Of a stretch of 64,000 bases of DNA, positions 1 through 64,000 are shown piece after piece (position 1 is the first letter of the stretch; each line of letters opens with the position of its first letter). Origin of the DNA: Bryobacterales bacterium (GTDB lineage: Bacteria; Acidobacteriota; Terriglobia; Bryobacterales; Bryobacteraceae); assembly GCA_020847975.1 (NCBI GenBank), contig JADLBD010000267.1, positions 1-64,000 of the forward strand. Direction: 5' to 3'. The notes below the pieces were generated by a model. It worked only from the letters and a program-made list of their open reading frames with translations. It was not told where the DNA came from and ran no database searches. The position numbers and the translations under genes were made by a program.

Positions 1-45
1 AGTTCTCGCAAGGGAGTGGAGGTTCAAGTCCTCTCATCCGCACCA
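1..45 (+). tRNA. tRNA-Leu, 3' part only (cut by window edge)
   Basis: The window opens inside a class II tRNA. A long variable arm is followed by a T-stem/loop (GGAGG, TTCAAGT, CCTCT), the 3' acceptor strand CATCCGC, discriminator A and an encoded CCA ending at base 45. The complementary 5' acceptor strand would be GCGGATG, which is usual for bacterial tRNA-Leu. The anticodon lies outside the window, so the isoacceptor cannot be read. Its acceptor differs from the second tRNA-Leu at 1539, so the two are separate genes and not an att duplication. Confidence 0.88.
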
Positions 46-75
46 ATAAAATCAATAAGGTACAGAGATTCAGAC

Positions 76-96
76 GCCCTCTTCGCGAGGGCTTTT
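76..96 (+). terminator. Rho-independent terminator after tRNA-Leu
   Basis: A perfect 6-bp stem (GCCCTC at 76-81, GAGGGC at 87-92) closes a TTCGC loop and is followed directly by TTTT. It lies 31 bases after the tRNA CCA end and would end the tRNA transcript. From here to about 250 I see no coding signal. Confidence 0.8.
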
Positions 97-252
97 CGCT
101 TTTGATGTGCGGAGTGTGTGCGAGTTTGGCGCAGTTACAGCACACCGGGCGCACACATACCCTGGAAGTCAACTTGAGGAGGTGTTCCGAATTTGTTGAC
201 CCGCTTGTGATTTCGGCGCTTCGGGTGCAGGAGCGCATTAGAACTCGGAACT

Positions 253-388
253 TCAGAGATCGAGCCTCCGCCGCGCTTCCGCGAGAATTTTGTGCCCCAT
301 ATCGGCGTAGCCCTTGAGGCGTCGTCCGTACATGCGCGCCAGCATCAGCACATCGGCATCACAGGCCTTTACGCCCCGTTCCCTGACC
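253..388 (-). pseudogene. Unrecognised C-terminal protein fragment
   Basis: In the minus-strand frame ending with TGA at 253-255 there is an uninterrupted basic, helical tail (ending ...ILAEARRRLDL). It starts where the homology of the neighbouring primase pseudogene breaks off, in a different frame. It has no start codon or upstream domain of its own. It may be the tail of another gene joined at a deletion junction, or the frameshifted end of the same ancestral protein. I do not recognise the family. Confidence 0.35.
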
Positions 389-875
389 GCGAGCACTCAA
401 CCGAGGCAGGCACGCCAAGGGTGTTGCACGTCTCCCGAAACGCAGCCGCGTCTTTTTCCACGTCTTCTTGTCCAAGTCCACCGGCGAGGAACCAACAGGT
501 TTCATCGAGTAGGAGTGGATATACGCCGATCGTGTGTTTGCCCGCGAGGTGGTTGTGAATCGCCTCGTCGTCGAGCGGGATATTTTTCTTGGTCTCTTTG
601 TCGACGCGTTTTCGTTCCGCAGGCTTGGCGGCGTAGTAGGCCTTCTAGGCGCGCTCCGTGTTTGGCATGTATCCAGTACGGCCGTCGGGGCTTTCCCAAC
701 GCCTCGCGTACACATCCTCGCGTCCACGGAACAGAGAACGGAATAGGGCGACCTTCTCTGAAGTCTTGAGACGCGAAACTGGGAGCGGTACGTCGCTTGG
801 GCTCGGCTTGGGGACTGGGATGCACCTCGCAGCCAGATCGGGATGAGGTTCGTCGGCTCGCCTTGAGTCGCTCAT
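369..875 (-). pseudogene. TOTE conflict-system primase (AEP) domain, broken gene
   Basis: Reading from ATG 875 the peptide contains LFRSLFRGREDVYARRWE, the hallmark N-terminal block of the archaeo-eukaryotic primase domain of TOTE conflict-system proteins. The frame is stopped by TAG at 645-647 after PNTERA. Translation of the same frame past it resumes with family blocks (GVYPLLLDETCWFLAGG, then a block ending SRSGNG) before TAA at 369-371. In intact homologues SRSGNG is followed by GHVW and several hundred residues including helicase motifs, none of which are present. So the gene has a nonsense codon, lost the stretch normally lying between YMP and the YYAAKPAERKR block, and is truncated. 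The known family pairs a primase with a superfamily II helicase in mobile or defence loci. The position beside tRNA-Leu and an integrase tail fits a decayed island. Confidence 0.75.
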
Positions 876-974
876 TTCACTTTGTACTGTCCTACTTGGA
901 CCTCAAGTCGAGGAGCAGGAGATGGAGTTGTCCATCCCTGCGTATTTCGCCCCGGAAATAGACTCTTCGACTGT

Positions 975-1172
975 ATGCGCCCTGTTGACTGGAAAGAATT
1001 GCGAGACATCTGCACCATCGTTGGCTGCGAATACGATCGCACGCGGGGTGATCATTATGTGATGACGCGTCAAGGAATGGCACGCCCAGTTGTGATTCCC
1101 ATGAAAAAGGATCTCAAAGAGGACATTGTTCTCGGCATTGCTAAGACTCTCTTTGAAGAAAAAGCAAATTGA
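975..1172 (+). CDS. HicA-like mRNA interferase toxin, orphan
   Basis: The product has 65 residues beginning MRPVDWKELRDICTIVG. The layout matches the HicA / YcfA double-stranded-RNA-binding-like fold: an N-terminal helix, then RTRGDHYVM, where the Gly-x-His of the strand is the catalytic His position, then a VVIP strand and a C-terminal helix starting KKDLKEDIV. The reading frame is open upstream to 882, but homology begins at ATG 975, which sits without a clear Shine-Dalgarno. HicA genes are usually followed at once by hicB. Here bases 1173-1328 hold no HicB-like frame, so the toxin appears alone. It could be inactive, or controlled by a distant antitoxin. Confidence 0.6.
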   Translation: MRPVDWKELRDICTIVGCEYDRTRGDHYVMTRQGMARPVVIPMKKDLKEDIVLGIAKTLFEEKAN

Positions 1173-1328
1173 GGAGTACCTGAATTCAGGATATGAGTCG
1201 GCCCTGCAGTCAGTTGACCAACACGCAAAATGAGTTTCAGGTGGGTTCAAGCAACCGTGGGTAAGAGCTGAGGCCTGCCTGCCGGTCGATTGTTCCTGTG
1301 GAACGGATCGACCTGAGCGGAGTAACGC

Positions 1329-1523
1329 ATGGAACGACCGGGCGAGACAGGAGCCGACGCGTTTACTATCATGAAACTCATGGGGCACTCCAGCGTCTCG
1401 GTTTCACAGCGGTATGTACACCTGACACCCGAAGCCCTGGAGTCCGCCGTCGAGCGCATGGCGAACCTCAATTTGCAGAGACTCCCCACAGCCGGAGGAT
1501 CTCAAATTGAGTCGGTTCAATAG
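1329..1523 (+). pseudogene. Tyrosine recombinase (phage integrase), C-terminal remnant
   Basis: The frame carries GADAFTIMKLMGHSSVSVSQRY and the following helix, the C-terminal part of tyrosine recombinases: the second catalytic-site His (GHSS) and the nucleophile Tyr (QRYVH). Everything upstream, including the catalytic Arg block, is missing. An in-frame TAA lies at 1323-1325 just before the homologous region. It ends 15 bases before tRNA-Leu(UAA), the classical landing site of such integrases. I read it as the relic of the enzyme that brought in the 0.1-1.5 kb island. Confidence 0.75.
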
Positions 1524-1538
1524 GTGCTTTCAAATCGT

Positions 1539-1627
1539 GCCCGGGTGGCGAAATCGGCAGACGCAAAGGACTTAAAATCCTTTTTCCGGCAACGGGAGTG
1601 CGGGTTCAAGTCCCGCCCCGGGCACCA
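1539..1627 (+). tRNA. tRNA-Leu (anticodon UAA)
   Basis: Complete class II tRNA. The acceptor stem is GCCCGGG (1539-1545) pairing with CCCGGGC (1617-1623), followed by discriminator A and encoded CCA. The anticodon stem AAGGA/TCCTT encloses loop CTTAAAA with anticodon TAA. There is a long variable arm and a T-arm GCGGG-TTCAAGT-CCCGC. It decodes UUA and bounds the decayed island to its left. Bases 1628-1821 downstream show no convincing gene. Confidence 0.96.
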
Positions 1628-1821
1628 ATAGGGTCAACACAACCGGACGCGGCGTGAGCGAAGAAGCGCACCACATCTTTGCGCAAATCGTGCGCGGGTG
1701 GCAGTGGCGATTTCCTTCTGAACCACCACAAAAACGCCGGCGCCGCTCCATCGATGCCTCTGGAGCGCCCAACTGGGAAATGGCCATGCGTGTGCTAAGA
1801 GTCTGGCCGGAGGTGTCCGCG

Positions 1822-2307
1822 ATGACTACCTGCGTGTATGACGTCATGGGACTCTATGAACACCGGGATGACGGCGAGAAGGCGGCCCAGAAGCTTCGGG
1901 AGAGGGGCTTCAGCCCGGTGGACGTGCTGCCCATCAACGAAAAGACCCTCACCATGCTCCATGCGGGGGAGAAGAGAAGCAGGAAGAAACCACTCCTCAC
2001 GGCGCTGGCCGTTCCGGCTGGGTTTGTTCTGGGGGCGTTGTGCGCCACTCCGGCGGCTCTGATCTATGGCGTGGTCTTTGCCGGGCCGGTCGCATTTGTG
2101 TGCGGCATCATCGGGATTGTGCTCAGCATCAACTATGTCAACCCTCCGGCGAAGCCGCATCCTCATTCGGGAGAGGCGGTGATCGTCTCCACATGCTGCG
2201 ATGCGGAGGCGCGCGAGGAGATCGTTCATACCTTCCAGGAGACGCGGGCGGACGAGGTGGATGTGGTTGTGGAAGAAGAGTGCATTCCATTGCACGTGTT
2301 CGAATGA
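1822..2307 (+). CDS. Small two-helix membrane protein of unknown function
   Basis: 161 residues from ATG 1822, chosen because GGAGG lies ten bases upstream (1808-1812) and the open frame before it reads like non-coding tRNA flank. The N-terminus (YDVMGLYEHRDDGEKAAQKLRERGF) resembles the beta-alpha start of general-stress / DUF1269-like proteins, in which a ferredoxin-like half senses or binds something unknown. The centre holds two adjacent hydrophobic stretches (about residues 58-75 and 80-98) separated by a short turn, and the C-terminus is acidic (VDVVVEEE). It is probably an inner-membrane protein with soluble ends. No function can be assigned. Confidence 0.65.
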   Translation: MTTCVYDVMGLYEHRDDGEKAAQKLRERGFSPVDVLPINEKTLTMLHAGEKRSRKKPLLTALAVPAGFVLGALCATPAALIYGVVFAGPVAFVCGIIGIVLSINYVNPPAKPHPHSGEAVIVSTCCDAEAREEIVHTFQETRADEVDVVVEEECIPLHVFE

Positions 2308-2486
2308 CCGGGAAGGCGTATTCTCAGGTTGAATGAACCGGAGAAGCCTCCCCGCCACGGCTGCGGGAACGGCGCCTACGGGCTTCCCGCGCGCTCGCGG
2401 AGAAGCGGAAGCCTCAGCACGGCAACGGGAGTGACACAGGACCTTGACGCTCTGCAATCCATCGCGCGAAAGTATTACCCAACCGC

Positions 2487-4556
2487 ATGAACAAACTATT
2501 CCCCCTTCTGGCACTGTGCACGGCGCTGGGGTTGGCCCAACGCCCGCCCGCGTACCCGCTGATCACGCATGACCCTTACTTCAGCATCTGGTCCACGACC
2601 GATGAGTTGAACGGCGGCCCCACGCGTCATTGGACGGGCGCGCCGCAGGAGATCGGCTCATTGATCCGGATTGACGGCGTCACCTACCGGCTGATGGGAA
2701 GCGACCCGCCGCGGCGCCCTGCGGAACGGACCGGGCCGCTGCGGCAGGTATCGGCGCAGGTGCTGCCGACGCGCACCATCTACCGCTTCGAAGGCGCAGG
2801 GGTTGGAGTGACGTTGACCTTTCTGACGCCGGCGCTTCTCAAGGATCTGGATGTGCTTTCGCGCCCGGCCACTTATATTCGCTGGGACGTCCGGTCTACG
2901 GATGGCAAGCCGCACAAAGCAGCGCTGTATTTCGACGCCACGTCACAGCTTGTGGTGGATCAGCCCAGGCAGCCGGTGCTGTGGGGGCGGTTTCTTCTGG
3001 ACGGCAATCCCGTGCTTCGTATGGGTTCCGTGGAGCAGCCGGTGCTCCAGAAGCGCGGCGACGATCTGCGCATCGACTGGGGATATCTGTACGTCACAGC
3101 GCCGCCGGCTCCTGGAGTCTCGCAGGTTTCGGCGGAGAGAGAAGAGACGAGAGCGGCTTTTATCGCCAAGGGTAGGCTGCCTGCATCGGACGCATTGGAC
3201 CCGGAGGCGCCCTCACGGTTCCGGCTTCCGGCGCTCGCCTATGCATTCGATCTCGGCGAGGTGACTGCGGCGCCGGCAAGCCGGACGCTGATTGTCGCCT
3301 ATGACGACCTGTACTCCATCGAATACTTCCAGCGGCGGCTGCGGCCGTATTGGCGGCGCAAGGGGGCAACGGCGGAGGACATGCTGCGCGCCGCGCTGCG
3401 GGACCAGGCTTCACTCACCGAACGGTGCGCGCGATTTGACAAAGAACTGATGGCGGACCTTCGCCAAGCCGGGGGAGCGGACTATGAATTCATTGCGACG
3501 CTGGCCTACCGCCAGGCAATTGCGGCGCACAAACTGGTAGCCGATATCGACGGAACCCCTTATTTCTTTTCCAAAGAGAATTTCAGCAACGGCTGCATCG
3601 GCACCGTGGACGTCACCTATCCAAGCGCGCCCCTGTTTCTGCTGATGAATCCGGAATTGCTGAAAGGCATGATCCGGCCGATTCTGGACTATGCCAGCCT
3701 GGAGCGCTGGCGTTTCCCGTTCGCGCCACACGACCTTGGCACCTATCCGCAAGCGAACGGGCAAGTCTACGGCGGCGGAGAACGCAACGAAGACCGGCAG
3801 ATGCCGGTGGAGGAAACCGGCAACATGCTGATTCTGACCGCGGCGCTGGTGAAGGCGGAAAACAATGCCGCTTTCGCGGAGCGGTATTGGAAGCTGCTGA
3901 CCCGGTGGGCGTCATACCTCAAGGAGAAGGGCTTGGATCCGGAGAACCAGCTTTCGACGGATGACTTCGCCGGCCACCTGGCTCACAATGCGAACCTTTC
4001 CATCAAGGCAATTCTGGCGCTTGGCTCCTATGCATGGCTGTGCGAAAGGACGGGGCACGGCTCCGAGGCAGCCGAGTACCGCGGGGTGGCGCGGGATTTT
4101 GCGCGGCGATGGATAACAATGGCCGGTGACGGCGGCCACTACCGGCTCGCCTTCGACAAGCCCGGCACTTGGAGCCAGAAGTACAACCTGGTGTGGGACC
4201 GGCTGCTGGGCCTCGATTTGTTTCCACCGGAGGTGGCGCGGAAGGAAGTCGCCTTCTACCGGATGATGCAGAAGCCCTATGGCCTGCCGCTCGACAACCG
4301 CGAGCAATATACCAAGCTCGACTGGATTGTGTGGTCCGCGACGCTGGCTGAATCCGCGGCGGATTTCGAGGCCTTGGTTGCTCCCGTGGCGCGATTCCTG
4401 AACAGCACACCGGACCGTGTCCCGATGAGTGACTGGTACTGGACACACGACGCGAAAAAGCGCGGCTTTCAGGCGCGTTCCGTGGTGGGCGGAGTGTTCG
4501 TGAAGATGCTCGCCGATCCGCAGTTGTGGTCGAAGTGGCTCAAGGAAAAAGAGTAG
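2487..4556 (+). CDS. Secreted glutaminase-A-like protein (DUF4964/DUF5127/DUF4965/DUF1793)
   Basis: 689 residues with a cleavable signal peptide (MNKLFPLLALCTALGLAQ). After it comes the conserved opening PLITHDPYFSIWSTTDELNGG, diagnostic of the glutaminase GtaA / DUF4964-5127-4965-1793 architecture. Further blocks are YRQAIAAHKLVAD, FFSKENFSNGCIGTVDVTYPS and NEDRQMPVEETGNMLIL of the (alpha/alpha)6 barrel, and a C-terminal DWYWTHDAKKRGFQARSVVGG. The fungal founder was described as an extracellular glutaminase, but bacterial members sit in glycan loci and their substrate is open. No Shine-Dalgarno; a weak -10-like TATTAC lies 8 bases before ATG. Confidence 0.85.
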   Translation: MNKLFPLLALCTALGLAQRPPAYPLITHDPYFSIWSTTDELNGGPTRHWTGAPQEIGSLIRIDGVTYRLMGSDPPRRPAERTGPLRQVSAQVLPTRTIYRFEGAGVGVTLTFLTPALLKDLDVLSRPATYIRWDVRSTDGKPHKAALYFDATSQLVVDQPRQPVLWGRFLLDGNPVLRMGSVEQPVLQKRGDDLRIDWGYLYVTAPPAPGVSQVSAEREETRAAFIAKGRLPASDALDPEAPSRFRLPALAYAFDLGEVTAAPASRTLIVAYDDLYSIEYFQRRLRPYWRRKGATAEDMLRAALRDQASLTERCARFDKELMADLRQAGGADYEFIATLAYRQAIAAHKLVADIDGTPYFFSKENFSNGCIGTVDVTYPSAPLFLLMNPELLKGMIRPILDYASLERWRFPFAPHDLGTYPQANGQVYGGGERNEDRQMPVEETGNMLILTAALVKAENNAAFAERYWKLLTRWASYLKEKGLDPENQLSTDDFAGHLAHNANLSIKAILALGSYAWLCERTGHGSEAAEYRGVARDFARRWITMAGDGGHYRLAFDKPGTWSQKYNLVWDRLLGLDLFPPEVARKEVAFYRMMQKPYGLPLDNREQYTKLDWIVWSATLAESAADFEALVAPVARFLNSTPDRVPMSDWYWTHDAKKRGFQARSVVGGVFVKMLADPQLWSKWLKEKE

Positions 4557-4631
4557 GGTGGGTTGTGACTGCCTGTTCCACCAGCGGCGTGGGCTCCGCT
4601 AAATCGGCTATTCTGTGGGCGGACGAAGATT

Positions 4632-5900
4632 GTGTTGACGGGCTTCTACGAACTGTTTCCTCCGGAGGGCGGGAAGATCCTGCTGGTGCTGTTCCTGTCG
4701 TTCCTCACCGGTTTGGAACGGGAGGAACACCGGGTGGAGAAGGAGGGGTCCTTCTTTGGCGGCGTACGGACGTTTCCGCTCATCGGGCTCATCGGATACA
4801 CCGTCGCTCTTCTCTCCGCCAGCCAGGTGGTCCCCGTGTCCGTGGGCCTGGCCATTGTGGCAGCCTTCCTCCTGATGTCCTACCGGAACAAACTGGCCGC
4901 GGGCCGGCCGGGGATTACGTCGGAGATGTCCGCCCTCACCACCTACCTGGTGGGAGCGTTGGTGTATCGCGAGCAGTTGTGGATCGCCACGACGCTGACC
5001 GTTGCCAGCGTGTTGCTGCTGGAACTGAAGGCAGCGCTCGAGGGTTTGACGAAGCGCATCCCCGCGGAAGAGATTCTCACGTTCACGAAGTTTCTGCTTC
5101 TCACCGCGGTCATCTTGCCGGTGTTGCCCAATCAGGTATTCGGCCCGTTCGAGATCAACCCTTATAAGTCGTGGCTGGTGGTGGTGGCGGTCAGTTCCGT
5201 ATCCTATGCGAGCTACCTGATTCAGAAGCTGACCAGACAGCAGGGCGGCGTCATTCTGGCGTCGCTGCTGGGCGGCGCCTATTCTTCGATGGTAACCACC
5301 ATCGTGATGGCCAAACGGGCGGCGCGTGAAGAGCGCCCACACCTGTTTGCCGGGGGAATCCTCATCGCCTCCGGCGTTATGTATCTGCGCCTGGCGGCGC
5401 TAGTTGCTTTGTTTAACCGGCAACTCATAGCGAGTCTGGGAGGGTCGTTCCTGGTGCTGGCGGCGATGGGCGTACTGGGAGGCTGGATATGGACTCGCGT
5501 GCCCGATCGCAAATCGGGAGCCGTGGATAGGGAATTTGATCCGAAGAACCCTCTCGAATTAGGAGCCGCATTCCTGTTCGGCGCGCTGTTCCTGGCGATG
5601 CTCATCGCCACGCATCTTGCGGTGACTTATCTAGGGAAGGCGGGGGTGTATTTCCTTGCCGGGTTGATGGGCATGACCGACGTGACCGCGTTCATCATGG
5701 GGATAACGGAATCGGCGGGCCGCGGCACGAGCCTGGGAGTAGCCTCGACGGCCATTCTTATCGCCGCCGCAAGCAACAACGTGATGAAGGGGGTCTATGC
5801 GTTCATGCTGTGCGATCGCAAGACGGGCGTGCAGAGCATTGCGTTGCTCGCCGCGCTGGCAGTGGCGGGCCTGGCTCCGCTGCTGTGGTTAGCGCGATGA
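4632..5900 (+). CDS. MgtC/SapB family membrane protein with DUF4010
   Basis: 422 residues, mostly hydrophobic, with 11-12 predicted membrane segments. The N-terminal third carries the MgtC/SapB signature (FLSFLTGLEREEHR, then GGVRTFPLIGLIGYTVALL). The rest matches DUF4010, including PNQVFGPFEINPYKSWLVVV and GLMGMTDVTAFIMGITESA. The family is inner-membrane, of unsettled function; MgtC relatives act in magnesium and acid stress and in modulating ATP synthase. The start is GTG 4632 or TTG 4635, since no ATG is near. It converges with the fucosidase gene, leaving a single base between stop codons. Confidence 0.85.
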   Translation: MLTGFYELFPPEGGKILLVLFLSFLTGLEREEHRVEKEGSFFGGVRTFPLIGLIGYTVALLSASQVVPVSVGLAIVAAFLLMSYRNKLAAGRPGITSEMSALTTYLVGALVYREQLWIATTLTVASVLLLELKAALEGLTKRIPAEEILTFTKFLLLTAVILPVLPNQVFGPFEINPYKSWLVVVAVSSVSYASYLIQKLTRQQGGVILASLLGGAYSSMVTTIVMAKRAAREERPHLFAGGILIASGVMYLRLAALVALFNRQLIASLGGSFLVLAAMGVLGGWIWTRVPDRKSGAVDREFDPKNPLELGAAFLFGALFLAMLIATHLAVTYLGKAGVYFLAGLMGMTDVTAFIMGITESAGRGTSLGVASTAILIAAASNNVMKGVYAFMLCDRKTGVQSIALLAALAVAGLAPLLWLAR

Positions 5901-5901
5901 A

Positions 5902-7365
5902 TCAGCGGCTGACCTTCAGCACCCACGCGGGCTGCCGCATCAGGTCTTCGGGCATCTCTGGCAGTTCCACCGACACGCCGCCCTTCGCCGCCTGGAACTT
6001 CAGCGCCACTGGAGAACCGAGCAGCGTCACGGACTTCACTCCAGTGACGCTCTTTACATGAAAGCTGCGCCCTGGCCAGCGGGGCAGAATGGCATAGACG
6101 TTGTTCCCCTTGGATGTAAAGAAAGCCTCGATGCTCGCCTTGCCGGGCGCGGGTTTGGCGGCCAGTTTCGTAACGTCGTAGGAAGACTCGAATTCCTGGT
6201 TGTAATCGACCTTGGGCACCTCGCCTTCGCTCCACTGCCGTGTCTCTTTCCACGGACGCGTGCCATAGATGGCTTCGCCGTTCACTTTCAGCCAGTCGCC
6301 GATTTGAACCAGGCGCTCTTCCATGACAACGGGGATCGTGCCGTCCGCTGCCGGGCCGATGTCGAGCAGCAGGTTTCCGCCGCGGCTCACCAGGTCCACC
6401 AGCATGATCACCAGTTCGCGGCCCGTGTGGTAGTGCTCCAGCCGTTCGGCGCGGTTGTAGCCGTAGCTGAAGCCCATGCCGCGGCTCTCTTCCCAGGGAT
6501 GATCCATGCCGCTCATGCCGGGCGTGTATTCGGTGGTCCAGTAGCCGCCATGTTTGTGCCGGCAGTCCTTTCCCCAGCGGTCATTGATCACTACCTCATC
6601 CTTCACCGGCGACTCATTGAAGAGCCAGGCGAGCAGTTCCGGGCTGTGCCATTCCGAAGAAGGCAGGTCCCATTCGCCGTCGCTGAAGATGATGGAAGGC
6701 TTGTAGTGGGTGACCAGGTCTTTGAACTGCGGCGTCATGTGCTCGCGAATGTAGCGCGGTTTGTCGGAAAGCCACAGCGGGTTGAACCATTCGTAGAGCG
6801 AGTAGTAGTAGCCCATGCGCAGGCCCTTGCGGCGCACCGCTTCGCTCAGGTCGCCCAGAAGGTCGCGCCTGGGTCCTGTCTCGACCGCATTCCACGGGCG
6901 GCCCCAGGTGGCGGAGGCCTCCTTGCTCGGCCAAAGAGCAAAGCCTTCATGGTGCTTCGAGGTCAGGGCTACGTATTTCGCGCCCGAGCGCGCGAACACA
7001 TCCGCCCAATGGTCCGGATCAAACAACTCCGCGCGGAATTGTGAGGCGAAGTCCTGATACGGATAATCGGCTCCGTACATCTTTTGATGGAAGGCCCAGG
7101 TGCCGGTTTGAATGGCGTTCGCCTTGGGATCCTCTTTGCCGCCCATCATGGCATTCCAATACCATTCGGCGTATGCGAGTTTGCCGGGGATCACCGGCGC
7201 GTACGCCGGCACGGAATAGACTCCCCAGTGGATAAAAATGCCGAACTTGGCATCGGTAAACCAGGCCGGCGTGGGACGGCTGTCGATGGAGTCCCACGTG
7301 GGCTGATATTTCTGGGCCGGAAGGCTGAGCGCTGCCAGCGCAAACAGGGTGAGGAGTTGCTTCAT
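5902..7365 (-). CDS. Secreted alpha-L-fucosidase (GH29)
   Basis: 487 residues from ATG 7365, which begins a clean signal peptide (MKQLLTLFALAALSLPAQ); upstream in-frame codons do not. GH29 blocks appear in order: WFTDAKFGIFIHWGVYSVPAY, YVALTSKHHEGFALWPS, then IIFSDGEWD, where the Asp is the expected nucleophile, and RELVIMLVDLVSRGGNLLLDIGP. The enzyme hydrolyses terminal alpha-L-fucose from glycans in the periplasm or outside the cell. The length fits a catalytic barrel plus a short C-terminal sheet domain without an added carbohydrate-binding module. A second GH29 gene lies at 49692-51452, so the strain appears equipped for fucosylated polymers. Confidence 0.93.
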   Translation of the reverse strand: MKQLLTLFALAALSLPAQKYQPTWDSIDSRPTPAWFTDAKFGIFIHWGVYSVPAYAPVIPGKLAYAEWYWNAMMGGKEDPKANAIQTGTWAFHQKMYGADYPYQDFASQFRAELFDPDHWADVFARSGAKYVALTSKHHEGFALWPSKEASATWGRPWNAVETGPRRDLLGDLSEAVRRKGLRMGYYYSLYEWFNPLWLSDKPRYIREHMTPQFKDLVTHYKPSIIFSDGEWDLPSSEWHSPELLAWLFNESPVKDEVVINDRWGKDCRHKHGGYWTTEYTPGMSGMDHPWEESRGMGFSYGYNRAERLEHYHTGRELVIMLVDLVSRGGNLLLDIGPAADGTIPVVMEERLVQIGDWLKVNGEAIYGTRPWKETRQWSEGEVPKVDYNQEFESSYDVTKLAAKPAPGKASIEAFFTSKGNNVYAILPRWPGRSFHVKSVTGVKSVTLLGSPVALKFQAAKGGVSVELPEMPEDLMRQPAWVLKVSR

Positions 7366-7468
7366 GGGCATGAGATCGTTCTGAAGTTCATCATAGCCGC
7401 TAATTAATAGGCGCAAGACTTAGCGACAGGGCGTCACCGGGAGCAACTCGATCGCAGGGCCAGGGTAA

Positions 7469-7621
7469 TCACTTGCGCAGCCAGGGCTCCAACTCCTCAA
7501 TGATTACCGGCGAGAGGCATAGCTCAAAGCGCTCGTCCGTATGGAAGTCGAGAATCTGCTCCGGGGTTCCTCCGTAGTTTAGGGCCGACACATACACGTT
7601 GGTGTCCAAGACCACTCTCAT
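7469..7621 (-). pseudogene. Truncated PIN-domain (VapC-like) toxin
   Basis: A 50-residue frame starts MRVVLDTNVYVSALNYGG, the first strand of PIN ribonucleases with its metal-binding Asp. It continues through the region with the second acidic residue (VIIEELEPWL) and then ends at TGA 7469-7471. Full PIN toxins run to about 130-145 residues, so the central and C-terminal catalytic Asp residues are missing. The ATG overlaps the antitoxin stop (ATGA), the usual arrangement of a coupled toxin-antitoxin pair. It is very likely inactive. Confidence 0.72.
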
Positions 7622-7881
7622 CGCGCATCACGGTTAGCCTTTGACCGCATCCCTCTGCGCACTTCCTTCACGATTCGCGGCACTTCTTCTTCTTTGATGC
7701 CAAGAGCTGCTGCTCGTTGGCGAGCCTCGCGAATGATTTCTCGACGCCGCTGCTTTTCGTAAGTTCGCAGAGCTTCTCGCACGAGTTCGCTCATAGTGCG
7801 ATTCTCCGATTTCGCAAGCTGCTCGGCGGCCCTGGCCTGGGCATCCGGCATTGAGATTGAGATCACTCTTCTATTGCTCAT
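7618..7881 (-). CDS. Ribbon-helix-helix antitoxin of the broken PIN pair
   Basis: 87 residues from ATG 7881. The N-terminal strand (RRVISISMPDAQA) and helices (AAEQLAKSENRTMSELVREALRTYEKQ) form a typical RHH/CopG DNA-binding fold. A basic, charged tail normally wraps the toxin. An in-frame ATG at 7896 adds five residues (MDTLA) and cannot be excluded. The stop overlaps the start of the truncated PIN gene. With the toxin broken, this is probably an orphan repressor. An inverted repeat upstream is a likely binding site. Confidence 0.82.
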   Translation of the reverse strand: MSNRRVISISMPDAQARAAEQLAKSENRTMSELVREALRTYEKQRRREIIREARQRAAALGIKEEEVPRIVKEVRRGMRSKANRDAR

Positions 7882-7887
7882 AGCTAA

Positions 7888-7921
7888 AGTATCCATGTGT
7901 GAATATGTATTACTTTGTAAT
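7888..7921 (-). promoter_or_regulatory. Candidate promoter/operator of the RHH antitoxin
   Basis: An AT-rich stretch before the antitoxin carries a perfect inverted repeat ATTAC-TTT-GTAAT (7909-7921). A -10-like GATACT on the minus strand (7888-7893) lies 6 bases before ATG 7881. RHH antitoxins normally repress their own promoter through short repeats of this kind. This is inference from sequence only. Confidence 0.4.
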
Positions 7922-7972
7922 GCAAGCGTTGTAGCAAGTCCCGGCAGGTTGTCAAGCGCAGCACGGGCTTCC

Positions 7973-10081
7973 TCACCGTCCGAGCGTCTTTGCCAGATAC
8001 TCGACAATCACGTTCACCTCCGCATCGGACGCCTGCGCGCCGCGGGCCACCATGTTCTGCACCACCGTCCTCCATTCCTGAGCATTCATGCGCTGGCTGG
8101 TTACCACCTCCACGGAATGGCACCCCATGCCGCAGGTCTTGTTCACCAGGTCCTTAGCGCCTCCGGGCGGCAGCGTCACGGGGGCATATGCGCCGACTTG
8201 CGGCATGCCTTGCCGGGCGGCGGCGGCCGCGGCCACGGCTTTCGACACGGAGACAGGCAGCGGTTTGCGAGGAACGTCCGGCAGGGCAAAGGCCACCAGC
8301 GTGTTGCTCGTGCCGCCTCCGAGAAAGCCGCCGCCTCCTGCCGCCATCAACGTTACGTACTGACGGCCGTCGCGGCCCATGTAGGTGATAGGGCTCGTGT
8401 GGCCGCTGGCCTCGAGGTTCGCCTCCCAGAGCAATTTGCCTGTCTTCGAGGCAAAAGCGTGGAAGCGGGAATCGTTGGTCGCGGCGATGAACACCACGCC
8501 GCCGGCAGTGGCGATGCTCCCGCCGAGGCTCAGCGTGCCGGTATCATGGACGCCGATCGCCTCGAGAGCGTCGATCCGTCCCAGCGGGGACCGCCAGGCG
8601 ATGTCGCCCGTGCCGAGGTTTACCGCAACCATCTCTCCGAACGGCGGATTCTGGCAGGGAATGTGGGTCTCCCGATTCCAGAAGCGGGCATAAGGCCCGT
8701 AGGCCGAAGCGCGCGCGTACCCATCGCCGCGCTTTTCCATGTGTCCCCATTGGGCCACGTTCATCACGTTGACGAACAGCATTCCCAGTTCCGGGTCCAC
8801 GGACACTCCGCCCCAGTTTCCGCCGCCGAGCGTGCTGGGGAAAAAGAGCGCATTGCCCTCGAGCGGGAGCGGCGTGTAGGGCTCGCCAATCTTCATGTGA
8901 TTTGTTTCAAACAATTCCTTGCAAAATCGTGCATGCTCGGGCGAGCGGTCGTACATCTCTTCGATGCGGAAGGTGTTCCTGGAAATCGGCGGCGGCTTCA
9001 CGGGGAACGGCTGGGTCTTCGAGGTTACTTCACCCGGAATCGATGTTTGCGGAACCTTGCGTTCTTCCATGCCGTACACGGGCTCTCCCGTAACACGATC
9101 AAAGACGAACAGCAGACCCATCTTGGTGGTCTGCGCCACCGCGGGAATGACGCGCCCGCCGCGGCGGATATCAAACAACGCCGGCGGAGCCGCAAGGTCA
9201 TAGTCCCAGATGTCGTGATGCACCAGTTGCTGATGCCATTTCTTCGCGCCGGTCCGCGCGTCCAGGGCGACCAGCGAGTTACCGTACAGGTTGTCGCCCA
9301 CTCGGTCAGCGCCATAGAAATCAGAGGTGGGCGAACCGAGCGGCGCGTAGACGATGCCGCGCTTGACGTCCACGGTGAAGAAGCCCCATACGTTGGTTCC
9401 GGAGCGGTTCTTCCAGGCGTCTTTGGGCCACGTCTCCGCGCCCGGTTCGCCCGGATGCGGCACGGTGTGGAAGGTCCACAGCAGCTTCCCCGTCTTCGCA
9501 TCCCAACCGCGAATGTCGCCATATGTGCCTGCCGAGGGAGCGCCTTCGCCGTTGCTGCTTCCCGTGATGACGACATCGCCAAACACGGCGGGCGGCGATT
9601 GGAGGGCGTAGCGGCCGTCTTTCAAGCCGTCCAATACGCCATTCTTCAGGTCTACGCGGCCCTCGTCCCCGAATCCCGGCGCTGGCTTGCCGGTGGTGAC
9701 ATCGAGGGCGAGCAACAGGTGGCCGTTGCCGGCGAATACGCGCGGATGCATTCCTTTTGCGCCCGGCCAGTAGGCCAGGCCGCGCAGCGCCATCGGCGAG
9801 GCGTCATACTTCCAAAGCAGTTCGCCGGTCTCGGGCACCAGCGCATAGACTCCGTCCGGCGCGGTGAAATACATCACACCGCCGATTAGAATGGGGATCG
9901 CCTCCGATCCGGGTTTGCCCGTACGGAATTTCCAGGCCGGCTTCAGGCGTTCGACATTGCCGGGGTGAATCTGGCGCAAAGGGGAGTAGCGCATGGCGCC
10001 GGGATCGTTTCCAAAGGACGGCCATTCGGACTGGGCGAACAGGGCCGCCGAGCATAGAATGAGAGCAAGAGATCGAATCAC
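7973..10081 (-). CDS. PQQ-type quinoprotein dehydrogenase with C-terminal heme motif
   Basis: 702 residues with a signal peptide (MIRSLALILCSAALFAQ). The opening (SEWPSFGNDPGAMRYSPLRQI) and repeated blades such as GGVMYFTAPDGVYALVPETGELLW and WDYDLAAPPALFD define an eight-bladed PQQ-dependent alcohol/glucose dehydrogenase propeller. The C-terminus adds about 75 residues with CGMGCH, a CxxCH heme c site, followed by helices typical of a small cytochrome (LAKTLGR end). So it should oxidise an alcohol or sugar in the periplasm and pass electrons through its own heme. The substrate is not evident. The start is GTG 10079-10081, preceded at 6 bases by TAGAGT with no Shine-Dalgarno. Confidence 0.88.
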   Translation of the reverse strand: MIRSLALILCSAALFAQSEWPSFGNDPGAMRYSPLRQIHPGNVERLKPAWKFRTGKPGSEAIPILIGGVMYFTAPDGVYALVPETGELLWKYDASPMALRGLAYWPGAKGMHPRVFAGNGHLLLALDVTTGKPAPGFGDEGRVDLKNGVLDGLKDGRYALQSPPAVFGDVVITGSSNGEGAPSAGTYGDIRGWDAKTGKLLWTFHTVPHPGEPGAETWPKDAWKNRSGTNVWGFFTVDVKRGIVYAPLGSPTSDFYGADRVGDNLYGNSLVALDARTGAKKWHQQLVHHDIWDYDLAAPPALFDIRRGGRVIPAVAQTTKMGLLFVFDRVTGEPVYGMEERKVPQTSIPGEVTSKTQPFPVKPPPISRNTFRIEEMYDRSPEHARFCKELFETNHMKIGEPYTPLPLEGNALFFPSTLGGGNWGGVSVDPELGMLFVNVMNVAQWGHMEKRGDGYARASAYGPYARFWNRETHIPCQNPPFGEMVAVNLGTGDIAWRSPLGRIDALEAIGVHDTGTLSLGGSIATAGGVVFIAATNDSRFHAFASKTGKLLWEANLEASGHTSPITYMGRDGRQYVTLMAAGGGGFLGGGTSNTLVAFALPDVPRKPLPVSVSKAVAAAAAARQGMPQVGAYAPVTLPPGGAKDLVNKTCGMGCHSVEVVTSQRMNAQEWRTVVQNMVARGAQASDAEVNVIVEYLAKTLGR

Positions 10082-10126
10082 CCCACTACTCTAACTCGCC
10101 CGGGTCATCTCGGCCATAATCTACCC
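10082..10126. promoter_or_regulatory. Divergent, apparently leaderless promoters
   Basis: The 45 bases between two divergent genes hold a minus-strand TAGAGT (10088-10093), 6 bases before GTG 10081, and a plus-strand CATAAT (10115-10120), 6 bases before ATG 10127. Neither start has a Shine-Dalgarno. If these are -10 elements, both mRNAs begin at or next to the start codon. The -35 boxes are weak. Confidence 0.4.
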
Positions 10127-12226
10127 ATGGATGGTCGTGTACTTCGGAGTCTGATGCTGCTGGCCGCAATCGCGGCGGTTGCCCCCGCGCAACCGCCGCC
10201 CGGCACAGTGGCGCACTATCGCATAATTGGCGTGACGGCCCCGCGCGCCTCGCTGGTCACATCGTTCACTCTCTCGCTCGGGCCGCGCGAGGAAGACCGG
10301 CAATGGGTCTCTCTAGCAGCCACGAAGGAGGACGGCGCCCAGTTCCGCGTTTGGCTGCTGAGCACGGGCGAACCCTCGCGCGCCGGCGCGGTCCGCTATC
10401 TGTTTCAAGAGGGGCGCGACGCCAAGCCCAGGGAATGTCGCAATGCGCTGAACGGCCGCGCCGTGCTTCCTTCCCAAGGCGATTGGGACCTGCTGCCCGC
10501 ACCGGCGCTCAGCTTTCCCCAGGAGGTACACTATCTGGGACATCGCTACAGCCGGGAGTCGCTCGAACAGCAGACTCCTGCGCCGGCGCCCGCGGCGGAC
10601 GTGGTATTGCTCCGGCCCGACCTTCTGATCGGCCCCGCCAGCAACACGAAGCAGAAGGACGAAACGCGCCGCTATGACGGCTCCGACTATGAACTGGTCC
10701 GGCTCACACGCGAGGATTACCGCCGCATGCGCGATGCCGGAATTACCTGCGTCCGCGTGGATGCGGAACAGGCGCCCTGGGCGGACGAACTCGGACTGTA
10801 CTACTGGGGGGCCGGCAATAGCCTCCCCTTCCCGGAAGCGCTCTATCGCAGCCAATACCTCGGACCTGCGCTCTTCCTCGATGAACCGGCGGTGGGGACG
10901 CGGGATCACGCCGTACGGCCGCGTTTCGCCAAGGACGAAGCGTTTCGCAAGTCGATTACGCCGAAGGGAATGTTCGAGGAATTCCGGAAATATTATGACC
11001 ATGCACTACGCGAGAGCGCTGCGCGGTCGCTGATCAAGGGTCTGCGCGCGCGGGCGGATGTGGACTTGGGCGACCTCGATTTTCCGCAAACGAACCTCTA
11101 CACCTGGGAGACGATGGTCAGCACCGCGGCCTATCAGCTTTCGCGCGATGCGCGCGTGCCCAATGCGATGGTCTTCGAGCCGCCCGGCCGCATCGGCACG
11201 CGCCGGACACTGCCTGAAATGGATATGACTTACGGCGTTCAACTGCCGCCCGACGATCCGAAGGCGCTCGCGGACATCATCTTCGGCTTCCTTCGCGGGG
11301 CTGCCCGGCTCACCGGAAAGCAGTGGGGCACGAGCATCTATGGAGCTTTCGAGCGCGCGGACGCACCCTGGTGGCTGACGCACGCATACGACTTGGGCGC
11401 GACACGATTCTTCTTCTGGGACAACTATCAACTCGCCTGCGTCCCTTTCGGCGAGGTGCTCATGCTCTCCCGTCATTTAAGCGAATACGCGCGCGCTCAT
11501 CCCCGTCCCGATCCCGGCCGGTTGCGGACCGCCGCGCAGACAGCCATCCTGCTGCCGCCGGGCTACGATCTGGGGCATGTGCAAACCGGCAAGGGAAGCA
11601 TGTGGGGTGTTGGGGAACTGAACCTGGAGAGGAAGAATGCCTACGGCATTTCGTATCGCACGGTGATGACGAACTTCTTCACGGAGATCGAACGCTGTTT
11701 CAAACTCGGCGTTCCTTACGACCTGTTGTGGGATCTGTCCGGGGCGCCAGCCACTGGTTACCGGGAGATTGTCCGGATTCGAGAGGATGGGAAAGTGGAG
11801 GTGCGAGAGGCTGAGAGAGTGACTGTTCTCGACCACGCAAGAACCCCACCCAGAATCAGCGGAGCGCCGCCCAAACTGACGCTGACGCTTTCCTCGCACG
11901 CGGCAAACGGCGTAACGGAGGTAACGGCGCGCGCCAGGGTCGAAGAAACCTCGGCGGCTGTCTACTACACCTACGGTGCGGACAATGAAGGTATCTATCG
12001 CAACGCCATGGTGGCCTGGGAATTGTATGGCCCTGAGGAGCAGGATCAGATCGTGCTGGTGCCCGATCACCTCAAGCCAAACGTAGTGATGGACAAGTTA
12101 GGCGGAACAGTGGAAGTCCGGTTTTCTCTGCGCCGACCGGGCACGTACCGGCTGCGGGCGTCGACGGTGGATGTGGCGGGGCGCACAACCGTCGAGTGGA
12201 TGCCCATCACGATAGGAGGACGGTGA
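10127..12226 (+). CDS. Large secreted protein, probable TIM-barrel glycosidase-like
   Basis: 699 residues with a signal peptide (LMLLAAIAAVAPAQ). The N-terminal 190 residues look like a beta-sandwich. The middle has features of a (beta/alpha)8 enzyme: DAGITCVRVDAEQAPW, LGPALFLDEPAVG, TSIYGAFERADAPWWLTHAYDLGATRFFFWD. The end is Ig-like. No family signature is certain. The Glu/Asp pairs (LDEPA, YGAFE) could be catalytic, but this is a guess. The next gene starts immediately after the stop and encodes another barrel-like secreted protein, so the two probably work together on one polymer. Confidence 0.6.
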   Translation: MDGRVLRSLMLLAAIAAVAPAQPPPGTVAHYRIIGVTAPRASLVTSFTLSLGPREEDRQWVSLAATKEDGAQFRVWLLSTGEPSRAGAVRYLFQEGRDAKPRECRNALNGRAVLPSQGDWDLLPAPALSFPQEVHYLGHRYSRESLEQQTPAPAPAADVVLLRPDLLIGPASNTKQKDETRRYDGSDYELVRLTREDYRRMRDAGITCVRVDAEQAPWADELGLYYWGAGNSLPFPEALYRSQYLGPALFLDEPAVGTRDHAVRPRFAKDEAFRKSITPKGMFEEFRKYYDHALRESAARSLIKGLRARADVDLGDLDFPQTNLYTWETMVSTAAYQLSRDARVPNAMVFEPPGRIGTRRTLPEMDMTYGVQLPPDDPKALADIIFGFLRGAARLTGKQWGTSIYGAFERADAPWWLTHAYDLGATRFFFWDNYQLACVPFGEVLMLSRHLSEYARAHPRPDPGRLRTAAQTAILLPPGYDLGHVQTGKGSMWGVGELNLERKNAYGISYRTVMTNFFTEIERCFKLGVPYDLLWDLSGAPATGYREIVRIREDGKVEVREAERVTVLDHARTPPRISGAPPKLTLTLSSHAANGVTEVTARARVEETSAAVYYTYGADNEGIYRNAMVAWELYGPEEQDQIVLVPDHLKPNVVMDKLGGTVEVRFSLRRPGTYRLRASTVDVAGRTTVEWMPITIGGR

Positions 12227-13396
12227 GTGAAACGCAGGAGTTTTCTTGGAAGCGCGCTCGCGGCCTTCGCCGCGGGAGAACCTGGGCGGGTCGATAGCGA
12301 CGGAATGCTGCTGCTCAACGGCAAGCGCACTTTTGTCCTCGGGCTATATCAACTTCCTCAGGGCACGGCCCCCTGGCGGCGGGCGGCGGATGCCGGATTC
12401 CATGTGGTGCACGCGGATCCGAAGCCGGACCAGTTGGCTCAGGCGCGCGCTCACAACATGCATGTCTGGCTCACCGTAGGCTCGAAGCGCAAACCGGAGG
12501 ACGAGGCGCGCATCCGGAAATTCATCGGGCAGTGGAAACAGCATCCGGAAGTTCTGTTTTGGGAGACCGAGGATGAGCCTTCGTTCGTATGGAAAAAGCC
12601 GAGGGAAGTTCGCATCCCGTCTGAGATCATTCGCGAAACCTACCGCCTTGTCAAATCGGCGGACCCGGCGCGGCCGCTCTATCTGAACCACTCGCCTACC
12701 AACCTCGTGAGCACGCTGGCGCGCTACAACCCCGGCGGCGATTTCCTCGCGACAGATATATACCCCGTCATTCCGCGCGGAATCCGCGAACAGTACGCGC
12801 TGTGGCCGGACGGGCAGCAGGGTGACCTGCTCAACTCCACCATCTCGCAAGTGGGCGCCTATACGGACAAGATGCGCCAGGTGGCGGGTCCGGCGCGCGG
12901 CGTATGGATGGTGCTGCAAGGGTTCGCCTGGGAGATGTTGCGGGAAAAAGACCGCGATCCGAGGATGATCCGCTATCCAACGATGGCGGAGACACGCTTC
13001 ATGGCTTTGCAGGCGATTGTCCACGGCGCAACCGGGCTGTTGTGGTGGGGCCTTTACCGCACGCCGCCGGAATCGGGATTGTGGGACAGCATCGCAGCCG
13101 TTGCCCGGGAGTTGAAGGGGCTTTCCGAAGAGTTGGCGGCCCGGCCGTTACGGGCCGGCGTCCAGATCGAGTATCACGACACCGGACACAGCCTCGATCG
13201 CGGGATCGAGTGGGTGCTCAAGCCATCAGCCAAGGGCAGCGTGCTCATCGCGGTCAACGCGGACAAGAATCCCGTGGAGGCCACCATGCGGCTGGGCGCG
13301 TGGCAGCGGAGGGAGTTGTTCGAGCCCTTCGGGGCGAGAGTGTTCCATCCGCAGGCATCCATCGCGCGGGGGCAAACCACCCATCCGGTACACTAG
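12227..13396 (+). CDS. Tat-exported TIM-barrel glycoside-hydrolase-like protein
   Basis: 389 residues from GTG 12227, supported by AGGAGG seven to twelve bases upstream and by direct abutment to the previous stop. The N-terminus MKRRSFLGSALAAFAAG has a twin-arginine motif. The barrel shows LNGKRTFVLGLYQLP, FWETEDEPSF, LNHSPTNLV, FLATDIYPV, GVWMVLQGFAWE and HGATGLLWWGLY, as in clan GH-A-like cellulase/beta-galactosidase-like hypothetical proteins of Acidobacteria and Planctomycetes. EDEPS is a plausible acid/base. The exact activity is unknown. A final strand domain (GSVLIAVNADKNPVEATMRL) resembles the C-terminal sheet of such hydrolases. Confidence 0.65.
   Translation: MKRRSFLGSALAAFAAGEPGRVDSDGMLLLNGKRTFVLGLYQLPQGTAPWRRAADAGFHVVHADPKPDQLAQARAHNMHVWLTVGSKRKPEDEARIRKFIGQWKQHPEVLFWETEDEPSFVWKKPREVRIPSEIIRETYRLVKSADPARPLYLNHSPTNLVSTLARYNPGGDFLATDIYPVIPRGIREQYALWPDGQQGDLLNSTISQVGAYTDKMRQVAGPARGVWMVLQGFAWEMLREKDRDPRMIRYPTMAETRFMALQAIVHGATGLLWWGLYRTPPESGLWDSIAAVARELKGLSEELAARPLRAGVQIEYHDTGHSLDRGIEWVLKPSAKGSVLIAVNADKNPVEATMRLGAWQRRELFEPFGARVFHPQASIARGQTTHPVH
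13389..13394 (+). promoter_or_regulatory. -10-like TACACT before arginase gene
   Basis: TACACT lies 8 bases before ATG 13403, which has no Shine-Dalgarno. It overlaps the stop codon of the preceding gene. It fits the leaderless pattern seen at several other genes here. No good -35 is visible. Confidence 0.35.
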
Positions 13397-13402
13397 AACC
13401 TG

Positions 13403-14317
13403 ATGCGCTGCTCGCAAATCGCTGTCATTGGCGCTCCCCTCGATCTCGGCGCCGGACGCCGCGGCGTGGACATGGGTCCTTCCGCCATCCGTGTGGCTAA
13501 TCTCGGCACGCGCATCGCCGCTCTCGGCTACGAGGTGGAAGACTTGGGCAACGTGGAAGTGAAGCAGGCCGAAAGCATTCCCACCGGCGAATCCACGGCC
13601 CGTTATCTCGATGAGATTGCTTTTACCTGCAAACGCCTCGCGGCCCTGGTGGAAAAGACGCTCGCCTCGGGGAAAATGCCTCTTGTGCTCGGCGGCGATC
13701 ATTCCGTTGCCATCGGTACCGTTTCCGGCCTGTCACGTCATTACCGGAAGCAGAAAAAATCCATCGGGCTGCTCTGGTTGGATGCACACGCCGATATGAA
13801 CACTCCCGAAACCTCCCCCAGCGGGAATGTGCATGGCATGCCGCTGGCCTGCATCACCGGCTACGGTCCACACGAACTGACGCGGATCTACGGCTATGAG
13901 CCGAAGGTGGATGCGCGAAACGTCGTGCTGGTGGGCATTCGCGACGTGGACCAACTCGAGAAGCCGCACGTCAAGCAATCCGGCGTGCACGCGTTCACCA
14001 TGCGCGACATCGATGAACGCGGGCTGCGCGCCGTGATGAAAGAAGCGATCGAGATCGCGTGCGCCGGCACCGAGGGCTTTCACCTTTCCTTCGACATGGA
14101 TGCCGTCGACCCGCAAATCGCGCCCGGCGTCGGCACTCCCGTGCGCGGCGGCATTACGTACCGCGAAGCTCATCTCGCCATGGAGATCGTCAATGACTCC
14201 GGCCGCATGCTCTCCATGGAAATGGTGGAAGTGAACCCGGTCATCGATGAGCGCAACCGCACCGCCGAGCTTGCGGTGGAATTGACCATGTCCGCCATGG
14301 GCAAGAGGATCCTGTGA
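13403..14317 (+). CDS. rocF: Arginase
   Basis: 304 residues, full length for bacterial arginase. It hydrolyses L-arginine to ornithine and urea using a two-manganese site. All metal ligands are visible: GGDHSVAIGT (His), WLDAHADMNTP (Asp-His-Asp) and SFDMDAVDPQIAPG (Asp-x-Asp). The substrate-loop NVHGMPLA is also present, which distinguishes arginase from agmatinase in this superfamily. It is the first of six genes joined by overlaps. Its GTGA junction with ddl means translation of the two is probably coupled, a pairing with no evident biochemical logic. Confidence 0.95.
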   Translation: MRCSQIAVIGAPLDLGAGRRGVDMGPSAIRVANLGTRIAALGYEVEDLGNVEVKQAESIPTGESTARYLDEIAFTCKRLAALVEKTLASGKMPLVLGGDHSVAIGTVSGLSRHYRKQKKSIGLLWLDAHADMNTPETSPSGNVHGMPLACITGYGPHELTRIYGYEPKVDARNVVLVGIRDVDQLEKPHVKQSGVHAFTMRDIDERGLRAVMKEAIEIACAGTEGFHLSFDMDAVDPQIAPGVGTPVRGGITYREAHLAMEIVNDSGRMLSMEMVEVNPVIDERNRTAELAVELTMSAMGKRIL

Positions 14318-15291
14318 AACTACGCGTGGCTGTCATCTACGGCGGGCGAAGCGGCGAGCATGAGATTTCGCTGCGCTCCGCCAAGTCCATCATCGAGGCG
14401 CTCGACCCGGATCGCTATCACGTCCTGCATTACCTCATCTCAAAGGAAGGCCGCTGGTCTCCGAAACCCATTCAGCCCGAACCGGGCGCGAATGCTCACA
14501 TCGATGTGGCGTTTCCCATCCTCCATGGCACGTTCGGCGAGGACGGCACAGTTCAGGGGCTGCTGGAACTCGCCGGGCTTCCCTACGTGGGCGCGGGCGT
14601 GTTCGCCTCCGCTGCCGCCATGGATAAAGACGCCATGAAACGCATATGCCGCGAGCGTGGTCTTCCCGTGGTGGAGTGCGTTGTGATGTCCTCCAACCGG
14701 CTCGACCCCGCGCTGCCTCCCCAACATTTTCCCTTTCCCATGTTCGTGAAGCCGGCCAATCTCGGATCGAGCGTCGGCATCTCGAAGGCCTCCAATCCTG
14801 AGGAACTCGCCGCCGCTCTTCAACTGGCCGCGCAGTTTGACCGCAAGGTGATTGTCGAACGCGCCATCATGGGGAAAGAACTCGAGTGCGCGGTCCTTGG
14901 CAACGAGGAACCGGAAGCCTCTCTGCCCTGCGAGATCCTGCCGTCCAGGGAATTCTACGATTACGAGGATAAGTACCTGCTCGATAAAGCGGAATGCATC
15001 ATCCCCGCTGACCTTTCCGCTTCGGACACGGCCGAACTGCGGCGAATCGCCGTCGAAGCCTACAAGGCCGTGCAGTGCGAAGGCATGGCGCGCGTGGATT
15101 TCCTCTACGAAGCGGCCACCGGCAAACTCTATCTGAACGAGATCAACACTATCCCCGGCTTCACCTCCATCAGCATGTTCCCCAAGATGTGGGAGCACAG
15201 CGGGCTGCCCATGCCCAAACTGGTGGACAAACTGATCGAACTCGCCTTGGCCCGGCATGAGGCTCGCAAGAACCTGCGGTATTCCCTGTGA
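14314..15291 (+). CDS. ddl: D-alanine--D-alanine ligase
   Basis: 325 residues. It makes D-Ala-D-Ala for peptidoglycan in the cytoplasm with ATP. The start GTG 14314 overlaps the arginase TGA. Motifs are N-terminal VIYGGRSGEHEISLRSAKS, then HGTFGEDGTVQGLLELAGLPYVG, ATP-grasp block FVKPANLGSSVGISKA, and C-terminal LNEINTIPGFTSISMFPKMW. The end of the protein overlaps the S41 protease gene by 4 bases. The arrangement couples a wall-precursor enzyme to a secreted processing protease. Confidence 0.95.
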   Translation: MKLRVAVIYGGRSGEHEISLRSAKSIIEALDPDRYHVLHYLISKEGRWSPKPIQPEPGANAHIDVAFPILHGTFGEDGTVQGLLELAGLPYVGAGVFASAAAMDKDAMKRICRERGLPVVECVVMSSNRLDPALPPQHFPFPMFVKPANLGSSVGISKASNPEELAAALQLAAQFDRKVIVERAIMGKELECAVLGNEEPEASLPCEILPSREFYDYEDKYLLDKAECIIPADLSASDTAELRRIAVEAYKAVQCEGMARVDFLYEAATGKLYLNEINTIPGFTSISMFPKMWEHSGLPMPKLVDKLIELALARHEARKNLRYSL

Positions 15292-16736
15292 TGCTCACGC
15301 TGCTTCCAGCCCTGCTTCTGTTCTTCGCCTCCGATGTCAGCGAACTCGACCATCTGCTCAAGAAATTCATCGATGTCTACGTAGCGGCTGATGAGAATGC
15401 GGCCGATCCGGTCAACCCGGAGCAGGCCATCTACCAGGGCGCCATTCCCGGCATGCTGCGCCGCCTCGATCCGCATTCCATCTTCTTCGATCCTGGCCAG
15501 TTCGAGCAGCTCAAGGAACTCGAAAAAAGCACCAAGAAGGGGTTTGGCAGCGTCGTCAGCGTGCTCCCCGGCCGCGTCATCTTTCTTCAAACGCTGCCCG
15601 GCACTCCGTCAGCGAAATCGGGGATCATGGCCGGCGACGAGATTGTTGCCATCAACAATATTCCCCTCTCGAGCCTCGACATGAATCAGCTGGTGCAGTT
15701 GCTCACCGAATCGCGCCAGCAGCAGGCCCGCGTCGATGTGCGCCGCGCCGGAAATGCCCGGCTGCTCTCCTTCGTCCTGACCCCGGAAGAAGTCGAATCC
15801 CCCGCCGTGGACCGCGCATTTCTCCTCAAACCGGGCGTAGGATTCGTGCGCATCACCAGCTTCGAGGCGGAAACCGGACCGCAACTCCAGCAAGCCATCG
15901 AGAAACTCGGCGGAGACAAATTGAAAGCGCTCGTCCTCGACCTGCGCAATAATCCAGGCGGAATCCTGCCCGCCGCGCTCGATGTCAACAGCCTCTTTCT
16001 CAAGCCCGGAACCAAGATCCTCACCATTCGCGGCCGCTCGAAGGAAACCGAAGAGGTGAAGGTTTCCGATAAAGCGAAACCGTACAACTTCCAGCTCGCC
16101 GTGCTCATCAATGGCCGCACGGCAAGCGCTTCGGAAATCGTCGCCGGCGCCATTCAGGATCACGATCGCGGGGTCGTGGTAGGCGAGCCGAGCTTCGGCA
16201 AGGGGCTGGTGCAGGGCGTGTATCCGCTCTCTTCTTCCACCGGTCTCGCGCTCACTACCGCCTATTACTACACCCCCAGCGGCCGTTCCATCCAGCATCC
16301 TCTTACGGGCGGCCAACTCGATGAAGTGACCCGCGCCAAGCAGCCAGAGTACAAGACGGACAAAGGCCGCATCGTGCGAGGAGGCGGCGGCATTCAGCCT
16401 GATGAAGTCATCTATCCGGAACCTTCGAACCGCTTCCGCGCCGTCGTCGACGCCACCGGCATTCTCACAACCTATGCCACCAGCTACCTGCTGAAGAACA
16501 AAGCCGGCCAAGATTTCGACGTCACTCCGGCGCTCCTCGACGACTTGAAAGTGTTCCTCTCGGAAAGCAAGATCCAGCCGGGTTTGAGCGAATGGTCGCG
16601 GGAGCGGGATTGGATCACCTCCCGGCTGAAGCAGGAAATTCTCAATCAGGCGGTCAGTGTCGCCAAGGGCGATGAGGTCGAGTTCGGGCGGGACCCGGTT
16701 GTGCGCGGGGGGCTGCGCCTGTTAGGGATAGAGTAA
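15288..16736 (+). CDS. S41 C-terminal processing peptidase (Ctp family)
   Basis: 482 residues with a short signal sequence (MMLTLLPALLLFFASD). The helical N-terminal region GMLRRLDPHSIFFDP is typical of the family. A PDZ domain follows (VVSVLPGRVIFLQTLPGTPS to AGDEIVAINN). The catalytic core has VLDLRNNPGGILPAALDV, GRTASASEIVAGAIQDHDRG with the nucleophilic Ser, and GEPSFGKGLVQ with the general-base Lys. It cleaves non-polar C-termini of periplasmic proteins. GTG 15288 (or ATG 15291) overlaps the ddl stop. Its own TAA overlaps the next ATG by one base. Confidence 0.93.
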   Translation: MMLTLLPALLLFFASDVSELDHLLKKFIDVYVAADENAADPVNPEQAIYQGAIPGMLRRLDPHSIFFDPGQFEQLKELEKSTKKGFGSVVSVLPGRVIFLQTLPGTPSAKSGIMAGDEIVAINNIPLSSLDMNQLVQLLTESRQQQARVDVRRAGNARLLSFVLTPEEVESPAVDRAFLLKPGVGFVRITSFEAETGPQLQQAIEKLGGDKLKALVLDLRNNPGGILPAALDVNSLFLKPGTKILTIRGRSKETEEVKVSDKAKPYNFQLAVLINGRTASASEIVAGAIQDHDRGVVVGEPSFGKGLVQGVYPLSSSTGLALTTAYYYTPSGRSIQHPLTGGQLDEVTRAKQPEYKTDKGRIVRGGGGIQPDEVIYPEPSNRFRAVVDATGILTTYATSYLLKNKAGQDFDVTPALLDDLKVFLSESKIQPGLSEWSRERDWITSRLKQEILNQAVSVAKGDEVEFGRDPVVRGGLRLLGIE

Positions 16737-19700
16737 TGCGCCAAAAGCCTGCCATGCTGGTGGTGGCGGCGGCCGTGCTGGGATTGATTGCGGCCGCTCC
16801 AAACAAGGATGATCTTCTCTGGCAATACCGGAACCGCGGGAAAGCCTTCTATGAAAACCCCACCACGCAACTGCAAGCGGTGGACGAATTCAAGAAGGCG
16901 CTCGACCTTGCGCCCAATTCCACCCGAGAACGTCTCAACTACGGCCTGGCGCTGCTGCGCGCGGGCAAGACGGCGGAGGCCGTCGCCGAACTCAAAAAGG
17001 TGCAGCAGCAGGACCCCGCGCTGCCGCATACGTGGTTCAATCTCGGCATCGTCTACAAGAAGGCCGGTGAGATGGAACAGGCCACCGCCATGTTCGAGCG
17101 CATGGCACAACTGGCGCTGGACGATGCCGTTACCCAATACAACCTTGGCGTTCTCTACAAGCTTCAGGACAAGCTGCCCGCCGCCATGGAGCGGTTCGAA
17201 AAGGCTGCGCGGTTGAATCCCAGCCTCGCCGCGCCTCACTTCCAGCTCTACAACGCGTACCGTCTTTCCGGCAAGCGCGAGGAAGCGATGAAGCAACTGG
17301 CGCAATTCCAGGCCCTCAAGAAAGCGCAGGAGACCTCCGGGAACACCGAGGACATGGAGTGGAACCAGTACGCCGAAATCTACGATCCCATTGACCCGTC
17401 CCTCTCCACCTTTGACGCGGCCGAATCCGCTCCGCCCCGGTTCACCAAACGCAAGATCGGTCCGGGCGTGTCCGGAGCGCAGGCCCTGGTTTGGAACTTC
17501 GATAACGACGCGCGTCCCGATCTCCTGGTGTGGGGCTCCTCCGGCGGAGGCCGCCTATATCGCGGCGGCGCCGCTCCCGTGCAGTCCGCGCTGCTTGCCT
17601 CCGGCCGGGCATTCTTCGCGGGCGATGCCGATAACGATGGCTTCGCCGATCTCTGCATGCTGACCGCCGCCAGCGCGGAGTTGCTGTGGAATCGCAAAGG
17701 CTCCCTCGAGAAGGCGCCGCATCCGCTCGCCGAGGGCGAGTTTTCGAAAGCCATCTGGGTCGATTACGATCACGATTACGATCTTGATCTGCTGCTGCTT
17801 GGCAGGAAAACCGTACTCTTGCGCAATCAGGGCAGCGGCGGGTTCGTGGACCGCACCGCCGACCTGCCATTTGTCAACGCCGAAGCCGTGGACGGCGTTT
17901 CCTTCCGCATGATTCCCGATAGCAAGTCGAACGATATCCTGATCGCTTATCGGGACAAATCCGCCGTCCTCTACCGCGACCGGCTGGCGGGGAAGTTCGA
18001 AGCCATTCCCATGCCCCTGATTCCCCCTGGCGCGGCGCGCCTGCGTGTATGGGATTGGAACCACGACGGCGCACTCGACCTCGCCTTCACGGCCGGAGGG
18101 AAACTGCATCTGCTGGCTAACCAGCACGGCGGCTGGAAGGAGCAGGCCGCCCCCGCCGTGGCCGATGCGGCGTTCTGCGACTTCAACAACCTGGCAGTGA
18201 CCGAGCTTTGCGCCGGCGGCCAGGTCTACCCGCTGGCCGGCGCGTCACGCAAAATGGAAGGCCTCGATACCCCCATCGCCATCGCCGACTTCAACGCGGA
18301 CGGCCGCGCCGATGCCGTCTCCGCCGATGCCTCGGGAACCTGGCTTCACGAAAACGCGACGCCGGCAAAAAACCGCTGGTTCAGCGTGAGGCTCGACGGC
18401 GTCAAGAATCTGAAGCTCGCCACGGGATCCGAGGTGGAAATCAAGGCGGGCCGCCGCTACCAGAAGAAACTCTATGAAGGATATCCGCTCCAGTTCGGCA
18501 TGCGCGGCTATCCCCTCATCGACACGGTACGCATCACGTGGCCGAACGGGCTCATCCAGAACGAACCCAAGCAGGCCGTAAGCCGCATCGCGGAATACAA
18601 GGAAGCGCAGCGTCTCTCGGGCAGTTGCCCCATGATCTACACCTGGAACGGCCGCGAGTTTTCCTTCCTCACCGATGTGCTCGGCGTCGCCCCGCTGGGC
18701 GCGAGTTCCGGTGACGGCAAGTACTTCCCCACCGATCACGACGAGTACGTTTCCATTCCAGGAGAGGCGCTCCAGGTTCGCGATGGATACTACGATCTCC
18801 GCATCACGGAGGAACTGGGCGAGGTCACTTATCTCGATCACCTGAAGCTGATTACCGTAGACCATCCGGCCGACACTGAAATCTATTCGAACGACAAATG
18901 GAAATCGCCGCCGTACCCCGATTTCCGGCTCTATCAGACCCAGCGCCGCCTCTATCCTCTGCGCGCAAGGGATGGCAAGGGGACGGATGTGCTCGCCCGC
19001 ATCCGCGCGCTCGACCGGGTTTATGCGGATACCTTCCGCCGCACGATGAGGAACACGGCGGAAACCCATTCCATCGAACTTGATTTCGGACCTGCCGCTC
19101 CCAATCAGGGCGCATTCCTCGTCCTCACCGGCTGGGTGGATTGGGCCGATGGAAGCACGTTCCTCAAGCAATCCCAGGAGCCCGGCAAAGCCCTCACTCC
19201 ACCCTACCTGCAAGTCCGCGGCCGCAACGGCGAATGGCGCACCGTCATCGAAGACATGGGGATCCCGTCGGGCAAAACCAAGACCATCGCTGTCGATCTC
19301 TCCGGCAAGTTCCTCTCCTCCTCGCGCGAAATCCGGATTGTCACCAACCTGTGCGTCTATTGGGACGAAATCTTCCTTGGCGTCGAGACCGCGCAGCCAC
19401 GGGTTCAACTGCGGCACATCGCCGCCGCCCGGGCGGACCTCGATTTCCACGGGTTCTCCAAACCCCTTATTCATCCGGAACGCCGCCAGCCGGAAATGTT
19501 CTTTTACAACCCCGCCGGTTCCACTTCTTCCTGGAATCCCACACCCGGCCGCTACACGCGCTACGGCGACGTGAAAGCGTTGATCGGGAGCGTTGATGAT
19601 ATGTTTGTCATTATGGGCTCCGGGGATGAATTGCGTGTCCGATTTTCCGCGCCCGCGCCGCCGCCCCAGGGGTGGAAGCGCGATTTCCTCCTCTATGTGG

Positions 19701-19891
19701 ATGGATGGGCCAAGGATAGCGATGCGAACACGGCGTACTCCCAATCAGTGGAACCGCTGCCATTCCACGGCATGACCCAATATCCTTACGCCGCACCGGA
19801 GCGCTACCCCGAGGATGCGGCGCACAATGCATACCGCGAGGTTTATAACACGCGCCCCGCGCTGCGGCTGTTGCGATCGATTGCGCCATGA
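16736..19891 (+). CDS. Secreted TPR / FG-GAP / ASPIC-UnbV protein
   Basis: 1051 residues with a signal peptide. Residues about 25-195 are TPR repeats (e.g. LPHTWFNLGIVYKKAGEMEQA). About 230-530 is a weak FG-GAP/VCBS propeller with calcium-type loops (FAGDADNDGFADLCML, WVDYDHDYDLDLLLLG, IADFNADGRADAV). About 540-600 is an ASPIC/UnbV domain (WFSVRLDGVKNLKLATGSEV and VRITWPNGLIQNEPKQ). The last 430 residues form a conserved but unnamed module starting SCPMIYTWNGREFSFLTDVLG. UnbV-type proteins are extracytoplasmic and of unknown function. It is coupled by overlap to a multiheme protein and a second UnbV protein, which suggests one surface or periplasmic assembly. Confidence 0.8.
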   Translation: MRQKPAMLVVAAAVLGLIAAAPNKDDLLWQYRNRGKAFYENPTTQLQAVDEFKKALDLAPNSTRERLNYGLALLRAGKTAEAVAELKKVQQQDPALPHTWFNLGIVYKKAGEMEQATAMFERMAQLALDDAVTQYNLGVLYKLQDKLPAAMERFEKAARLNPSLAAPHFQLYNAYRLSGKREEAMKQLAQFQALKKAQETSGNTEDMEWNQYAEIYDPIDPSLSTFDAAESAPPRFTKRKIGPGVSGAQALVWNFDNDARPDLLVWGSSGGGRLYRGGAAPVQSALLASGRAFFAGDADNDGFADLCMLTAASAELLWNRKGSLEKAPHPLAEGEFSKAIWVDYDHDYDLDLLLLGRKTVLLRNQGSGGFVDRTADLPFVNAEAVDGVSFRMIPDSKSNDILIAYRDKSAVLYRDRLAGKFEAIPMPLIPPGAARLRVWDWNHDGALDLAFTAGGKLHLLANQHGGWKEQAAPAVADAAFCDFNNLAVTELCAGGQVYPLAGASRKMEGLDTPIAIADFNADGRADAVSADASGTWLHENATPAKNRWFSVRLDGVKNLKLATGSEVEIKAGRRYQKKLYEGYPLQFGMRGYPLIDTVRITWPNGLIQNEPKQAVSRIAEYKEAQRLSGSCPMIYTWNGREFSFLTDVLGVAPLGASSGDGKYFPTDHDEYVSIPGEALQVRDGYYDLRITEELGEVTYLDHLKLITVDHPADTEIYSNDKWKSPPYPDFRLYQTQRRLYPLRARDGKGTDVLARIRALDRVYADTFRRTMRNTAETHSIELDFGPAAPNQGAFLVLTGWVDWADGSTFLKQSQEPGKALTPPYLQVRGRNGEWRTVIEDMGIPSGKTKTIAVDLSGKFLSSSREIRIVTNLCVYWDEIFLGVETAQPRVQLRHIAAARADLDFHGFSKPLIHPERRQPEMFFYNPAGSTSSWNPTPGRYTRYGDVKALIGSVDDMFVIMGSGDELRVRFSAPAPPPQGWKRDFLLYVDGWAKDSDANTAYSQSVEPLPFHGMTQYPYAAPERYPEDAAHNAYREVYNTRPALRLLRSIAP

Positions 19892-22617
19892 ATTCACGCT
19901 GGTTCCCGGTTCTCACCGTTCTTCTGCTGCTCAACGTGGCTTACGTCGCTGCGCTGCCTTCAGCCACCATCTTCTATGTCGCAAGCGTTCTGCTTCATCT
20001 CGTGCTCGGCGTAGTGTTTGTCGCCGTGCTGTGGCGCTCCCGCCCGGCAACATTGCGATTCAGCGGCGCGGCGCTCACAGGCCTGTACCTCATGGTGCGC
20101 GGCGCCACCACCGATCAGCGCTGGTGGCTCTATGCCCATGTCGTGCTCGGCTTTGCCGCAATGGTGTGGCTTTGGTTCGCGCTTCGGAAGCAGATGCCGA
20201 GTCTCGGCCGCGCCATGCCGGTGTGCCTGGCGATTCTCGCCCTCGCCGCCGGCTCGCGTCTCATGCCGCAGCGCGCCCAGCAGATCGTGAACACGGGTGA
20301 GGCGCCTGTCACCATGCAGGGCGAGGGCGAAGGTCCCAGCGGCCATTTCTGGCCATCCTCCTCGCGCACCAATGTCGGACTGGTCCCCTCCAGCTACTTC
20401 ATGGATTCCGAACACTGCGGGTCCTGCCACAAGGACGTTTACGAGCAGTGGAAGGGGTCCATGCACCATTTCGCCAGTTTCAACAACCAGTTCTACCGCA
20501 AGTCCATCGAATACATGCAGTCGGTTCAGGGGACCACCAAGCCAAGCCGCTGGTGCGCCGGATGCCATGACCATGCCCTGTTCTTCAACGGCAGGTGGGA
20601 GAAGCCCATCAAGGATCAAATCGACACCCCCGAGGCGCATATCGGCCTCTCCTGTGTTTCCTGCCACTCCATCGTCAAGGTGCACAACACGATGGGGAAT
20701 GCTTCCTTCACGCTCGACTACAACTGGCTGCACAAGATTGCGGCGAGCAGGAATCCCTATATCCAGCACTTTGAAAAGTTCGTCACCTATCTCAACCCGG
20801 AGCCGCATCGCCGCACCTTCCTCAAGCCTCTCCACCGCGATTCCGCCGAATTCTGCTCCGCCTGCCACAAGGTTCACCTGGATGTGCCGGTGAACAACTA
20901 CCGTTGGGTTCGCGGATTCAACGACTACGACAACTGGCAGGCGAGCGGCGTTTCCGGGCGCGGCGCACGATCTTTCTACTACCCCCCAAAAAGCCTCACC
21001 TGCACGAATTGCCACATGCCGGAAGTGAAATCGAACGATCCCGGCAGCCGCAACGGCATGGTGCATAATCACCGTTTCCCGGGCGCAAACACCGCGGTGC
21101 CCTACGTCAACGGGGACGAAGAGCAGTTGGCGACAACCCGGAAGTTTTTGGAATCCGGCTTCATCACCGTGGATATCTTCTCCGCCAGTCCGGTGGAAAC
21201 CTCGCCGCGAGAAATGCAGATGGTGCGCCGCGCCGGAGAAGCCGCGCCCACCGCATTGACCACCTTCGCCGTGGGTGAGGAAGCCGAAGCCAGCGGGCCC
21301 GTCGTACTGCGGGAAGTGGGCCGGGTTGCCGCACCGCTCGACAAAGCGGGAGTGAAGTTTCAGCCCGGGGAAACCGTGCGCGTCGATGTTGTTGTACGCA
21401 CGAAATTGATTGGCCATTTCTTCCCCGGCGGCACCGTCGACGCCTTCGACATCTGGCTGGAACTCGACGGCAAGGACGCCACCGGACGCCAGATTTTCTG
21501 GAGCGGCTGCGTCGAGGATGAGGGCCGCGGACCGGTGGAAAAAGGCGCTCACTTCTATCGCTCCCTGCAACTCGACGGCGACGGCAATCCCATCAACAAG
21601 CGCAACGCCTGGCAGACGCGCAGCGTGCTTTACGTGCGCATGATTCCCCCGGGCGCGGCCGATACGGCACACTACCGCGTCCACATCCCGAAAGATGCCA
21701 GGGGCCCCATCACGCTGAAGGCGAAATTGAACTACCGCAAGTTCTCCTGGTATTACACGCAATTCGCCTATGCCGGACAGCCGAAGCCCGGGCAGGATGC
21801 GAACCTCGTCAATCTGGAACACGACAGCCGCCAATTCACCTTCGAGCCGGCGAACATTCCTTCCAATGTTTCCAGCAAGATCAAGGACCGCATTCCTGAT
21901 CTGCCCATCATCGTCCTCGCCAAAGCCGAAGCGAAACTCGACCTTGCCGCCCCCGGAGAAAAGACCGAATGGAAGCAGGCGGTCCGCGGCGAAGACTACG
22001 AACGCTGGAACGACTGGGGAATCGGCATGCTGCTTCAGGGCGACCTCAAAGGGGCCGAGTACGCGTTCCATAAAGTGATGGAAGCCAAACCGGACTACGC
22101 CGATGGACCCCTGAACGTGGCCCGCGCCCTCATTCAGGAAGGCGAAACCGACGCAGCTAGGCCGCTGCTCGGGAAGGCGCTCTCCATCAATCCCAAACTG
22201 GCGCGCATCCATTTCTTCCAGGCCATGGTGGAGAAGTCCGATGGCAACTATGACGCCGCCATCACGCATCTGAGAGAAGCCGCCGCGCAGTATCCGGAAG
22301 ACCGCGTGGTGCTCAACCAGCTTGGCCGTCTGTATTTCCTCAAGCGGCAGTATGCCCAGGCCGTCCAGGCCCTCGAAGGCGTGCTGCGCATAGACCCGGA
22401 AGACCTTCAGGCGCACTACAACCTGATGCTGTGTTATCGCGGCTTAAATAATCCGGCAAAGGCGGACCTCCACGCCAGGCTGTTCCAGCGATTCAAAGCC
22501 AACGAGGCCGCCCAGACCATCACCGCCAGGCCCCGCCAGTTGAATCCTGAGGACAACAACGAAAGGCAGATGATTCACGATCACGAAAGTGTGCCCTTGA
22601 AGGTGTCCGGAACATGA
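19888..22617 (+). CDS. Membrane-anchored five-heme cytochrome c with C-terminal TPR
   Basis: 909 residues. Four hydrophobic stretches fall within residues 8-125. Five CxxCH heme sites follow at Cys 177, 223, 256, 323 and 372 (CGSCH, CAGCH, CVSCH, CSACH, CTNCH), spaced as in cytochrome c554-like proteins with many extra His for bis-His ligation. About 400-690 is a beta-rich region (FQPGETVRVDVVVRTKLIGHFFPGG). The tail is TPR (residues about 700-870). It should carry electrons outside the inner membrane; donor and acceptor are unknown. ATG 19888 overlaps the preceding TGA, and its own TGA overlaps the next ATG, both by 4 bases. Confidence 0.85.
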   Translation: MNSRWFPVLTVLLLLNVAYVAALPSATIFYVASVLLHLVLGVVFVAVLWRSRPATLRFSGAALTGLYLMVRGATTDQRWWLYAHVVLGFAAMVWLWFALRKQMPSLGRAMPVCLAILALAAGSRLMPQRAQQIVNTGEAPVTMQGEGEGPSGHFWPSSSRTNVGLVPSSYFMDSEHCGSCHKDVYEQWKGSMHHFASFNNQFYRKSIEYMQSVQGTTKPSRWCAGCHDHALFFNGRWEKPIKDQIDTPEAHIGLSCVSCHSIVKVHNTMGNASFTLDYNWLHKIAASRNPYIQHFEKFVTYLNPEPHRRTFLKPLHRDSAEFCSACHKVHLDVPVNNYRWVRGFNDYDNWQASGVSGRGARSFYYPPKSLTCTNCHMPEVKSNDPGSRNGMVHNHRFPGANTAVPYVNGDEEQLATTRKFLESGFITVDIFSASPVETSPREMQMVRRAGEAAPTALTTFAVGEEAEASGPVVLREVGRVAAPLDKAGVKFQPGETVRVDVVVRTKLIGHFFPGGTVDAFDIWLELDGKDATGRQIFWSGCVEDEGRGPVEKGAHFYRSLQLDGDGNPINKRNAWQTRSVLYVRMIPPGAADTAHYRVHIPKDARGPITLKAKLNYRKFSWYYTQFAYAGQPKPGQDANLVNLEHDSRQFTFEPANIPSNVSSKIKDRIPDLPIIVLAKAEAKLDLAAPGEKTEWKQAVRGEDYERWNDWGIGMLLQGDLKGAEYAFHKVMEAKPDYADGPLNVARALIQEGETDAARPLLGKALSINPKLARIHFFQAMVEKSDGNYDAAITHLREAAAQYPEDRVVLNQLGRLYFLKRQYAQAVQALEGVLRIDPEDLQAHYNLMLCYRGLNNPAKADLHARLFQRFKANEAAQTITARPRQLNPEDNNERQMIHDHESVPLKVSGT

Positions 22618-24233
22618 AGCCCGCCGCCTGGTTTTTCTTCGCCGCCTGCCTGCTCAGCGCCCAGGTGAAATTCACCGATATCACGCGCCAGGCGGGCCTC
22701 CGCTTTGTGCACAACAATGGGAATTCCGGAAAGAAATGGCTGCCGGAAACGCTCGGCTCGGGATGCGCCTTCCTCGATGTGGACGGCGATGGATGGCAGG
22801 ACATCCTGCTGATTAACGGCAAGAACTGGACGCCAAGGCCCCCCAAAACAACGCACAAGCTGTACCGCAACAACCGCAACGGCACATTCACCGACATCAC
22901 CGCGGGCAGCGGACTCGACGTGGAGATGTACGGCATGGGCGTCGCCGTCAGCGATTACGACAACGACGGCCGCGAAGATGTCTACATCACCGCGCTCGAA
23001 GGCGACCGCCTCTTCCACAACGAAGGCAACGGGAAGTTTCGTGACGTTACGAAAACCTCCGGCATCAGCAATGCCAACTTCGGCGCCAGCGCCGCGTGGT
23101 TCGATTACGACCGCGACGGCAGGATCGATCTGGTGGTTGCCAATTACGTCCAGTGGAGCCCGAAGCAGGATCTGTGGTGCTCGCTCGATGGGGCCACGAA
23201 ATCCTACTGCACGCCGGAGTCCTACAAGGGGGTCCCCCCGAAGCTGTTTCACAATCTCGGCGGCGGCAGGTTCGAAGACGTCAGCCAGAAGGCCGGCATC
23301 GCCGACCCCAGAAGCAAATCGCTTGGAATCGCCGTGGTGGACTTCGATTCCGACGGCTGGCCCGATCTGTTCATCGCCAACGACACGCAGCCGAACAAGC
23401 TCTACCGCAACAATCGCAATGGCACGTTTACCGAGACAGGATTGACGGCCGGCGTCGCGTTCGGGGAAGACGGAGTCGCCCGCGGAGCCATGGGCACGGA
23501 CGCCGCCGATTATGACGGCTCCGGCCGGCCTCACCTTCTGGTGGGCAACTTCGCCAATCAGATGCTCGGCCTGTACCACAACGAGGGCAACGGCCTATTC
23601 GTGGATGAAGCGCCGCGTTCCACCGTGGGCCGCTCCAGCCTGCTCAGCCTCACCTTCGGCGCCTTCTTCTTCGATTTCGATCTCGACGGCCGCCTCGACA
23701 TCTTCTGCGCCAACGGCCACCTCGACCCCGAAATTGAACGCGTGCAGCCGAAGGTGAAATACCGCCAGCCTCCGCTGCTGTTTCGCAACCTGGGCAAAGG
23801 CCAATTCGAGAACGCCTCAACCAGCGCCGGCGCTGATTTTTCGAAGCCCATGGTGGCTCGCGGAGCCGCCTATGCGGACATCGACCATGACGGCGACCTC
23901 GATGTTCTCATCACGGACAACGCCGGTCCGGCCGTGCTGCTACGCAACGACGGCGGAAACAGGAATCACTGGCTGCGCGTGAAACTCACTGGGACGAAAT
24001 CCAACCGCGACGGAATCGGGGCGGTGGTGCGTGTCAAGACGCCCGGTGGGACCCAGGTCCGGACGGTGCACAGCGGCTCGAGTTACTGCTCGCAGAGCGA
24101 ACTCGCCCTCACCTTCGGCCTCGGGCAGGAGCCCCATGTGAACCAGGTGGAGATCGTCTGGCCCAGCGGCACAGTGCAGCGGATCGCATCCCCAAAAACG
24201 GACCAGGTACTCGAAGTTATCGAATCCCGATGA
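22614..24233 (+). CDS. Secreted FG-GAP / ASPIC-UnbV (CRTAC1-like) protein
   Basis: 539 residues with a signal peptide (MKPAAWFFFAACLLSAQ). The opening VKFTDITRQAGLRFVHNNG is typical of CRTAC1-like proteins. It then has about seven FG-GAP blades with Asp-rich loops (FLDVDGDGWQDILLING, VSDYDNDGREDVYITA, VDFDSDGWPDLFIANDT, DIDHDGDLDVLIT). The end is an ASPIC/UnbV domain (WLRVKLTGTKSNRDGIGAVV, VEIVWPSGTVQRI). It is probably a calcium-binding propeller in the periplasm or outside. It is the last of the six overlapping genes; the next gene begins 13 bases later. Confidence 0.87.
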   Translation: MKPAAWFFFAACLLSAQVKFTDITRQAGLRFVHNNGNSGKKWLPETLGSGCAFLDVDGDGWQDILLINGKNWTPRPPKTTHKLYRNNRNGTFTDITAGSGLDVEMYGMGVAVSDYDNDGREDVYITALEGDRLFHNEGNGKFRDVTKTSGISNANFGASAAWFDYDRDGRIDLVVANYVQWSPKQDLWCSLDGATKSYCTPESYKGVPPKLFHNLGGGRFEDVSQKAGIADPRSKSLGIAVVDFDSDGWPDLFIANDTQPNKLYRNNRNGTFTETGLTAGVAFGEDGVARGAMGTDAADYDGSGRPHLLVGNFANQMLGLYHNEGNGLFVDEAPRSTVGRSSLLSLTFGAFFFDFDLDGRLDIFCANGHLDPEIERVQPKVKYRQPPLLFRNLGKGQFENASTSAGADFSKPMVARGAAYADIDHDGDLDVLITDNAGPAVLLRNDGGNRNHWLRVKLTGTKSNRDGIGAVVRVKTPGGTQVRTVHSGSSYCSQSELALTFGLGQEPHVNQVEIVWPSGTVQRIASPKTDQVLEVIESR

Positions 24234-24246
24234 GACAATAAGATCC

Positions 24247-25182
24247 ATGCGAGTCGTCCTGGAAATCTTGGATGGGCCTCTGCTGGGCCGCACCGTGGAG
24301 TTGAATCCAGGCCAGTCGGTGTCCGTCGGCCGGACGGCGAAGTCGCAACTGATGCTCCCGCACGATAGTTTCCTTTCCGGCATTCATTTCCAGATTGAAT
24401 GCACCGAAGCCGGCGCCATGGTGAAGGACTGCAACAGCAGCAACGGGACTTGGGTGAACGGCAACAAGATCCTGAACCAGCCGCTTACGGATGGCGACCA
24501 GGTGGCCGCTGGACAAACTCGCTTCAAGATTCATCTGGCGGAGGCGCCGCAAACTCCCGAAGAGCACCGCCGCACCTCCACCGTCCTGTTCGCCGCTCCC
24601 AAGGTCGAAGAGTTGCAGGCTTTCGCAGCACAGCAGAAAGTGGAGGTCTCCACCCTCACACCCGTGCAACAGGCCGCCGTCAAATACCTGCAACTGCGTC
24701 CCGCCCCGCTCTACGCCATCCTCAACTCCAACATCGACGAACGCGTCCCTCACCTGCTGATCACCTCGGGCGAAGTCTACCAGTTCCTTTCCGAGGGCCT
24801 GACCCTCGGCGACCAGATGCCCCCAGGCGTCTACCTCGTCTACCTGCCGGCCACATCACCCCTGCTCCCCAGACTGGTGGCCGAGGGATGGGGTCAGCAT
24901 TGGACGCTCTTCTTCACCTGCAACCACCCCTTCGGCGAGGTAAGACAGCATCTGCGGCAGTTCCTCATCATGCAGACGGAGGAAGGCAAGCGATTTTTCT
25001 TCCGCTACTACGATCCGCGCCTGCTGCAATATCTGCTCCCCTCCTGCTCGCCGCGCGAGATCACACAACTGTTCGGCCCCATCCAAAGCTTCCTTATGGA
25101 GGATGCAAGCGATCCGGCGAATCTGCTGGAAATGATGGTTTCCCCGCAGGGTTTGATGGGTAAAGTGGTCAAACTGGGGTAG
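24247..25182 (+). CDS. FHA domain fused to DUF4123 (type VI effector-adaptor-like)
   Basis: 311 residues, no signal peptide. The N-terminal 100 residues are an FHA phosphothreonine-binding domain (VSVGRTAKSQLMLPHDSFLSG, then CNSSNGTWVNGNKI). The C-terminal 170 residues match DUF4123: LYAILNSNIDERVPHLL, LVAEGWGQHWTLFF, LRQFLIMQTEEGKRFFFRYY and PRLLQYLLPSCSPREI. DUF4123 proteins (Tap/TEC) load effectors on VgrG spikes of type VI secretion systems. No VgrG, PAAR, Hcp or effector gene is in this window, so its partners must be elsewhere or its role differs. A weak GACAAT lies 7 bases before ATG. Confidence 0.82.
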   Translation: MRVVLEILDGPLLGRTVELNPGQSVSVGRTAKSQLMLPHDSFLSGIHFQIECTEAGAMVKDCNSSNGTWVNGNKILNQPLTDGDQVAAGQTRFKIHLAEAPQTPEEHRRTSTVLFAAPKVEELQAFAAQQKVEVSTLTPVQQAAVKYLQLRPAPLYAILNSNIDERVPHLLITSGEVYQFLSEGLTLGDQMPPGVYLVYLPATSPLLPRLVAEGWGQHWTLFFTCNHPFGEVRQHLRQFLIMQTEEGKRFFFRYYDPRLLQYLLPSCSPREITQLFGPIQSFLMEDASDPANLLEMMVSPQGLMGKVVKLG

Positions 25183-25185
25183 CGC

Positions 25186-26031
25186 CTACTGTTTCTCGTA
25201 AACGACGACACTGCCGGGTAGGGCCTTGCCCTTTTCGTCGAAACTGGAGCCGGTCATGGTGAGCGTGCGGCCATCCGCGGATATGTTGTAGGTTGTCTTG
25301 CTTGCCAGAACGCCCTTGCGCTTGATGGTGACTTCAATGGAACGGCCGCTGATCGCCTTGGCGGTGTTCTCCATACCGCTGATCAAACCGCGGCCGGACC
25401 ATGTGTATGGCTTGCCGTCGAACGTCATCACCCCGGTGGTTTCCGAATCGGGTATGACGAACTTCAGCGAGTTGGCGCCCGCTGGCTCGAAACGGATGAT
25501 CGCGGGATCGCTGCGGCGCCTCGAAACCAATTGCCAAGTCCCGGCAAGCCCTCCGGATTCGCCGGACGTCCTGTTGTAGGCTCCCGTCCAGGTGGCCGTC
25601 TTCCCGTCCGACGTCTTGTTTTCGATACGCTCTGTCAGCGATTTTCCGTCGGCGGAGAGTTCGATTCTTCTGATGTTGATTAACTTCTTGTCATTGTCAA
25701 ACAGTGAACGCTCGAACTGGGTGGCGCCGAGTTTTTTCCAGGCGATCGCACTACGGGAGTCGTCGATAGGGTGTGGCTTGCCGTCGAACTCGACTTTTTG
25801 CACGACAGGGTTCGCGATGGCTCCACGCAGTTCATCGAGTCCGCCGGAGGGCGAACCACGAAAACGCAGAGTCGCCCCCGCCCCGCTGCCGAATTTGTGT
25901 TTGGATTCGTTCTCCTTCCAGGAGCCGGCGAAGTTCTTTATCAGGTTTGCGGGAATAGTGGATTGGGCGTGCGCAAGGAAGGCTATCGCCAGGAAAAGGG
26001 CAATTCGTGTAGCTAACTGTAGCAGCTTCAT
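25186..26031 (-). CDS. Secreted hypothetical protein, lipocalin-like strands
   Basis: 281 residues with a signal peptide (LFLAIAFLAHAQS). The mature part has two similar beta-rich halves, each opening with a glycine-tryptophan start (NFAGSWKENESKHKF; LAGTWQLVSRR) and ending with a strand pair (INIRRIELSADGKSLTERIE; TYNISADGRTLTMTG). That resembles small lipocalin-like or calycin domains common in Acidobacteria. Function unknown. It converges with the FHA-DUF4123 gene, with 3 bases between them. It has the best promoter in the window just upstream. Confidence 0.65.
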   Translation of the reverse strand: MKLLQLATRIALFLAIAFLAHAQSTIPANLIKNFAGSWKENESKHKFGSGAGATLRFRGSPSGGLDELRGAIANPVVQKVEFDGKPHPIDDSRSAIAWKKLGATQFERSLFDNDKKLINIRRIELSADGKSLTERIENKTSDGKTATWTGAYNRTSGESGGLAGTWQLVSRRRSDPAIIRFEPAGANSLKFVIPDSETTGVMTFDGKPYTWSGRGLISGMENTAKAISGRSIEVTIKRKGVLASKTTYNISADGRTLTMTGSSFDEKGKALPGSVVVYEKQ

Positions 26032-26039
26032 GACGAGCG

Positions 26040-26068
26040 ATTATAGGTTTGCGATTTTTTGGCGTCAA
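26040..26068 (-). promoter_or_regulatory. Sigma-70 promoter placed for a leaderless mRNA
   Basis: On the minus strand TTGACG (26063-26068) and TATAAT (26040-26045) are separated by exactly 17 bases, a near-consensus housekeeping promoter. Only 8 bases separate TATAAT from ATG 26031 and there is no Shine-Dalgarno, so transcription should begin at the start codon itself. Confidence 0.7.
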
Positions 26069-26137
26069 TGGCTTGGCCCCGGCGCACCAAACCATCTTGA
26101 CCCGGCATCACGGGAAAGGCGAGTATGGGAAAGTCCC

Positions 26138-26725
26138 GTGAGCCAACAGATGATTCCTCAATACAAAGCTCTCTTGGCGTTCCTCATCATCACCGCCGCC
26201 GCAACCTCCACCTTCCTATGGGTGACACGGAATACCGGCAACAAAAAGCCCCTGAACCCGGAGGCCGTCTCTAAACTCCGGAGTCGTTTCGCTATCACTT
26301 GTGTGCTTCTGCTGGGCGCCGCTCTCGCTCTCACCCTTCCCCATTTGCCCTACCCGCGAGGCTCCGAAATTCCGGACAACGTGGTCTTTGTTGCGGCGAA
26401 ACAATTCGCGTTTGGGCTTTCGGAAACCCCGATCGCGAATGACGCGCAGTGGGAGGCGGCCAGCCAGGGACCCGCTGTCCGCATCCCGGCCAACCGGTTG
26501 GTGGAATTCCGCGTCACCAGTCTTGACGTCAACCACGGTTTTGGCGTGTACAGTCCCGGTGGAACCCTGCTTGCGCAGACGCAGGCCATGCCGGGCTACG
26601 TCAACCGCCTGCGGTTGCGCCTCCGGGATCCGGGACGCTACCCGGTCCTCTGCCTGGAACTGTGCGGGATGGAGCATCACAGCATGCGGGGTGTGTTCGA
26701 AGTCATTCCACAGGACAAGGACTGA
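26138..26725 (+). CDS. Heme-copper oxidase subunit II (CuA protein)
   Basis: 195 residues from GTG 26138; ATG 26150 is an alternative that removes four residues. Two membrane helices (about residues 9-25 and 46-64) are followed by a cupredoxin domain. CuA ligands are complete: the early His in VNHGFGVYSP and the late cluster CLELCGMEHHSM (two Cys, His, Met). It accepts electrons from cytochrome c or a copper protein at the outer face of the inner membrane and passes them to subunit I, which starts four bases after its stop. Its compact size is like subunit II of B-family (ba3-type) oxidases. Confidence 0.88.
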   Translation: MSQQMIPQYKALLAFLIITAAATSTFLWVTRNTGNKKPLNPEAVSKLRSRFAITCVLLLGAALALTLPHLPYPRGSEIPDNVVFVAAKQFAFGLSETPIANDAQWEAASQGPAVRIPANRLVEFRVTSLDVNHGFGVYSPGGTLLAQTQAMPGYVNRLRLRLRDPGRYPVLCLELCGMEHHSMRGVFEVIPQDKD

Positions 26726-26729
26726 CCCT

Positions 26730-28196
26730 ATGTCTACCTCCAACCCCGCGGCCGAGTCCCGCCTTCGCAGGAACACATTGCTGTGGGCGCTCATCGCCAT
26801 GGCGCTCTTCCTGGCGTCCACTTTAATCGGATTGTTCCTCCGCCTGTTTCAAGGCAACGCTTTTCCCGCAGTGGAGCCAGTCTGGTTCTATTCGGCGCTC
26901 ACGCTTCACGCTTTGATCATGGTAGGCGCGTGGTTCCTGGGCAGCATGGCCGGAGTCCACTACCTTCTTTCCCGTTACGTGCGCCCAAGTTCCGCCGTTT
27001 CCGAACTCGCCATGGGCGGCAGCGTGGCCGGCGTGCTTCTGATTTCCATCAGTACCATGCTGGGTAAATTCGGAGTGGGCTGGTACTTTCTGTTTCCCTT
27101 GCCGCTCTATCCGAACGGCGTCTGGCAACCTTGGGCCACCGTCGTGTTCTTCGTGGGCCTGGCCATTCTTGCTGTTTTCTGGCTTGCCTGGGTGCTCGAT
27201 CTGCTTCGCGCCATCGCGCGGCGTTACACTCTCTCGACGGCGCTCGGCTGGCATATCCTGCGCGGAGCGAAGGAACCGGAAGTCCCACCGCTGGTTCTCA
27301 TCACCACCGTGAGCCTGGTGGTTGTCACCGCGGCTCTGGTGGCCGCCGCCCTTGTCCTGCTGTTGTTCCTTCTGCATTGGTCCGGCCGCGCGAACATGGA
27401 TGCGCTGCTGATGAAGAATCTCACGTTCTTATTCGGGCACATTATTGTCAACATCACTCTTTACCTGGGAGTGGCCATCCTCTATGAAATGCTGCCGGCG
27501 TTCGCCGGCCGGCCGTGGAAGACATCCAAGCTGGTTGCCTTCGCCTGGAACGCTGTCCTGTTGCTGGTCCTGTTTGCCTACCTCCACCACCTTTACATGG
27601 ACTTCGCGCAACCGCGCTGGGTGCAGGTGGTGGGTCAAACCGCTTCTTACTTTCTATCCTTGCCCGCCGCCGCGGTCACCATCTTCGGCGTCCTCGCTCT
27701 CATCTACCGGTCTGGTTTTCGATGGACAATGGCCTCGAGGCTCCTGGTCTGCGGGGTCCTGGGCTGGGCGATCGGCGGTATCGCGGCGGTTGTTGACGCC
27801 ACCGTGGCGGTCAATTCCGTCTTCCATAACACTCTTTGGGTTCCGGCTCACTTCCATACTTACTATCTGATGGGCGTTGTCTTGATGGTTCTCGCGTTCT
27901 TCGATCATCTGAGCCGGGAACTGACGGGCTCAGACGCGGATGTCCCCGCGGCCGGTTGGACTCTGAGTCTGCTGCTGTTGGGCGGTTACGGATTCCTGGC
28001 GATGTTCTACTACGGAGGCGCCACCAGCGTTCCGCGGCGTTTTGCCACCTATCCGGAGGAGACGCTGCAAGGCGTGATCCAGGCGCGTGTGGCAGCGGCG
28101 TTCGTCGTGCTGTTGTTCGCCGCGCTGCTGGTCTATCTGTCGCGGACCGCCGCCCGCTGTCTGCGCGCGGTTGCACTTTGCAGGAGCTCATCATGA
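26730..28196 (+). CDS. Heme-copper oxidase subunit I (B-family / cbb3-like)
   Basis: 488 residues with about 12 membrane helices. Metal ligands are visible in order: the helix II His for low-spin heme (LTLHALIMVG), the CuB His in helix VI (FGHIIVNITLYLG), the His pair in helix VII (YLHHLYMDF), and the helix X pair for the two hemes (PAHFHTYYLMG). The typical A-family WFFGHPEVY block is replaced by LFGHIIVNI, pointing to a B- or C-family oxidase or a nitric-oxide-reductase relative. It reduces oxygen at the end of the respiratory chain. The ATGA overlap links it to the SCO gene. No subunit III is seen. Confidence 0.85.
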   Translation: MSTSNPAAESRLRRNTLLWALIAMALFLASTLIGLFLRLFQGNAFPAVEPVWFYSALTLHALIMVGAWFLGSMAGVHYLLSRYVRPSSAVSELAMGGSVAGVLLISISTMLGKFGVGWYFLFPLPLYPNGVWQPWATVVFFVGLAILAVFWLAWVLDLLRAIARRYTLSTALGWHILRGAKEPEVPPLVLITTVSLVVVTAALVAAALVLLLFLLHWSGRANMDALLMKNLTFLFGHIIVNITLYLGVAILYEMLPAFAGRPWKTSKLVAFAWNAVLLLVLFAYLHHLYMDFAQPRWVQVVGQTASYFLSLPAAAVTIFGVLALIYRSGFRWTMASRLLVCGVLGWAIGGIAAVVDATVAVNSVFHNTLWVPAHFHTYYLMGVVLMVLAFFDHLSRELTGSDADVPAAGWTLSLLLLGGYGFLAMFYYGGATSVPRRFATYPEETLQGVIQARVAAAFVVLLFAALLVYLSRTAARCLRAVALCRSSS

Positions 28197-28978
28197 CTTT
28201 CCTGCGCATGGCGGCATGTCTGGCAGCGGGCCTCGCCACGTTGTGGGGACAATCGTTGGATGGCAGTTTCAACCAGCCCCCCAACGAGGATCTGTATCTC
28301 TACCATTCCGTGCCGGACATTCTGATACAACCGGCGGGAAAGCCGGCCATGCCGCTTTCCGAACTTTGGCGGGACCGGCCATTACTCATCACCATGGTGT
28401 TCACCCGCTGCGCCGGCGTTTGCTATCCGTTTCTTCGTTCGCTACGCTCGGCGGCGGAGTCGGCCGTCAAACCGCCATCGGGCTATCGCATTCTTGTGCT
28501 CAGCTTCGATTCCCGCGACACTGCCGCTGACATGAAGGCCGCCGCAGCCGGCATCGGAGCCGCGGGGGAAGATCGCTGGATTTTCGCGACCGCGGCCGAG
28601 GAGAGTATCGGCCGTCTCTCAAAGGCAACCGGGTTCTGGTTCCGTTGGGACGGGAACAGGCGCCAGTTCGATCACCCTGCCGTGTTGCTGGCCGTGAATC
28701 ATGGCCGCCTGGTGCGCCTCTTTGCGGGAGGGCGCATCTCGACGGAGTCTCTAGGCTCCGTGTTGCGCGACCTCGATGGCGGGTTTGTGCCTTCCTATCC
28801 CCTGGCGGACAAGACTTCCTTCCGATGCTTCCAGTACAACGCGGCCACCGGGAGGTACTCGCTGGATTGGGGCGCAATGCTGCTGGTTCTTCCCGGTACG
28901 CTTGCGTTCCTCGCCGCGCTGCTCACTTTCCGCCCCTGGCGCCGGAGATGCGCACGCGCCCCGTTCCAGGCGACCTGA
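28193..28978 (+). CDS. SCO1/SenC-type copper chaperone
   Basis: 261 residues with a signal peptide (MAACLAAGLATLWGQS), a thioredoxin-like SCO domain and a C-terminal membrane helix (MLLVLPGTLAFLAALLTF). The copper site is CAGVC (Cys 73 and 77) with the distal His in QFDHPAVLLAV. SCO proteins deliver copper to CuA of subunit II, which fits the operon exactly. ATG 28193 overlaps the subunit I stop. The C-terminal anchor differs from the usual N-terminal anchor of SCO proteins. Confidence 0.87.
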   Translation: MTFLRMAACLAAGLATLWGQSLDGSFNQPPNEDLYLYHSVPDILIQPAGKPAMPLSELWRDRPLLITMVFTRCAGVCYPFLRSLRSAAESAVKPPSGYRILVLSFDSRDTAADMKAAAAGIGAAGEDRWIFATAAEESIGRLSKATGFWFRWDGNRRQFDHPAVLLAVNHGRLVRLFAGGRISTESLGSVLRDLDGGFVPSYPLADKTSFRCFQYNAATGRYSLDWGAMLLVLPGTLAFLAALLTFRPWRRRCARAPFQAT

Positions 28979-29068
28979 GCGGCGCGCTACGGGTCGAGCA
29001 GCCCGCGCACCACAAAGACCGACATCTGGCCACGTGTATTCGTATCGTCGGGACAATACTTCCAGAAA

Positions 29069-30058
29069 TCATTGCCCCGCCCAATACCCCGGCCGCGCGC
29101 GCACCGTCAGCCCCGCACGCCCCCTCACCATAACCCGCAAATCGTGATACCCCGGCGCGCCGCTCGGAGGGGTGAAGCTCAACAGGTACTGATTGTGCAG
29201 ATCTTCGCCCACCTTCAGAAACATCTCCTCCAGCGCCTTTAGCCGCAGGAACGAGAACCGCGCCCCGCCAGTGGCCTTCGTCAGCGCGTCCGCCGTGTTC
29301 GTCTGCCCCAGCCGGGAGAGTTCCACCAGCGCCGTAATCAGACTGCCTCCCCCCGGCTCATACACCCTTGGGCGCGTATCCTCCCTATCCTCCTCGCGCT
29401 TCTTGCCGAAACGCTCGTCCCCGCGCGACGTAAACGCGGTCAAATACACGGAAAATGACACCGAATAAATCGTGACATTGGTCCGCGCGGCTGCCTCCAG
29501 CGCCTGGTCGAGCTTCGTTTCCGAACCGCGGTCCCTGGTCTCGCCCACCACAATCAGCACCTTCCTCTGCCGCTCGCCGCGCTGCCCCAGCAGATGCAGC
29601 CCCTCCGCAACTGCATCGAGCATCCGTGCGCCGGATCCGTCCGGCCTCATTGCGCGGATCGCGTCCGTGAACCGCGCCTGGTCGGGGGTGAACTCCTGGC
29701 GAAGCGTCAGGTGGTCCGAGTATGTAAGCAATGCAGCCGCTCCACCTTCTCCGGCAATCAGCGGCAGCATGAGGCTCCCGATCTTCATCACCTTCGCCAA
29801 TGCCGGGCCGGATTCGCGATTGGTCTGCACGCACAGAACCACCGATACGGGCTGGTTCGTCACCTCGATTTCATGTTTCACCGGCGTGTTCCCGTCATAG
29901 AGAACGAAATCCCCGTTTTCGAGACCGGCGTACGGCTTGCCGGATGAATCCGTCACCGTGGCGGGGACCAGCACCAGCGGAACCGTGGTGCGAATGCGGA
30001 CTTCCGGCTGCTGCGCCTCGAGCGCCAGGCCGAGAAGCAAAGCAAGCAGCATGGGCAT
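29069..30058 (-). CDS. VWFA-related Acidobacterial domain protein
   Basis: 329 residues with a short signal sequence (MLLALLLGLALEAQ). It follows the pattern of this Acidobacteria-specific family: an N-terminal strand domain (VPLVLVPATVTDSSGKPYAG, then DFVLYDGNTPVKHEI), a von Willebrand A fold, and the closing LTVRARPGYW. The first metal-site motif (normally DxSxS) reads VQTNRES, so the Asp is replaced by Gln and metal binding is doubtful. It is extracytoplasmic; function unknown. Bases 28979-29068 between it and the convergent SCO gene hold nothing recognisable. Confidence 0.8.
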   Translation of the reverse strand: MPMLLALLLGLALEAQQPEVRIRTTVPLVLVPATVTDSSGKPYAGLENGDFVLYDGNTPVKHEIEVTNQPVSVVLCVQTNRESGPALAKVMKIGSLMLPLIAGEGGAAALLTYSDHLTLRQEFTPDQARFTDAIRAMRPDGSGARMLDAVAEGLHLLGQRGERQRKVLIVVGETRDRGSETKLDQALEAAARTNVTIYSVSFSVYLTAFTSRGDERFGKKREEDREDTRPRVYEPGGGSLITALVELSRLGQTNTADALTKATGGARFSFLRLKALEEMFLKVGEDLHNQYLLSFTPPSGAPGYHDLRVMVRGRAGLTVRARPGYWAGQ

Positions 30059-30142
30059 TAGGACGGGCAGCCCGTAAGCACGGTTTCGCTGTTGTTCAAC
30101 ATGAAGGCGCCAGGTCCGGGCCAGCAGAAGCAGCCGTGCTGA

Positions 30143-31450
30143 CTATCGCGTCAGTATCTCCCGCAAGATCCGCCCGTCTACCTTCCCCATTTCCACTCCC
30201 AGTAACGCCGCCAGCGTCGGCGCAACGTCGATATTCCGGATGCGGTCCAACACCGCGCCCTTGCGGATTCCGTATCCCGAGGCAAGAAAGATCGCGTCCA
30301 TCTCGGGGTCGCTCGAAGCATAGCCGTGCCCGCCGCCTTGACTCGGCCGTGTCACCACGCTTCCTCCCGTTCGCCCTCCGCCAAACGCATAGCCCGATTT
30401 GGCGAACAGCACCAACCGGGGAGACTGCGGATCCTTGTCCGGGTCGGGAAGCCCCAATACGGCGTAATCTTGCGGGCCCGCCATGCGGTCCACGCCCTCG
30501 GCGTTTTCGAACACTTTGCCAACCGCCGCCGCGTCCCCGCGTTCACAGTAGACCAGCGCGGAGCCGCCCTCCGGCAGCACGAATGCCTTCGCACCCAGCC
30601 CCGCCGTTTCCAGCATGGCGGCGGCCTGAATCTGTTTCGTATACGCCTTGAATCCGTGATCGGAAACCACCACCACGGTGCTCTTCTCCGCCATCCCGGC
30701 CTCTCGAACCGCCTCCAGGATCCGCTTCACCTGAGAGTCGAGGAAAGCCATCGCCACCGTCCCCGCCAGTGTTCGTGGACCGTAGGTGTGGTGCGTGCTG
30801 TCGAGCGTCAACAGGTGAAACAGCAACAGGTTCGGCTTGTGTTTCCGGATGATATGCGCCGCGGCGCTCGTCCACACCTCGTCACGCCAGACGATGATGC
30901 GCTTCCCGAACTCGTCGATGTCCGGCTTGCTCACCATGCCCCGCTCCATCATCTCGCGCTCGATCAAACCATCGGCGGATGGAACCTCGGGGAACGCGAA
31001 CATGATACCCGGCGCCTTGTGGATGGCCACCCAATCCACCTGCGCCGTCGTCAAACCGGCACGGTGCGCCGCGTCGTACACGGTCACCGCCCGCACCATC
31101 TTGTCCTTGTCGATCCAGGGTTCCACCTTGCGCCGCTCCCCGGCGCCTTCGCGCACGATGGTGCCATTGGCCAGCACGCCGTGCCTGGCCGCAGCCACTC
31201 CAGTAACCATCGCCGTGTGGTTCGGCCACGTCACTGTCGGATTCACCGTTGTCATGCGTCGAGCCGTTGCACCCTCTTCCATCAACTTGTGCAGCGTGGG
31301 TACCGGCAATTTCGGATCTTCCAGCGCGTATGCCGGAAATCCGTCCAGGCTGATCAACACCACCATTCGGTCGCGCGCGGGAGTTTGCGCAAAGGCCGTT
31401 CGCGCGCATAGCAGCGACGCGGCAAGCAGGGCAGCTGTGTAGATTTGCAT
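30143..31450 (-). CDS. Secreted type I phosphodiesterase / nucleotide pyrophosphatase
   Basis: 435 residues with a signal peptide (LLAASLLCARTAFAQ). It belongs to the alkaline-phosphatase superfamily, ENPP branch: first metal Asp in LISLDGFPAYAL, nucleophile Thr in NPTVTWPNHTAMVTG, later ligands in LFHLLTLDSTHHTYG and VVVVSDHGFKAY, and GGGHGYASSDPEMDAIF near the end. It should cleave phosphodiester or pyrophosphate bonds of nucleotides or phospholipids outside the inner membrane. A -10-like TACTCT lies 10 bases before ATG. Confidence 0.9.
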   Translation of the reverse strand: MQIYTAALLAASLLCARTAFAQTPARDRMVVLISLDGFPAYALEDPKLPVPTLHKLMEEGATARRMTTVNPTVTWPNHTAMVTGVAAARHGVLANGTIVREGAGERRKVEPWIDKDKMVRAVTVYDAAHRAGLTTAQVDWVAIHKAPGIMFAFPEVPSADGLIEREMMERGMVSKPDIDEFGKRIIVWRDEVWTSAAAHIIRKHKPNLLLFHLLTLDSTHHTYGPRTLAGTVAMAFLDSQVKRILEAVREAGMAEKSTVVVVSDHGFKAYTKQIQAAAMLETAGLGAKAFVLPEGGSALVYCERGDAAAVGKVFENAEGVDRMAGPQDYAVLGLPDPDKDPQSPRLVLFAKSGYAFGGGRTGGSVVTRPSQGGGHGYASSDPEMDAIFLASGYGIRKGAVLDRIRNIDVAPTLAALLGVEMGKVDGRILREILTR

Positions 31451-31458
31451 CTCGCTGT

Positions 31459-32367
31459 TTAGAGTACCTTATCCAGTTCGTTCGCCAGTTCCTCGTAGGT
31501 CATCTTGCCCGGGTGGTACATGCGAACCATCCCCTTACGGTCCAGCAAAACCAGCGTCGGCGTGGTGCTGGCGCCGTATGTCTTGAAGTTCTCCTCGCTC
31601 ACCGGAACCGGCATATCGAATAGCCCCGAATACTGTTCCCGGCGGATCTTGTCGATGTAGCGCTTCTCCGCTTCCGGTGTCGCGTCCTCGCCTTTCGCGG
31701 CGTAACCGTAGTAGCGTGTCGGACCGTAGATCACCAGTCCCTTCGATTCATACTTGTCGCGAAGCTGGGCAAGTATCGGCGACTGGTACTTGCAATCCGG
31801 GCACCAGTGCGCCCAGAAGAACAGCAGCACCACCTTCCCCTTCAGTTCCGAAAGCGCGGGAGGCCGCTGCTTCCCAAGCCAGTCATTCCTTTCAAGCGGC
31901 GGCGGCGCTGTCCCCGTCAGGCTCAGCAGGTTGATGTTCTTCTGAATGCGCGCGCGGATGGATGTGTCGTGCCACCTCGCCAGTTCCTTCTTGAGAAACG
32001 ATACTCCTTCGCTGCGTTGACCGCGGCCGGCAAGAATGTTGGCCTGCACCTCGATGGATGCGCCCAGCGCCGTCGGCAGACGCGTCTCGTCATCAATCTT
32101 CCGTGTCTGAAGCATCTCGAGGCACATGCGGCGGGTATCTTCGGCGTACTTCTCTGCCTGGTCGTAACGCTTCTGCGCCAGCGCGCCCCTTCCCATCCAG
32201 GAATGCGCCTCGAGCATCTCCGGCGTCACTCCCTTCTTTCCACGGTAGTCCGCTATCAGTTTCCCGGCTGCCGGAAAATCATCCTTGGCGATGGCGGCCC
32301 GAACATCGGCGACAAGCGCGCCAAGCGCCGCGGATTGCAGCGCCAGGGCGAGGAAGACAACCTTCAT
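31459..32367 (-). CDS. Secreted TlpA-like thioredoxin-fold protein with helical N-terminus
   Basis: 302 residues from ATG 32367, which gives a proper signal sequence (MKVVFLALALQSAALGAL) and overlaps the upstream MFS stop by four bases. The frame is open far upstream, but that part lies inside the MFS gene. Residues about 20-150 are helical and TPR-like. From about 165 there is a redoxin domain with LFFWAHWCPDCKYQSP (CPDC active site) and cis-Pro TTPTLVLLD. It probably reduces or forms periplasmic disulfides. Coupling to a transporter is unexplained. Confidence 0.83.
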   Translation of the reverse strand: MKVVFLALALQSAALGALVADVRAAIAKDDFPAAGKLIADYRGKKGVTPEMLEAHSWMGRGALAQKRYDQAEKYAEDTRRMCLEMLQTRKIDDETRLPTALGASIEVQANILAGRGQRSEGVSFLKKELARWHDTSIRARIQKNINLLSLTGTAPPPLERNDWLGKQRPPALSELKGKVVLLFFWAHWCPDCKYQSPILAQLRDKYESKGLVIYGPTRYYGYAAKGEDATPEAEKRYIDKIRREQYSGLFDMPVPVSEENFKTYGASTTPTLVLLDRKGMVRMYHPGKMTYEELANELDKVL

Positions 32368-33566
32368 TTCACAAGGATAGCAGCCGGACCGCGGGTCAGA
32401 AGGCACCAGATGGCCCATCCCATCACCGGAAATGCAGCCGCCAGCGCGAACGCCGCCGGGTAGGCGTGCGCGTCGAACAGACGCCCGAACCACGGCATCG
32501 TCAGCGCCACCAAAGCCGACCACGACCCCGCCCCCAATCCCGCCAGAAATCCGGCATGGTCGCTCGAATACGCGCTGGTGGCATACGCCACGCTGATGAT
32601 GACAAATCCTCCGGCAATGAACATCGCAAAAAACAACAATCCCATCAACGCCGCCACGGATTTCGCGTATGCGCCCAAGGCGAGCGGAAGACTCAACATC
32701 ATCAGCAGGAAGTACACCCGTCGAAAGGCGCGCATGGAGCCTTCCGCGCGCAAGCCGTGACGGTCCGCCTGCCAGCCCCAGAAGAAGTAGCCCACCTCCC
32801 AACCAAGCGGCGGAATCCACAACAACTTCCCGATGTCCGCCTGCGACAAACCCATCGGCGAGCCGAGGTACAAGGCCGCGTTGTAGAGCACAAAGGCAAG
32901 AGGCAGTCCTCCGAGCGCATAGGTAGCCATGAAGCTCCACAGCTTGGAATCAAGCAAACTCGGATGCGCCAGACCCGTATCGCTAATCGCCTTGCGCCGG
33001 CGGATGTCTTCCCGGCGGCTGACGATACTCCACCATCCGAGCCACAATACTCCCACAAACCCCGTAAACCAGAACGCGCCCCGCCAGCCCCACCACAACG
33101 CGATAGGCGTCACGATGATCGGCGTAATCACCGCGCCCAGCGACCCACCGCCATACGCCACGGCAATCCCGCGCGAGCGGAGCCGCCCGTCGAGCGTCTG
33201 CACCACCGCGCGCAAACCTCCGGGAAACGTGGCCCCCTCCCCGAATCCCAGCGCCGCCCGGGCGATCGCGAAACTCCAGAAGCCCGCGGCGAAGGCATGT
33301 GACATGGAGGCCAGTGTCCAGAACCCTACCGCCGCCGCCATTCCTCCCGCGATTCCGATCCGATCCAGTACGCGCCCCCAAACCGGATTCCCGATCATGT
33401 AGGCTACCGAGAACGCCGAGATGATCCAGCCGTACTGCTCGGCGCTCAGGTGCGTTTCCTTTAGAATCGTCGGAGCCAGCAGCGCCAGCGTATTGCGGTC
33501 AATGTAGCTGATCAGCGAGACCAGCGTCATCGACAATGCGGGAATCCATACGGAGAGTCGTTTCAC
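32364..33566 (-). CDS. MFS transporter, anion:cation symporter type
   Basis: 400 residues with 12 membrane helices. It shows family motifs IDRNTLALLAPTI in helix I, GRVLDRIG in the first loop and ALGFGEGATFPGGLRAV in helix IV. This is the layout of the ACS branch (hexuronate, glucarate, phthalate carriers). A sugar-acid substrate would fit the dehydratase and fucosidases in the window, but this is inference. The start is GTG 33564-33566 with no Shine-Dalgarno. Its stop overlaps the thioredoxin-like gene. Confidence 0.85.
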   Translation of the reverse strand: MKRLSVWIPALSMTLVSLISYIDRNTLALLAPTILKETHLSAEQYGWIISAFSVAYMIGNPVWGRVLDRIGIAGGMAAAVGFWTLASMSHAFAAGFWSFAIARAALGFGEGATFPGGLRAVVQTLDGRLRSRGIAVAYGGGSLGAVITPIIVTPIALWWGWRGAFWFTGFVGVLWLGWWSIVSRREDIRRRKAISDTGLAHPSLLDSKLWSFMATYALGGLPLAFVLYNAALYLGSPMGLSQADIGKLLWIPPLGWEVGYFFWGWQADRHGLRAEGSMRAFRRVYFLLMMLSLPLALGAYAKSVAALMGLLFFAMFIAGGFVIISVAYATSAYSSDHAGFLAGLGAGSWSALVALTMPWFGRLFDAHAYPAAFALAAAFPVMGWAIWCLLTRGPAAILVK

Positions 33567-33675
33567 GGCAAGAATTAGACAGTGTATCCCGATCGCACCC
33601 AGGCACGGTTCGCCAACATGGCGCTTGCCTGCGTCCCATCAGAAGACGCCTGGGTCGTCCGCGCGGCGTCCTGGA

Positions 33676-33789
33676 GATCCGTTGCCTGATCTTCACAGCG
33701 ATGTCCATCCCGGCGTCCGTTGGCATGTTGACCAGAGTATCGAGCGAGAACCGGCTGATCTTGCCGCGCGTGAGCTCTGGGATGCGCGA
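33676..33789 (-). pseudogene. HTH (HigA/XRE-type) antitoxin fragment
   Basis: A stretch reading RIPELTRGKISRFSLDTLVNM, then AGMDIAVKI, matches the recognition-helix and C-terminal region of HTH_37-type antitoxins (the usual form is QPRVSELTRGKI..FSLDTLVNML). Sequence on both sides is unrelated and the N-terminal helices are absent. It is a scrap of a toxin-antitoxin gene. The rest of 33567-33972 shows no other gene. Confidence 0.6.
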
Positions 33790-33972
33790 GCGAAAGGCAG
33801 CCATCGATCCCGCCGAGTGGCTTAAAGGCAGCGCGTGGACTTTGCCAATGTTTGCCATCTCCCTGCGTCCCGCGATCCGCGTTTCTGCTTGTGTGACCAG
33901 AATTGTGCCCACCCTGTGCCTCCGTCGCCCCTGGTTGCGATTTGCCTATCGATATGAGAATCTAATGGCGAA

Positions 33973-34119
33973 TTGCAACAGTCTCCGGAATCCCGAATCA
34001 CCGCTCTCGCACAACGCCTCGGCGTCGTTCGCCCGCGCGACGTGGAAGCCGCCGGCATTCCGCGTGAGTATCTGCTGCGCCTGATGCGCCGCGGCGTGCT
34101 GGAGCGTTCGGGGCGCTAG
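33973..34119 (+). pseudogene. AbiEi antitoxin, N-terminal fragment
   Basis: From TTG 33973 the 48-residue frame contains ALAQRLGVVRPRDVEAAGIP, then REYLLRLMRRGVLERSGR. This is the winged-helix N-terminal domain of type IV antitoxin AbiEi, which represses the abiE operon. Normal AbiEi proteins have about 200-290 residues. Here the frame ends at TAG 34117-34119, inside copy 1 of the 63-base repeat, so it is cut off exactly where the repeat begins. Confidence 0.72.
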
Positions 34120-34171
34120 AATCCGCTGCGCGGGCGATATCCAGGGCGGGCGCGAACTCTCAGCTTCTTCC
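34109..34171. repeat. 63-base direct repeat, copy 1 (displaced tail of the VWFA gene)
   Basis: Identical to 35386-35448 except for one base (A at 34143, C at 35420). On the minus strand it encodes the last 18 residues and stop of the VWFA protein whose gene ends at 35393, but nothing upstream of it here resembles that gene. It begins inside the AbiEi fragment and stops sharply at 34171. The offset between copies is 1277 bases. Confidence 0.95.
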
Positions 34172-34364
34172 TGCTCATGCCGGCTCCGCGCCAGAACCCG
34201 GCCAAGCCCTTCAGAAGGCCGGCGCCGGCCTCCAACCTGGCTCCCTTGATGCGCGCGAGCGCCTCCTTTGAGAGCGGAGGTTCCTCCATCACGAAAACCA
34301 GAACACGATGCCCGTTGTGGGGCCGCCGGCCCCGGATGTGGCAAACTGGTGAAGGGAGAAGGGC

Positions 34365-34679
34365 ATGCGGACGGAGATTTCCATTCCGACAGAGCGGCTG
34401 GCCGAGTTTTGCCGCCGGTGGAAGATCGCCGAACTCCGCGTCTTCGGATCCGCGCTCCGCGAAGATTTCCGCCCGGATAGTGACCTGGACCTGCTGGTGA
34501 GATTTGCCCCCGACGCCGACTGGAGCCTGATGGATCACGTCGCGATGGAGGAGGAACTCGCCGGCATCGTCGGGCGCAAGGTGGATCTCGTTTCGCAACG
34601 CGCCATCGAGCGGAGCTCGAACTGGATCCGGCGCAAGGCGATCCTGGAGAGCGCGGAGCCATATTTTGCCTCGCGATGA
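34365..34679 (+). CDS. mntA: MntA-type nucleotidyltransferase antitoxin
   Basis: 104 residues from ATG 34365, with GGGAG about ten bases upstream. It is a minimal nucleotidyltransferase with the exact GS-x10-D-x-D motif: Gly28-Ser29 and Asp40/Asp42 in FGSALREDFRPDSDLDLLVRF. In MntA-HepT pairs this protein AMPylates a tyrosine of the HEPN toxin and so disarms it. The gene overlaps hepT by 14 bases, and both lie inside the 1277-base segment marked by the direct repeat. Confidence 0.87.
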   Translation: MRTEISIPTERLAEFCRRWKIAELRVFGSALREDFRPDSDLDLLVRFAPDADWSLMDHVAMEEELAGIVGRKVDLVSQRAIERSSNWIRRKAILESAEPYFASR

Positions 34680-35004
34680 CGCGCATCTTCTCGACATCCT
34701 CAAAGCCGCGCGCCTGGCAATCGAGTTCAAAGGACCCGCGGACAAGGCGGTGTTCCTCGCAGACGCGAAGACCCAATCGGCGGTTCTGCATCAGCTTCTA
34801 ATCATCGGGGAGGCGGTCAAAAGAATATCGCCGGAATTCCGGGCGGCGCACCCCGAAGTGCCCTGGAAGTTGATCGCCGGAACGCGCGACAAGCTCATCC
34901 ACTTCTATGAGGGCGTCGACCTCGAGGAGGTCTGGAAAATGGTCACTTCCGATCTGCCCGAGCTAATTGGGCGGATAGGTCCGTTGGCGCCGGACATGCC
35001 TTGA
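34666..35004 (+). CDS. hepT: HepT-type HEPN toxin (DUF86)
   Basis: 112 residues from TTG 34666, all-helical. It has the HEPN ribonuclease motif R-x4-H-x-Y complete (Arg74, His79, Tyr81 in RDKLIHFY); the Tyr is the known AMPylation site in this family. It starts with the usual RDDAHLLDILKAARLAIEF block. It cleaves RNA when free and is neutralised by MntA. Intact motifs in both genes suggest a working pair, in contrast to the broken AbiE genes on either side. Confidence 0.87.
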   Translation: MPRDDAHLLDILKAARLAIEFKGPADKAVFLADAKTQSAVLHQLLIIGEAVKRISPEFRAAHPEVPWKLIAGTRDKLIHFYEGVDLEEVWKMVTSDLPELIGRIGPLAPDMP

Positions 35005-35120
35005 GGAATCCCGGTAGGCAGCGTCCGAACCGGATTCGGAATCGGGGGGCCGCCGATTATCCACGCGGGATTCTGCGGGCCGGTTTCGGAGACGCCGCTC
35101 CAGTCGCTGTCGCGGAACGA

Positions 35121-35336
35121 GTTCGGTCTGTCGCCAGCCTGCCTGCTGACGACGGGATCCTGTTCGATCCATCGAGCATCGAGGCGGCGGTCATACGGGA
35201 GGACGCCGGGTACGAAGGAGTTCGCGTCAAACTGGCGGCCTCACGGGACCAGGCGCGGATTCGGCTGCAGGTCGATATCGGATTTGGTGATGCCGTGAAT
35301 CCTGCCCCCGTCCGCACCGCATATCCGGCGATTCTG
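35121..35336 (+). pseudogene. AbiEii nucleotidyltransferase toxin, internal fragment
   Basis: About 70 residues match the middle of AbiEii: DGILFDPSSIEAAVIREDAG, then YEGVRVKLAA, ARIRLQVDIGFGDAVNPAPV, where DIGFGD carries a conserved acidic residue of the nucleotidyltransferase fold. The N-terminal GG/GS-x-D-x-D half and the C-terminal helical half are missing. The open frame is longer (35001-35396), but its ends do not match. It is the second half of the abiE pair whose first half lies at 33973. Confidence 0.7.
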
Positions 35337-35385
35337 AATCACGTTGCCATTCCGCAGGCTCGCGGATGCATGAATCCGGATGCCG

Positions 35386-35448
35386 CGGGGCGCTAGAATC
35401 CGCTGCGCGGGCGATATCCCGGGCGGGCGCGAACTCTCAGCTTCTTCC
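35386..35448. repeat. 63-base direct repeat, copy 2 (native end of VWFA gene)
   Basis: This copy lies in its natural place: it covers the last 56 coding bases of the minus-strand VWFA gene plus 7 bases beyond the stop. Copy 1 is 1277 bases to the left in the same orientation. Everything between has the makeup of accessory DNA. Confidence 0.95.
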
Positions 35449-36382
35449 CCACGTCGGAGACGATTTCCACGCTGATCTTCCGGAATCCCTCGTTCGGGTT
35501 CGACTGCGGATAATAGGTGACCGTGTACGAATTGCCCAGCGATTCGCGGATGGATTCGAACGCCTCCACCTGTTTCTGCCATGTCTTGGCGAAGTACACC
35601 TGGCCGCCGGTTCGCGTCGAGATCCGCTTGAATACGCTCGACGATACGGCGTCCTTGGACGCGTCGTTCGTGGAAATGACGTAAATCGGAATACCCTCGT
35701 CCTCGGCAACCGCGCGGACATCGTCGGGAGCCACCATGCTCGCATTGTCAGGGCCGTTCGAGAACACGATCACCACCTTGCGCCCCGGAACCTTGGCGGC
35801 GTCCCGCAGCGTCAGCAACAGCGCATTGTAGAGCGCCGCATCGTCGCCCGCAACTGCCTTGCGCAAGCCCATGATGGCGTCCCCGTGTTCCTTCACCAGG
35901 CTGGATGCCCGCGAAAGATTCCGGCTGAACGTATACACCGCCACCGAGTCGGCTCTGTCCAGGCCGCGAATAAAATCGGCAATGGCGTCGGAGGCGTACA
36001 CAAACCCGCGGTACATATAGTTGCTCGTATCGAACAAAACGAACACGTTGGTGCCCACAAAGGCATCCGCGGCATTGCCTTTTTCGCGTTCTTCCGTGTT
36101 GACCGCGAGCGGGCGCGTGGTCCCGTCTTCCAGTAACTGCACCGGCGTCTTGTTGCCCTCGGCAAATGTGTTCACCTTCTGAACAATCCCGTCTTCCAGG
36201 ATCTTGAAATCCTTAGGCTTCAATCCGTTGATGTATCGTCCCTTACTATCCGTAACGGTGAAGCTGAGCACCACCATGTCGACCTTCACCCGGAAGGTGG
36301 GACGAGCCGCTTCCTGAGCCGCCAGCCAGGTTGTACCGGCAAGCGCGGAAGCAACCATCCCGAGAATCCATAGCCTGCGCAT
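35393..36382 (-). CDS. VWFA-related Acidobacterial domain protein
   Basis: 329 residues from ATG 36382, chosen because AGGAGGAG lies about ten bases upstream and the signal peptide starts there (MRRLWILGMVASALAGTTWL). It shares the layout of the protein at 29069: strand domain (VVLSFTVTDSKGRYINGLKP, KDFKILEDGIVQKV), VWA fold, and closing KLRVRARPGYRPR. The first metal motif is FDTSNYM (Asp present, second Ser replaced by Tyr). It is secreted; function unknown. Its last 56 bases are duplicated at 34116-34171. Confidence 0.85.
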   Translation of the reverse strand: MRRLWILGMVASALAGTTWLAAQEAARPTFRVKVDMVVLSFTVTDSKGRYINGLKPKDFKILEDGIVQKVNTFAEGNKTPVQLLEDGTTRPLAVNTEEREKGNAADAFVGTNVFVLFDTSNYMYRGFVYASDAIADFIRGLDRADSVAVYTFSRNLSRASSLVKEHGDAIMGLRKAVAGDDAALYNALLLTLRDAAKVPGRKVVIVFSNGPDNASMVAPDDVRAVAEDEGIPIYVISTNDASKDAVSSSVFKRISTRTGGQVYFAKTWQKQVEAFESIRESLGNSYTVTYYPQSNPNEGFRKISVEIVSDVGKKLRVRARPGYRPRSGF

Positions 36383-36415
36383 GATGCGAAAACTCCTCCT
36401 GAACACAGCTAAAGT

Positions 36416-39400
36416 TTACTCCAACGCCTTTGTATCAGCCATGCCTCCCCTGCGGGCGCTCTCCCTGGCGTCCGCTCCCACATTACGGAGCGAGCGCAGC
36501 AGGGCCGGCCAGTCCTCGAGATGAGTGGCAAAGATCCTCTCCACCGTCCTCCGCGTCCATTCCGGAATCAGCAGATTCAATTGCGAAGGCGGTACGTGCA
36601 ACTCATCGGCCAGCGCGGCGTAATAGAGCAGGTTCGATTCCCAGCTCTCGGCCATGATGCGGCTGGAGTAACCCATGAGGGTGGGGAAAGTACGTAAGTT
36701 GAGTAATTCGGGATGATAACTGTGCGTAAGTGTAGGCTTCGGGGTTCCAAAGGCCCTGGATATTGCCGCGTAGTTCACCTTGTCCGGCTGCTCGGCCGCC
36801 AACCGCCGGATCTCGCGCGCAATGGGGTCCGCGTCCTGGGAATTGGCCGGCGTCAGATCCGCCGCCAGCAGGAACAGTTCCGCCGGCGTCGTCAACTCCA
36901 GCGCATCGCGGTATCTCCGGGATGCCAGCATGTGTTCAATGCGGCTGGCACGGTTCGGCGCGGCGCGCCGGTCAATTGACGCCATCACTCGCGGCCTTTT
37001 CGCGGTATCGAAGACAGCTTCCGCCAGCAGCGATTCCCCCCGGCGCATGTGCAGCCCTACCCAATGTAGTTGGGACGGCGTCACGTTCCACCAGCGCGGC
37101 ACCTTCGCCATCAGGATCATCTGCGGCACCAGGTCGCCCCAGATCAATGCCTGCTCCCGCGATGGGACGAGGAAGTTCTGCTCCGCCTCCGCCAGCGCGT
37201 AAGGAAGTCCGGAAAGGGACCCGACCAGACGCCCGCCCGCGCTCGAGGGCCAGCCGGTCCCGAACACCTCTGTCGATTTCCACGTCTGCGCCGAGCCTTG
37301 CAGCCCGAGAAAATCGTGGCTCCGCACGAAGATCGGATTCGTTTGCAGGATCTGCGCGCCCGGCGGCGCATAGTGCACGTAGCTCAATCCCACCAGCGAG
37401 TCGCGCAGCATCGGCGCGAGCTGGCCGCGGATATCGGACAGTTTTCCCGTATCCGAGCCCGCCTTCTCCGCCTGCGCCCGAATATTGAACTTCCGCTGTT
37501 GCTCGATGTGCCGCTCCGTCCAGTAGCCGAACGCCATGGAATTCTTTTCCACCGTCGACATCGCCGCTCGCGGCACCTGTATCTCCGATATCCGCGCCGC
37601 CAGCCGGTTCATCAGGACGGTGTTCATCTTCTCGCCCTTGGCCATCGCCTCCAGGTTGTCGGCCACGTCGAACAGCAGCTTGATGGAAGGGAGCCGCTGC
37701 ACCTCGAACAGCCGGATCATCTCCTGAACCATCAGACGTTGCGACTCGGTGTCGGCGGGATTCACAGAACCAGCCAGCAGATCGAGCAGGCGGTCTTGAA
37801 CGTCGGCATTCCCCGGCGCTCCCGTGTCCTTCAGCAGCAGGTTCACTCCCGCACGCCCGGCATCGAAGAGTTCCCTGCCGTTGTGGATCTTCGCGAATCC
37901 GGCCAGCAGCGCGCTCAGAGCCGGATCGGCGTCCGCCGCCTTGATGGATTGTTGCCTCACGAAAATCTGCCACAGGCTGATGAGCGCCTGTAAAGTCCCG
38001 GCTGTATCGGCGCGCAATCCCTGATCTTTCATTTGCGACACGGCGCGCGCCGTATCCATGTATTCGAGAATCGTCTTATCGGTGAGCGTGGGTGCTTCCG
38101 CAAAGATGAGATACTGCGCCCCGTAGGCGCGGAAATCCCGCGCCAGCCGGTCCGCCGTGGCCGCCTCCAGCGGATGCTCCCGGTGGCGGTTGATGTCGCT
38201 CAACGCCATGTAGATTTTCAGCGGCTCGTTCTCCACAGCCTTCCGGCAAAGAGCAAACAGCGCTTCAATCACATCGTCGGGGTCCTTCCATCCGGCGGCC
38301 GCCTTGGTCAGCTTTCCGTCATACTTGCCGTGCGGATGCTGCACGAACAGGCCCTTCCATACCTCGATGTTTCCCGGTATGTGCGGCTTTCCGTTCGGCT
38401 CCAGACGCATCCGTGTGGTGAGCAGCATCAACTCCGTGTTGCTTCGGAAAACGGGACGCGCCGGACCCGGACTGGTGATGCGCCCGCGCAAGGCCGAATA
38501 GAATCTCTTCAACCTCGCCGGCTCCGTGAGGTAATCGAGAACCGGTCCTTGAATGCGCGCCAGCGAATCGTAATAGCTCGCCAGCCAGCCGTCATCCTTC
38601 CCAATCAGCTTCTCGAAGAAAACTGCTCCCTGGTCCGGCGATACGCCCACCAGTTCCGCCCACGCCGCGGCGGATTTCTGCCCGCCCGGCACGGGGATCT
38701 TGCCTCCCCGCAATTGAAGCATCCCGCCGAAGAAATCCAGCACGTGCGCGAAGGCCTTAATGCGCTGCACGGGCAGCGCCTTCCGCAGTTCCTCGGCAGT
38801 TTCCGGGTCGAGCTTCGACAAAGCAAGATAGAGCCGGCAAAGTGACGGGTCGCTGAGAAAGGCATCGATAAACTCGCCGTTCTGTTTGTCCTTGCTCGAG
38901 AGCCAGTATTCGGGCGAGTACAACACCGGAACTTTGGTCGGCGCATAGCCGTAGACAAAGGGCCGGTTGGTGCGAAGCTGCTGCTCCAGTTCCGCCAGCG
39001 GGAAGCCTGAGTCAATCGTGAGAAACGCGCGCGAAGCGTTCACTGTCTCGAGAACCACCTCGCTGCCGCACCCGCCCCGCATCCGGTACCCGAGAACCCG
39101 CAGCAGGTCGCCGGTCTGCGTGGATTCGCAGGTCTCTATCCTGATCTTCTTCCCCTCACCGGCGAGTTTTGAAAGCTCCCGCGCCTGGGAAAGATATCTC
39201 ACCACCAGCTTCAGATATTCGGTCTGGTCCAGCGCTTCGCTCGAACTCGCCGCCTGGTAACCGTTGGTGACCACGTTCCGGGCCAGTGCGCCCAGCAGAT
39301 CATCGGCCGTCAGATCCGGTGAGAGAGCCGCCATGCGGGCGAAGGATCGCAGCGGTCCCGGGATCGCGATCGTGCCCATGGGGCGGTCCTTGGGAGCGCT

Positions 39401-39784
39401 CTCCCCGGGCATTGTCAACTGCGAGCCCCCCGCCGACCGGTAGACCTGCATGTGCCGCGATACGGCAGCCGTATCATTCGCCATGAGATCCAACAACACC
39501 AGGCGGTGGGCAATCGAAACCTTCTTCGATTGGTCCGCGTCCGTCAACAGGAGAGCTTTTTCGTAGGCAGCCCGAGCCCCCGGATCCCGATAGCGATCGA
39601 GAAATTCCGCGTAAGCCATTTGGGCGCCCGCGTCGTTTGGCCGTTCCTCCACTGCTTTTCGCAGCAAGCCGCCGGCTTGGGCGGTTTCTCCCCGGGCCTC
39701 CAGGCGCCGCACCTGGGCGGTGACATCACCTTGCCCCGAACAGATCCCCGAAAGGAGGAACAACAGACCAAACGCTCTTCGCAT
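36416..39784 (-). CDS. Very large secreted protein with N-terminal TPR, unknown
   Basis: 1122 residues with a signal peptide (MRRAFGLLFLLSGICSGQ). Residues about 20-90 look like TPR repeats (GGLLRKAVEERPNDAGAQMA). The remaining thousand residues are mostly helical without repeats or motifs that I recognise. Scattered Trp/Tyr-rich blocks occur (VLYSPEYWLSS, LSYVHYAPPGAQIL, WESNLLYYAALADEL). The start has AGAGGT seven to twelve bases upstream and a -10-like TAGAGT farther up, so it is an ordinary leadered gene. It lies head-to-tail with the VWFA gene, 33 bases apart, and may be co-transcribed. Confidence 0.6.
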   Translation of the reverse strand: MRRAFGLLFLLSGICSGQGDVTAQVRRLEARGETAQAGGLLRKAVEERPNDAGAQMAYAEFLDRYRDPGARAAYEKALLLTDADQSKKVSIAHRLVLLDLMANDTAAVSRHMQVYRSAGGSQLTMPGESAPKDRPMGTIAIPGPLRSFARMAALSPDLTADDLLGALARNVVTNGYQAASSSEALDQTEYLKLVVRYLSQARELSKLAGEGKKIRIETCESTQTGDLLRVLGYRMRGGCGSEVVLETVNASRAFLTIDSGFPLAELEQQLRTNRPFVYGYAPTKVPVLYSPEYWLSSKDKQNGEFIDAFLSDPSLCRLYLALSKLDPETAEELRKALPVQRIKAFAHVLDFFGGMLQLRGGKIPVPGGQKSAAAWAELVGVSPDQGAVFFEKLIGKDDGWLASYYDSLARIQGPVLDYLTEPARLKRFYSALRGRITSPGPARPVFRSNTELMLLTTRMRLEPNGKPHIPGNIEVWKGLFVQHPHGKYDGKLTKAAAGWKDPDDVIEALFALCRKAVENEPLKIYMALSDINRHREHPLEAATADRLARDFRAYGAQYLIFAEAPTLTDKTILEYMDTARAVSQMKDQGLRADTAGTLQALISLWQIFVRQQSIKAADADPALSALLAGFAKIHNGRELFDAGRAGVNLLLKDTGAPGNADVQDRLLDLLAGSVNPADTESQRLMVQEMIRLFEVQRLPSIKLLFDVADNLEAMAKGEKMNTVLMNRLAARISEIQVPRAAMSTVEKNSMAFGYWTERHIEQQRKFNIRAQAEKAGSDTGKLSDIRGQLAPMLRDSLVGLSYVHYAPPGAQILQTNPIFVRSHDFLGLQGSAQTWKSTEVFGTGWPSSAGGRLVGSLSGLPYALAEAEQNFLVPSREQALIWGDLVPQMILMAKVPRWWNVTPSQLHWVGLHMRRGESLLAEAVFDTAKRPRVMASIDRRAAPNRASRIEHMLASRRYRDALELTTPAELFLLAADLTPANSQDADPIAREIRRLAAEQPDKVNYAAISRAFGTPKPTLTHSYHPELLNLRTFPTLMGYSSRIMAESWESNLLYYAALADELHVPPSQLNLLIPEWTRRTVERIFATHLEDWPALLRSLRNVGADARESARRGGMADTKALE

Positions 39785-40063
39785 CAGGCAAACCTCTTTG
39801 GATTTTTACTCTACCACTTTCAAAGTCCGATAGCCGGACCACCCCAGCGACGGCTGAATGCCGAGCGCTCATTCTAGGGCAAGTCGGGCTCCGAATCAAT
39901 AGTGAACACGAAAAAAGCACGAACCCGGCAGGACATCTTTCTTAGACAAGCCGGAGCAGCCGGACGGAATGGATTTCTTTCCCACCCTGGCCGTCCTGCC
40001 AACACCCTTGTAGATGACGCTGACGATTGTCCGTTTCTTTCATTCGCAATTCGGGGTCTGCGG

Positions 40064-40069
40064 TATCAT
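40064..40069 (+). promoter_or_regulatory. -10-like TATCAT, leaderless position
   Basis: TATCAT lies 8 bases before ATG 40078, which has no Shine-Dalgarno. The 39785-40077 gap between the divergent genes shows no other gene or repeat. Confidence 0.4.
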
Positions 40070-40077
40070 TGCTTTCC

Positions 40078-42039
40078 ATGACCGGGCGCGTTGACAGAGT
40101 CCTGTTCGCCTGCACCGTCTTCCTCAGTTCCGCTCTCCTCTTCCTCATTCAGCCGATGGTCGTACAGGCGATCCTTCCCCGCTTCGGCGGGTCCGCGAGT
40201 GTCTGGACAGCGTCCATGCTCTTTTTTCAGTTCGCCCTCCTCGTTGGCTATCTTTACGCCTACGCTGTCACACACTTTCTGCCCTCCGGCACTCGCGAGG
40301 CCGTCCATCTGGCGTTGCTGTCAGCCAGCGCTCTGGCGCTTCCCGTCGCCCTACCGGCGGCAGCAAAGGCTTCGGAGAACCCGGTCTGGAGCATCCTCGC
40401 TTTGCTCGCCGTTCTTGTCGGTCTCCCTTACGTAGCTCTCTCCACCACCGGACCTCTCGTCCAATGGTGGTACGCGGGAACGTTGAAGCGTTCTCCTTAC
40501 CGGCTGTTCGCCCTTTCCAATGTGGCGTCGCTCCTCGCCCTGTTTGCCTATCCCCCGGTAATCCAACCGCTGCTGCCGGTAAGGCGCCAGTTGTCTGTAT
40601 GGTCGGCGGCGTTCGTCCTCTTCCTGGTACTCTGCGGAGCGTCCGCTCTGCGAGGGCGGCGGGCCGCCGGCCGGGAATCGATCGAAGGGGCCGCCATTGC
40701 CAGGCATCAGGCTTGGCTTTGGGTGTTGCTGGCCGCCTGCCCCTCGATTCTCTGGCTCGCCGTCGCCAACCACCTGAGCCAGGAGGTGGCCGCTGTTCCT
40801 TTCCTCTGGGTTGGTTTGCTGGGGCTCTATCTCCTCAGCCTCGTTCTCTGCTTTGACCACGACGGATGGTACCGGCCCGCCTTGTTCCGCTGGCTTGTGC
40901 CGGCGGCCTGCCTGGCGATGGGCTGGCGTCTGGCCCGCCCCGGGCCGGGCGGCGGCTTCCTGTGGGAGTTTGCCCTCTATTGCGCCGGAGTGCTCATCTG
41001 CTGCGTGTTCTTCCACGGAGAACTGGTCCTGCGGAAACCACACCCCGGCCCTATGCTCACCTATTTCTATCTGGCGGTGGCAGCGGGCGGAGCGCTTGGC
41101 GGCATCTTCGTCGCCCTGGCCGCGCCCGTTCTTTTCAACTCCTACCTCGAACTTCCCGTTGCCATCATCCTCTGCCTTGTCATGGCCCTGGTCTTTCTCT
41201 TCGGATACAAACCGCGGCGCCTGTTGCGCCTGTCGGTGGTCCTCGCCCTGACCTTCGTCATCGCCGCCAAACTGCGCGAGGGCGATAGTGTTCTCGAAAC
41301 CCGCAACTTCTATGGAGCCCTCCGCGTGGTGGATTCCGGCGAAGGCGTTCACCGCATCCGGACTCTCTACCACGGCGTCATCCGCCACGGCACGGAGTAC
41401 CTTTCCCCCAATGGCGGCCATGTCTTCACCACTTACTACACACCCCTTTCCGGAATCGGCATCACCATGGCGGCACATCATCAACAAGGCCGCCGCGTGG
41501 GCGTGGTCGGCCTGGGAGCGGGGACTCTCGCCGCCTATGGCCAGCCGGGCGATACATTTCGCTTCTTCGAGATCAACCCCGCCGTCACTCAGATCGCTTC
41601 CGCCTATTTCCGCTTCCTGCGCGACTCGCGGGCCCATGTGGAAGTGGTCCCGGGCGATGGCCGCCTCGCCCTCGAACGCGAAGCCCTGTCCAGCTTCGAC
41701 ATCCTTGTGCTCGACGCCTTCTCCGGCGACTCCGCCCCGGTCCATCTCTTGACCCGGGAAGCCTTTCAACTCTATCTCCGCTGCCTCCGCCCCGGCGGCG
41801 TCATCGCCGTCAATATCACGAATCGCTACCTCGATATCGGACTACCGGTGCGCGCGGCCGCCTGGGAGCTACACAAGAAGGCGGACGCCATCCACAGCGA
41901 GGCCGATCCGGCGAAAGGAATTGAAGCCGCCGATTGGATGATTCTCACGGACCTGCCGCCTGCCGCCGCACCATCCGCACCCCGCATCCGCGCCTGGACC
42001 GATGACTACAACAGCCTGTTCCAGATCCTCAAGAAATAG
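40078..42039 (+). CDS. Membrane-bound spermidine-synthase-like methyl/aminopropyl-transferase fold
   Basis: 653 residues. The N-terminal 420 residues hold about 10-12 membrane helices beginning LFACTVFLSSALLFLIQPMV, the usual lead of fused 'spermidine synthase' membrane proteins. The C-terminal domain is a Rossmann fold with VGVVGLGAGTLAAYG (nucleoside-binding glycine loop), FFEINPAV, EVVPGDGRLALE and ILVLDAFSGDSAPVHLLT. In true SpeE the decarboxy-SAM and polyamine pockets are full; here several polyamine residues cannot be confirmed, so the substrate is uncertain. It is probably an inner-membrane protein with the enzymatic domain in the cytoplasm. Confidence 0.82.
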   Translation: MTGRVDRVLFACTVFLSSALLFLIQPMVVQAILPRFGGSASVWTASMLFFQFALLVGYLYAYAVTHFLPSGTREAVHLALLSASALALPVALPAAAKASENPVWSILALLAVLVGLPYVALSTTGPLVQWWYAGTLKRSPYRLFALSNVASLLALFAYPPVIQPLLPVRRQLSVWSAAFVLFLVLCGASALRGRRAAGRESIEGAAIARHQAWLWVLLAACPSILWLAVANHLSQEVAAVPFLWVGLLGLYLLSLVLCFDHDGWYRPALFRWLVPAACLAMGWRLARPGPGGGFLWEFALYCAGVLICCVFFHGELVLRKPHPGPMLTYFYLAVAAGGALGGIFVALAAPVLFNSYLELPVAIILCLVMALVFLFGYKPRRLLRLSVVLALTFVIAAKLREGDSVLETRNFYGALRVVDSGEGVHRIRTLYHGVIRHGTEYLSPNGGHVFTTYYTPLSGIGITMAAHHQQGRRVGVVGLGAGTLAAYGQPGDTFRFFEINPAVTQIASAYFRFLRDSRAHVEVVPGDGRLALEREALSSFDILVLDAFSGDSAPVHLLTREAFQLYLRCLRPGGVIAVNITNRYLDIGLPVRAAAWELHKKADAIHSEADPAKGIEAADWMILTDLPPAAAPSAPRIRAWTDDYNSLFQILKK

Positions 42040-42045
42040 CAGAGC

Positions 42046-42075
42046 TGTGGAGTATACTGTGGAAGGAGGTCCACA
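42046..42075 (+). promoter_or_regulatory. Operator/promoter of the RHH-MazF pair with sequestered ribosome site
   Basis: Three hexamers stand at exact 12-base steps: TGTGGA (42046), TGTGGA (42058) and the inverted TCCACA (42070). Between the first two is TATACT (42053-42058), a good -10. Between the last two lies AGGAGG (42064-42069), the Shine-Dalgarno of ATG 42076, so the RNA can form a 6-bp hairpin with the ribosome site as its loop. This suggests repression of both transcription (RHH dimers on 12-base repeats) and translation. Confidence 0.55.
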
Positions 42076-42309
42076 ATGGAAACCATCCAAGTCGTCCTGG
42101 ATCGCAAACTGCTCAAGGCCACTGACCTCGCTGCGAAAAAGCAGAGCCTGAATCGCTCGGCCTTGATCCGTCAAGCCCTTCAGGAACACCTTCGTCACCT
42201 GCACGAATTGGAATTGGAAGCCCGGGACCGGCGAGGTTACCTGGCTCATCCTCAAGTCGAAGATGAGTTCCGCCCCTGGGAGGATGTGGCTGCGTGGCCG
42301 GAAGAGTAA
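42076..42309 (+). CDS. Ribbon-helix-helix antitoxin (MazE-like)
   Basis: 77 residues. The N-terminal strand (METIQVVLDRKLLKATD) and helices (QSLNRSALIRQALQEHLRHL) are an RHH DNA-binding domain. The acidic C-terminal tail (DEFRPWEDVAAWPEE) is typical of the toxin-wrapping part. AGGAGG stands six bases before the ATG. It overlaps the toxin gene by 16 bases. It should repress its own operon through the hexamer array just upstream. Confidence 0.88.
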   Translation: METIQVVLDRKLLKATDLAAKKQSLNRSALIRQALQEHLRHLHELELEARDRRGYLAHPQVEDEFRPWEDVAAWPEE

Positions 42310-42620
42310 GCAGGTGTGAAGTCCGGCTGTGCCGGTTCACCACTCCCGACAAGCAAAGGCCGGTTGTTGTCCTGACTCGTAGCAGCGCAATCGAATACCT
42401 TGCAACCGCCACCGTGGCTCCGATCACTTCAACCATTCGTGGTGTTCCTTCCGAAGTCATGTTGGACATCGATGACGGAATGAAGGGTCCTAGTGCGGTA
42501 AATCTTCACAACCTCGTAACGGTGCCGCAGTCTCGCTTGGGCCGGCGGGTCGCCAAACTCAGTGAGCGAAAGATGGAAGCGATTTGCGCGGCCTTGCACT
42601 TCGCTCTTGGCTGTAACTGA
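42294..42620 (+). CDS. MazF/PemK-type mRNA interferase toxin
   Basis: 108 residues from GTG 42294. It has the MazF fold signature: an N-terminal strand and loop RFTTPDKQRPVVVLTRSSAI, the VAPITSTIRGVPSEVML strand pair, and a later SAVNLHNLVTVPQSRLG with the conserved active-site region. It cleaves mRNA when not bound by the antitoxin. The pair appears intact. It lies between two unrelated housekeeping-type genes and looks like a small self-standing insertion. Confidence 0.88.
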   Translation: MAGRVSRCEVRLCRFTTPDKQRPVVVLTRSSAIEYLATATVAPITSTIRGVPSEVMLDIDDGMKGPSAVNLHNLVTVPQSRLGRRVAKLSERKMEAICAALHFALGCN

Positions 42621-42628
42621 CCACAATT

Positions 42629-44833
42629 CTACGGCCGTATCTCGAGCGTCGATGCAGCCTTCACCTTCCCGAACTCCATCGCGAAACTCCTCCCCGCGTA
42701 ATAGGCGTTCCACTGGTCACGGAAATGAGAGGAGAACGGCTGGCCCGATTGTCCAATCGTGATATTGTGCAGCGAGTGCTCCCAATCGCTGAGGTCGGCG
42801 ATGAATCGCATCGACGGACCCAGCCGGCGCGTCGTCTGCTTCACGGTGGTGGATGATCCATCCATCGGCATGGGACCAATGCGGAAGTACCCACCCACGT
42901 AAGGAAGGCGCCCCAGCACGGGATGCTGGAGCGCGAACTCCGTATACCGCCCATAGTCCCACTTGCCCGGATCCTTGCCGAAGCTGCGCCGTCCCTCTTC
43001 CATTGCCGAGTCGAAGCATTTCAGCAACAGACCGTCATAATCGTCAAACCAGTCCGTGGGGCGCTCGCGGAGCAGCTTTTCAATTACCACTGGAGCCATT
43101 TGGCTCTCGTACGCCGCGCCCTCCCCAGGCGCCGCGCGGTCTCCCACGGCTTTCCGCAAATGCTGGTAGATCAGCGTCACAATCAGCGGAGCAGCCAGCC
43201 CGGAGCGCATCTGCCCGTTCCAGTTCTTCAGCAACTCCGCCGGCGCCGCCAGTCCCTGGTTGCCGCGCCCGCGCCTGTCCCACGCCTTGTACACCTCCTG
43301 TGCCAGGAAATGGCTGAAGGCGGAATATACATCCGTTTCCACGGAAAGCATCTCCTGGGGCTTCCACCCAGTGTGGGAACGAAGGCGCGCCTGGATCTGG
43401 TTGGCCCGGTACGGCGCGGCGAAGTTCCCGTTCACGCGGAATGGATAATTCGCCGGAAACGGGTTCTGGTTGGCCGTCACCAACATTCCCGAAGGCGGAT
43501 TGTACGCCGCGGGAAGTTGATCAAAGGGGATCGTGCCCTCCCATTCGGTCTCCCCCGCGCTGCCGTCCGTAGGTACGTCTCCCTGAAACGTCTTTCGCAC
43601 CGGCAACTTGCCCGCCGCGTGGTAGCCGATGTTGCCGTCCACATCGGCATACACGAAATTCGAACCTGGTCCCGAGATACGGGCCAGCGCCTGCGTAAAC
43701 TCCTGCCAGTTCCGCGCCCGGTTCAGGGCCAGGAACGGAAACCGGAAGCCATCCTTGTCCTCCGCCAGCCAGTGCAGCGAGAAGGTTTCGGCGCCGGAGG
43801 TGACAAAAATCGGGCCATGCCGGGTCACCCAGGTCACCATCTCCATCGGGGACCTCCCCTTGATGCGGATCGTCTCCCGTTCCGGACGCGCCTGCTCCAC
43901 TTGGCCCCGGAACATGTACCGCCCGCTTTGCGGATCGAATTTCTCCAGGTACAAGTCCTGCACGTCGAACTGCAGATTTGTGATCCCCCAGGCGATCCGC
44001 TGATTGTGACCAATGATGACGCAGGGGACGCCGGGAAGCGTAAAACCCATCACGTCCAGTTCCGGGGCCTTCAGGTGAATGGAATACCAGGGGCTGGGGA
44101 ACGCCCACTCGAGATGGGTATCGTTGGCCAGAATGGGCTTTCCCGTCGCCGTCCATTTCCCCGAAACGGCCCATGCGTTCGAGCCGAACTGCGCCTCCGC
44201 TCCCGATCGCACCGGCAGTAGAAACGATACTTTTCCCGCGTCGCCCTTGGAAAGCAGCTTGCGTTTCAGAATCTCATCCTTCCAACTGTTGGTGAGGCTG
44301 CGGAACATCTGCATCCCCGCCAGCATCGAATCCACCACCGACCACGGCTTGGGATCGTATCCGAGCAGGGTAAACTCCACTGGAAGGTTTCCGCGGTGCG
44401 TCTCGAGGAAGTAATTCACCCCCCTGGCATAGGCTGCGAACTGTGCTCGTTCTTCCGCGTCCAGATTGGCATAGTGCGCCTCAGCCGTCCGCCGCATGAG
44501 CAGGCGGCGCGATTCCTGGTCCGATTCGAGAGCGGCAGGCCCGACAATCTCCGAAAGCTCCCCAGCCGCCAACCGCCGCAGCGCGTCCATCTGCCATAGC
44601 CGGTCCTGGGCGTGCGCGTAGCCCTCGAGAAAGAGCACATCCTCGACGCTCGCCGCCGTGACATGCGGAACTCCAAGCGCATCCCGGACAATCCTCGCCG
44701 GTCCGCTCACCGGCATCTGCAACCCGCCGGAAACCTGCGGCAGGGGCCGCCACATATACCAATACGCCCACGCCGCCGCCATCACAAGCAGAGCCAGAAT
44801 CAACAAATTGACCAGACGAAGAATGCGGTTCAC
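42629..44833 (-). CDS. Penicillin acylase family (Ntn hydrolase)
   Basis: 734 residues from GTG 44831-44833. This start gives an N-terminal membrane anchor (LVNLLILALLVMAAAWAYWY), and TACAAT lies nine bases before it; the longer frame begins with TTG. It shows the A-chain pattern (ARIVRDALGVPHVTAASVED, EGYAHAQDRLWQMD) and the self-cleavage site with nucleophile Ser in FGSNAWAVSG. Next come DTHLEWAFPSPWYSIHLKAP and NQRIAWGITNLQFDVQDLY. It is an amidase acting on acyl-amides such as penicillins or acyl-homoserine lactones; the real substrate is unknown. It stays membrane-attached facing the periplasm. Confidence 0.9.
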   Translation of the reverse strand: MNRILRLVNLLILALLVMAAAWAYWYMWRPLPQVSGGLQMPVSGPARIVRDALGVPHVTAASVEDVLFLEGYAHAQDRLWQMDALRRLAAGELSEIVGPAALESDQESRRLLMRRTAEAHYANLDAEERAQFAAYARGVNYFLETHRGNLPVEFTLLGYDPKPWSVVDSMLAGMQMFRSLTNSWKDEILKRKLLSKGDAGKVSFLLPVRSGAEAQFGSNAWAVSGKWTATGKPILANDTHLEWAFPSPWYSIHLKAPELDVMGFTLPGVPCVIIGHNQRIAWGITNLQFDVQDLYLEKFDPQSGRYMFRGQVEQARPERETIRIKGRSPMEMVTWVTRHGPIFVTSGAETFSLHWLAEDKDGFRFPFLALNRARNWQEFTQALARISGPGSNFVYADVDGNIGYHAAGKLPVRKTFQGDVPTDGSAGETEWEGTIPFDQLPAAYNPPSGMLVTANQNPFPANYPFRVNGNFAAPYRANQIQARLRSHTGWKPQEMLSVETDVYSAFSHFLAQEVYKAWDRRGRGNQGLAAPAELLKNWNGQMRSGLAAPLIVTLIYQHLRKAVGDRAAPGEGAAYESQMAPVVIEKLLRERPTDWFDDYDGLLLKCFDSAMEEGRRSFGKDPGKWDYGRYTEFALQHPVLGRLPYVGGYFRIGPMPMDGSSTTVKQTTRRLGPSMRFIADLSDWEHSLHNITIGQSGQPFSSHFRDQWNAYYAGRSFAMEFGKVKAASTLEIRP

Positions 44834-44842
44834 TACCCGTGC

Positions 44843-44848
44843 ATTGTA
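44843..44848 (-). promoter_or_regulatory. -10-like TACAAT, leaderless position
   Basis: On the minus strand TACAAT precedes GTG 44833 by nine bases, with no Shine-Dalgarno between. It also helps decide the penicillin acylase start. Confidence 0.4.
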
Positions 44849-44956
44849 GCTCGCGCCGGACCAGCGGCCCCTCCTCCGCAACTCTGTTCCGCATGAGAGA
44901 ATAAGGCATTAACAAATCGTTTTCCCGACGCCGGACCCGGGAGTCCGCGCCATTTC

Positions 44957-46318
44957 ATGGATAGCAATTTCGGATACACCATTCTCCTGATGATCGTCAT
45001 CGTGGGAATGAACGCGTTCTTCGCCGCCTCGGAAGTCGCGCTGGTCTCGAGCCGCCCCTCACGCCTTCGCGCCCTGGCCGAAGAGGGCCACGTCGGCGCA
45101 ACCGCCGCCCTCAGCCTCCTTTCGAACTCGGAGCGCCTGCTCTCGGTGGTCCAGGTCGGCGTCACCCTGTGCAGCATTGCGCTCGGCGTTGCCGGGGAGG
45201 CGGCCCTTCAGGAGCGATTTGACGCCTGGCTCCATCCGCTGATGTCCTCTCCTTTCCTTACCCACTCTTTGAAGATAGCCAGCGTCGCCCTGGCCTTCCT
45301 GCTGATGACCTACATGCATGTCGTGATCGGCGAGGTGGTCCCCAAGAACGTCGCCATCGACAAGCGCGACCGCCTGGCCGTCATCGTCGCCCCCGTCCTC
45401 CTCATCTTCTACCGCGTGGTCGAGCCCTTCGTCTTTGTGCTCGAGAGGTCGGCTGCCGCGGTCTCTCAGGCCATCGGAGTGAAAGGGGAAGCCGGCGGCG
45501 GGCATTCGGTGGAAGAACTGAAATTCATTCTCAGTTCCAGTCTGCGCGAGGGCGTCCTCGAGGGGTTCGTCGAGAAAGCCATGCAGCGCCTGCTCGAGAT
45601 GCCTGAGTTCCTCACGCGGGAAATCATGGTGCCCCGCAATCAGATCATCTCCGTGCCGGTGAACACCACGCTCGATCAGTTGTTGCGCGTCGCCAATGAA
45701 CATCAGTTCTCCCGCATTCCCGTCTACGAGGAAAGACCCGAGCAGTTGATCGGCTACCTTCATATCAAGGATCTCCTGCGGGTTTGGGAGGAGCGCCGCA
45801 TCGCCACCGAGCGCCGCCGCCAGGTGCGCCGCTTCGATGCGCATCGCTTCCTTCGCCATCTGGTCGTGGTCCCCGAATCGAAGCCCGTCGTGCAACTCCT
45901 CGACGAGTTCCGCAAAAGCCACTCGCATATCGCCCTGGTGGTGGACGAATTCGGAACCGCCGTCGGCGTGGTCACCCTCGAAGACGTCGTGGAACAGATC
46001 TTCGGCGAGATCGAGGACGAACACGATGCACGCCGTCCGCTGGTGCAGCAGGCCGCTCCCATCATCCACATCGATGGCGCCATCCCCATTCGCGACCTCG
46101 AAACGCAGTACGGCATCGAACTTCCCGTCGAGGCCGGCTATGAGACACTGGCCGGATTCCTCCTCTACAGGCTCGGCTACATCCCCAAAGCCGGCGACCA
46201 GGTGGAAGAAGACTCACGCCAGTACATCATCGAGGAGATGGATCGCAACCGGATTGCGAAGGTGCGCGTCGAGAATCTGGCCAGTGGTTCGGCGGTGAGG
46301 GAATCTCACCCCAAGTAG
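44957..46318 (+). CDS. CNNM/CorC-HlyC family transport-associated protein
   Basis: 453 residues. The DUF21/CNNM membrane domain (LLMIVIVGMNAFFAASEVAL to about residue 150) is followed by paired CBS domains (EIMVPRNQIISVPVNTTLDQ; HLVVVPESKPVVQLLDEF) and a C-terminal CorC_HlyC domain (IIHIDGAIPIRDLETQYGIE). Members move or regulate magnesium, cobalt or sodium at the inner membrane. The length and domain order are standard. It converges with the degenerate GGDEF gene, leaving nine bases. Confidence 0.93.
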   Translation: MDSNFGYTILLMIVIVGMNAFFAASEVALVSSRPSRLRALAEEGHVGATAALSLLSNSERLLSVVQVGVTLCSIALGVAGEAALQERFDAWLHPLMSSPFLTHSLKIASVALAFLLMTYMHVVIGEVVPKNVAIDKRDRLAVIVAPVLLIFYRVVEPFVFVLERSAAAVSQAIGVKGEAGGGHSVEELKFILSSSLREGVLEGFVEKAMQRLLEMPEFLTREIMVPRNQIISVPVNTTLDQLLRVANEHQFSRIPVYEERPEQLIGYLHIKDLLRVWEERRIATERRRQVRRFDAHRFLRHLVVVPESKPVVQLLDEFRKSHSHIALVVDEFGTAVGVVTLEDVVEQIFGEIEDEHDARRPLVQQAAPIIHIDGAIPIRDLETQYGIELPVEAGYETLAGFLLYRLGYIPKAGDQVEEDSRQYIIEEMDRNRIAKVRVENLASGSAVRESHPK

Positions 46319-46327
46319 CGTCTCCGC

Positions 46328-47299
46328 TCAAGTGGAGCGCACGGCCGCGTTCTCGAAAGCGGACAGCTTGCGCGCGATCGCTTCGGGGCTCTCGAACTCC
46401 ACGCTGGGCAGCATCACCCAGGCTACACGAATCGGCAGCAGCACCTCGTGTCCGGGAAGCTGCAAGGTTGTCTCCAGCCTGCCGCCAAACAGCGCCGCCG
46501 CCTCAAGCTTCACCAACTCGGCGGGCTCCAGGCGTTTCATCAGAACCACCAGGCAATTGCTGCTCCACCGGAATAGCGAGTCCGTTGGCTTTGCCCGGGA
46601 GTTCACCAGTTGCGCCAGGAAGAGCACCACTTTTGCCCCAGCCTGTGGGCCGAACCGCCTCGTGATGGCGCTCATGCTCTCCGGAACGCAGGCGGCAAAA
46701 TACGCCCGTTCGCCCGATTCGCAGACGGCCCGAATCGCGCTCTCAGCCTCTTCCCGGCTGCCGGCGGGTTTTCCCACCTCCTCACTCCTCGCGGGAACAT
46801 GCTCCAGTTGCTTCATTATCTGCTGCAATGCCGCGTTCGAAAGCTCCGCCTGCCGCTCGCAATCGGCCCGCCACCGCCGCAGATTCTTCTCCAGGCTTGC
46901 TTTGAGACGTTGGAACTCCTCGAGGCTCTTCGTCCGGTCGAGTTCGTGTTCGATCTCGGCGATTTGCGAGGCCACGCAACTGTTCCCTTTGGCCACTCCG
47001 GCGATTGTCCTGCTCAGCATCCCGATAATCTGCCGCAGATTTACCTGCCGGGATCGTCCATCTTCCGCCGCCCGGCGGTTATACTCTTCCAGGCGTTTGT
47101 TCAGTGCTCCCACCGTCCGCATCACCCCGCCGGGAGGCGACTGTGGCGAGATGGCCGTTGACAACTGATCCAGTTCCTCACGAAATTTGTCATGTTGGGC
47201 TTCGTCAAACACCACCGCATGAAGCGCAATTCCCTGCACCAGCAAGGAGAGAGCGCGATGCCAGGTCTCGGCTGCGGGTATCTGCCCCGTCTCGGACAT
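46328..47299 (-). CDS. Degenerate GGDEF-domain protein
   Basis: 323 residues from ATG 47299. The N-terminal 190 residues are helical, partly coiled coil (IEHELDRTKSLEEFQRLKAS), the region that precedes GGDEF domains in many Acidobacteria proteins. The C-terminal 130 residues follow the cyclase fold (AYFAACVPESMSAITRRFGP, then VLFLAQLVNSRAKPTDSLFRW). The active loop GG[D/E]EF is replaced by SSNCL, and the metal Asp of the first strand is absent, so c-di-GMP synthesis is not expected. It may be a binding or regulatory relic. The open frame extends upstream to 47407, but ATG 47299 starts the conserved part. Confidence 0.65.
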   Translation of the reverse strand: MSETGQIPAAETWHRALSLLVQGIALHAVVFDEAQHDKFREELDQLSTAISPQSPPGGVMRTVGALNKRLEEYNRRAAEDGRSRQVNLRQIIGMLSRTIAGVAKGNSCVASQIAEIEHELDRTKSLEEFQRLKASLEKNLRRWRADCERQAELSNAALQQIMKQLEHVPARSEEVGKPAGSREEAESAIRAVCESGERAYFAACVPESMSAITRRFGPQAGAKVVLFLAQLVNSRAKPTDSLFRWSSNCLVVLMKRLEPAELVKLEAAALFGGRLETTLQLPGHEVLLPIRVAWVMLPSVEFESPEAIARKLSAFENAAVRST

Positions 47300-47361
47300 C
47301 AGCTTCTTCAACGAAATCACGCGAGTTCTCCCGGTCCTTATCGGCCCGAAAGGCGGTTTCT

Positions 47362-48144
47362 CTATAAACGGTTCAGTCCTTCCGTCAACTCTACGTACGC
47401 TCCCCACGGATCCGTGAAAAACGCAATCGAAATCCCCAGCTGCGGCACCTTCCGGTAGGGCACGTCAAACTTCACGCCCTTTGCCTCCAACTGCTTCACG
47501 AACCCTTCCAGCCCCTTCACCTCGAACCCGATGTGGTCCAAAGCCCGGCCCTTTGTCGGAACCGTCGGCTTCTCTGACGGAGAAAATGTGAGATTCACTC
47601 CCGGCAGGTCCGCCGCATCGAACTTCAATCGCTTCCCCGGTTTGGCGCCCAGCATCTTCGCATACCACGCCTGCGTTTCGAGCACCGCCGTGTCAAACCA
47701 GTGAATGTGGTGATTCACGATAGGCCGCGTCATCGATTTGTCCTCGCTCAGTTCCACCTTCACCGAAGCCGGCGACATGATAAACGCCTGTCGTGTCTCC
47801 TTGTTGAAACTCACCTCCCGGTAACCCATCGCCTTCGCCTTGGCGCGGAACGCGTCCAGGTCATTCACCTTGAACCCGACGTGATTGATGGCGGAACCTT
47901 CCGAACCTCCGGAAACAGCCGCCACCTTACGGACCATCACCAGCCCATCGGGGAACTTGTAGACATCCATTGTGCCGAGTTTCACAGTGGAAGCTCCGAG
48001 AAAGTCCACCCAAAACCGGCGCGAGGCTTCGGGGTCCGTGGTGTTCAGGTGAAGGTGTCCCATCGACACGCCCATGCTGTTCGGAGCGGGCAGTTGGGCG
48101 GCGAGACAAAGGGGAGCAAACAAGAGAGCCAGTGTGCAACGCAT
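47362..48144 (-). CDS. Secreted two-domain VOC (glyoxalase-fold) protein
   Basis: 260 residues from ATG 48144 with a signal peptide (CTLALLFAPLCLAAQ). Two VOC modules follow, one from MGHLHLNTTDPEASRRFWVD and one from HHIHWFDTAVLETQAWYAKM. Potential metal ligands are His in the first strand of each half (GHLHLN, HHIHWF) and Glu in VKVELSED and AYVELTEG. VOC proteins include glyoxalase I, dioxygenases and resistance proteins; a secreted two-domain form in Acidobacteria has no known substrate. Start has TATACC nine bases upstream. Confidence 0.82.
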   Translation of the reverse strand: MRCTLALLFAPLCLAAQLPAPNSMGVSMGHLHLNTTDPEASRRFWVDFLGASTVKLGTMDVYKFPDGLVMVRKVAAVSGGSEGSAINHVGFKVNDLDAFRAKAKAMGYREVSFNKETRQAFIMSPASVKVELSEDKSMTRPIVNHHIHWFDTAVLETQAWYAKMLGAKPGKRLKFDAADLPGVNLTFSPSEKPTVPTKGRALDHIGFEVKGLEGFVKQLEAKGVKFDVPYRKVPQLGISIAFFTDPWGAYVELTEGLNRL

Positions 48145-48163
48145 CAAGCCGATGGTATAACGA

Positions 48164-49132
48164 TCACCGCCCTCCGCGCAGATACCACTTCGCCATCACC
48201 TGCATCGCCGGCTTGTTCCAGGGCGTATGCGACCCGTCCTCCGGACCACCGAATCCGTTCGTCCCGATCTTCCACCAGTACACGCCCGCAAACCACGGCT
48301 TCTGATAGAACCCTCGCAACAGCGCGTCGTAGCACCGCGCCTGATCCTGCATCGACAGCCTGCGCGGCGTTTCATCCCACGGCTGCCGGTAGGGAGCTTC
48401 GAGGCTCGAGTATCCGGCTTCGGGAAAGATCACCGGCTTGCGGAATCGCTGCCGCACCTGTTCCACCTTGCCGGCAACGGCGGCCGTCGAGAGATTCTCC
48501 GGAAGCGGATAGTAGTTGTTCAGCCCGATAAAATCCACGGCATCCCAGAAACGCACCGACTCGAATTCCGGTCCGAAATTCGCGCAATAGGTCAAAGGAC
48601 CGCGGTAGATCTCCCGCGCTCGCGCAATCAGCCCCCGCCACTCCGCCTCATGCCGCGTCAGCCGCGAGAACTCGACACCCACCGAGAACAGATCGGCGCG
48701 GATCTTCACCGCCAGATTCGCATAATGCTCGAGATACTGCCGGTAGGAAGCAAACCACTGCGTCCGGTCCGATTCCTTCACAAAATCCAGATCCGTAGGC
48801 CCACCCCGGCGTACCCATACCTGAGGCTTCAGAAACACCTTCATCCCCTTGCCGTGCGCCACCGCGGCCAGATTCCCGATCGACGCGTCTTTCTCCCACG
48901 CCCGCGTGCCGCTGAACCGCACCACCGGCTCGCCATGCGGCGTGAAGCCGTAAGGCACGAATGCCACCGAGTTGACGCCGTATCCCGGCAGCGATTCGAG
49001 AATCCTCCGCGCGCGCTCCGACGCATAGACGTCCGGCCATTCGGCCGTGTAGTTGACGCCTCGCTGAAAGGGCAGACGCGCGGCATGCGATACGCTAGGG
49101 AGAGCGAGGGCAAGAAAGGTCCGCCGGGTCAT
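48164..49132 (-). CDS. Tat-exported TIM-barrel glycosidase (GH113-like)
   Basis: 322 residues from ATG 49132, with AAGGA upstream and a twin-arginine start (MTRRTFLALALPSVSHA). The barrel shows FQRGVNYTAEWPDVYASE, MKVFLKPQVWVRRG, LFSVGVEFSRLTRHEAEW (candidate acid/base Glu), VDFIGLNNYYPL and KPVIFPEAGYSSLEAPY (candidate nucleophile Glu). The spacing resembles GH113 beta-mannanases and related clan GH-A enzymes. Its product should act outside the inner membrane on a beta-linked glycan. The plus-strand methyltransferase gene starts 47 bases away, divergently. Confidence 0.78.
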   Translation of the reverse strand: MTRRTFLALALPSVSHAARLPFQRGVNYTAEWPDVYASERARRILESLPGYGVNSVAFVPYGFTPHGEPVVRFSGTRAWEKDASIGNLAAVAHGKGMKVFLKPQVWVRRGGPTDLDFVKESDRTQWFASYRQYLEHYANLAVKIRADLFSVGVEFSRLTRHEAEWRGLIARAREIYRGPLTYCANFGPEFESVRFWDAVDFIGLNNYYPLPENLSTAAVAGKVEQVRQRFRKPVIFPEAGYSSLEAPYRQPWDETPRRLSMQDQARCYDALLRGFYQKPWFAGVYWWKIGTNGFGGPEDGSHTPWNKPAMQVMAKWYLRGGR

Positions 49133-49178
49133 GGGTCCTTCTTTCCCGTATCCTATCGGATCTGGATGGGGTGCTGTC

Positions 49179-49685
49179 ATGCTGCTGGTGCGTACGCTCG
49201 TCTTCACCATTCTCGTCCCCGGCTTTGTCGCCGTATGGATGCCGCAGTGGGCGCTCGGCCAGTGGCCCGAACGCTGGGCAGGCTTTGGCTCGACAGCAGT
49301 CCCCGGCTGGCTGCTCGTCTTCTTCGGATCCTCCCTCTATGCGCAGGCTACCGCCCGTTTTTTCCTCGACGGGAAGGGCACTCCGGCAGTCTGGTTCACC
49401 AAGCCTGTCGCCTTTCTCATCGGGAAAGAGCCGGAACGGCTGGTTGCCGGCGGACTATACCGGCGCACCCGCAACCCCATGTACCTCGGGGTCGCTACGT
49501 CCATCCTGGGCCAGGGCCTGATCTTTCATTCCACAGCCGTGCTCGCCTACGGAGCCATCGCCTGGGCGGTCTTTCACTGCGCAGTCCTCTTCATCGAGGA
49601 GCCTCACCTGCGTGCACGCGAAGGCGAGTCCTATTTACGCTTCTGCCGCGAAGTCCCCCGCTGGATTCCCCGGCTCCGCTCTTGA
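49179..49685 (+). CDS. Isoprenylcysteine carboxyl / phospholipid methyltransferase-like membrane protein
   Basis: 168 residues from ATG 49179, where the hydrophobic start begins. It has four membrane segments and the signature block GGLYRRTRNPMYLGVATSIL followed by EEPHLRAREGESYLRF, the SAM-binding region of the ICMT/PEMT family. Bacterial members methylate small acids or lipids and have no settled substrate. It converges with the second fucosidase gene. Confidence 0.82.
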   Translation: MLLVRTLVFTILVPGFVAVWMPQWALGQWPERWAGFGSTAVPGWLLVFFGSSLYAQATARFFLDGKGTPAVWFTKPVAFLIGKEPERLVAGGLYRRTRNPMYLGVATSILGQGLIFHSTAVLAYGAIAWAVFHCAVLFIEEPHLRAREGESYLRFCREVPRWIPRLRS

Positions 49686-49691
49686 GCGAGC

Positions 49692-51452
49692 TCAATTTCC
49701 GCGGATCAACGTGATTTTGCGAATCCGGACGCCGGCCGATTTGTCGTCATCCGGCAGACTGAAGCTGATGTGCTGGTCATCCCTGGCCACCGGGAGCGTT
49801 CCCTCCACCTTCCGGGTGACGTACTGTCCGCCCGTGTTTTCAATGCGGTCTCCCACGGCGGCGCGCGGCGTGCCCTGGTTGCCCTTGTGCACCCCGATCC
49901 GGAATCCACTTCCCGCCGCCCTGGCGTCGCACGCATAGGTGATCTCGAGGCTGTAATTCCCTTCCAGGCTCTCATAGGGATACCACCACAGTTCGTTCTT
50001 CTCCGTGTCCGCCTTCTTGAAATTACTTGCCGACATGGACTTCTTGTCATACCGGATCTCCTCGCCCCGCAGCCGCGCTGTCCAGGCATAAAGATCCAGC
50101 TTCGCCGGCAGCGTGTTGCTGGCAAACCCCGCCGCCACGCGCGGCGTCTGGTCCGCAATGTCCAGCACCAGCACGCTGTCGTAGGGATCCACCGGCGTTT
50201 CGGGAAGCGTGAATGCGAGCGTATTCCCTTCGCGCTTGTAGGGCACATCCTTCCCGTTCGCCAGGAAGTACGCCTTCTTCACTTCGCTTTCCAGACCCTC
50301 GAAGCGGAAGCTGCGCCCCGGCCAGTTGATCAGGTGGAGATACACCTTCCCCGGCTTCACCGTGCAGCGCCAGGTGATGTCCGGTAGATAGAAAGGACTC
50401 GCCGAGGTGCCGTAAATCGACTCGCCATTCACCGCCAGCCACTTCCCGATAGTTCGCAGGATGTTCTGGCTCTCGTCCGGAATGAGCCCTTCTGCGGTCG
50501 GCCCCACGTTCAGCAGATAGTTTCCGCCCTTCGAAACAATATCGGCCAGCTTCGCGATCAAATCCGCCGGATCTTTCCAGTTGTGGTCATTCTTTTTGAA
50601 GCCCCACGTGTCGTTCAAGGTCGCCGGAACTTCCCACTTCGTCTTCGAGTACACCTGGATCGGTATCGCATTATCCCCCGTTTGCAGATAGTCGCCCTTG
50701 CCGTGCCCGATACGGCTGTTGATGAGGCACATCGGCTGCAGGGTCTTCACCATTCGCCGCAGGTCCGTCACCTGCTGATCGGACAGCATGCCCGGAGTGT
50801 CGAACCAGATCAGGCTCAATTGCCCGTAGCCCGTCAGGATCTCTTTCACCTGCGGCATCACCTTGTCTTGCAGGTATTCCTGCGAGTGGCGCTCCGCCGG
50901 AAAATCCCAGGTGTTGCCGCGCCCGTTCGGCTCGTGCCAGTCCTGGTCCTGCGAATAGTAGAAACCGAACCCGAGCCCGTCCGCCGCGCACGCCGCCGAC
51001 AAATCCTTCATCGGGTCGCGCGCAAACGGCGTCGCGTCCACGATGTTGTACCTGGAAACCTTCGATCCATACATGGCGAATCCATCATGATGCTTCGACG
51101 TAATCACCACATACTTCATCCCCGCATCCTTGGCCACCTGCGCCCACTCCCCGGCGTTGAACTTCACCGGGTTGAACTGCGTCGCCAGTTGCTCGTACTC
51201 CTTCACCGGAATCTTCGCGCGGTTCATGATCCATTCGCCGATGCCGCGAATATACTGCCCCTTCCACTCGCCGGCGGGGATAGCATACAGACCCCAGTGG
51301 ATGAACATGCCGAACTTGTTTTCATCGAACTTCTTCAGCGCCTGCGGGGTTTGGTCAGGGAGATCCGCCGTCTCCTGCGTCTTCCGGCCGCAAGCGGCGA
51401 GACAAACCACCAGCGCCGCGCATGCGGCCAGGCTCCACGGAGAACGATTCAT
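49692..51452 (-). CDS. Lipoprotein alpha-L-fucosidase (GH29) with C-terminal sandwich
   Basis: 586 residues. The N-terminus has a lipobox (VVCLAACGRK), so it is likely an outer-membrane or periplasmic lipoprotein. GH29 blocks are FDENKFGMFIHWGLYAIPAG, YVVITSKHHDGFAMYGS, GQLSLIWFDTPG (nucleophile Asp) and KLADIVSKGGNYLLNVGPTA. Residues about 445-586 form a beta-sandwich appended module (YSLEITYACDARAAGSGFRI), possibly carbohydrate-binding. It is distinct from the soluble fucosidase at 5902. It is divergent from a sodium:solute symporter, suggesting uptake of the released sugar. Confidence 0.92.
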   Translation of the reverse strand: MNRSPWSLAACAALVVCLAACGRKTQETADLPDQTPQALKKFDENKFGMFIHWGLYAIPAGEWKGQYIRGIGEWIMNRAKIPVKEYEQLATQFNPVKFNAGEWAQVAKDAGMKYVVITSKHHDGFAMYGSKVSRYNIVDATPFARDPMKDLSAACAADGLGFGFYYSQDQDWHEPNGRGNTWDFPAERHSQEYLQDKVMPQVKEILTGYGQLSLIWFDTPGMLSDQQVTDLRRMVKTLQPMCLINSRIGHGKGDYLQTGDNAIPIQVYSKTKWEVPATLNDTWGFKKNDHNWKDPADLIAKLADIVSKGGNYLLNVGPTAEGLIPDESQNILRTIGKWLAVNGESIYGTSASPFYLPDITWRCTVKPGKVYLHLINWPGRSFRFEGLESEVKKAYFLANGKDVPYKREGNTLAFTLPETPVDPYDSVLVLDIADQTPRVAAGFASNTLPAKLDLYAWTARLRGEEIRYDKKSMSASNFKKADTEKNELWWYPYESLEGNYSLEITYACDARAAGSGFRIGVHKGNQGTPRAAVGDRIENTGGQYVTRKVEGTLPVARDDQHISFSLPDDDKSAGVRIRKITLIRGN

Positions 51453-51535
51453 GAAAACTCCTATACTTTAACGATTCAGTACGCGCTCTTTCTATCATGC
51501 CCGCTTTGTCAACGTCAACTCTTCCCTCGCTCGCT

Positions 51536-51541
51536 TACAAT
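51536..51541 (+). promoter_or_regulatory. -10-like TACAAT, leaderless position
   Basis: TACAAT stands eight bases before ATG 51550, with no Shine-Dalgarno. TTGTCA lies farther up at 51506-51511, but at 24 bases it is too distant to be a normal -35. Confidence 0.4.
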
Positions 51542-51549
51542 AGTTCCCA

Positions 51550-53262
51550 ATGTTCCGAATCTCCTTGGCCCCCGTCGACTACCTCATCCTCTCCACCTAC
51601 CTCTGCTTCGTCGTCGGCATCGGCTTCGCCCTCAAGCGCTACATGCGCACCTCCACTGACTTCTTCCTTTCCGGCCGGTCCATCCCCGCCTGGATCACCG
51701 GACTCGCCTTCCTCTCCGCCAACCTCGGCGCCCAGGAAGTCATGGGTATGGCCGCCTCCGGCGCCAAGTACGGCATCGCCACCAGCCACTTCTATTGGGT
51801 GGGAGCCGTCCCGGCCATGGTCTTCGTCGGCATTTTCATGATGCCCTTCTACTACGGCTCGCGTGCCCGCTCCGTGCCGGAGTACCTGAAACTCCGCTTC
51901 GATGAGAAAACCCGCGGCTTCAACGCCATCACCTTCGCCGCCATGACCGTGTTCTCCTCCGGCATCTCGCTTTACGCCATGGGTATCCTGCTCACCGCCC
52001 TGCTGGGCTGGGATTTCAGCGCCTCCATCTGGCTTTCCGCTTTCATCGTTCTCTGCTATATCTTCCTCGGCGGACTTACCTCCGCCATTTACAATGAGGT
52101 GCTCCAGTTCTTCCTGATCGTCGCCGGCTTCCTCCCGCTGGTCTTTCTCGGGCTCAAAGATGTGGGCGGCTGGGACGAACTCGTGATACGACTGCAAGCC
52201 GTATCCGTTTCCCGCGGCTTCGCCCCGGGAGCCTTCACCTCCGCATGGCGCCATCTCGGCAACACCGCCGATAACCCGCTCGGCGTCGAATGGTTCAGCA
52301 TGGTGATGGGGCTCGGATTTGTCCTCTCCTTCGGCTACTGGTGCACGGATTTCCTCGTCGTCCAGCGCGCCATGGCCGCCAAATCCATGGCCGCCGCCCG
52401 CCGTACGCCCCTGATCGCGGCATTCCCGAAGATGCTCTTCCCCTTTCTCGTCATCCTGCCCGGCATGATCGCCATCGCCCTCACCGGCTCGCAGGCTTCC
52501 AACGGATTCCACCTGCCCCCCAAACCCGACGGCTCGCTCAACTACGACATGACCATCCCCCTCATGCTCGGCCACTACTTCCCGCCCGGCATGCTCGGCC
52601 TCGGTCTCACCGCCCTCCTCGCCTCCTTCATGTCCGGAATGGCCGGCAACGTCACCGCCTTCAATACGGTCTGGACCTACGACATCTACCAGTCCTACAT
52701 TCGCAAGAACGCCTCCGACGCCCACTACCTCTGGATGGGCCGCATGACCACCATCTTCGGCATCGTCGCCTCCGTCCTCGCCGCCTACCTCGCCACCCGC
52801 TTCAACAACATCATGGACTTCCTCCAGTTGGTGTTCGCCTTCGTCAACGCTCCCCTCTTCGCCACATTCCTGCTCGGCATGTTCTCCAAGCGCACCACCG
52901 GCCACGGCGCCTTCACAGGCTTACTGTGCGGCACCCTCGCCGCCGCCCTCCACCACGGCCTCACCCTGCCCAAAGGCTCGATCGCCGGCATCAAAGGTGG
53001 CTGGCTCACGGTTCTGCATGGCTATCCGTCCGAGATGGCGCAGAACTTCTGGACCGCTACCTGGGCGTGGGTAGCCTGCTTCGTCATCACCATCGCCGTC
53101 AGCCGCCTCAGCGCCCCGAAGGCGGAAGGCGAACTGAAGGGCCTCGTCTATTCCCTCACGCCGAAACCGGAGGCCGAAAACGTCCCCTGGTTCGAACGCC
53201 CCGGACCGCTGGGTGTAGTGATCCTGGGGTTAGTGGCGATTCTCAATATCATCTTCTGGTAG
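51550..53262 (+). CDS. Sodium:solute symporter (SSF family)
   Basis: 570 residues with about 13-14 membrane helices. SSF signatures are FFLSGRSIPAWITGLAFLSA, YKLR-like YLKLRFDEKTRGFNA and GLGLTALLASFMSGMAGNVT, with the residues that line the Na2 site (AxxASxxS pattern). It couples sodium entry to uptake of a sugar or organic acid. The neighbouring fucosidase, divergently placed, makes L-fucose a reasonable but unproven substrate. Its 3' end overlaps the convergent SIR2-like gene by 14 bases. Confidence 0.9.
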   Translation: MFRISLAPVDYLILSTYLCFVVGIGFALKRYMRTSTDFFLSGRSIPAWITGLAFLSANLGAQEVMGMAASGAKYGIATSHFYWVGAVPAMVFVGIFMMPFYYGSRARSVPEYLKLRFDEKTRGFNAITFAAMTVFSSGISLYAMGILLTALLGWDFSASIWLSAFIVLCYIFLGGLTSAIYNEVLQFFLIVAGFLPLVFLGLKDVGGWDELVIRLQAVSVSRGFAPGAFTSAWRHLGNTADNPLGVEWFSMVMGLGFVLSFGYWCTDFLVVQRAMAAKSMAAARRTPLIAAFPKMLFPFLVILPGMIAIALTGSQASNGFHLPPKPDGSLNYDMTIPLMLGHYFPPGMLGLGLTALLASFMSGMAGNVTAFNTVWTYDIYQSYIRKNASDAHYLWMGRMTTIFGIVASVLAAYLATRFNNIMDFLQLVFAFVNAPLFATFLLGMFSKRTTGHGAFTGLLCGTLAAALHHGLTLPKGSIAGIKGGWLTVLHGYPSEMAQNFWTATWAWVACFVITIAVSRLSAPKAEGELKGLVYSLTPKPEAENVPWFERPGPLGVVILGLVAILNIIFW

Positions 53263-54247
53263 TGTTGCACTGTGCCGGCTGCACTGGCCCCATGAAGCAA
53301 ATCGACTCGGCGGCGGGGAATACCTCCCCGATATTCCGGCAATCGCCCGATCGGCTGTAGAACTCCACTCGTAAGGGAAGATCGGCTTTGCGCCTGCTCA
53401 TGCCTTCCCTGAAGAAAAACCTGCCGTACATGTCTTCCTTCGGAAAGCTGTACCCGAGAACGACAACCCGTTCAGCCGTCTTGATGGCATTGGCGAGTGT
53501 CTTCCATTGTTCGCGAACAACGTCAAATACTTGCCTCGCCCCATACCGCTCCGCCACTTCGAATATCAACTCGCTCTTCAGGGGGACCGCCCCTAGGAGG
53601 AGTGGGTCTTCTTCACCCGCCAGAACGCTTCCACAGTCCAATGAGGTCATTGCCGGCTCCCCATCGACTAGGCGGTGCCAAGCGTGCTTCAGTTTAATGA
53701 TGTCCCACGAAGCCGAGCCGTGAGGCTTTGCGAACCTTATGAACCCTGAAGGTTCAACTGGATCGAGATCCTTGCCGTGTCGCAAGCGCACACTTGACAC
53801 ATTGCGCACCACGCGTTCGATAACTGTGTCGTAGTTGAAGGAAATCAGCGTATCCCCGGCCTGCATCTGTTTTGCAATCGTCACCGCGGTGCATGGGTCG
53901 TCTCGGTCTATGCTTTCTGCAAGTACATCACACGATCGACCATAGAATCGCAAGAGCGCGCTCTTCAATTCCTGAACTACCCTGCCACGAGGGTTACCCC
54001 AGGGTATCTGAAAATCATGTGGGAACTTCGCATGAAGGTCGATGCAGGTCCACAGTTCTTCGAGCCCGACTTTGTTTACGGTCCGACTAAGATGATTAAT
54101 AACTTTTTCAATCTCCTCATACTCCACGCTCCAACCTGGAATCGTCATAAGCGCAGTAACAAAGTCTTCGGAAATTGGTGGGGGAGCTTTGTGCTCCTGC
54201 AATGTACCCAGAGTAAAGCCAGCCCCAACGATAAATACCGTGGCCAT
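53249..54247 (-). CDS. SIR2-like NAD-hydrolase-fold protein, probable defence gene
   Basis: 332 residues. SIR2_2-type motifs are seen: N-terminal VFIVGAGFTLGT (NAD-binding GAG), TLISFNYDTVIERVV (the SFNYD block typical of prokaryotic SIR2-like proteins), FAKPHGSASW (catalytic His) and VVVLGYSFPKED. No second domain follows, so it is a stand-alone form. Such domains deplete NAD in anti-phage systems (Thoeris ThsA, DSR, SIR2-HerA). No HerA, TIR or Argonaute partner is next to it. Base composition is lower than its neighbours: by my count the lines at 53821 and 54061 have 29 and 24 G+C out of 60. The start has TAGAAT eight bases before it. Confidence 0.8.
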   Translation of the reverse strand: MATVFIVGAGFTLGTLQEHKAPPPISEDFVTALMTIPGWSVEYEEIEKVINHLSRTVNKVGLEELWTCIDLHAKFPHDFQIPWGNPRGRVVQELKSALLRFYGRSCDVLAESIDRDDPCTAVTIAKQMQAGDTLISFNYDTVIERVVRNVSSVRLRHGKDLDPVEPSGFIRFAKPHGSASWDIIKLKHAWHRLVDGEPAMTSLDCGSVLAGEEDPLLLGAVPLKSELIFEVAERYGARQVFDVVREQWKTLANAIKTAERVVVLGYSFPKEDMYGRFFFREGMSRRKADLPLRVEFYSRSGDCRNIGEVFPAAESICFMGPVQPAQCNTTRR

Positions 54248-54255
54248 CGCAACTT

Positions 54256-54261
54256 ATTCTA
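54256..54261 (-). promoter_or_regulatory. -10-like TAGAAT, leaderless position
   Basis: On the minus strand TAGAAT lies eight bases before ATG 54247 of the SIR2-like gene, and no Shine-Dalgarno is present. Confidence 0.4.
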
Positions 54262-54277
54262 ATTCATCAGCGGCCAC

Positions 54278-55366
54278 TCACCCCCGCCGATACCCGGCCA
54301 GAAGCTCATCCCGCAATTCCACCCCATGCCCCGCCCGCGAAGGAGCAATCGCATCCCCATTCTCAAACCGCAGCGGCTCAACCAGGAACCGCTCCAGACC
54401 GAACCCATGCACCTCCAGATACGAAGCGTTAGGCACTGCGGCCAGCAGGTGAACGTGCAAATCGTGAACGCCGTGCGACGTTGCCGGCAAATGGCAAGCG
54501 TGAGCGATCTTCGCCACCTGCATCCACGGCGTAACGCCGCCAAGGTTGGCCACATCCGGCTCGGGAAACGCGATCCCGCCTTCCCGGATCATCCGGTCAA
54601 ATTCCGAAACCGTGTGCAGGTTCTCTCCCGCGGCTAAGGGCAGCCCCCCTTCGATAGCAATCCGCGCGTAACCTTCCACATCATCGGGAACAGTAGGCTC
54701 CTCCAGCCAAATCAGATCGAATGGCTGCAACGCACGCGCGGCGCGGATCGCCTCGTCCGTGCGCCAGCGGCAGTTCGCATCCACCATCAGCGGAAACCCG
54801 AAACCAACCACAGACCGTACCATCCGAATCCGCTCCACGTCTTCGGCAAGAACCTCGCGACCCACTTTCACCTTGATCGCCCGGAATCAGGCCTCGAGAA
54901 ACCCGGCCGTCTGATTGCGGAGTTGCTCCTCCGAAAAATGCAGGTCGACCCCACCGGCATAGGCGCGGACGCGATCCGACACCCCCCCCAGCATCCGCCA
55001 CAAAGGCTCTCCCGCCGCCTTCGCCTTAATGTCCCAAAGCGCAATATCAAGCGCCGCCATCGCAAAGGACGCCACGCCCCCGCGGCCGACCCAATGAATC
55101 GCCCACCACATCTGCTCCCACAACTGCTCTGTCCGAACCGGATCGCTGCCCGTGAGCAGCGGCGCGAGGTCGTGCACGATCATTGCCAGGATCGCCGCCC
55201 CGCCGCGTCCTACGGTGTAGGTGTACCCCAAGCCGGAAATTCCCTGGTCTGTGCGAACCCGAACCGTCACCAATTCAAAATCCGCCATCTCTCCGTGAGT
55301 GGAGTCCGACAAAACCTGCGGCAAGGGAATGCGGTAAAGAGCCGCATCGATCGAAGCAATCTGCAT
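54278..55366 (-). pseudogene. Enolase-superfamily (mandelate racemase/dehydratase) gene with one in-frame UGA
   Basis: From ATG 55366 the frame runs through the capping domain (IASIDAALYRIPLPQVLSDS, AALDIALWDIKAKAAGEPLW) to TGA at 54887-54889, then continues in the same frame with FRAIKVKVGRE and the full barrel. Catalytic K-x-K (IKVKVG), metal Asp/Glu/Glu (VDANCRW, WLEEP, AAGENLH) and the His block (SHGVHDLHVH) are all present. In relatives the residue before FRAIK is Gly (GFRAIK), so GGA to TGA is the likely change. Without the stop the protein would have 362 residues, a normal length. The start overlaps the upstream stop (ATGA). The enzyme would dehydrate or epimerise an acid sugar. Confidence 0.85.
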
Positions 55367-58281
55367 CACCGGTACCGTACCCAGATCGGGCTCGACCACG
55401 CCAACTCACCATTCTTCTGCTCCACGCGCACGTAATACCAGTGCTCGCCCGCGCCGGCCGAATTGTCCGCATACTCGAAGTCCACGTCGCGCTTGCCCGG
55501 CGACACCTTGTAGATATACGCCGCATCGCGAATCAGGTGCACCGCCTCCACCGCGTCCGTACCCCGCACCTTCACCCGGATCTTCTGCGGCGCCGCGGCC
55601 GTGAAATCGTCGCCCATGAAGTGGCCGCCCATCCAGAATTCGAGCACGATATTGTCCGTGGCGCCGTAGGTGTGCCGCTTGCCGATCGCCTCGAAGATCG
55701 CCTGCCGGCTCATGGCCGGGGTATACACCATCGCGTAGGAGATGTGCGTTGAGTAATGATCGGAACTCGCGATCACGCCCAGACGGTATCCTTTTTTCCA
55801 GGCGTTCCACACCAGGCCCGCCTCCTGATACCCGCCCGGCATCTTCCTTTCCTGCCCGTCGTGAACGCCCCGCGGCACGTTCCGCGCCTCGGAACTGTAC
55901 CGGGCCCCCTGATAGATCTCCACCACCGGCTCGAGTTTGGGGTCGCTCTTGTCCTTCCAGTCCGTTCCCATGCTATTCGTCGCCGAGGTGTGCGGAATCG
56001 AAAGTCCGCCGTCCTTGCGCAGTTCTTCGTAGAGGAGGTAGGTGTCGTTGCGGATCCCCCCGCCGAAACTCGCGCTATTGAACGTCAACAGTTCACCGTC
56101 CGGGCTGTCCGGCAGCATGAACTTCGGATCGATCCGCTGGAAGAACGGGATCACCCGGTAATTCCGCTGCGTATGGATGATGTTGCGGTGCCCGAACGGG
56201 TTCCCCAGGTTGCGCTCGTATGCGTAGAGCGGCACGAAGCGCTGCGGGAAATGGTACATATCCGTCATCTTCTGCGTGATGAAATTCCAGTAGTCCGTGC
56301 CGCCGCCCTGATGATCGGTGGACGCCCCGAAATCCATTGCCGCGGCGTCGATCATGTAGCGGTAAAACTCCGGGAGCGTGCCGTCGTCGACCCCCCCAAC
56401 GTCCTGCGAGAGTTCCGTGTGCCGGTGCAGATCGCCGCGCACGATTCGCAATTGCGTTCCGCTCACGGTGACCCGGTGCGCCCGAATCGCCGCCACATCC
56501 CGGGCCTCGGCCGTCGCCGGCGCGGATGCAGGCGGCCTCGCCCGAGCCTCCAGCACCGGCGCCGCGCCCGCTGCCGGCAGCGGCAGCGAGCCCGCGATCA
56601 CCCTTCCCGCTCTTGGCCGGCTCGCGAAATCATACTCGCGGCTCTCCGACGGCCAGAACGCCCACAGCCTTCCCTTCGCCGCCGCCAGGCTCATGCGCGT
56701 GCTTTTCCGAGTCCAGCTATTGGGCAGCAGCACCGGGTCCGTCCACCGCGCGCCGTCAAGACGCGTCAGGTACGTCTCCCAATAGGTGCTCGGGCGGTAG
56801 CCCAGGCGGCTGTAACGCCGCTTGAGAGCGAGCCATAGGTTGCCGTTGGGGTCCACGGCCAGCAAGGGATCGCTGAGGCTCGAACTGCCGCGCTCCAGCG
56901 TATCGTCGAACCGTACCGCGGGGGAGGCCTTCCACTCTTGCCCGTCCAGACATACCACTTCGATATGGCGCGGTCCGCCCAGCGGCTTTCCCGGAGCGTT
57001 TTTCCCGAGCGCCCAACCCAGGTCCTTGCCCCAATTCTCCGCATCCGTCTCCCACGCCACCCACGGCCGGTTGCCGGCATCGACGGCCACTGTCGCGTAC
57101 GCCTCGAACCGCGGCGAAGCAGCCAGGGCCACTTCTCCCGAAAACCCGGTCCCAGGCGTGTAACTGCGCGCATATACGTCGTAGCTCGTGTTGTAGCGGT
57201 CCCAGGCGATCCAGACTTTCCCATCGCTTCCGCTCGCTACCGCCGGGAGCCAGTCATCGTGCTGCGAATCTGTTACCTTCAGAATCTCCGACCACTGGCC
57301 GGCTTTCAAATAGCGCATGCGGATCTGCGACACGCGCCCTGCCAACGCCTGCCAAACCACGTAGATCGTTCCGTCAGGCGCTCGCGAGATAGCCGGTTCG
57401 ATATCCGGCGTTGTCTCCGCACTCACCTTCACCTTCGAACCCCATTCGTTGTCCAGCCACGGCATCGCCCAGATGTCCCAATTGCCGTCCGTCTGCTCCG
57501 ACCAGATCAGCCATGCTTTCCCGCTTGAATCCGTCGCCGCTTGCGGACGCCACAGATCCTCCCACGCATGCCCCACATTGATCAGCCGGGTCCACTGGCC
57601 GTTCTGATAGCGCCGGAAGTTCAACTCCTCGCGCCGGTCGTGATAGCTCGACCAGACCGCGAAGAGCGCGCCGTCCGCGCTCGCGCCCAGGGCGGGGAAA
57701 TCGTGCTGCCGCAGCATCGTGCCCGAAAGATCCGTCTCCGCCGGCACGCGTCGCACTTCCATCCTCCCGCCCAGGCACTTCGTCACGCCCAGCGCCATCG
57801 GCGCAAATTCGCAGGCGCCTTGCGTTGTCTGCACGCTCAGACGCGTCGCTTCCGTGCCGCGCCCCCGGATCAACAGCCCTTTGGGCAACACCATCCTGCT
57901 TCTTGCCGCGGCGCCCTCCACGGGAGAACTCGAGAGAATCTGTTCCACCTTGGTCCGCGCCACCCAACCACCTTGCGGCAATACCCGATCCGGCAGTTCG
58001 AAGCGATATCCTTTCAGGTTCCAGATATCGCCCGCGGAGATTTGCAGACTGCCGTCCCATGCCGCGGGCTCGCCGTCGCCCACCCCCATCAGCACCAGTA
58101 CTTCCCACAACTCTTCCTCCGGCGTGCCGCCGGGTTCGGACGCCCACGCGCCTCCATACGCCAGGTCCTGCGCCGCGCGCTGCGCTTCATTGGTGGGAGC
58201 CGGCTGTTGGGCGCTCATCCAAACCGCGCCCGCGGCGGCGATTGCCAGCGCCAGAACGGTTGCCATCCGGGGCTTTGTCAT
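55366..58281 (-). CDS. Secreted beta-propeller protein with C-terminal PHP-type metal-hydrolase (DUF3604)
   Basis: 971 residues with a signal peptide (VLALAIAAAGAVWMSAQQ). Residues about 190-590 contain repeated sheet blades with Asp-rich turns (FAVWSSYHDRREELNFRRYQ, AWLIWSEQTDGNWDIWAMP, IYVVWQALAGRVSQIRMRYL, VWIAWDRYNTSYDVYAR). From about 630 there is a PHP/DUF3604 domain: GDLHRHTELSQDVGGVDDGT (metal His/His), DFGASTDHQGGG, and later GVIASSDHYSTH. The domain is predicted to be a metal phosphoesterase or hydrolase. Its TGA overlaps the dehydratase ATG by 4 bases, so the two are translated together. The start has TAGAAT six bases upstream. Confidence 0.8.
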   Translation of the reverse strand: MTKPRMATVLALAIAAAGAVWMSAQQPAPTNEAQRAAQDLAYGGAWASEPGGTPEEELWEVLVLMGVGDGEPAAWDGSLQISAGDIWNLKGYRFELPDRVLPQGGWVARTKVEQILSSSPVEGAAARSRMVLPKGLLIRGRGTEATRLSVQTTQGACEFAPMALGVTKCLGGRMEVRRVPAETDLSGTMLRQHDFPALGASADGALFAVWSSYHDRREELNFRRYQNGQWTRLINVGHAWEDLWRPQAATDSSGKAWLIWSEQTDGNWDIWAMPWLDNEWGSKVKVSAETTPDIEPAISRAPDGTIYVVWQALAGRVSQIRMRYLKAGQWSEILKVTDSQHDDWLPAVASGSDGKVWIAWDRYNTSYDVYARSYTPGTGFSGEVALAASPRFEAYATVAVDAGNRPWVAWETDAENWGKDLGWALGKNAPGKPLGGPRHIEVVCLDGQEWKASPAVRFDDTLERGSSSLSDPLLAVDPNGNLWLALKRRYSRLGYRPSTYWETYLTRLDGARWTDPVLLPNSWTRKSTRMSLAAAKGRLWAFWPSESREYDFASRPRAGRVIAGSLPLPAAGAAPVLEARARPPASAPATAEARDVAAIRAHRVTVSGTQLRIVRGDLHRHTELSQDVGGVDDGTLPEFYRYMIDAAAMDFGASTDHQGGGTDYWNFITQKMTDMYHFPQRFVPLYAYERNLGNPFGHRNIIHTQRNYRVIPFFQRIDPKFMLPDSPDGELLTFNSASFGGGIRNDTYLLYEELRKDGGLSIPHTSATNSMGTDWKDKSDPKLEPVVEIYQGARYSSEARNVPRGVHDGQERKMPGGYQEAGLVWNAWKKGYRLGVIASSDHYSTHISYAMVYTPAMSRQAIFEAIGKRHTYGATDNIVLEFWMGGHFMGDDFTAAAPQKIRVKVRGTDAVEAVHLIRDAAYIYKVSPGKRDVDFEYADNSAGAGEHWYYVRVEQKNGELAWSSPIWVRYR

Positions 58282-58287
58282 GTGGCC

Positions 58288-58293
58288 ATTCTA
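58288..58293 (-). promoter_or_regulatory. -10-like TAGAAT, leaderless position
   Basis: On the minus strand TAGAAT lies six bases before ATG 58281. No Shine-Dalgarno is present between them. The -35 region is not convincing. Confidence 0.4.
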
Positions 58294-58347
58294 TCGCCGC
58301 CATAATTGCCTCGAAGACTGGTCAGAAAGCGCGCTCGGCCGCTGCTC

Positions 58348-61300
58348 CTAGAATCGAACTTTCATGCTGAGCTGCATCACCCGGCTCGGGGGAGATGAGA
58401 GATTGCGGCCGAAGTTGACGTTGTTGATGCGGTTTTCCGGCGCGCTGAAGTTCCGGTGATTGAAGAAGTTCGTGCCGTCCGCGCGAATGTCCATCTGTAC
58501 GCGCTCGCTCAGCCGGAACGGCTTAGCCACGCTCAGATTCCACAGGCTTATGGCCGGCGAGCGGAACGTGCCGCGGCCCAGGTTGCCGCCGCGGACCATC
58601 GAATAGGGAAGCGGAGCCTTTGTCGTCGAAAGGGGCGTCACCACGATGCCCGTGCCATCGATAGGTGTCACAAACGTCCGCCAGTTCCCCGTTACCGGGT
58701 CCAGGCTCAGCTTGCCCCCGCTTCGGTAGTCCGGGCGGTCGGTGGCCGCTATCCCATCTCCGTTGCTGTCCACGCCGGTAAGGATGCTGAACGGCAGTCC
58801 GGATTGCCACATCGACACGCCCGCGATTCGCCAGCCTTCGACGAAGCGGTGGCCCGGCGTCTGCCAGACATAGTGGATCACGAACCGGTGGGGCACTTCA
58901 GTCAAGGTTCGCGAGTAATCCGCCCGCAGGTTGGTCATGACTTGCACGCGATAGATCGGATCACCTGTGACGCCCAGGCTCTTACTCCAGGTGTAGTTGG
59001 CGCCAATCAGCAGCCCGCGCGAAAAACGGCGATCGAACTTCACGTAGCCTGCGTTGTAGTTGCTGTATCCCACCGAGTCCGTCACCATGCGCACGCCCCA
59101 TTCCGGATGCAGCCGGCGCTGGTTGACACCCGGAATCACGCTGGAATTTCCGGCGGCAATGACACGTTGAGCCTGCTCTGCCGTCAGACTGGCTGGGTTA
59201 CGATCGCCAATCAGGTTCAGATGATAGGTGCGGCTGCCCATGTATCCGAGTTCCACAACATGGACGCCCGCAAACTCGCGCTGCACCGAGAAGGCATAGA
59301 AATGCGTAGCCGGATTCTTTCCGCTGGTGGCGTAGTTGTTGTAAGCGGCTCTCGGATCGAATCCCGGCGCTGCTCTGGCAGGCAGCGCGGGGTACTCGTT
59401 GATCAGTTGCGAGGCGTCCAGAGAGACCGCCGTGCTATAGGGATAGTTGTTCTCCACCCCGAGAAATCCGGAGGTCTGTTCGTAGAGAAGGCTGTATGCC
59501 ACACCGAAACCGCCGCGAACCACCGTGGCATGGTCTCCAATCACACGACGCAGCCAGCCCTCCTCCGCTACGGGGCTGTATGCAAGTCCGAGCCTTGGGG
59601 CGAGGTCATTGCGATCAGGCCGCACCGGCGGCTGCACGCCGCCCGTCACCATTTCCGGCGTTGCGGCTCCGAACAAACCCTCAGGGACATTTGCGATCTG
59701 GTAGCGGGCGCCAATGTTCAGTATCAGACTGGGACGGATTTTGAAATCATCCTGCACGAAGTAGTTCTGCCGGATGGAAAGAATGTTGCCGTAGAAGGGC
59801 CGAAGACGCAGCACGGCGCTGTCTGCCCGGTTATTGAAGAAATTCGGGAAGGCGTTGAAGGTCCACGTGCTCTGCTGGGGCCCGGACATCGTGTCGTCGA
59901 GAAAGATCAGGTGGCCGCCGAACTTGACCGAATGCAGGCCGCGGGTCCACGTCAGGATCTCCTGCGCCTCGTAGCTGTTTCGTGGCCGTACGAAAGGAAC
60001 ACCTGGGTCCGGCCCGAGGTTGAACATGCCGGAGACCGTCGTGCTGACCGTCGAATTTCCTCGGGCCATCACGCTGTCGGCGCGGCGTGATGCCGAAAGC
60101 CGCAACTCGTTGACCAACGCCGTCGTAAACATGTGCGTCTGCCTCAGATTGTGAAGTTGCTGGCGGATGTCTTCGGAAGACGCGAATCTGGCGCCGAAGC
60201 TGTTATTTGTGTTCGGCCAACCTAACGCTACAGGCGCCGCATAGAGTCCGGACTGAAAGCGGTACGAGAGCATGTCCTTATCGGATAAGCGGTGATCGAG
60301 TCTGAGTTGAGGCCTGCGGAGATCGCTGCGGCGTACGATCCCGATGCGCGTAGTGCCGAACTCCACCGGTACCCCGTTCAGGTTGATTGTCCGCACCGAG
60401 TCATATCGCTTGACCTGCCCGTATATCTCCGGAAGAAAGGACAGCGACGAGAGGACCTCGGCGCGAGCCTGCGGTGTCTGGCCGGCCGCAAGGGGAACCT
60501 TCTCGAGCACGCCATATCCCGAGGGCGTTGGAATCGTCACCGCAGCAATACCATTGGCGCTGATCCCCTCGCGATGGGAAACGTTCTGATGCTGCACGAA
60601 GAAGAACGTGCGGTCCTTTCGAATGGGCCCGCCTGCGTTTACTCCTGCCTGGTGCTCGTTGAAGCGCACGTCCGGAAGACCGGCGTATTTGTTCGCGAGC
60701 GTCTGCGCCGACATCCAGTCCGCCCCATAGTAGTCGTAAACCTCCCCGTGGAACTGATTGTTCCCGCCCCGCGTGAGAACCGACACGTGAGCGCCTAGCC
60801 CGCCGCCGAATTCGGCGGAGAACGAATTGGTGCGGATCTGCACCTCATTCACGGAATCCGGGTTGGAATTGAACGAGACAAATTTGAACTGTGCGTCACG
60901 GTTGTCCATTCCATCGAGCGTGATCTTGTTGAACTCCTGATGCACGCCGTTCGTGCTGTAACGCAAGGACGTGGAGTCTGAACCCGTCATCACTGTACCC
61001 GGGGCGAGCAAGGCCAGATCCGACACCTCCCGCGTTCCGATCAGCGGCACACTGGAGATCACTTCCCGCCCCAGCGTCCGCTCCACGGTAGGGGTAGCCC
61101 TCGAGAGCAGCGCGCCGGCAGTGGAGCCCTCCACCGTAATCGAGGTGGCAGTGCCGGCTACGGTGAGCGCTTCATTGAGGACCACTTCCTGGGCGGTAGA
61201 AAGTAAGATCCCCTCTAAGCGGATCGATTCGAACCCATCCTTCGAATACTCGAGAGTGTATGTGCCTGGCTCGAGGCCCACAAACCGGTACACGCCTGCC

Positions 61301-61482
61301 TCATTGGTGAGGCCTTCGAGCCGGATGCCGGTCGATTGCTCCCGCATCGCGATCTTCACCCCGGGAACAGGCGCTCGCGCGGAATCGGTTACGGTTCCGG
61401 AGAAGAAGCCGTGGGTCAGTTGTGCGTGTGCTGCCATGACGGCCAGACCCGCGCCAAGAAGTATGCGGTGTGAGTAACACAT
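58348..61482 (-). CDS. Oar-like TonB-dependent receptor with carboxypeptidase-regulatory domain
   Basis: 1044 residues with a signal peptide (LLGAGLAVMAAHAQL). Residues about 25-110 form a CarboxypepD_reg Ig-like domain (GTVTDSARAPVPGVKIAMRE, YRFVGLEPGTYTLEYSKDGF). A plug follows (VERTLGREVISSVPLIGTRE, ITLDGMDNRDAQFKFV, VLTRGGNNQFHGEVYDYYG). The rest is a large beta-barrel with aromatic-rich strands, ending in the outer-membrane Phe signal (MKVRF). This is the OmpA-related Oar class abundant in Acidobacteria, used for uptake or secretion of large substrates. A GGGGA motif lies eight bases upstream of ATG. Confidence 0.93.
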   Translation of the reverse strand: MCYSHRILLGAGLAVMAAHAQLTHGFFSGTVTDSARAPVPGVKIAMREQSTGIRLEGLTNEAGVYRFVGLEPGTYTLEYSKDGFESIRLEGILLSTAQEVVLNEALTVAGTATSITVEGSTAGALLSRATPTVERTLGREVISSVPLIGTREVSDLALLAPGTVMTGSDSTSLRYSTNGVHQEFNKITLDGMDNRDAQFKFVSFNSNPDSVNEVQIRTNSFSAEFGGGLGAHVSVLTRGGNNQFHGEVYDYYGADWMSAQTLANKYAGLPDVRFNEHQAGVNAGGPIRKDRTFFFVQHQNVSHREGISANGIAAVTIPTPSGYGVLEKVPLAAGQTPQARAEVLSSLSFLPEIYGQVKRYDSVRTINLNGVPVEFGTTRIGIVRRSDLRRPQLRLDHRLSDKDMLSYRFQSGLYAAPVALGWPNTNNSFGARFASSEDIRQQLHNLRQTHMFTTALVNELRLSASRRADSVMARGNSTVSTTVSGMFNLGPDPGVPFVRPRNSYEAQEILTWTRGLHSVKFGGHLIFLDDTMSGPQQSTWTFNAFPNFFNNRADSAVLRLRPFYGNILSIRQNYFVQDDFKIRPSLILNIGARYQIANVPEGLFGAATPEMVTGGVQPPVRPDRNDLAPRLGLAYSPVAEEGWLRRVIGDHATVVRGGFGVAYSLLYEQTSGFLGVENNYPYSTAVSLDASQLINEYPALPARAAPGFDPRAAYNNYATSGKNPATHFYAFSVQREFAGVHVVELGYMGSRTYHLNLIGDRNPASLTAEQAQRVIAAGNSSVIPGVNQRRLHPEWGVRMVTDSVGYSNYNAGYVKFDRRFSRGLLIGANYTWSKSLGVTGDPIYRVQVMTNLRADYSRTLTEVPHRFVIHYVWQTPGHRFVEGWRIAGVSMWQSGLPFSILTGVDSNGDGIAATDRPDYRSGGKLSLDPVTGNWRTFVTPIDGTGIVVTPLSTTKAPLPYSMVRGGNLGRGTFRSPAISLWNLSVAKPFRLSERVQMDIRADGTNFFNHRNFSAPENRINNVNFGRNLSSPPSRVMQLSMKVRF

Positions 61483-61515
61483 GGTGATTCCCCAGCACTG
61501 ATCGGCAATGTTAGC

Positions 61516-62631
61516 TTACGGCAGCGCGATTCGAAAGACGAACCCCGTCAGCGTGCCCACGAACAGGTCGCCCGAAACCGGATCGCGCGCAATGGAATTC
61601 GGTAAAGGCAGTTTGTCAGCCAGCATCCGTTTTCCAGAACTGCCGACAAGTTGCACTCGTCCGGACGGCACGAGCACGTTTGCATAATCCAGAGTCACCT
61701 CGGTCACGGCAACGGAATCGGAAGAGAGGCAGGCCATGTCCACAACCGCGGTCAGGCCATCGGCCCAAGTTGTGACTACACCCGTGTCAGGGTCGATCTG
61801 TCTGAGGGATGCCTCTCCCTGTGGGAACGGCGCTTCTGTCAGAAAACTGACCAACAATTTCCCCTCTCTGCCGCAGACGGCGGATGGTGTGTTGTTCACC
61901 TGCTGATCGCCGCGGGACATGGGCGTGAACCGGATCAACGTGAGACTGCGGCCCGTGTCGAGGGCGATTTTGCTCACGGTCTCACTGCTGGCGTCCGTGA
62001 CATAGAGCGTCTGGTTGGCTTTGTCCAGGAATAGCCCCGTCGGCTCGGATGTCCTTACCGCAAAACCGGGCGCAAGAACATTGCGCACGAGTGGCCGGTA
62101 CGCCGCCAGCGCCCGAATTCTGAGATGCGCGTTGCCGCTCGCCAACTCCACGTCATAGCCGTCGAGCAAAGCCCAATGGTCCACAAGCGTCAGCGTGAAC
62201 GGCCCCTGCACATCGTCAATATCCGCGGAAAACTCCAATCGCAGAACCGAGCTAAAGATTGGCGACGACGGGCCATTCGGGTTGATGCCATGGTCCGGAG
62301 GTGTTCCGATCGTTACGTCACCGTCACCGATCGCCAGGTAGAGCACCCGGCCATCGAGGGCAATCCCCTTCGGACCCCAGGGAATGGTGTAGTGCGCCAA
62401 CCCCGATGGCAGCCCTTCCACCAGGCTTCGGCGTGTTCCATCGCGGTCAAGGATGGAAAGCCGGCCGGAATTGGGCTGTTGAGTCCCGCCCTCGCTCACG
62501 ATCAGGCTGCCCCGCGCCGTGAATGCCAAGCGCTGCGGCGCTTGCAAGCCGCCGGCAAACGGCGTCTGGGCCTTCGCCGTGATGGCGATCGCCAGGAAAG
62601 ACACGAATAGCATGGTTCGCCGCTGATACAT
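61516..62631 (-). CDS. Secreted ScyD/ScyE-like beta-propeller protein
   Basis: 371 residues from ATG 62631, supported by GGGAGG about eight bases upstream and a signal peptide (MLFVSFLAIAITAKAQ). The mature part is a six-bladed NHL/ScyD-like propeller (FAGGLQAPQRLAFTARGSLI, NSGRLSILDRDGTRRSLVEG, GPKGIALDGRVLYLAIGDGD, QTLYVTDASSETVSKIALD). The ScyD/ScyE family has structural roles and no clear enzymatic residues. It is followed (33 bases) by the TonB receptor gene, which may share its transcript. Confidence 0.78.
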   Translation of the reverse strand: MYQRRTMLFVSFLAIAITAKAQTPFAGGLQAPQRLAFTARGSLIVSEGGTQQPNSGRLSILDRDGTRRSLVEGLPSGLAHYTIPWGPKGIALDGRVLYLAIGDGDVTIGTPPDHGINPNGPSSPIFSSVLRLEFSADIDDVQGPFTLTLVDHWALLDGYDVELASGNAHLRIRALAAYRPLVRNVLAPGFAVRTSEPTGLFLDKANQTLYVTDASSETVSKIALDTGRSLTLIRFTPMSRGDQQVNNTPSAVCGREGKLLVSFLTEAPFPQGEASLRQIDPDTGVVTTWADGLTAVVDMACLSSDSVAVTEVTLDYANVLVPSGRVQLVGSSGKRMLADKLPLPNSIARDPVSGDLFVGTLTGFVFRIALP

Positions 62632-62662
62632 AGTGATCCTCCCTTGATGGTTTTGGTTGAAT

Positions 62663-64000
62663 TCAGAACGCGGGTGGCGCGATCTCGAGCAGCAAAGCAA
62701 TCACCGCCCAACACGTTCCCGCGGTAGAAATGAACTGATGGCGGCCGTAGGGAAATCCGGAATCGACGAACGGCTGCGCCGGAGCCGAGCGGGAACGCAC
62801 AAACCAGGTTCCGTCGTCCTGCTGCGTGCGCAGAAGATAGTCTATTCCGCGCAGCCACGCTTCGTCGCCTCGTTTGAGGGCCCCCGCCGCCGCGAGCGCG
62901 AACAGTGTCTCTCCCGTCGAATAAGGATCGCTTTCGAGCGTCTCCGTTTGCCCCCATCCTCCTTCAGGACGTTGAAGATCGAGTAGTTGCCGCGTGGCGG
63001 CCTCTACTGGCTCGCCCCGGGCGCCCGCCCAAACCAGACCCAGCGTGCGCATCACTTTGTCCTCAGTGCTCTGTGGCACTGACTCCATAAGCCATGTCTT
63101 GGCGCGCCCGATAGCCTCCCGGGAGCCTGCATGAATCCCCAAGGCCCGGATGCTGAGCGCGGTTGCCGTGAAGGAGTTCCCTTCAATCGGCGGACGGCGG
63201 GCCCCGGTTCCCCAGCCTCCACCGGGATGCTGAAGCTTTTGCAAGTACAGATTCAGATCATCCACAGCAGACTCGCTGGCTTGCCCGGCCGCCGAGGCAG
63301 CTACCACTACGTACGGGATGGCCGTACCGGCGTCGGTAATCCGCGCCCTGCCGGCCGCCAGTTCGTCATGGCGATCGCGGTAGTGATGCAGCAGGGCTTC
63401 CCGGGAACGCGCGAGCCAGTCCTGGTCAATTTGCATTCCAGCACTGCGCGCAGCGGTTACCGCAAGCACGGGTAGCGACAGGTGGTGGCACGAGGCGCAC
63501 CCCGCCGCCTTCGTGAACCGTTCGGAACTCGCCTCGACCGGAGGCAGCGCCTTGGCAACTCTCTCGCGAATGATCCGGTCGTAGGAAAGACCTGCCTTCA
63601 GCGCGGCGCGAGTCATAGTGCGATTCCCCGAGTTGATGGCGGCCGAGAGCAGGTCCCTGCCTTTCGGACCTGTTCCGTTTGCGGAAGCGCCGGCTTTCAA
63701 GATCCGGTCGACTATCTGCGGGGCAGTGTCATCCGCATATGCCGCCAGGAACAGCAAAACGCTCGATCCCAAGTCCGCCCCCGCATCCGCGAGAGCTTGG
63801 AAGATGTCCGGACGGTTCATGATCAAAGGGAAAGCAATCGGAGGCATCTGGTACTGCTTGCCGGCATTCGGGTCAGCACCGGATTGCAGCAGTCTCTTGA
63901 CGGCGCCCAAGTCTCCCACCGCCGCGGCGCGTACGAGATCCGTTTGCTGCCCGTAGACGGCCGGCGCCAGCGCAATCAGAATCACCGTGAATATGAAGTA
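62663..64000 (-). CDS. Ankyrin / heme c motif / cyclase-like toroid protein (5' end beyond window)
   Basis: At least 440 residues. The frame stays open to the window edge, giving YFIFTVILIALAPAVYGQQ, so the signal peptide starts at GTG 63985 or, more likely, upstream outside. Ankyrin-like repeats come first (LVRAAAVGDLGAVKRLLQSG). About 160 residues in is CASCHH, a CxxCH heme c site followed by LSLPVLAV. The C-terminal half resembles squalene-cyclase/prenyltransferase alpha-toroids (QHPGGGWGTGARRPP, QRPEGGWGQTETLESD, QQDDGTWFVRSR). The catalytic DXDD of true cyclases is not seen. It is periplasmic if the signal is right; function unknown. Confidence 0.72.
   Translation of the reverse strand, partial: YFIFTVILIALAPAVYGQQTDLVRAAAVGDLGAVKRLLQSGADPNAGKQYQMPPIAFPLIMNRPDIFQALADAGADLGSSVLLFLAAYADDTAPQIVDRILKAGASANGTGPKGRDLLSAAINSGNRTMTRAALKAGLSYDRIIRERVAKALPPVEASSERFTKAAGCASCHHLSLPVLAVTAARSAGMQIDQDWLARSREALLHHYRDRHDELAAGRARITDAGTAIPYVVVAASAAGQASESAVDDLNLYLQKLQHPGGGWGTGARRPPIEGNSFTATALSIRALGIHAGSREAIGRAKTWLMESVPQSTEDKVMRTLGLVWAGARGEPVEAATRQLLDLQRPEGGWGQTETLESDPYSTGETLFALAAAGALKRGDEAWLRGIDYLLRTQQDDGTWFVRSRSAPAQPFVDSGFPYGRHQFISTAGTCWAVIALLLEIAPPAF

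Follow-up and report, generated by a model that had tools for sequence, protein, structure and literature searches.

Hexamers Upstream of Start Codons

The 64,000-nt stretch of Bryobacterales bacterium DNA analyzed here (contig JADLBD010000267.1), referred to below as the window, contains a number of start codons closely preceded by hexamers of the form TANNNT, taken here as putative -10 elements. The first of these belongs to a divergent pair, 10081 and 10127, whose starts have 45 bp in common. Within this space TAGAGT (10088..10093, reverse strand) ends 6 nt before a GTG at 10081, the start of a PQQ dehydrogenase-like gene (Pfam PQQ), and a looser -10-like hexamer, CATAAT (10115..10120, forward strand), is at the same gap from the ATG at 10127. 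Also on the forward strand are TACACT (13389..13394), TATCAT (40064..40069), and TACAAT (51536..51541), each 8 nt from an ATG, at 13403 (arginase family, Pfam), 40078 (653 aa, without a Pfam family), and 51550 (Na+:solute symporter family, Pfam), respectively. The reverse strand has TATAAT (26040..26045; gap 8 to the ATG at 26031), TACAAT (44843..44848; gap 9 to a GTG at 44833, penicillin amidase family, Pfam), TACCAT (48152..48157; gap 7 to the ATG at 48144, glyoxalase family, Pfam), and two copies of TAGAAT (54256..54261 and 58288..58293; gaps 8 and 6 to the ATGs at 54247 and 58281). The product of 26031 is a 281 aa protein without a Pfam family. Two looser forward-strand matches are TATTAC (2473..2478, weak; gap 8 to the ATG at 2487, glutaminase A-like) and GACAAT (24234..24239; gap 7 to the ATG at 24247, an FHA/DUF4123 protein). 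An additional reverse-strand hexamer, TATCCT (32374..32379; gap 6 to the ATG at 32367), is doubtful because it falls within the terminal part of the preceding gene.

When the sequence was re-read, all 12 starts and hexamers proposed in an earlier, sequence-only reading were found at the positions and gaps given there, as was the -35-like TTGACG (26063..26068, reverse strand) separated by a 17-bp spacer from the TATAAT of 26031. At 48144, the loose TATACC proposed at gap 9 is present, and the description is refined by the strict TACCAT that overlaps it at gap 7. A gene caller blind to upstream sequence agreed with that reading at seven of the 12 starts (2487, 13403, 24247, 26031, 40078, 44833, and 51550) and differed at five (10081, 10127, 48144, 54247, and 58281), preferring the next ATG, 58266, in the last case. 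Three of the five disputed starts (10081, 10127, and 48144) are conserved together with their hexamers in G044, a genome of the same genus. Three of the eight strict hexamers in the earlier set contain an in-frame stop codon (TAG at 10081 and 58281, TAA at 26031), and frame-matched and stop-free controls were therefore applied.

Positional Enrichment Across Genomes

Hexamers were counted upstream of 552 genes in 719 kb of the 8.67 Mb genome, with starts called blind to upstream sequence, frame-matched expected counts, and a second, stop-free count from which hexamers holding an in-frame stop were omitted. TANNNT is found 12–15 nt before 50 starts, with 14.2 expected (Poisson p ~1e-13), and the stop-free count is 39, with 11.6 expected. 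The largest peak is at distance 12, which is in frame; a profile made earlier from 271 genes has the same shape, with fewer data. Mirrored and rotated hexamers are near background (observed/expected: A...TA 17/13.6, T...TA 17/11.1, TT...A 20/18.1). The frame-matched rate (14.2/552, or 2.6% per gene) is close to the chance rate of about 2% estimated in the sequence-only reading, and in a re-count in the window with upstream-blind starts, 6 of 40 genes have TANNNT at this distance vs. ~1.0 expected (Poisson p = 0.0007). The enrichment is also seen outside the window, in the 719 kb sample and in genomes of the same genus, in agreement with what the sequence-only reading expected of a motif search and in support of its interpretation.

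By the same method there is a peak in the positive control, Thermus pTT27 (24 observed, 3.3 expected; stop-free 10/2.5), and none in E. coli at distance 12–15 (4 observed, 9.1 expected). Both same-genus genomes show an excess, G042 with 20/3.0 (stop-free 15/2.4) and G044 with 12/4.1 (stop-free 8/3.3). Some of the peak, mainly at distance 12, is due to stop-bearing hexamers, and their removal lowers the counts from 50 to 39 in the present genome, from 24 to 10 in Thermus, and from 11 to 4 in the relative G123. With alternative starts allowed, the excess is 9.9–10.4% in this genome, 9.0–12.6% in G044, 14.5–16.1% in G042, 16.3–16.5% in Thermus, only 0.2–2.3% in the relatives G060, G123, and G109, and below zero in E. 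coli; as leaderless fractions these values are rough, because the caller's start was exact in only 52 of the 71 E. coli genes that it found (82 annotated).

Shine-Dalgarno Sequences, Gene Orientation, and Promoter-Like Features

Shine-Dalgarno (SD) sites are rarer in genes with a TA box (3 of 50) than in the others (163 of 502; one-sided Fisher p = 2e-5), and divergent orientation is commoner (23 of 50 vs. 137 of 502; one-sided Fisher p = 0.006). For the genome sample overall, SD 4-mers at SD spacing have a frequency of 0.30 vs. a background of 0.13. A 16S rRNA gene was looked for in the draft genome and not found; in the same-genus genomes G042 and G044 the 16S 3' end is intact (CCTCCTTTCT), including CCTCC. 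These two observations bear out the earlier suggestion that two modes of initiation coexist, and the genome is outside the SD-loss class of the Bacteroidetes type.

Promoter character was assessed in a pool of 137 TA starts from nine genomes. Position 5 of the hexamer is A or C at a frequency of 0.83 vs. 0.61 in control hexamers, and a G is found two bases upstream of the hexamer at 0.55 vs. 0.38. In 9 of 137 cases a TTG is present at a spacer of 17 bp (p = 9e-5 vs. ~1.3% at other spacers), a weak -35 signal in that this 6.6% is not above the value for hexamers further upstream (6.1%). The -35 test was weak in the present genome, and pooling nine genomes improved the signal only slightly. Traits expected of a sigma-70-type promoter (extended -10 G, TTG at spacer 17) are present and weak. 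A pyrimidine at -1, sought as a sign of transcription starting at the start codon, shows no clear excess (79/137 vs. 0.54 in other genes).

Conservation in Relatives

In G044 the hexamer is identical and at the same distance at seven of the eight comparable sites from the earlier set, including all five strict ones; for 2487, 26031, 54247, and 58281 no orthologue was found within the G044 stretches compared. TAGAGT of 10081 and CATAAT of 10127 are both unchanged in sequence and distance, as are TACCAT of 48144 and TACAAT of 51550 in sequence, and TACACT of 13403 and TATCAT of 40078 are identical although the sequence upstream has diverged. The one change is at 24247, where GACAAT has become GAGAAT. 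In G042, the orthologue of 51550 (L092) has TACAAT at gap 7, and the arginase orthologue has TACACT at gap 9 plus an SD-like AAGGA. The 26031 gene is an orphan with no close relative in 20 genomes, four of which have weak matches (≤34% identity).

Across 73 conserved candidate starts, TANNNT is shared at distance 12–15 in 10 cases, and in 30 cases over 59 other distances. Three of the 10 shared pairs (31459, 35393, and C220) are in coding or throughout-conserved sequence and so are not independent footprints. Conservation is uneven between gene families. The penicillin amidase family has TANNNT at distance 12–15 in 31 of 45 deduplicated orthologues (≥44% identity), vs. 5.4 at control offsets. 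The box is present in 6 of 21 symporter loci (control 1.5) and 4 of 30 arginase loci (control 0.8), this genome's own locus included in each case. Family-wide conservation of the arginase box was considered and rejected, since most of the orthologues are without it.

Probable Leaderless Transcripts and Alternatives

The hexamers are enriched by position and strand, their genes are depleted in SD sites and differ in gene context, and several are conserved. Very probably, most of them are -10 elements giving rise to leaderless or near-leaderless mRNAs that are translated without SD contact, and about 10% of the genes in this Bryobacteraceae genome are probably leaderless. RNA polymerase initiates some 7–9 bases downstream of the -10 hexamer. 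If the hexamers belong to housekeeping-type (sigma-70-like) promoters, the transcript would begin at the start codon or within ~3 bases of it. Translation would then do without an SD sequence, the 5'-terminal start codon probably being read by 70S ribosomes or by small subunits loaded with initiator tRNA, both established routes for leaderless messages. The genome would use this mode together with SD-dependent initiation, and many of its genes have no clear signal of either type. We infer the leaderless state, the transcription start site, and the translation route, with leaderlessness read from promoter position.

It is improbable that the -10 elements are real and that the transcripts carry a short leader of 4–15 nt without an SD, their 5' ends being several bases ahead of the start codon, since at gaps of 6–9 nt established promoter geometry puts the usual start at or within ~3 nt of the start codon, and the enriched distance is 12–15. 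In the penicillin amidase orthologues L201, L239, and L265, TANNNT is 23–24 nt from an in-frame ATG, so short leaders probably do occur in that family. A slightly smaller probability is given to the hexamer being a translation signal, an AT-rich, unstructured stretch before the start codon, and not a promoter. Called starts have a slightly elevated AT content immediately before them (~0.5 at -10 and -11), and the genes concerned are without SD sites, but clear enrichment is confined to the TANNNT order and does not extend to its same-letter rotations or mirror; its distance is narrow and linked to divergent genes, and its inner positions and preceding G are promoter-like. The least probable explanation, that wrong starts or in-frame stops ahead of ORFs create an apparent peak, could draw on the three stop-bearing hexamers in the window, the in-frame position of the top peak, and the large stop-bearing share of the G123 and Thermus peaks, but the excess persists in stop-free counts here and in G042, and start and hexamer are conserved jointly at several genes.

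The kind of gene start proposed here, leaderless, is already known from other bacteria. The likeness to Deinococcus-Thermus leaderless genes extends to motif and distance, as seen in Thermus pTT27, where the fraction found by the same method is higher and the peak at distance 12 sharper. The sequence-only reading held that leaderless genes are little described in Acidobacteria. For predictions this fails, as Table 2 of Zheng et al. (2011; PMC3160421) lists TA-led genes in three of three Acidobacteria genomes (mean 13.3%, range 9.7–19.4%). Those TA-led genes, as described in the available part of that survey, are like the present ones in having TANNNT ~12 bp before the start and no SD; the same part did not identify this draft genome among those surveyed, and relative to it the orthologue footprints and stop-free controls are additions. 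A search of the available literature for transcription start-site maps of Acidobacteria found none. If confirmed by 5'-end mapping, the leaderless reading would give experimental support for such expression in a common soil phylum and improve gene-start annotation in Acidobacteria, and penicillin amidase, with a leaderless start kept family-wide, could be used to test why genes stay leaderless.

Divergent Pairs

A more speculative proposal, which we regard as possible and rather doubtful, is that leaderlessness is heritable and selected gene by gene (kept across Bryobacteraceae in penicillin amidase, mostly not in arginase and the symporter) and may permit divergent genes to be packed 20–60 bp apart. 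Two back-to-back core promoters may fill the whole space between such genes, as in the 45 bp of 10081/10127. Divergent starts have the box in 11 of 32 cases at 20–60 bp vs. 42 of 398 at ≥100 bp (p = 0.0006), or 9 of 30 (p = 0.005) without this genome's 22-bp pair C40, which may not consist of real genes. Excluding stop-bearing hexamers leaves 6 of 32 vs. 31 of 398 (p = 0.046), and without G123 as well, 5 of 28 vs. 31 of 366 (p = 0.10). Because it becomes marginal without the stop-bearing hexamers, the link is treated only as a lead, and the packing idea, drawn from few pairs, is itself marginal. Bidirectional promoters of E. coli and Salmonella plasmids, as described in the available parts of two reports (PMC12825309, PMC10268837), are alike in driving divergent transcription from closely packed core elements, and unlike the present cases, where the putative promoters would place both 5' ends on the start codons of two genes only 20–60 bp apart. 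Simple retention of the 45-bp spacing of 10081/10127 in G044 was considered and rejected: that genome has two tandem copies of the start region, with the two gene starts ~270 bp apart, and each gene keeps its hexamer unaltered in the facing copy.

Enrichment of TANNNT Upstream of Start Codons

The sequence-only reading had listed 12 starts in the window with a -10-like hexamer just upstream, eight strict TANNNT and four looser, and had taken them as a sign of widespread leaderless transcription. The observation is correct; its starts, hexamers and gaps all agreed with the sequence when read back. The window belongs to contig C267 (69,496 bases) of a draft genome of 8.67 Mb in 302 contigs, with completeness 89.4% and contamination 7.0%. 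Gene calling on a 719-kb sample of this genome gave 554 genes, of which 552 had 90 bases of upstream sequence. Because the caller scores only codon hexamers and start-codon weights, its choice of start is blind to the upstream letters; in two E. coli stretches with 82 annotated genes, the annotated start was matched exactly in 52 of the 71 found. The enrichment holds beyond the window: 23, 5, 13, and 9 genes have a TANNNT that begins 12, 13, 14, and 15 nt, respectively, ahead of the start. The total is 50 of 552, whereas the rate in matching reading phases farther upstream predicts 14.2. The same letters mirrored or rotated were near background. With this method and all hexamers counted, 200 kb each of Thermus pTT27 (positive control) and E. 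coli gave 24 vs. 3.3 and 4 vs. 9.1.

A hexamer containing an in-frame stop may contribute to marking out an ORF, so the count was repeated with stop-free hexamers only. Observed and expected numbers were 39 and 11.6 in this genome, 15 and 2.4 in G042 and 8 and 3.3 in G044 (both of the same genus), 10 and 2.5 in Thermus, and 4 and 6.9 in E. coli. The excess in G123, another relative, almost vanished (4 vs. 2.6).

Sequence Context and Shine-Dalgarno Sites

Genes with the hexamer (TA box) less often have a Shine-Dalgarno (SD) sequence (3/50 vs. 163/502 of the others in this genome) and are more often divergently oriented (23/50 vs. 137/502). When TA-box cases from nine genomes were pooled (n = 137), A or C filled hexamer position 5 at a frequency of 0.83, compared with 0.61 in control hexamers. 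G was overrepresented two bases upstream of the box (0.55 vs. 0.38). A TTG at a 17-bp spacer occurs in nine of the 137, more than at other spacers; the evidence for a -35 element is nevertheless weak, since it is no commoner than for hexamers further upstream. Together with conservation, described below, the enrichment and the small number of SD sites give the leaderless interpretation of TA-box genes good support in silico.

SD 4-mers at SD spacing precede only 0.30 of the 552 genes over a background of 0.13, where the corresponding E. coli values are 0.50 and 0.08; many genes here thus lack both a clear SD and a TA box. This draft genome (89.4% complete) yielded no 16S gene; the SD route is probably intact, as two same-genus genomes keep a normal CCTCCTTTCT 16S end.

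Share of Genes and Precedent

To estimate the share of genes, alternative starts scoring close to the best coding score were also admitted, at three tolerance settings, and the rate at control offsets was subtracted. The excess came to 9.9–10.4% here, 9.0–12.6% in G044, and 14.5–16.1% in G042. Among other relatives it was 7.0–8.5% in G173 (same class), 3.2–4.1% in G049, 3.1–7.0% in G005, 1.7–2.3% in G109, 0.4–1.9% in G123, and 0.2–1.1% in G060. Each relative, G042 and G044 included, was represented by a sample of about 200 kb, and small differences between genomes should therefore not be overread. Thermus gave 16.3–16.5% and E. coli fell below zero. By called starts, the genus exceeds two other sampled family members (82/820 vs. 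14/293; two-sided Fisher p = 0.005).

TA-led leaderless genes are a kind already known. In Zheng et al. (2011; PMC3160421), the same TANNNT signal defines leaderless genes, and the Acidobacteria are represented by three of three genomes, with a mean of 13.3% (range 9.7–19.4%). Literature searches (leaderless, dRNA-seq, phylum names, Solibacter, Acidobacterium capsulatum) found no experimental start-site study of Acidobacteria or Acidobacteriota by title. The three genomes of that earlier set reportedly include Solibacter usitatus, from the same order as the genome considered here.

Conservation between Genomes

Orthologues of eight of the 12 sites were present in the G044 stretches examined. 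The hexamer is identical and at the same distance in seven of the eight, including all five strict ones; only that at 24247 differs. Sequence further upstream has diverged at 13403, 40078, 44833, 48144, and 51550. Across 37 orthologue pairs with 73 conserved candidate starts, a TANNNT common to both occurs 10 times at 12–15 nt and 30 times over the 59 other distances; three of the 10 fall within sequence whose conservation has other causes. The orthologue of the symporter gene at 51550 (G044:C15:74574-75770) matches in two pieces, and the protein segment between them is absent, which may reflect either an altered gene or a fault in the assembly. A tRNA-Leu (taa) gene lies at 1539-1627; 92 bases are identical in G044.

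Three families were followed further. For the penicillin amidase (44833), 100 loci were examined (20 + 80); three with alignments beginning after residue 40 were dropped, and near-duplicates were then removed. A box lies 12–15 nt before a candidate start in 31 of 45 deduplicated loci with at least 44% identity (control offsets 5.4); of the 49 loci below that identity, 6 have one (control offsets 5.1). Before deduplication, 5/47 closer and 25/50 more distant loci had an SD 4-mer at a candidate start. By the same rule, and counting the gene in the window, boxes precede 4 of 30 arginase loci (13403; control 0.8) and 6 of 21 symporter loci (control 1.5). With 31/45 set against 4/30 and 6/21, persistence of the predicted leaderless arrangement differs by gene; it has been long kept in one and lost or gained faster in others. 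The penicillin amidase family, with its long-kept predicted leaderless start, is the part most deserving of experiment.

In six penicillin amidase orthologues (L201, L203, L239, L243, L245, and L265), TANNNT lies, by eye, about 23–24 nt from an in-frame ATG. These exceptions could have short leaders, and the orthologues may form a series from leaderless to short-leader genes. At the arginase gene (13389-13403), the hexamer shares bases with the stop codon of the gene before it on the same strand; in many orthologues the gene seems, by eye, to be close behind an upstream reading frame, with no evident SD.

Divergent Pairs

The start codons at 10081 (reverse strand) and 10127 (forward) are 45 bp apart, each with its own hexamer. 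In G044 (contig C17) this start region is duplicated in tandem, with the 45-bp spacing kept in each copy and the orthologous starts at 14591 and 14863, respectively (joined-stretch coordinates). For each intact gene, the hexamer in the copy that faces it is unchanged (TAGAGT and CATAAT), and the two hexamers facing away carry one change each. This fits selection on the -10 elements, though it is a single case.

In pooled acidobacterial data, boxes occur at 11/32 divergent starts with 20–60 bp of intergenic space, 8/46 with 60–100 bp, and 42/398 with at least 100 bp (shortest vs. longest, all hexamers, p = 0.0006). The pair at 10081/10127 is outside the short-pair counts because the caller picked other starts. 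Both sides have a box in 4 of 16 pairs at 20–60 bp; G123 contributes two of these, and G042 and contig C40 of this genome one each. With stop-free hexamers the comparison becomes 6/32 vs. 31/398 (p = 0.046), or 5/28 vs. 31/366 (p = 0.10) with G123 excluded, and one two-sided short pair is left. That the box is commoner at short divergent pairs is thus a lead only. At locus L176 in G123, the divergent pairs 26600/26632 and 96915/96944, 31 and 28 bp apart, have TANNNT before both starts; by difference, only one of these four hexamers lacks an in-frame stop.
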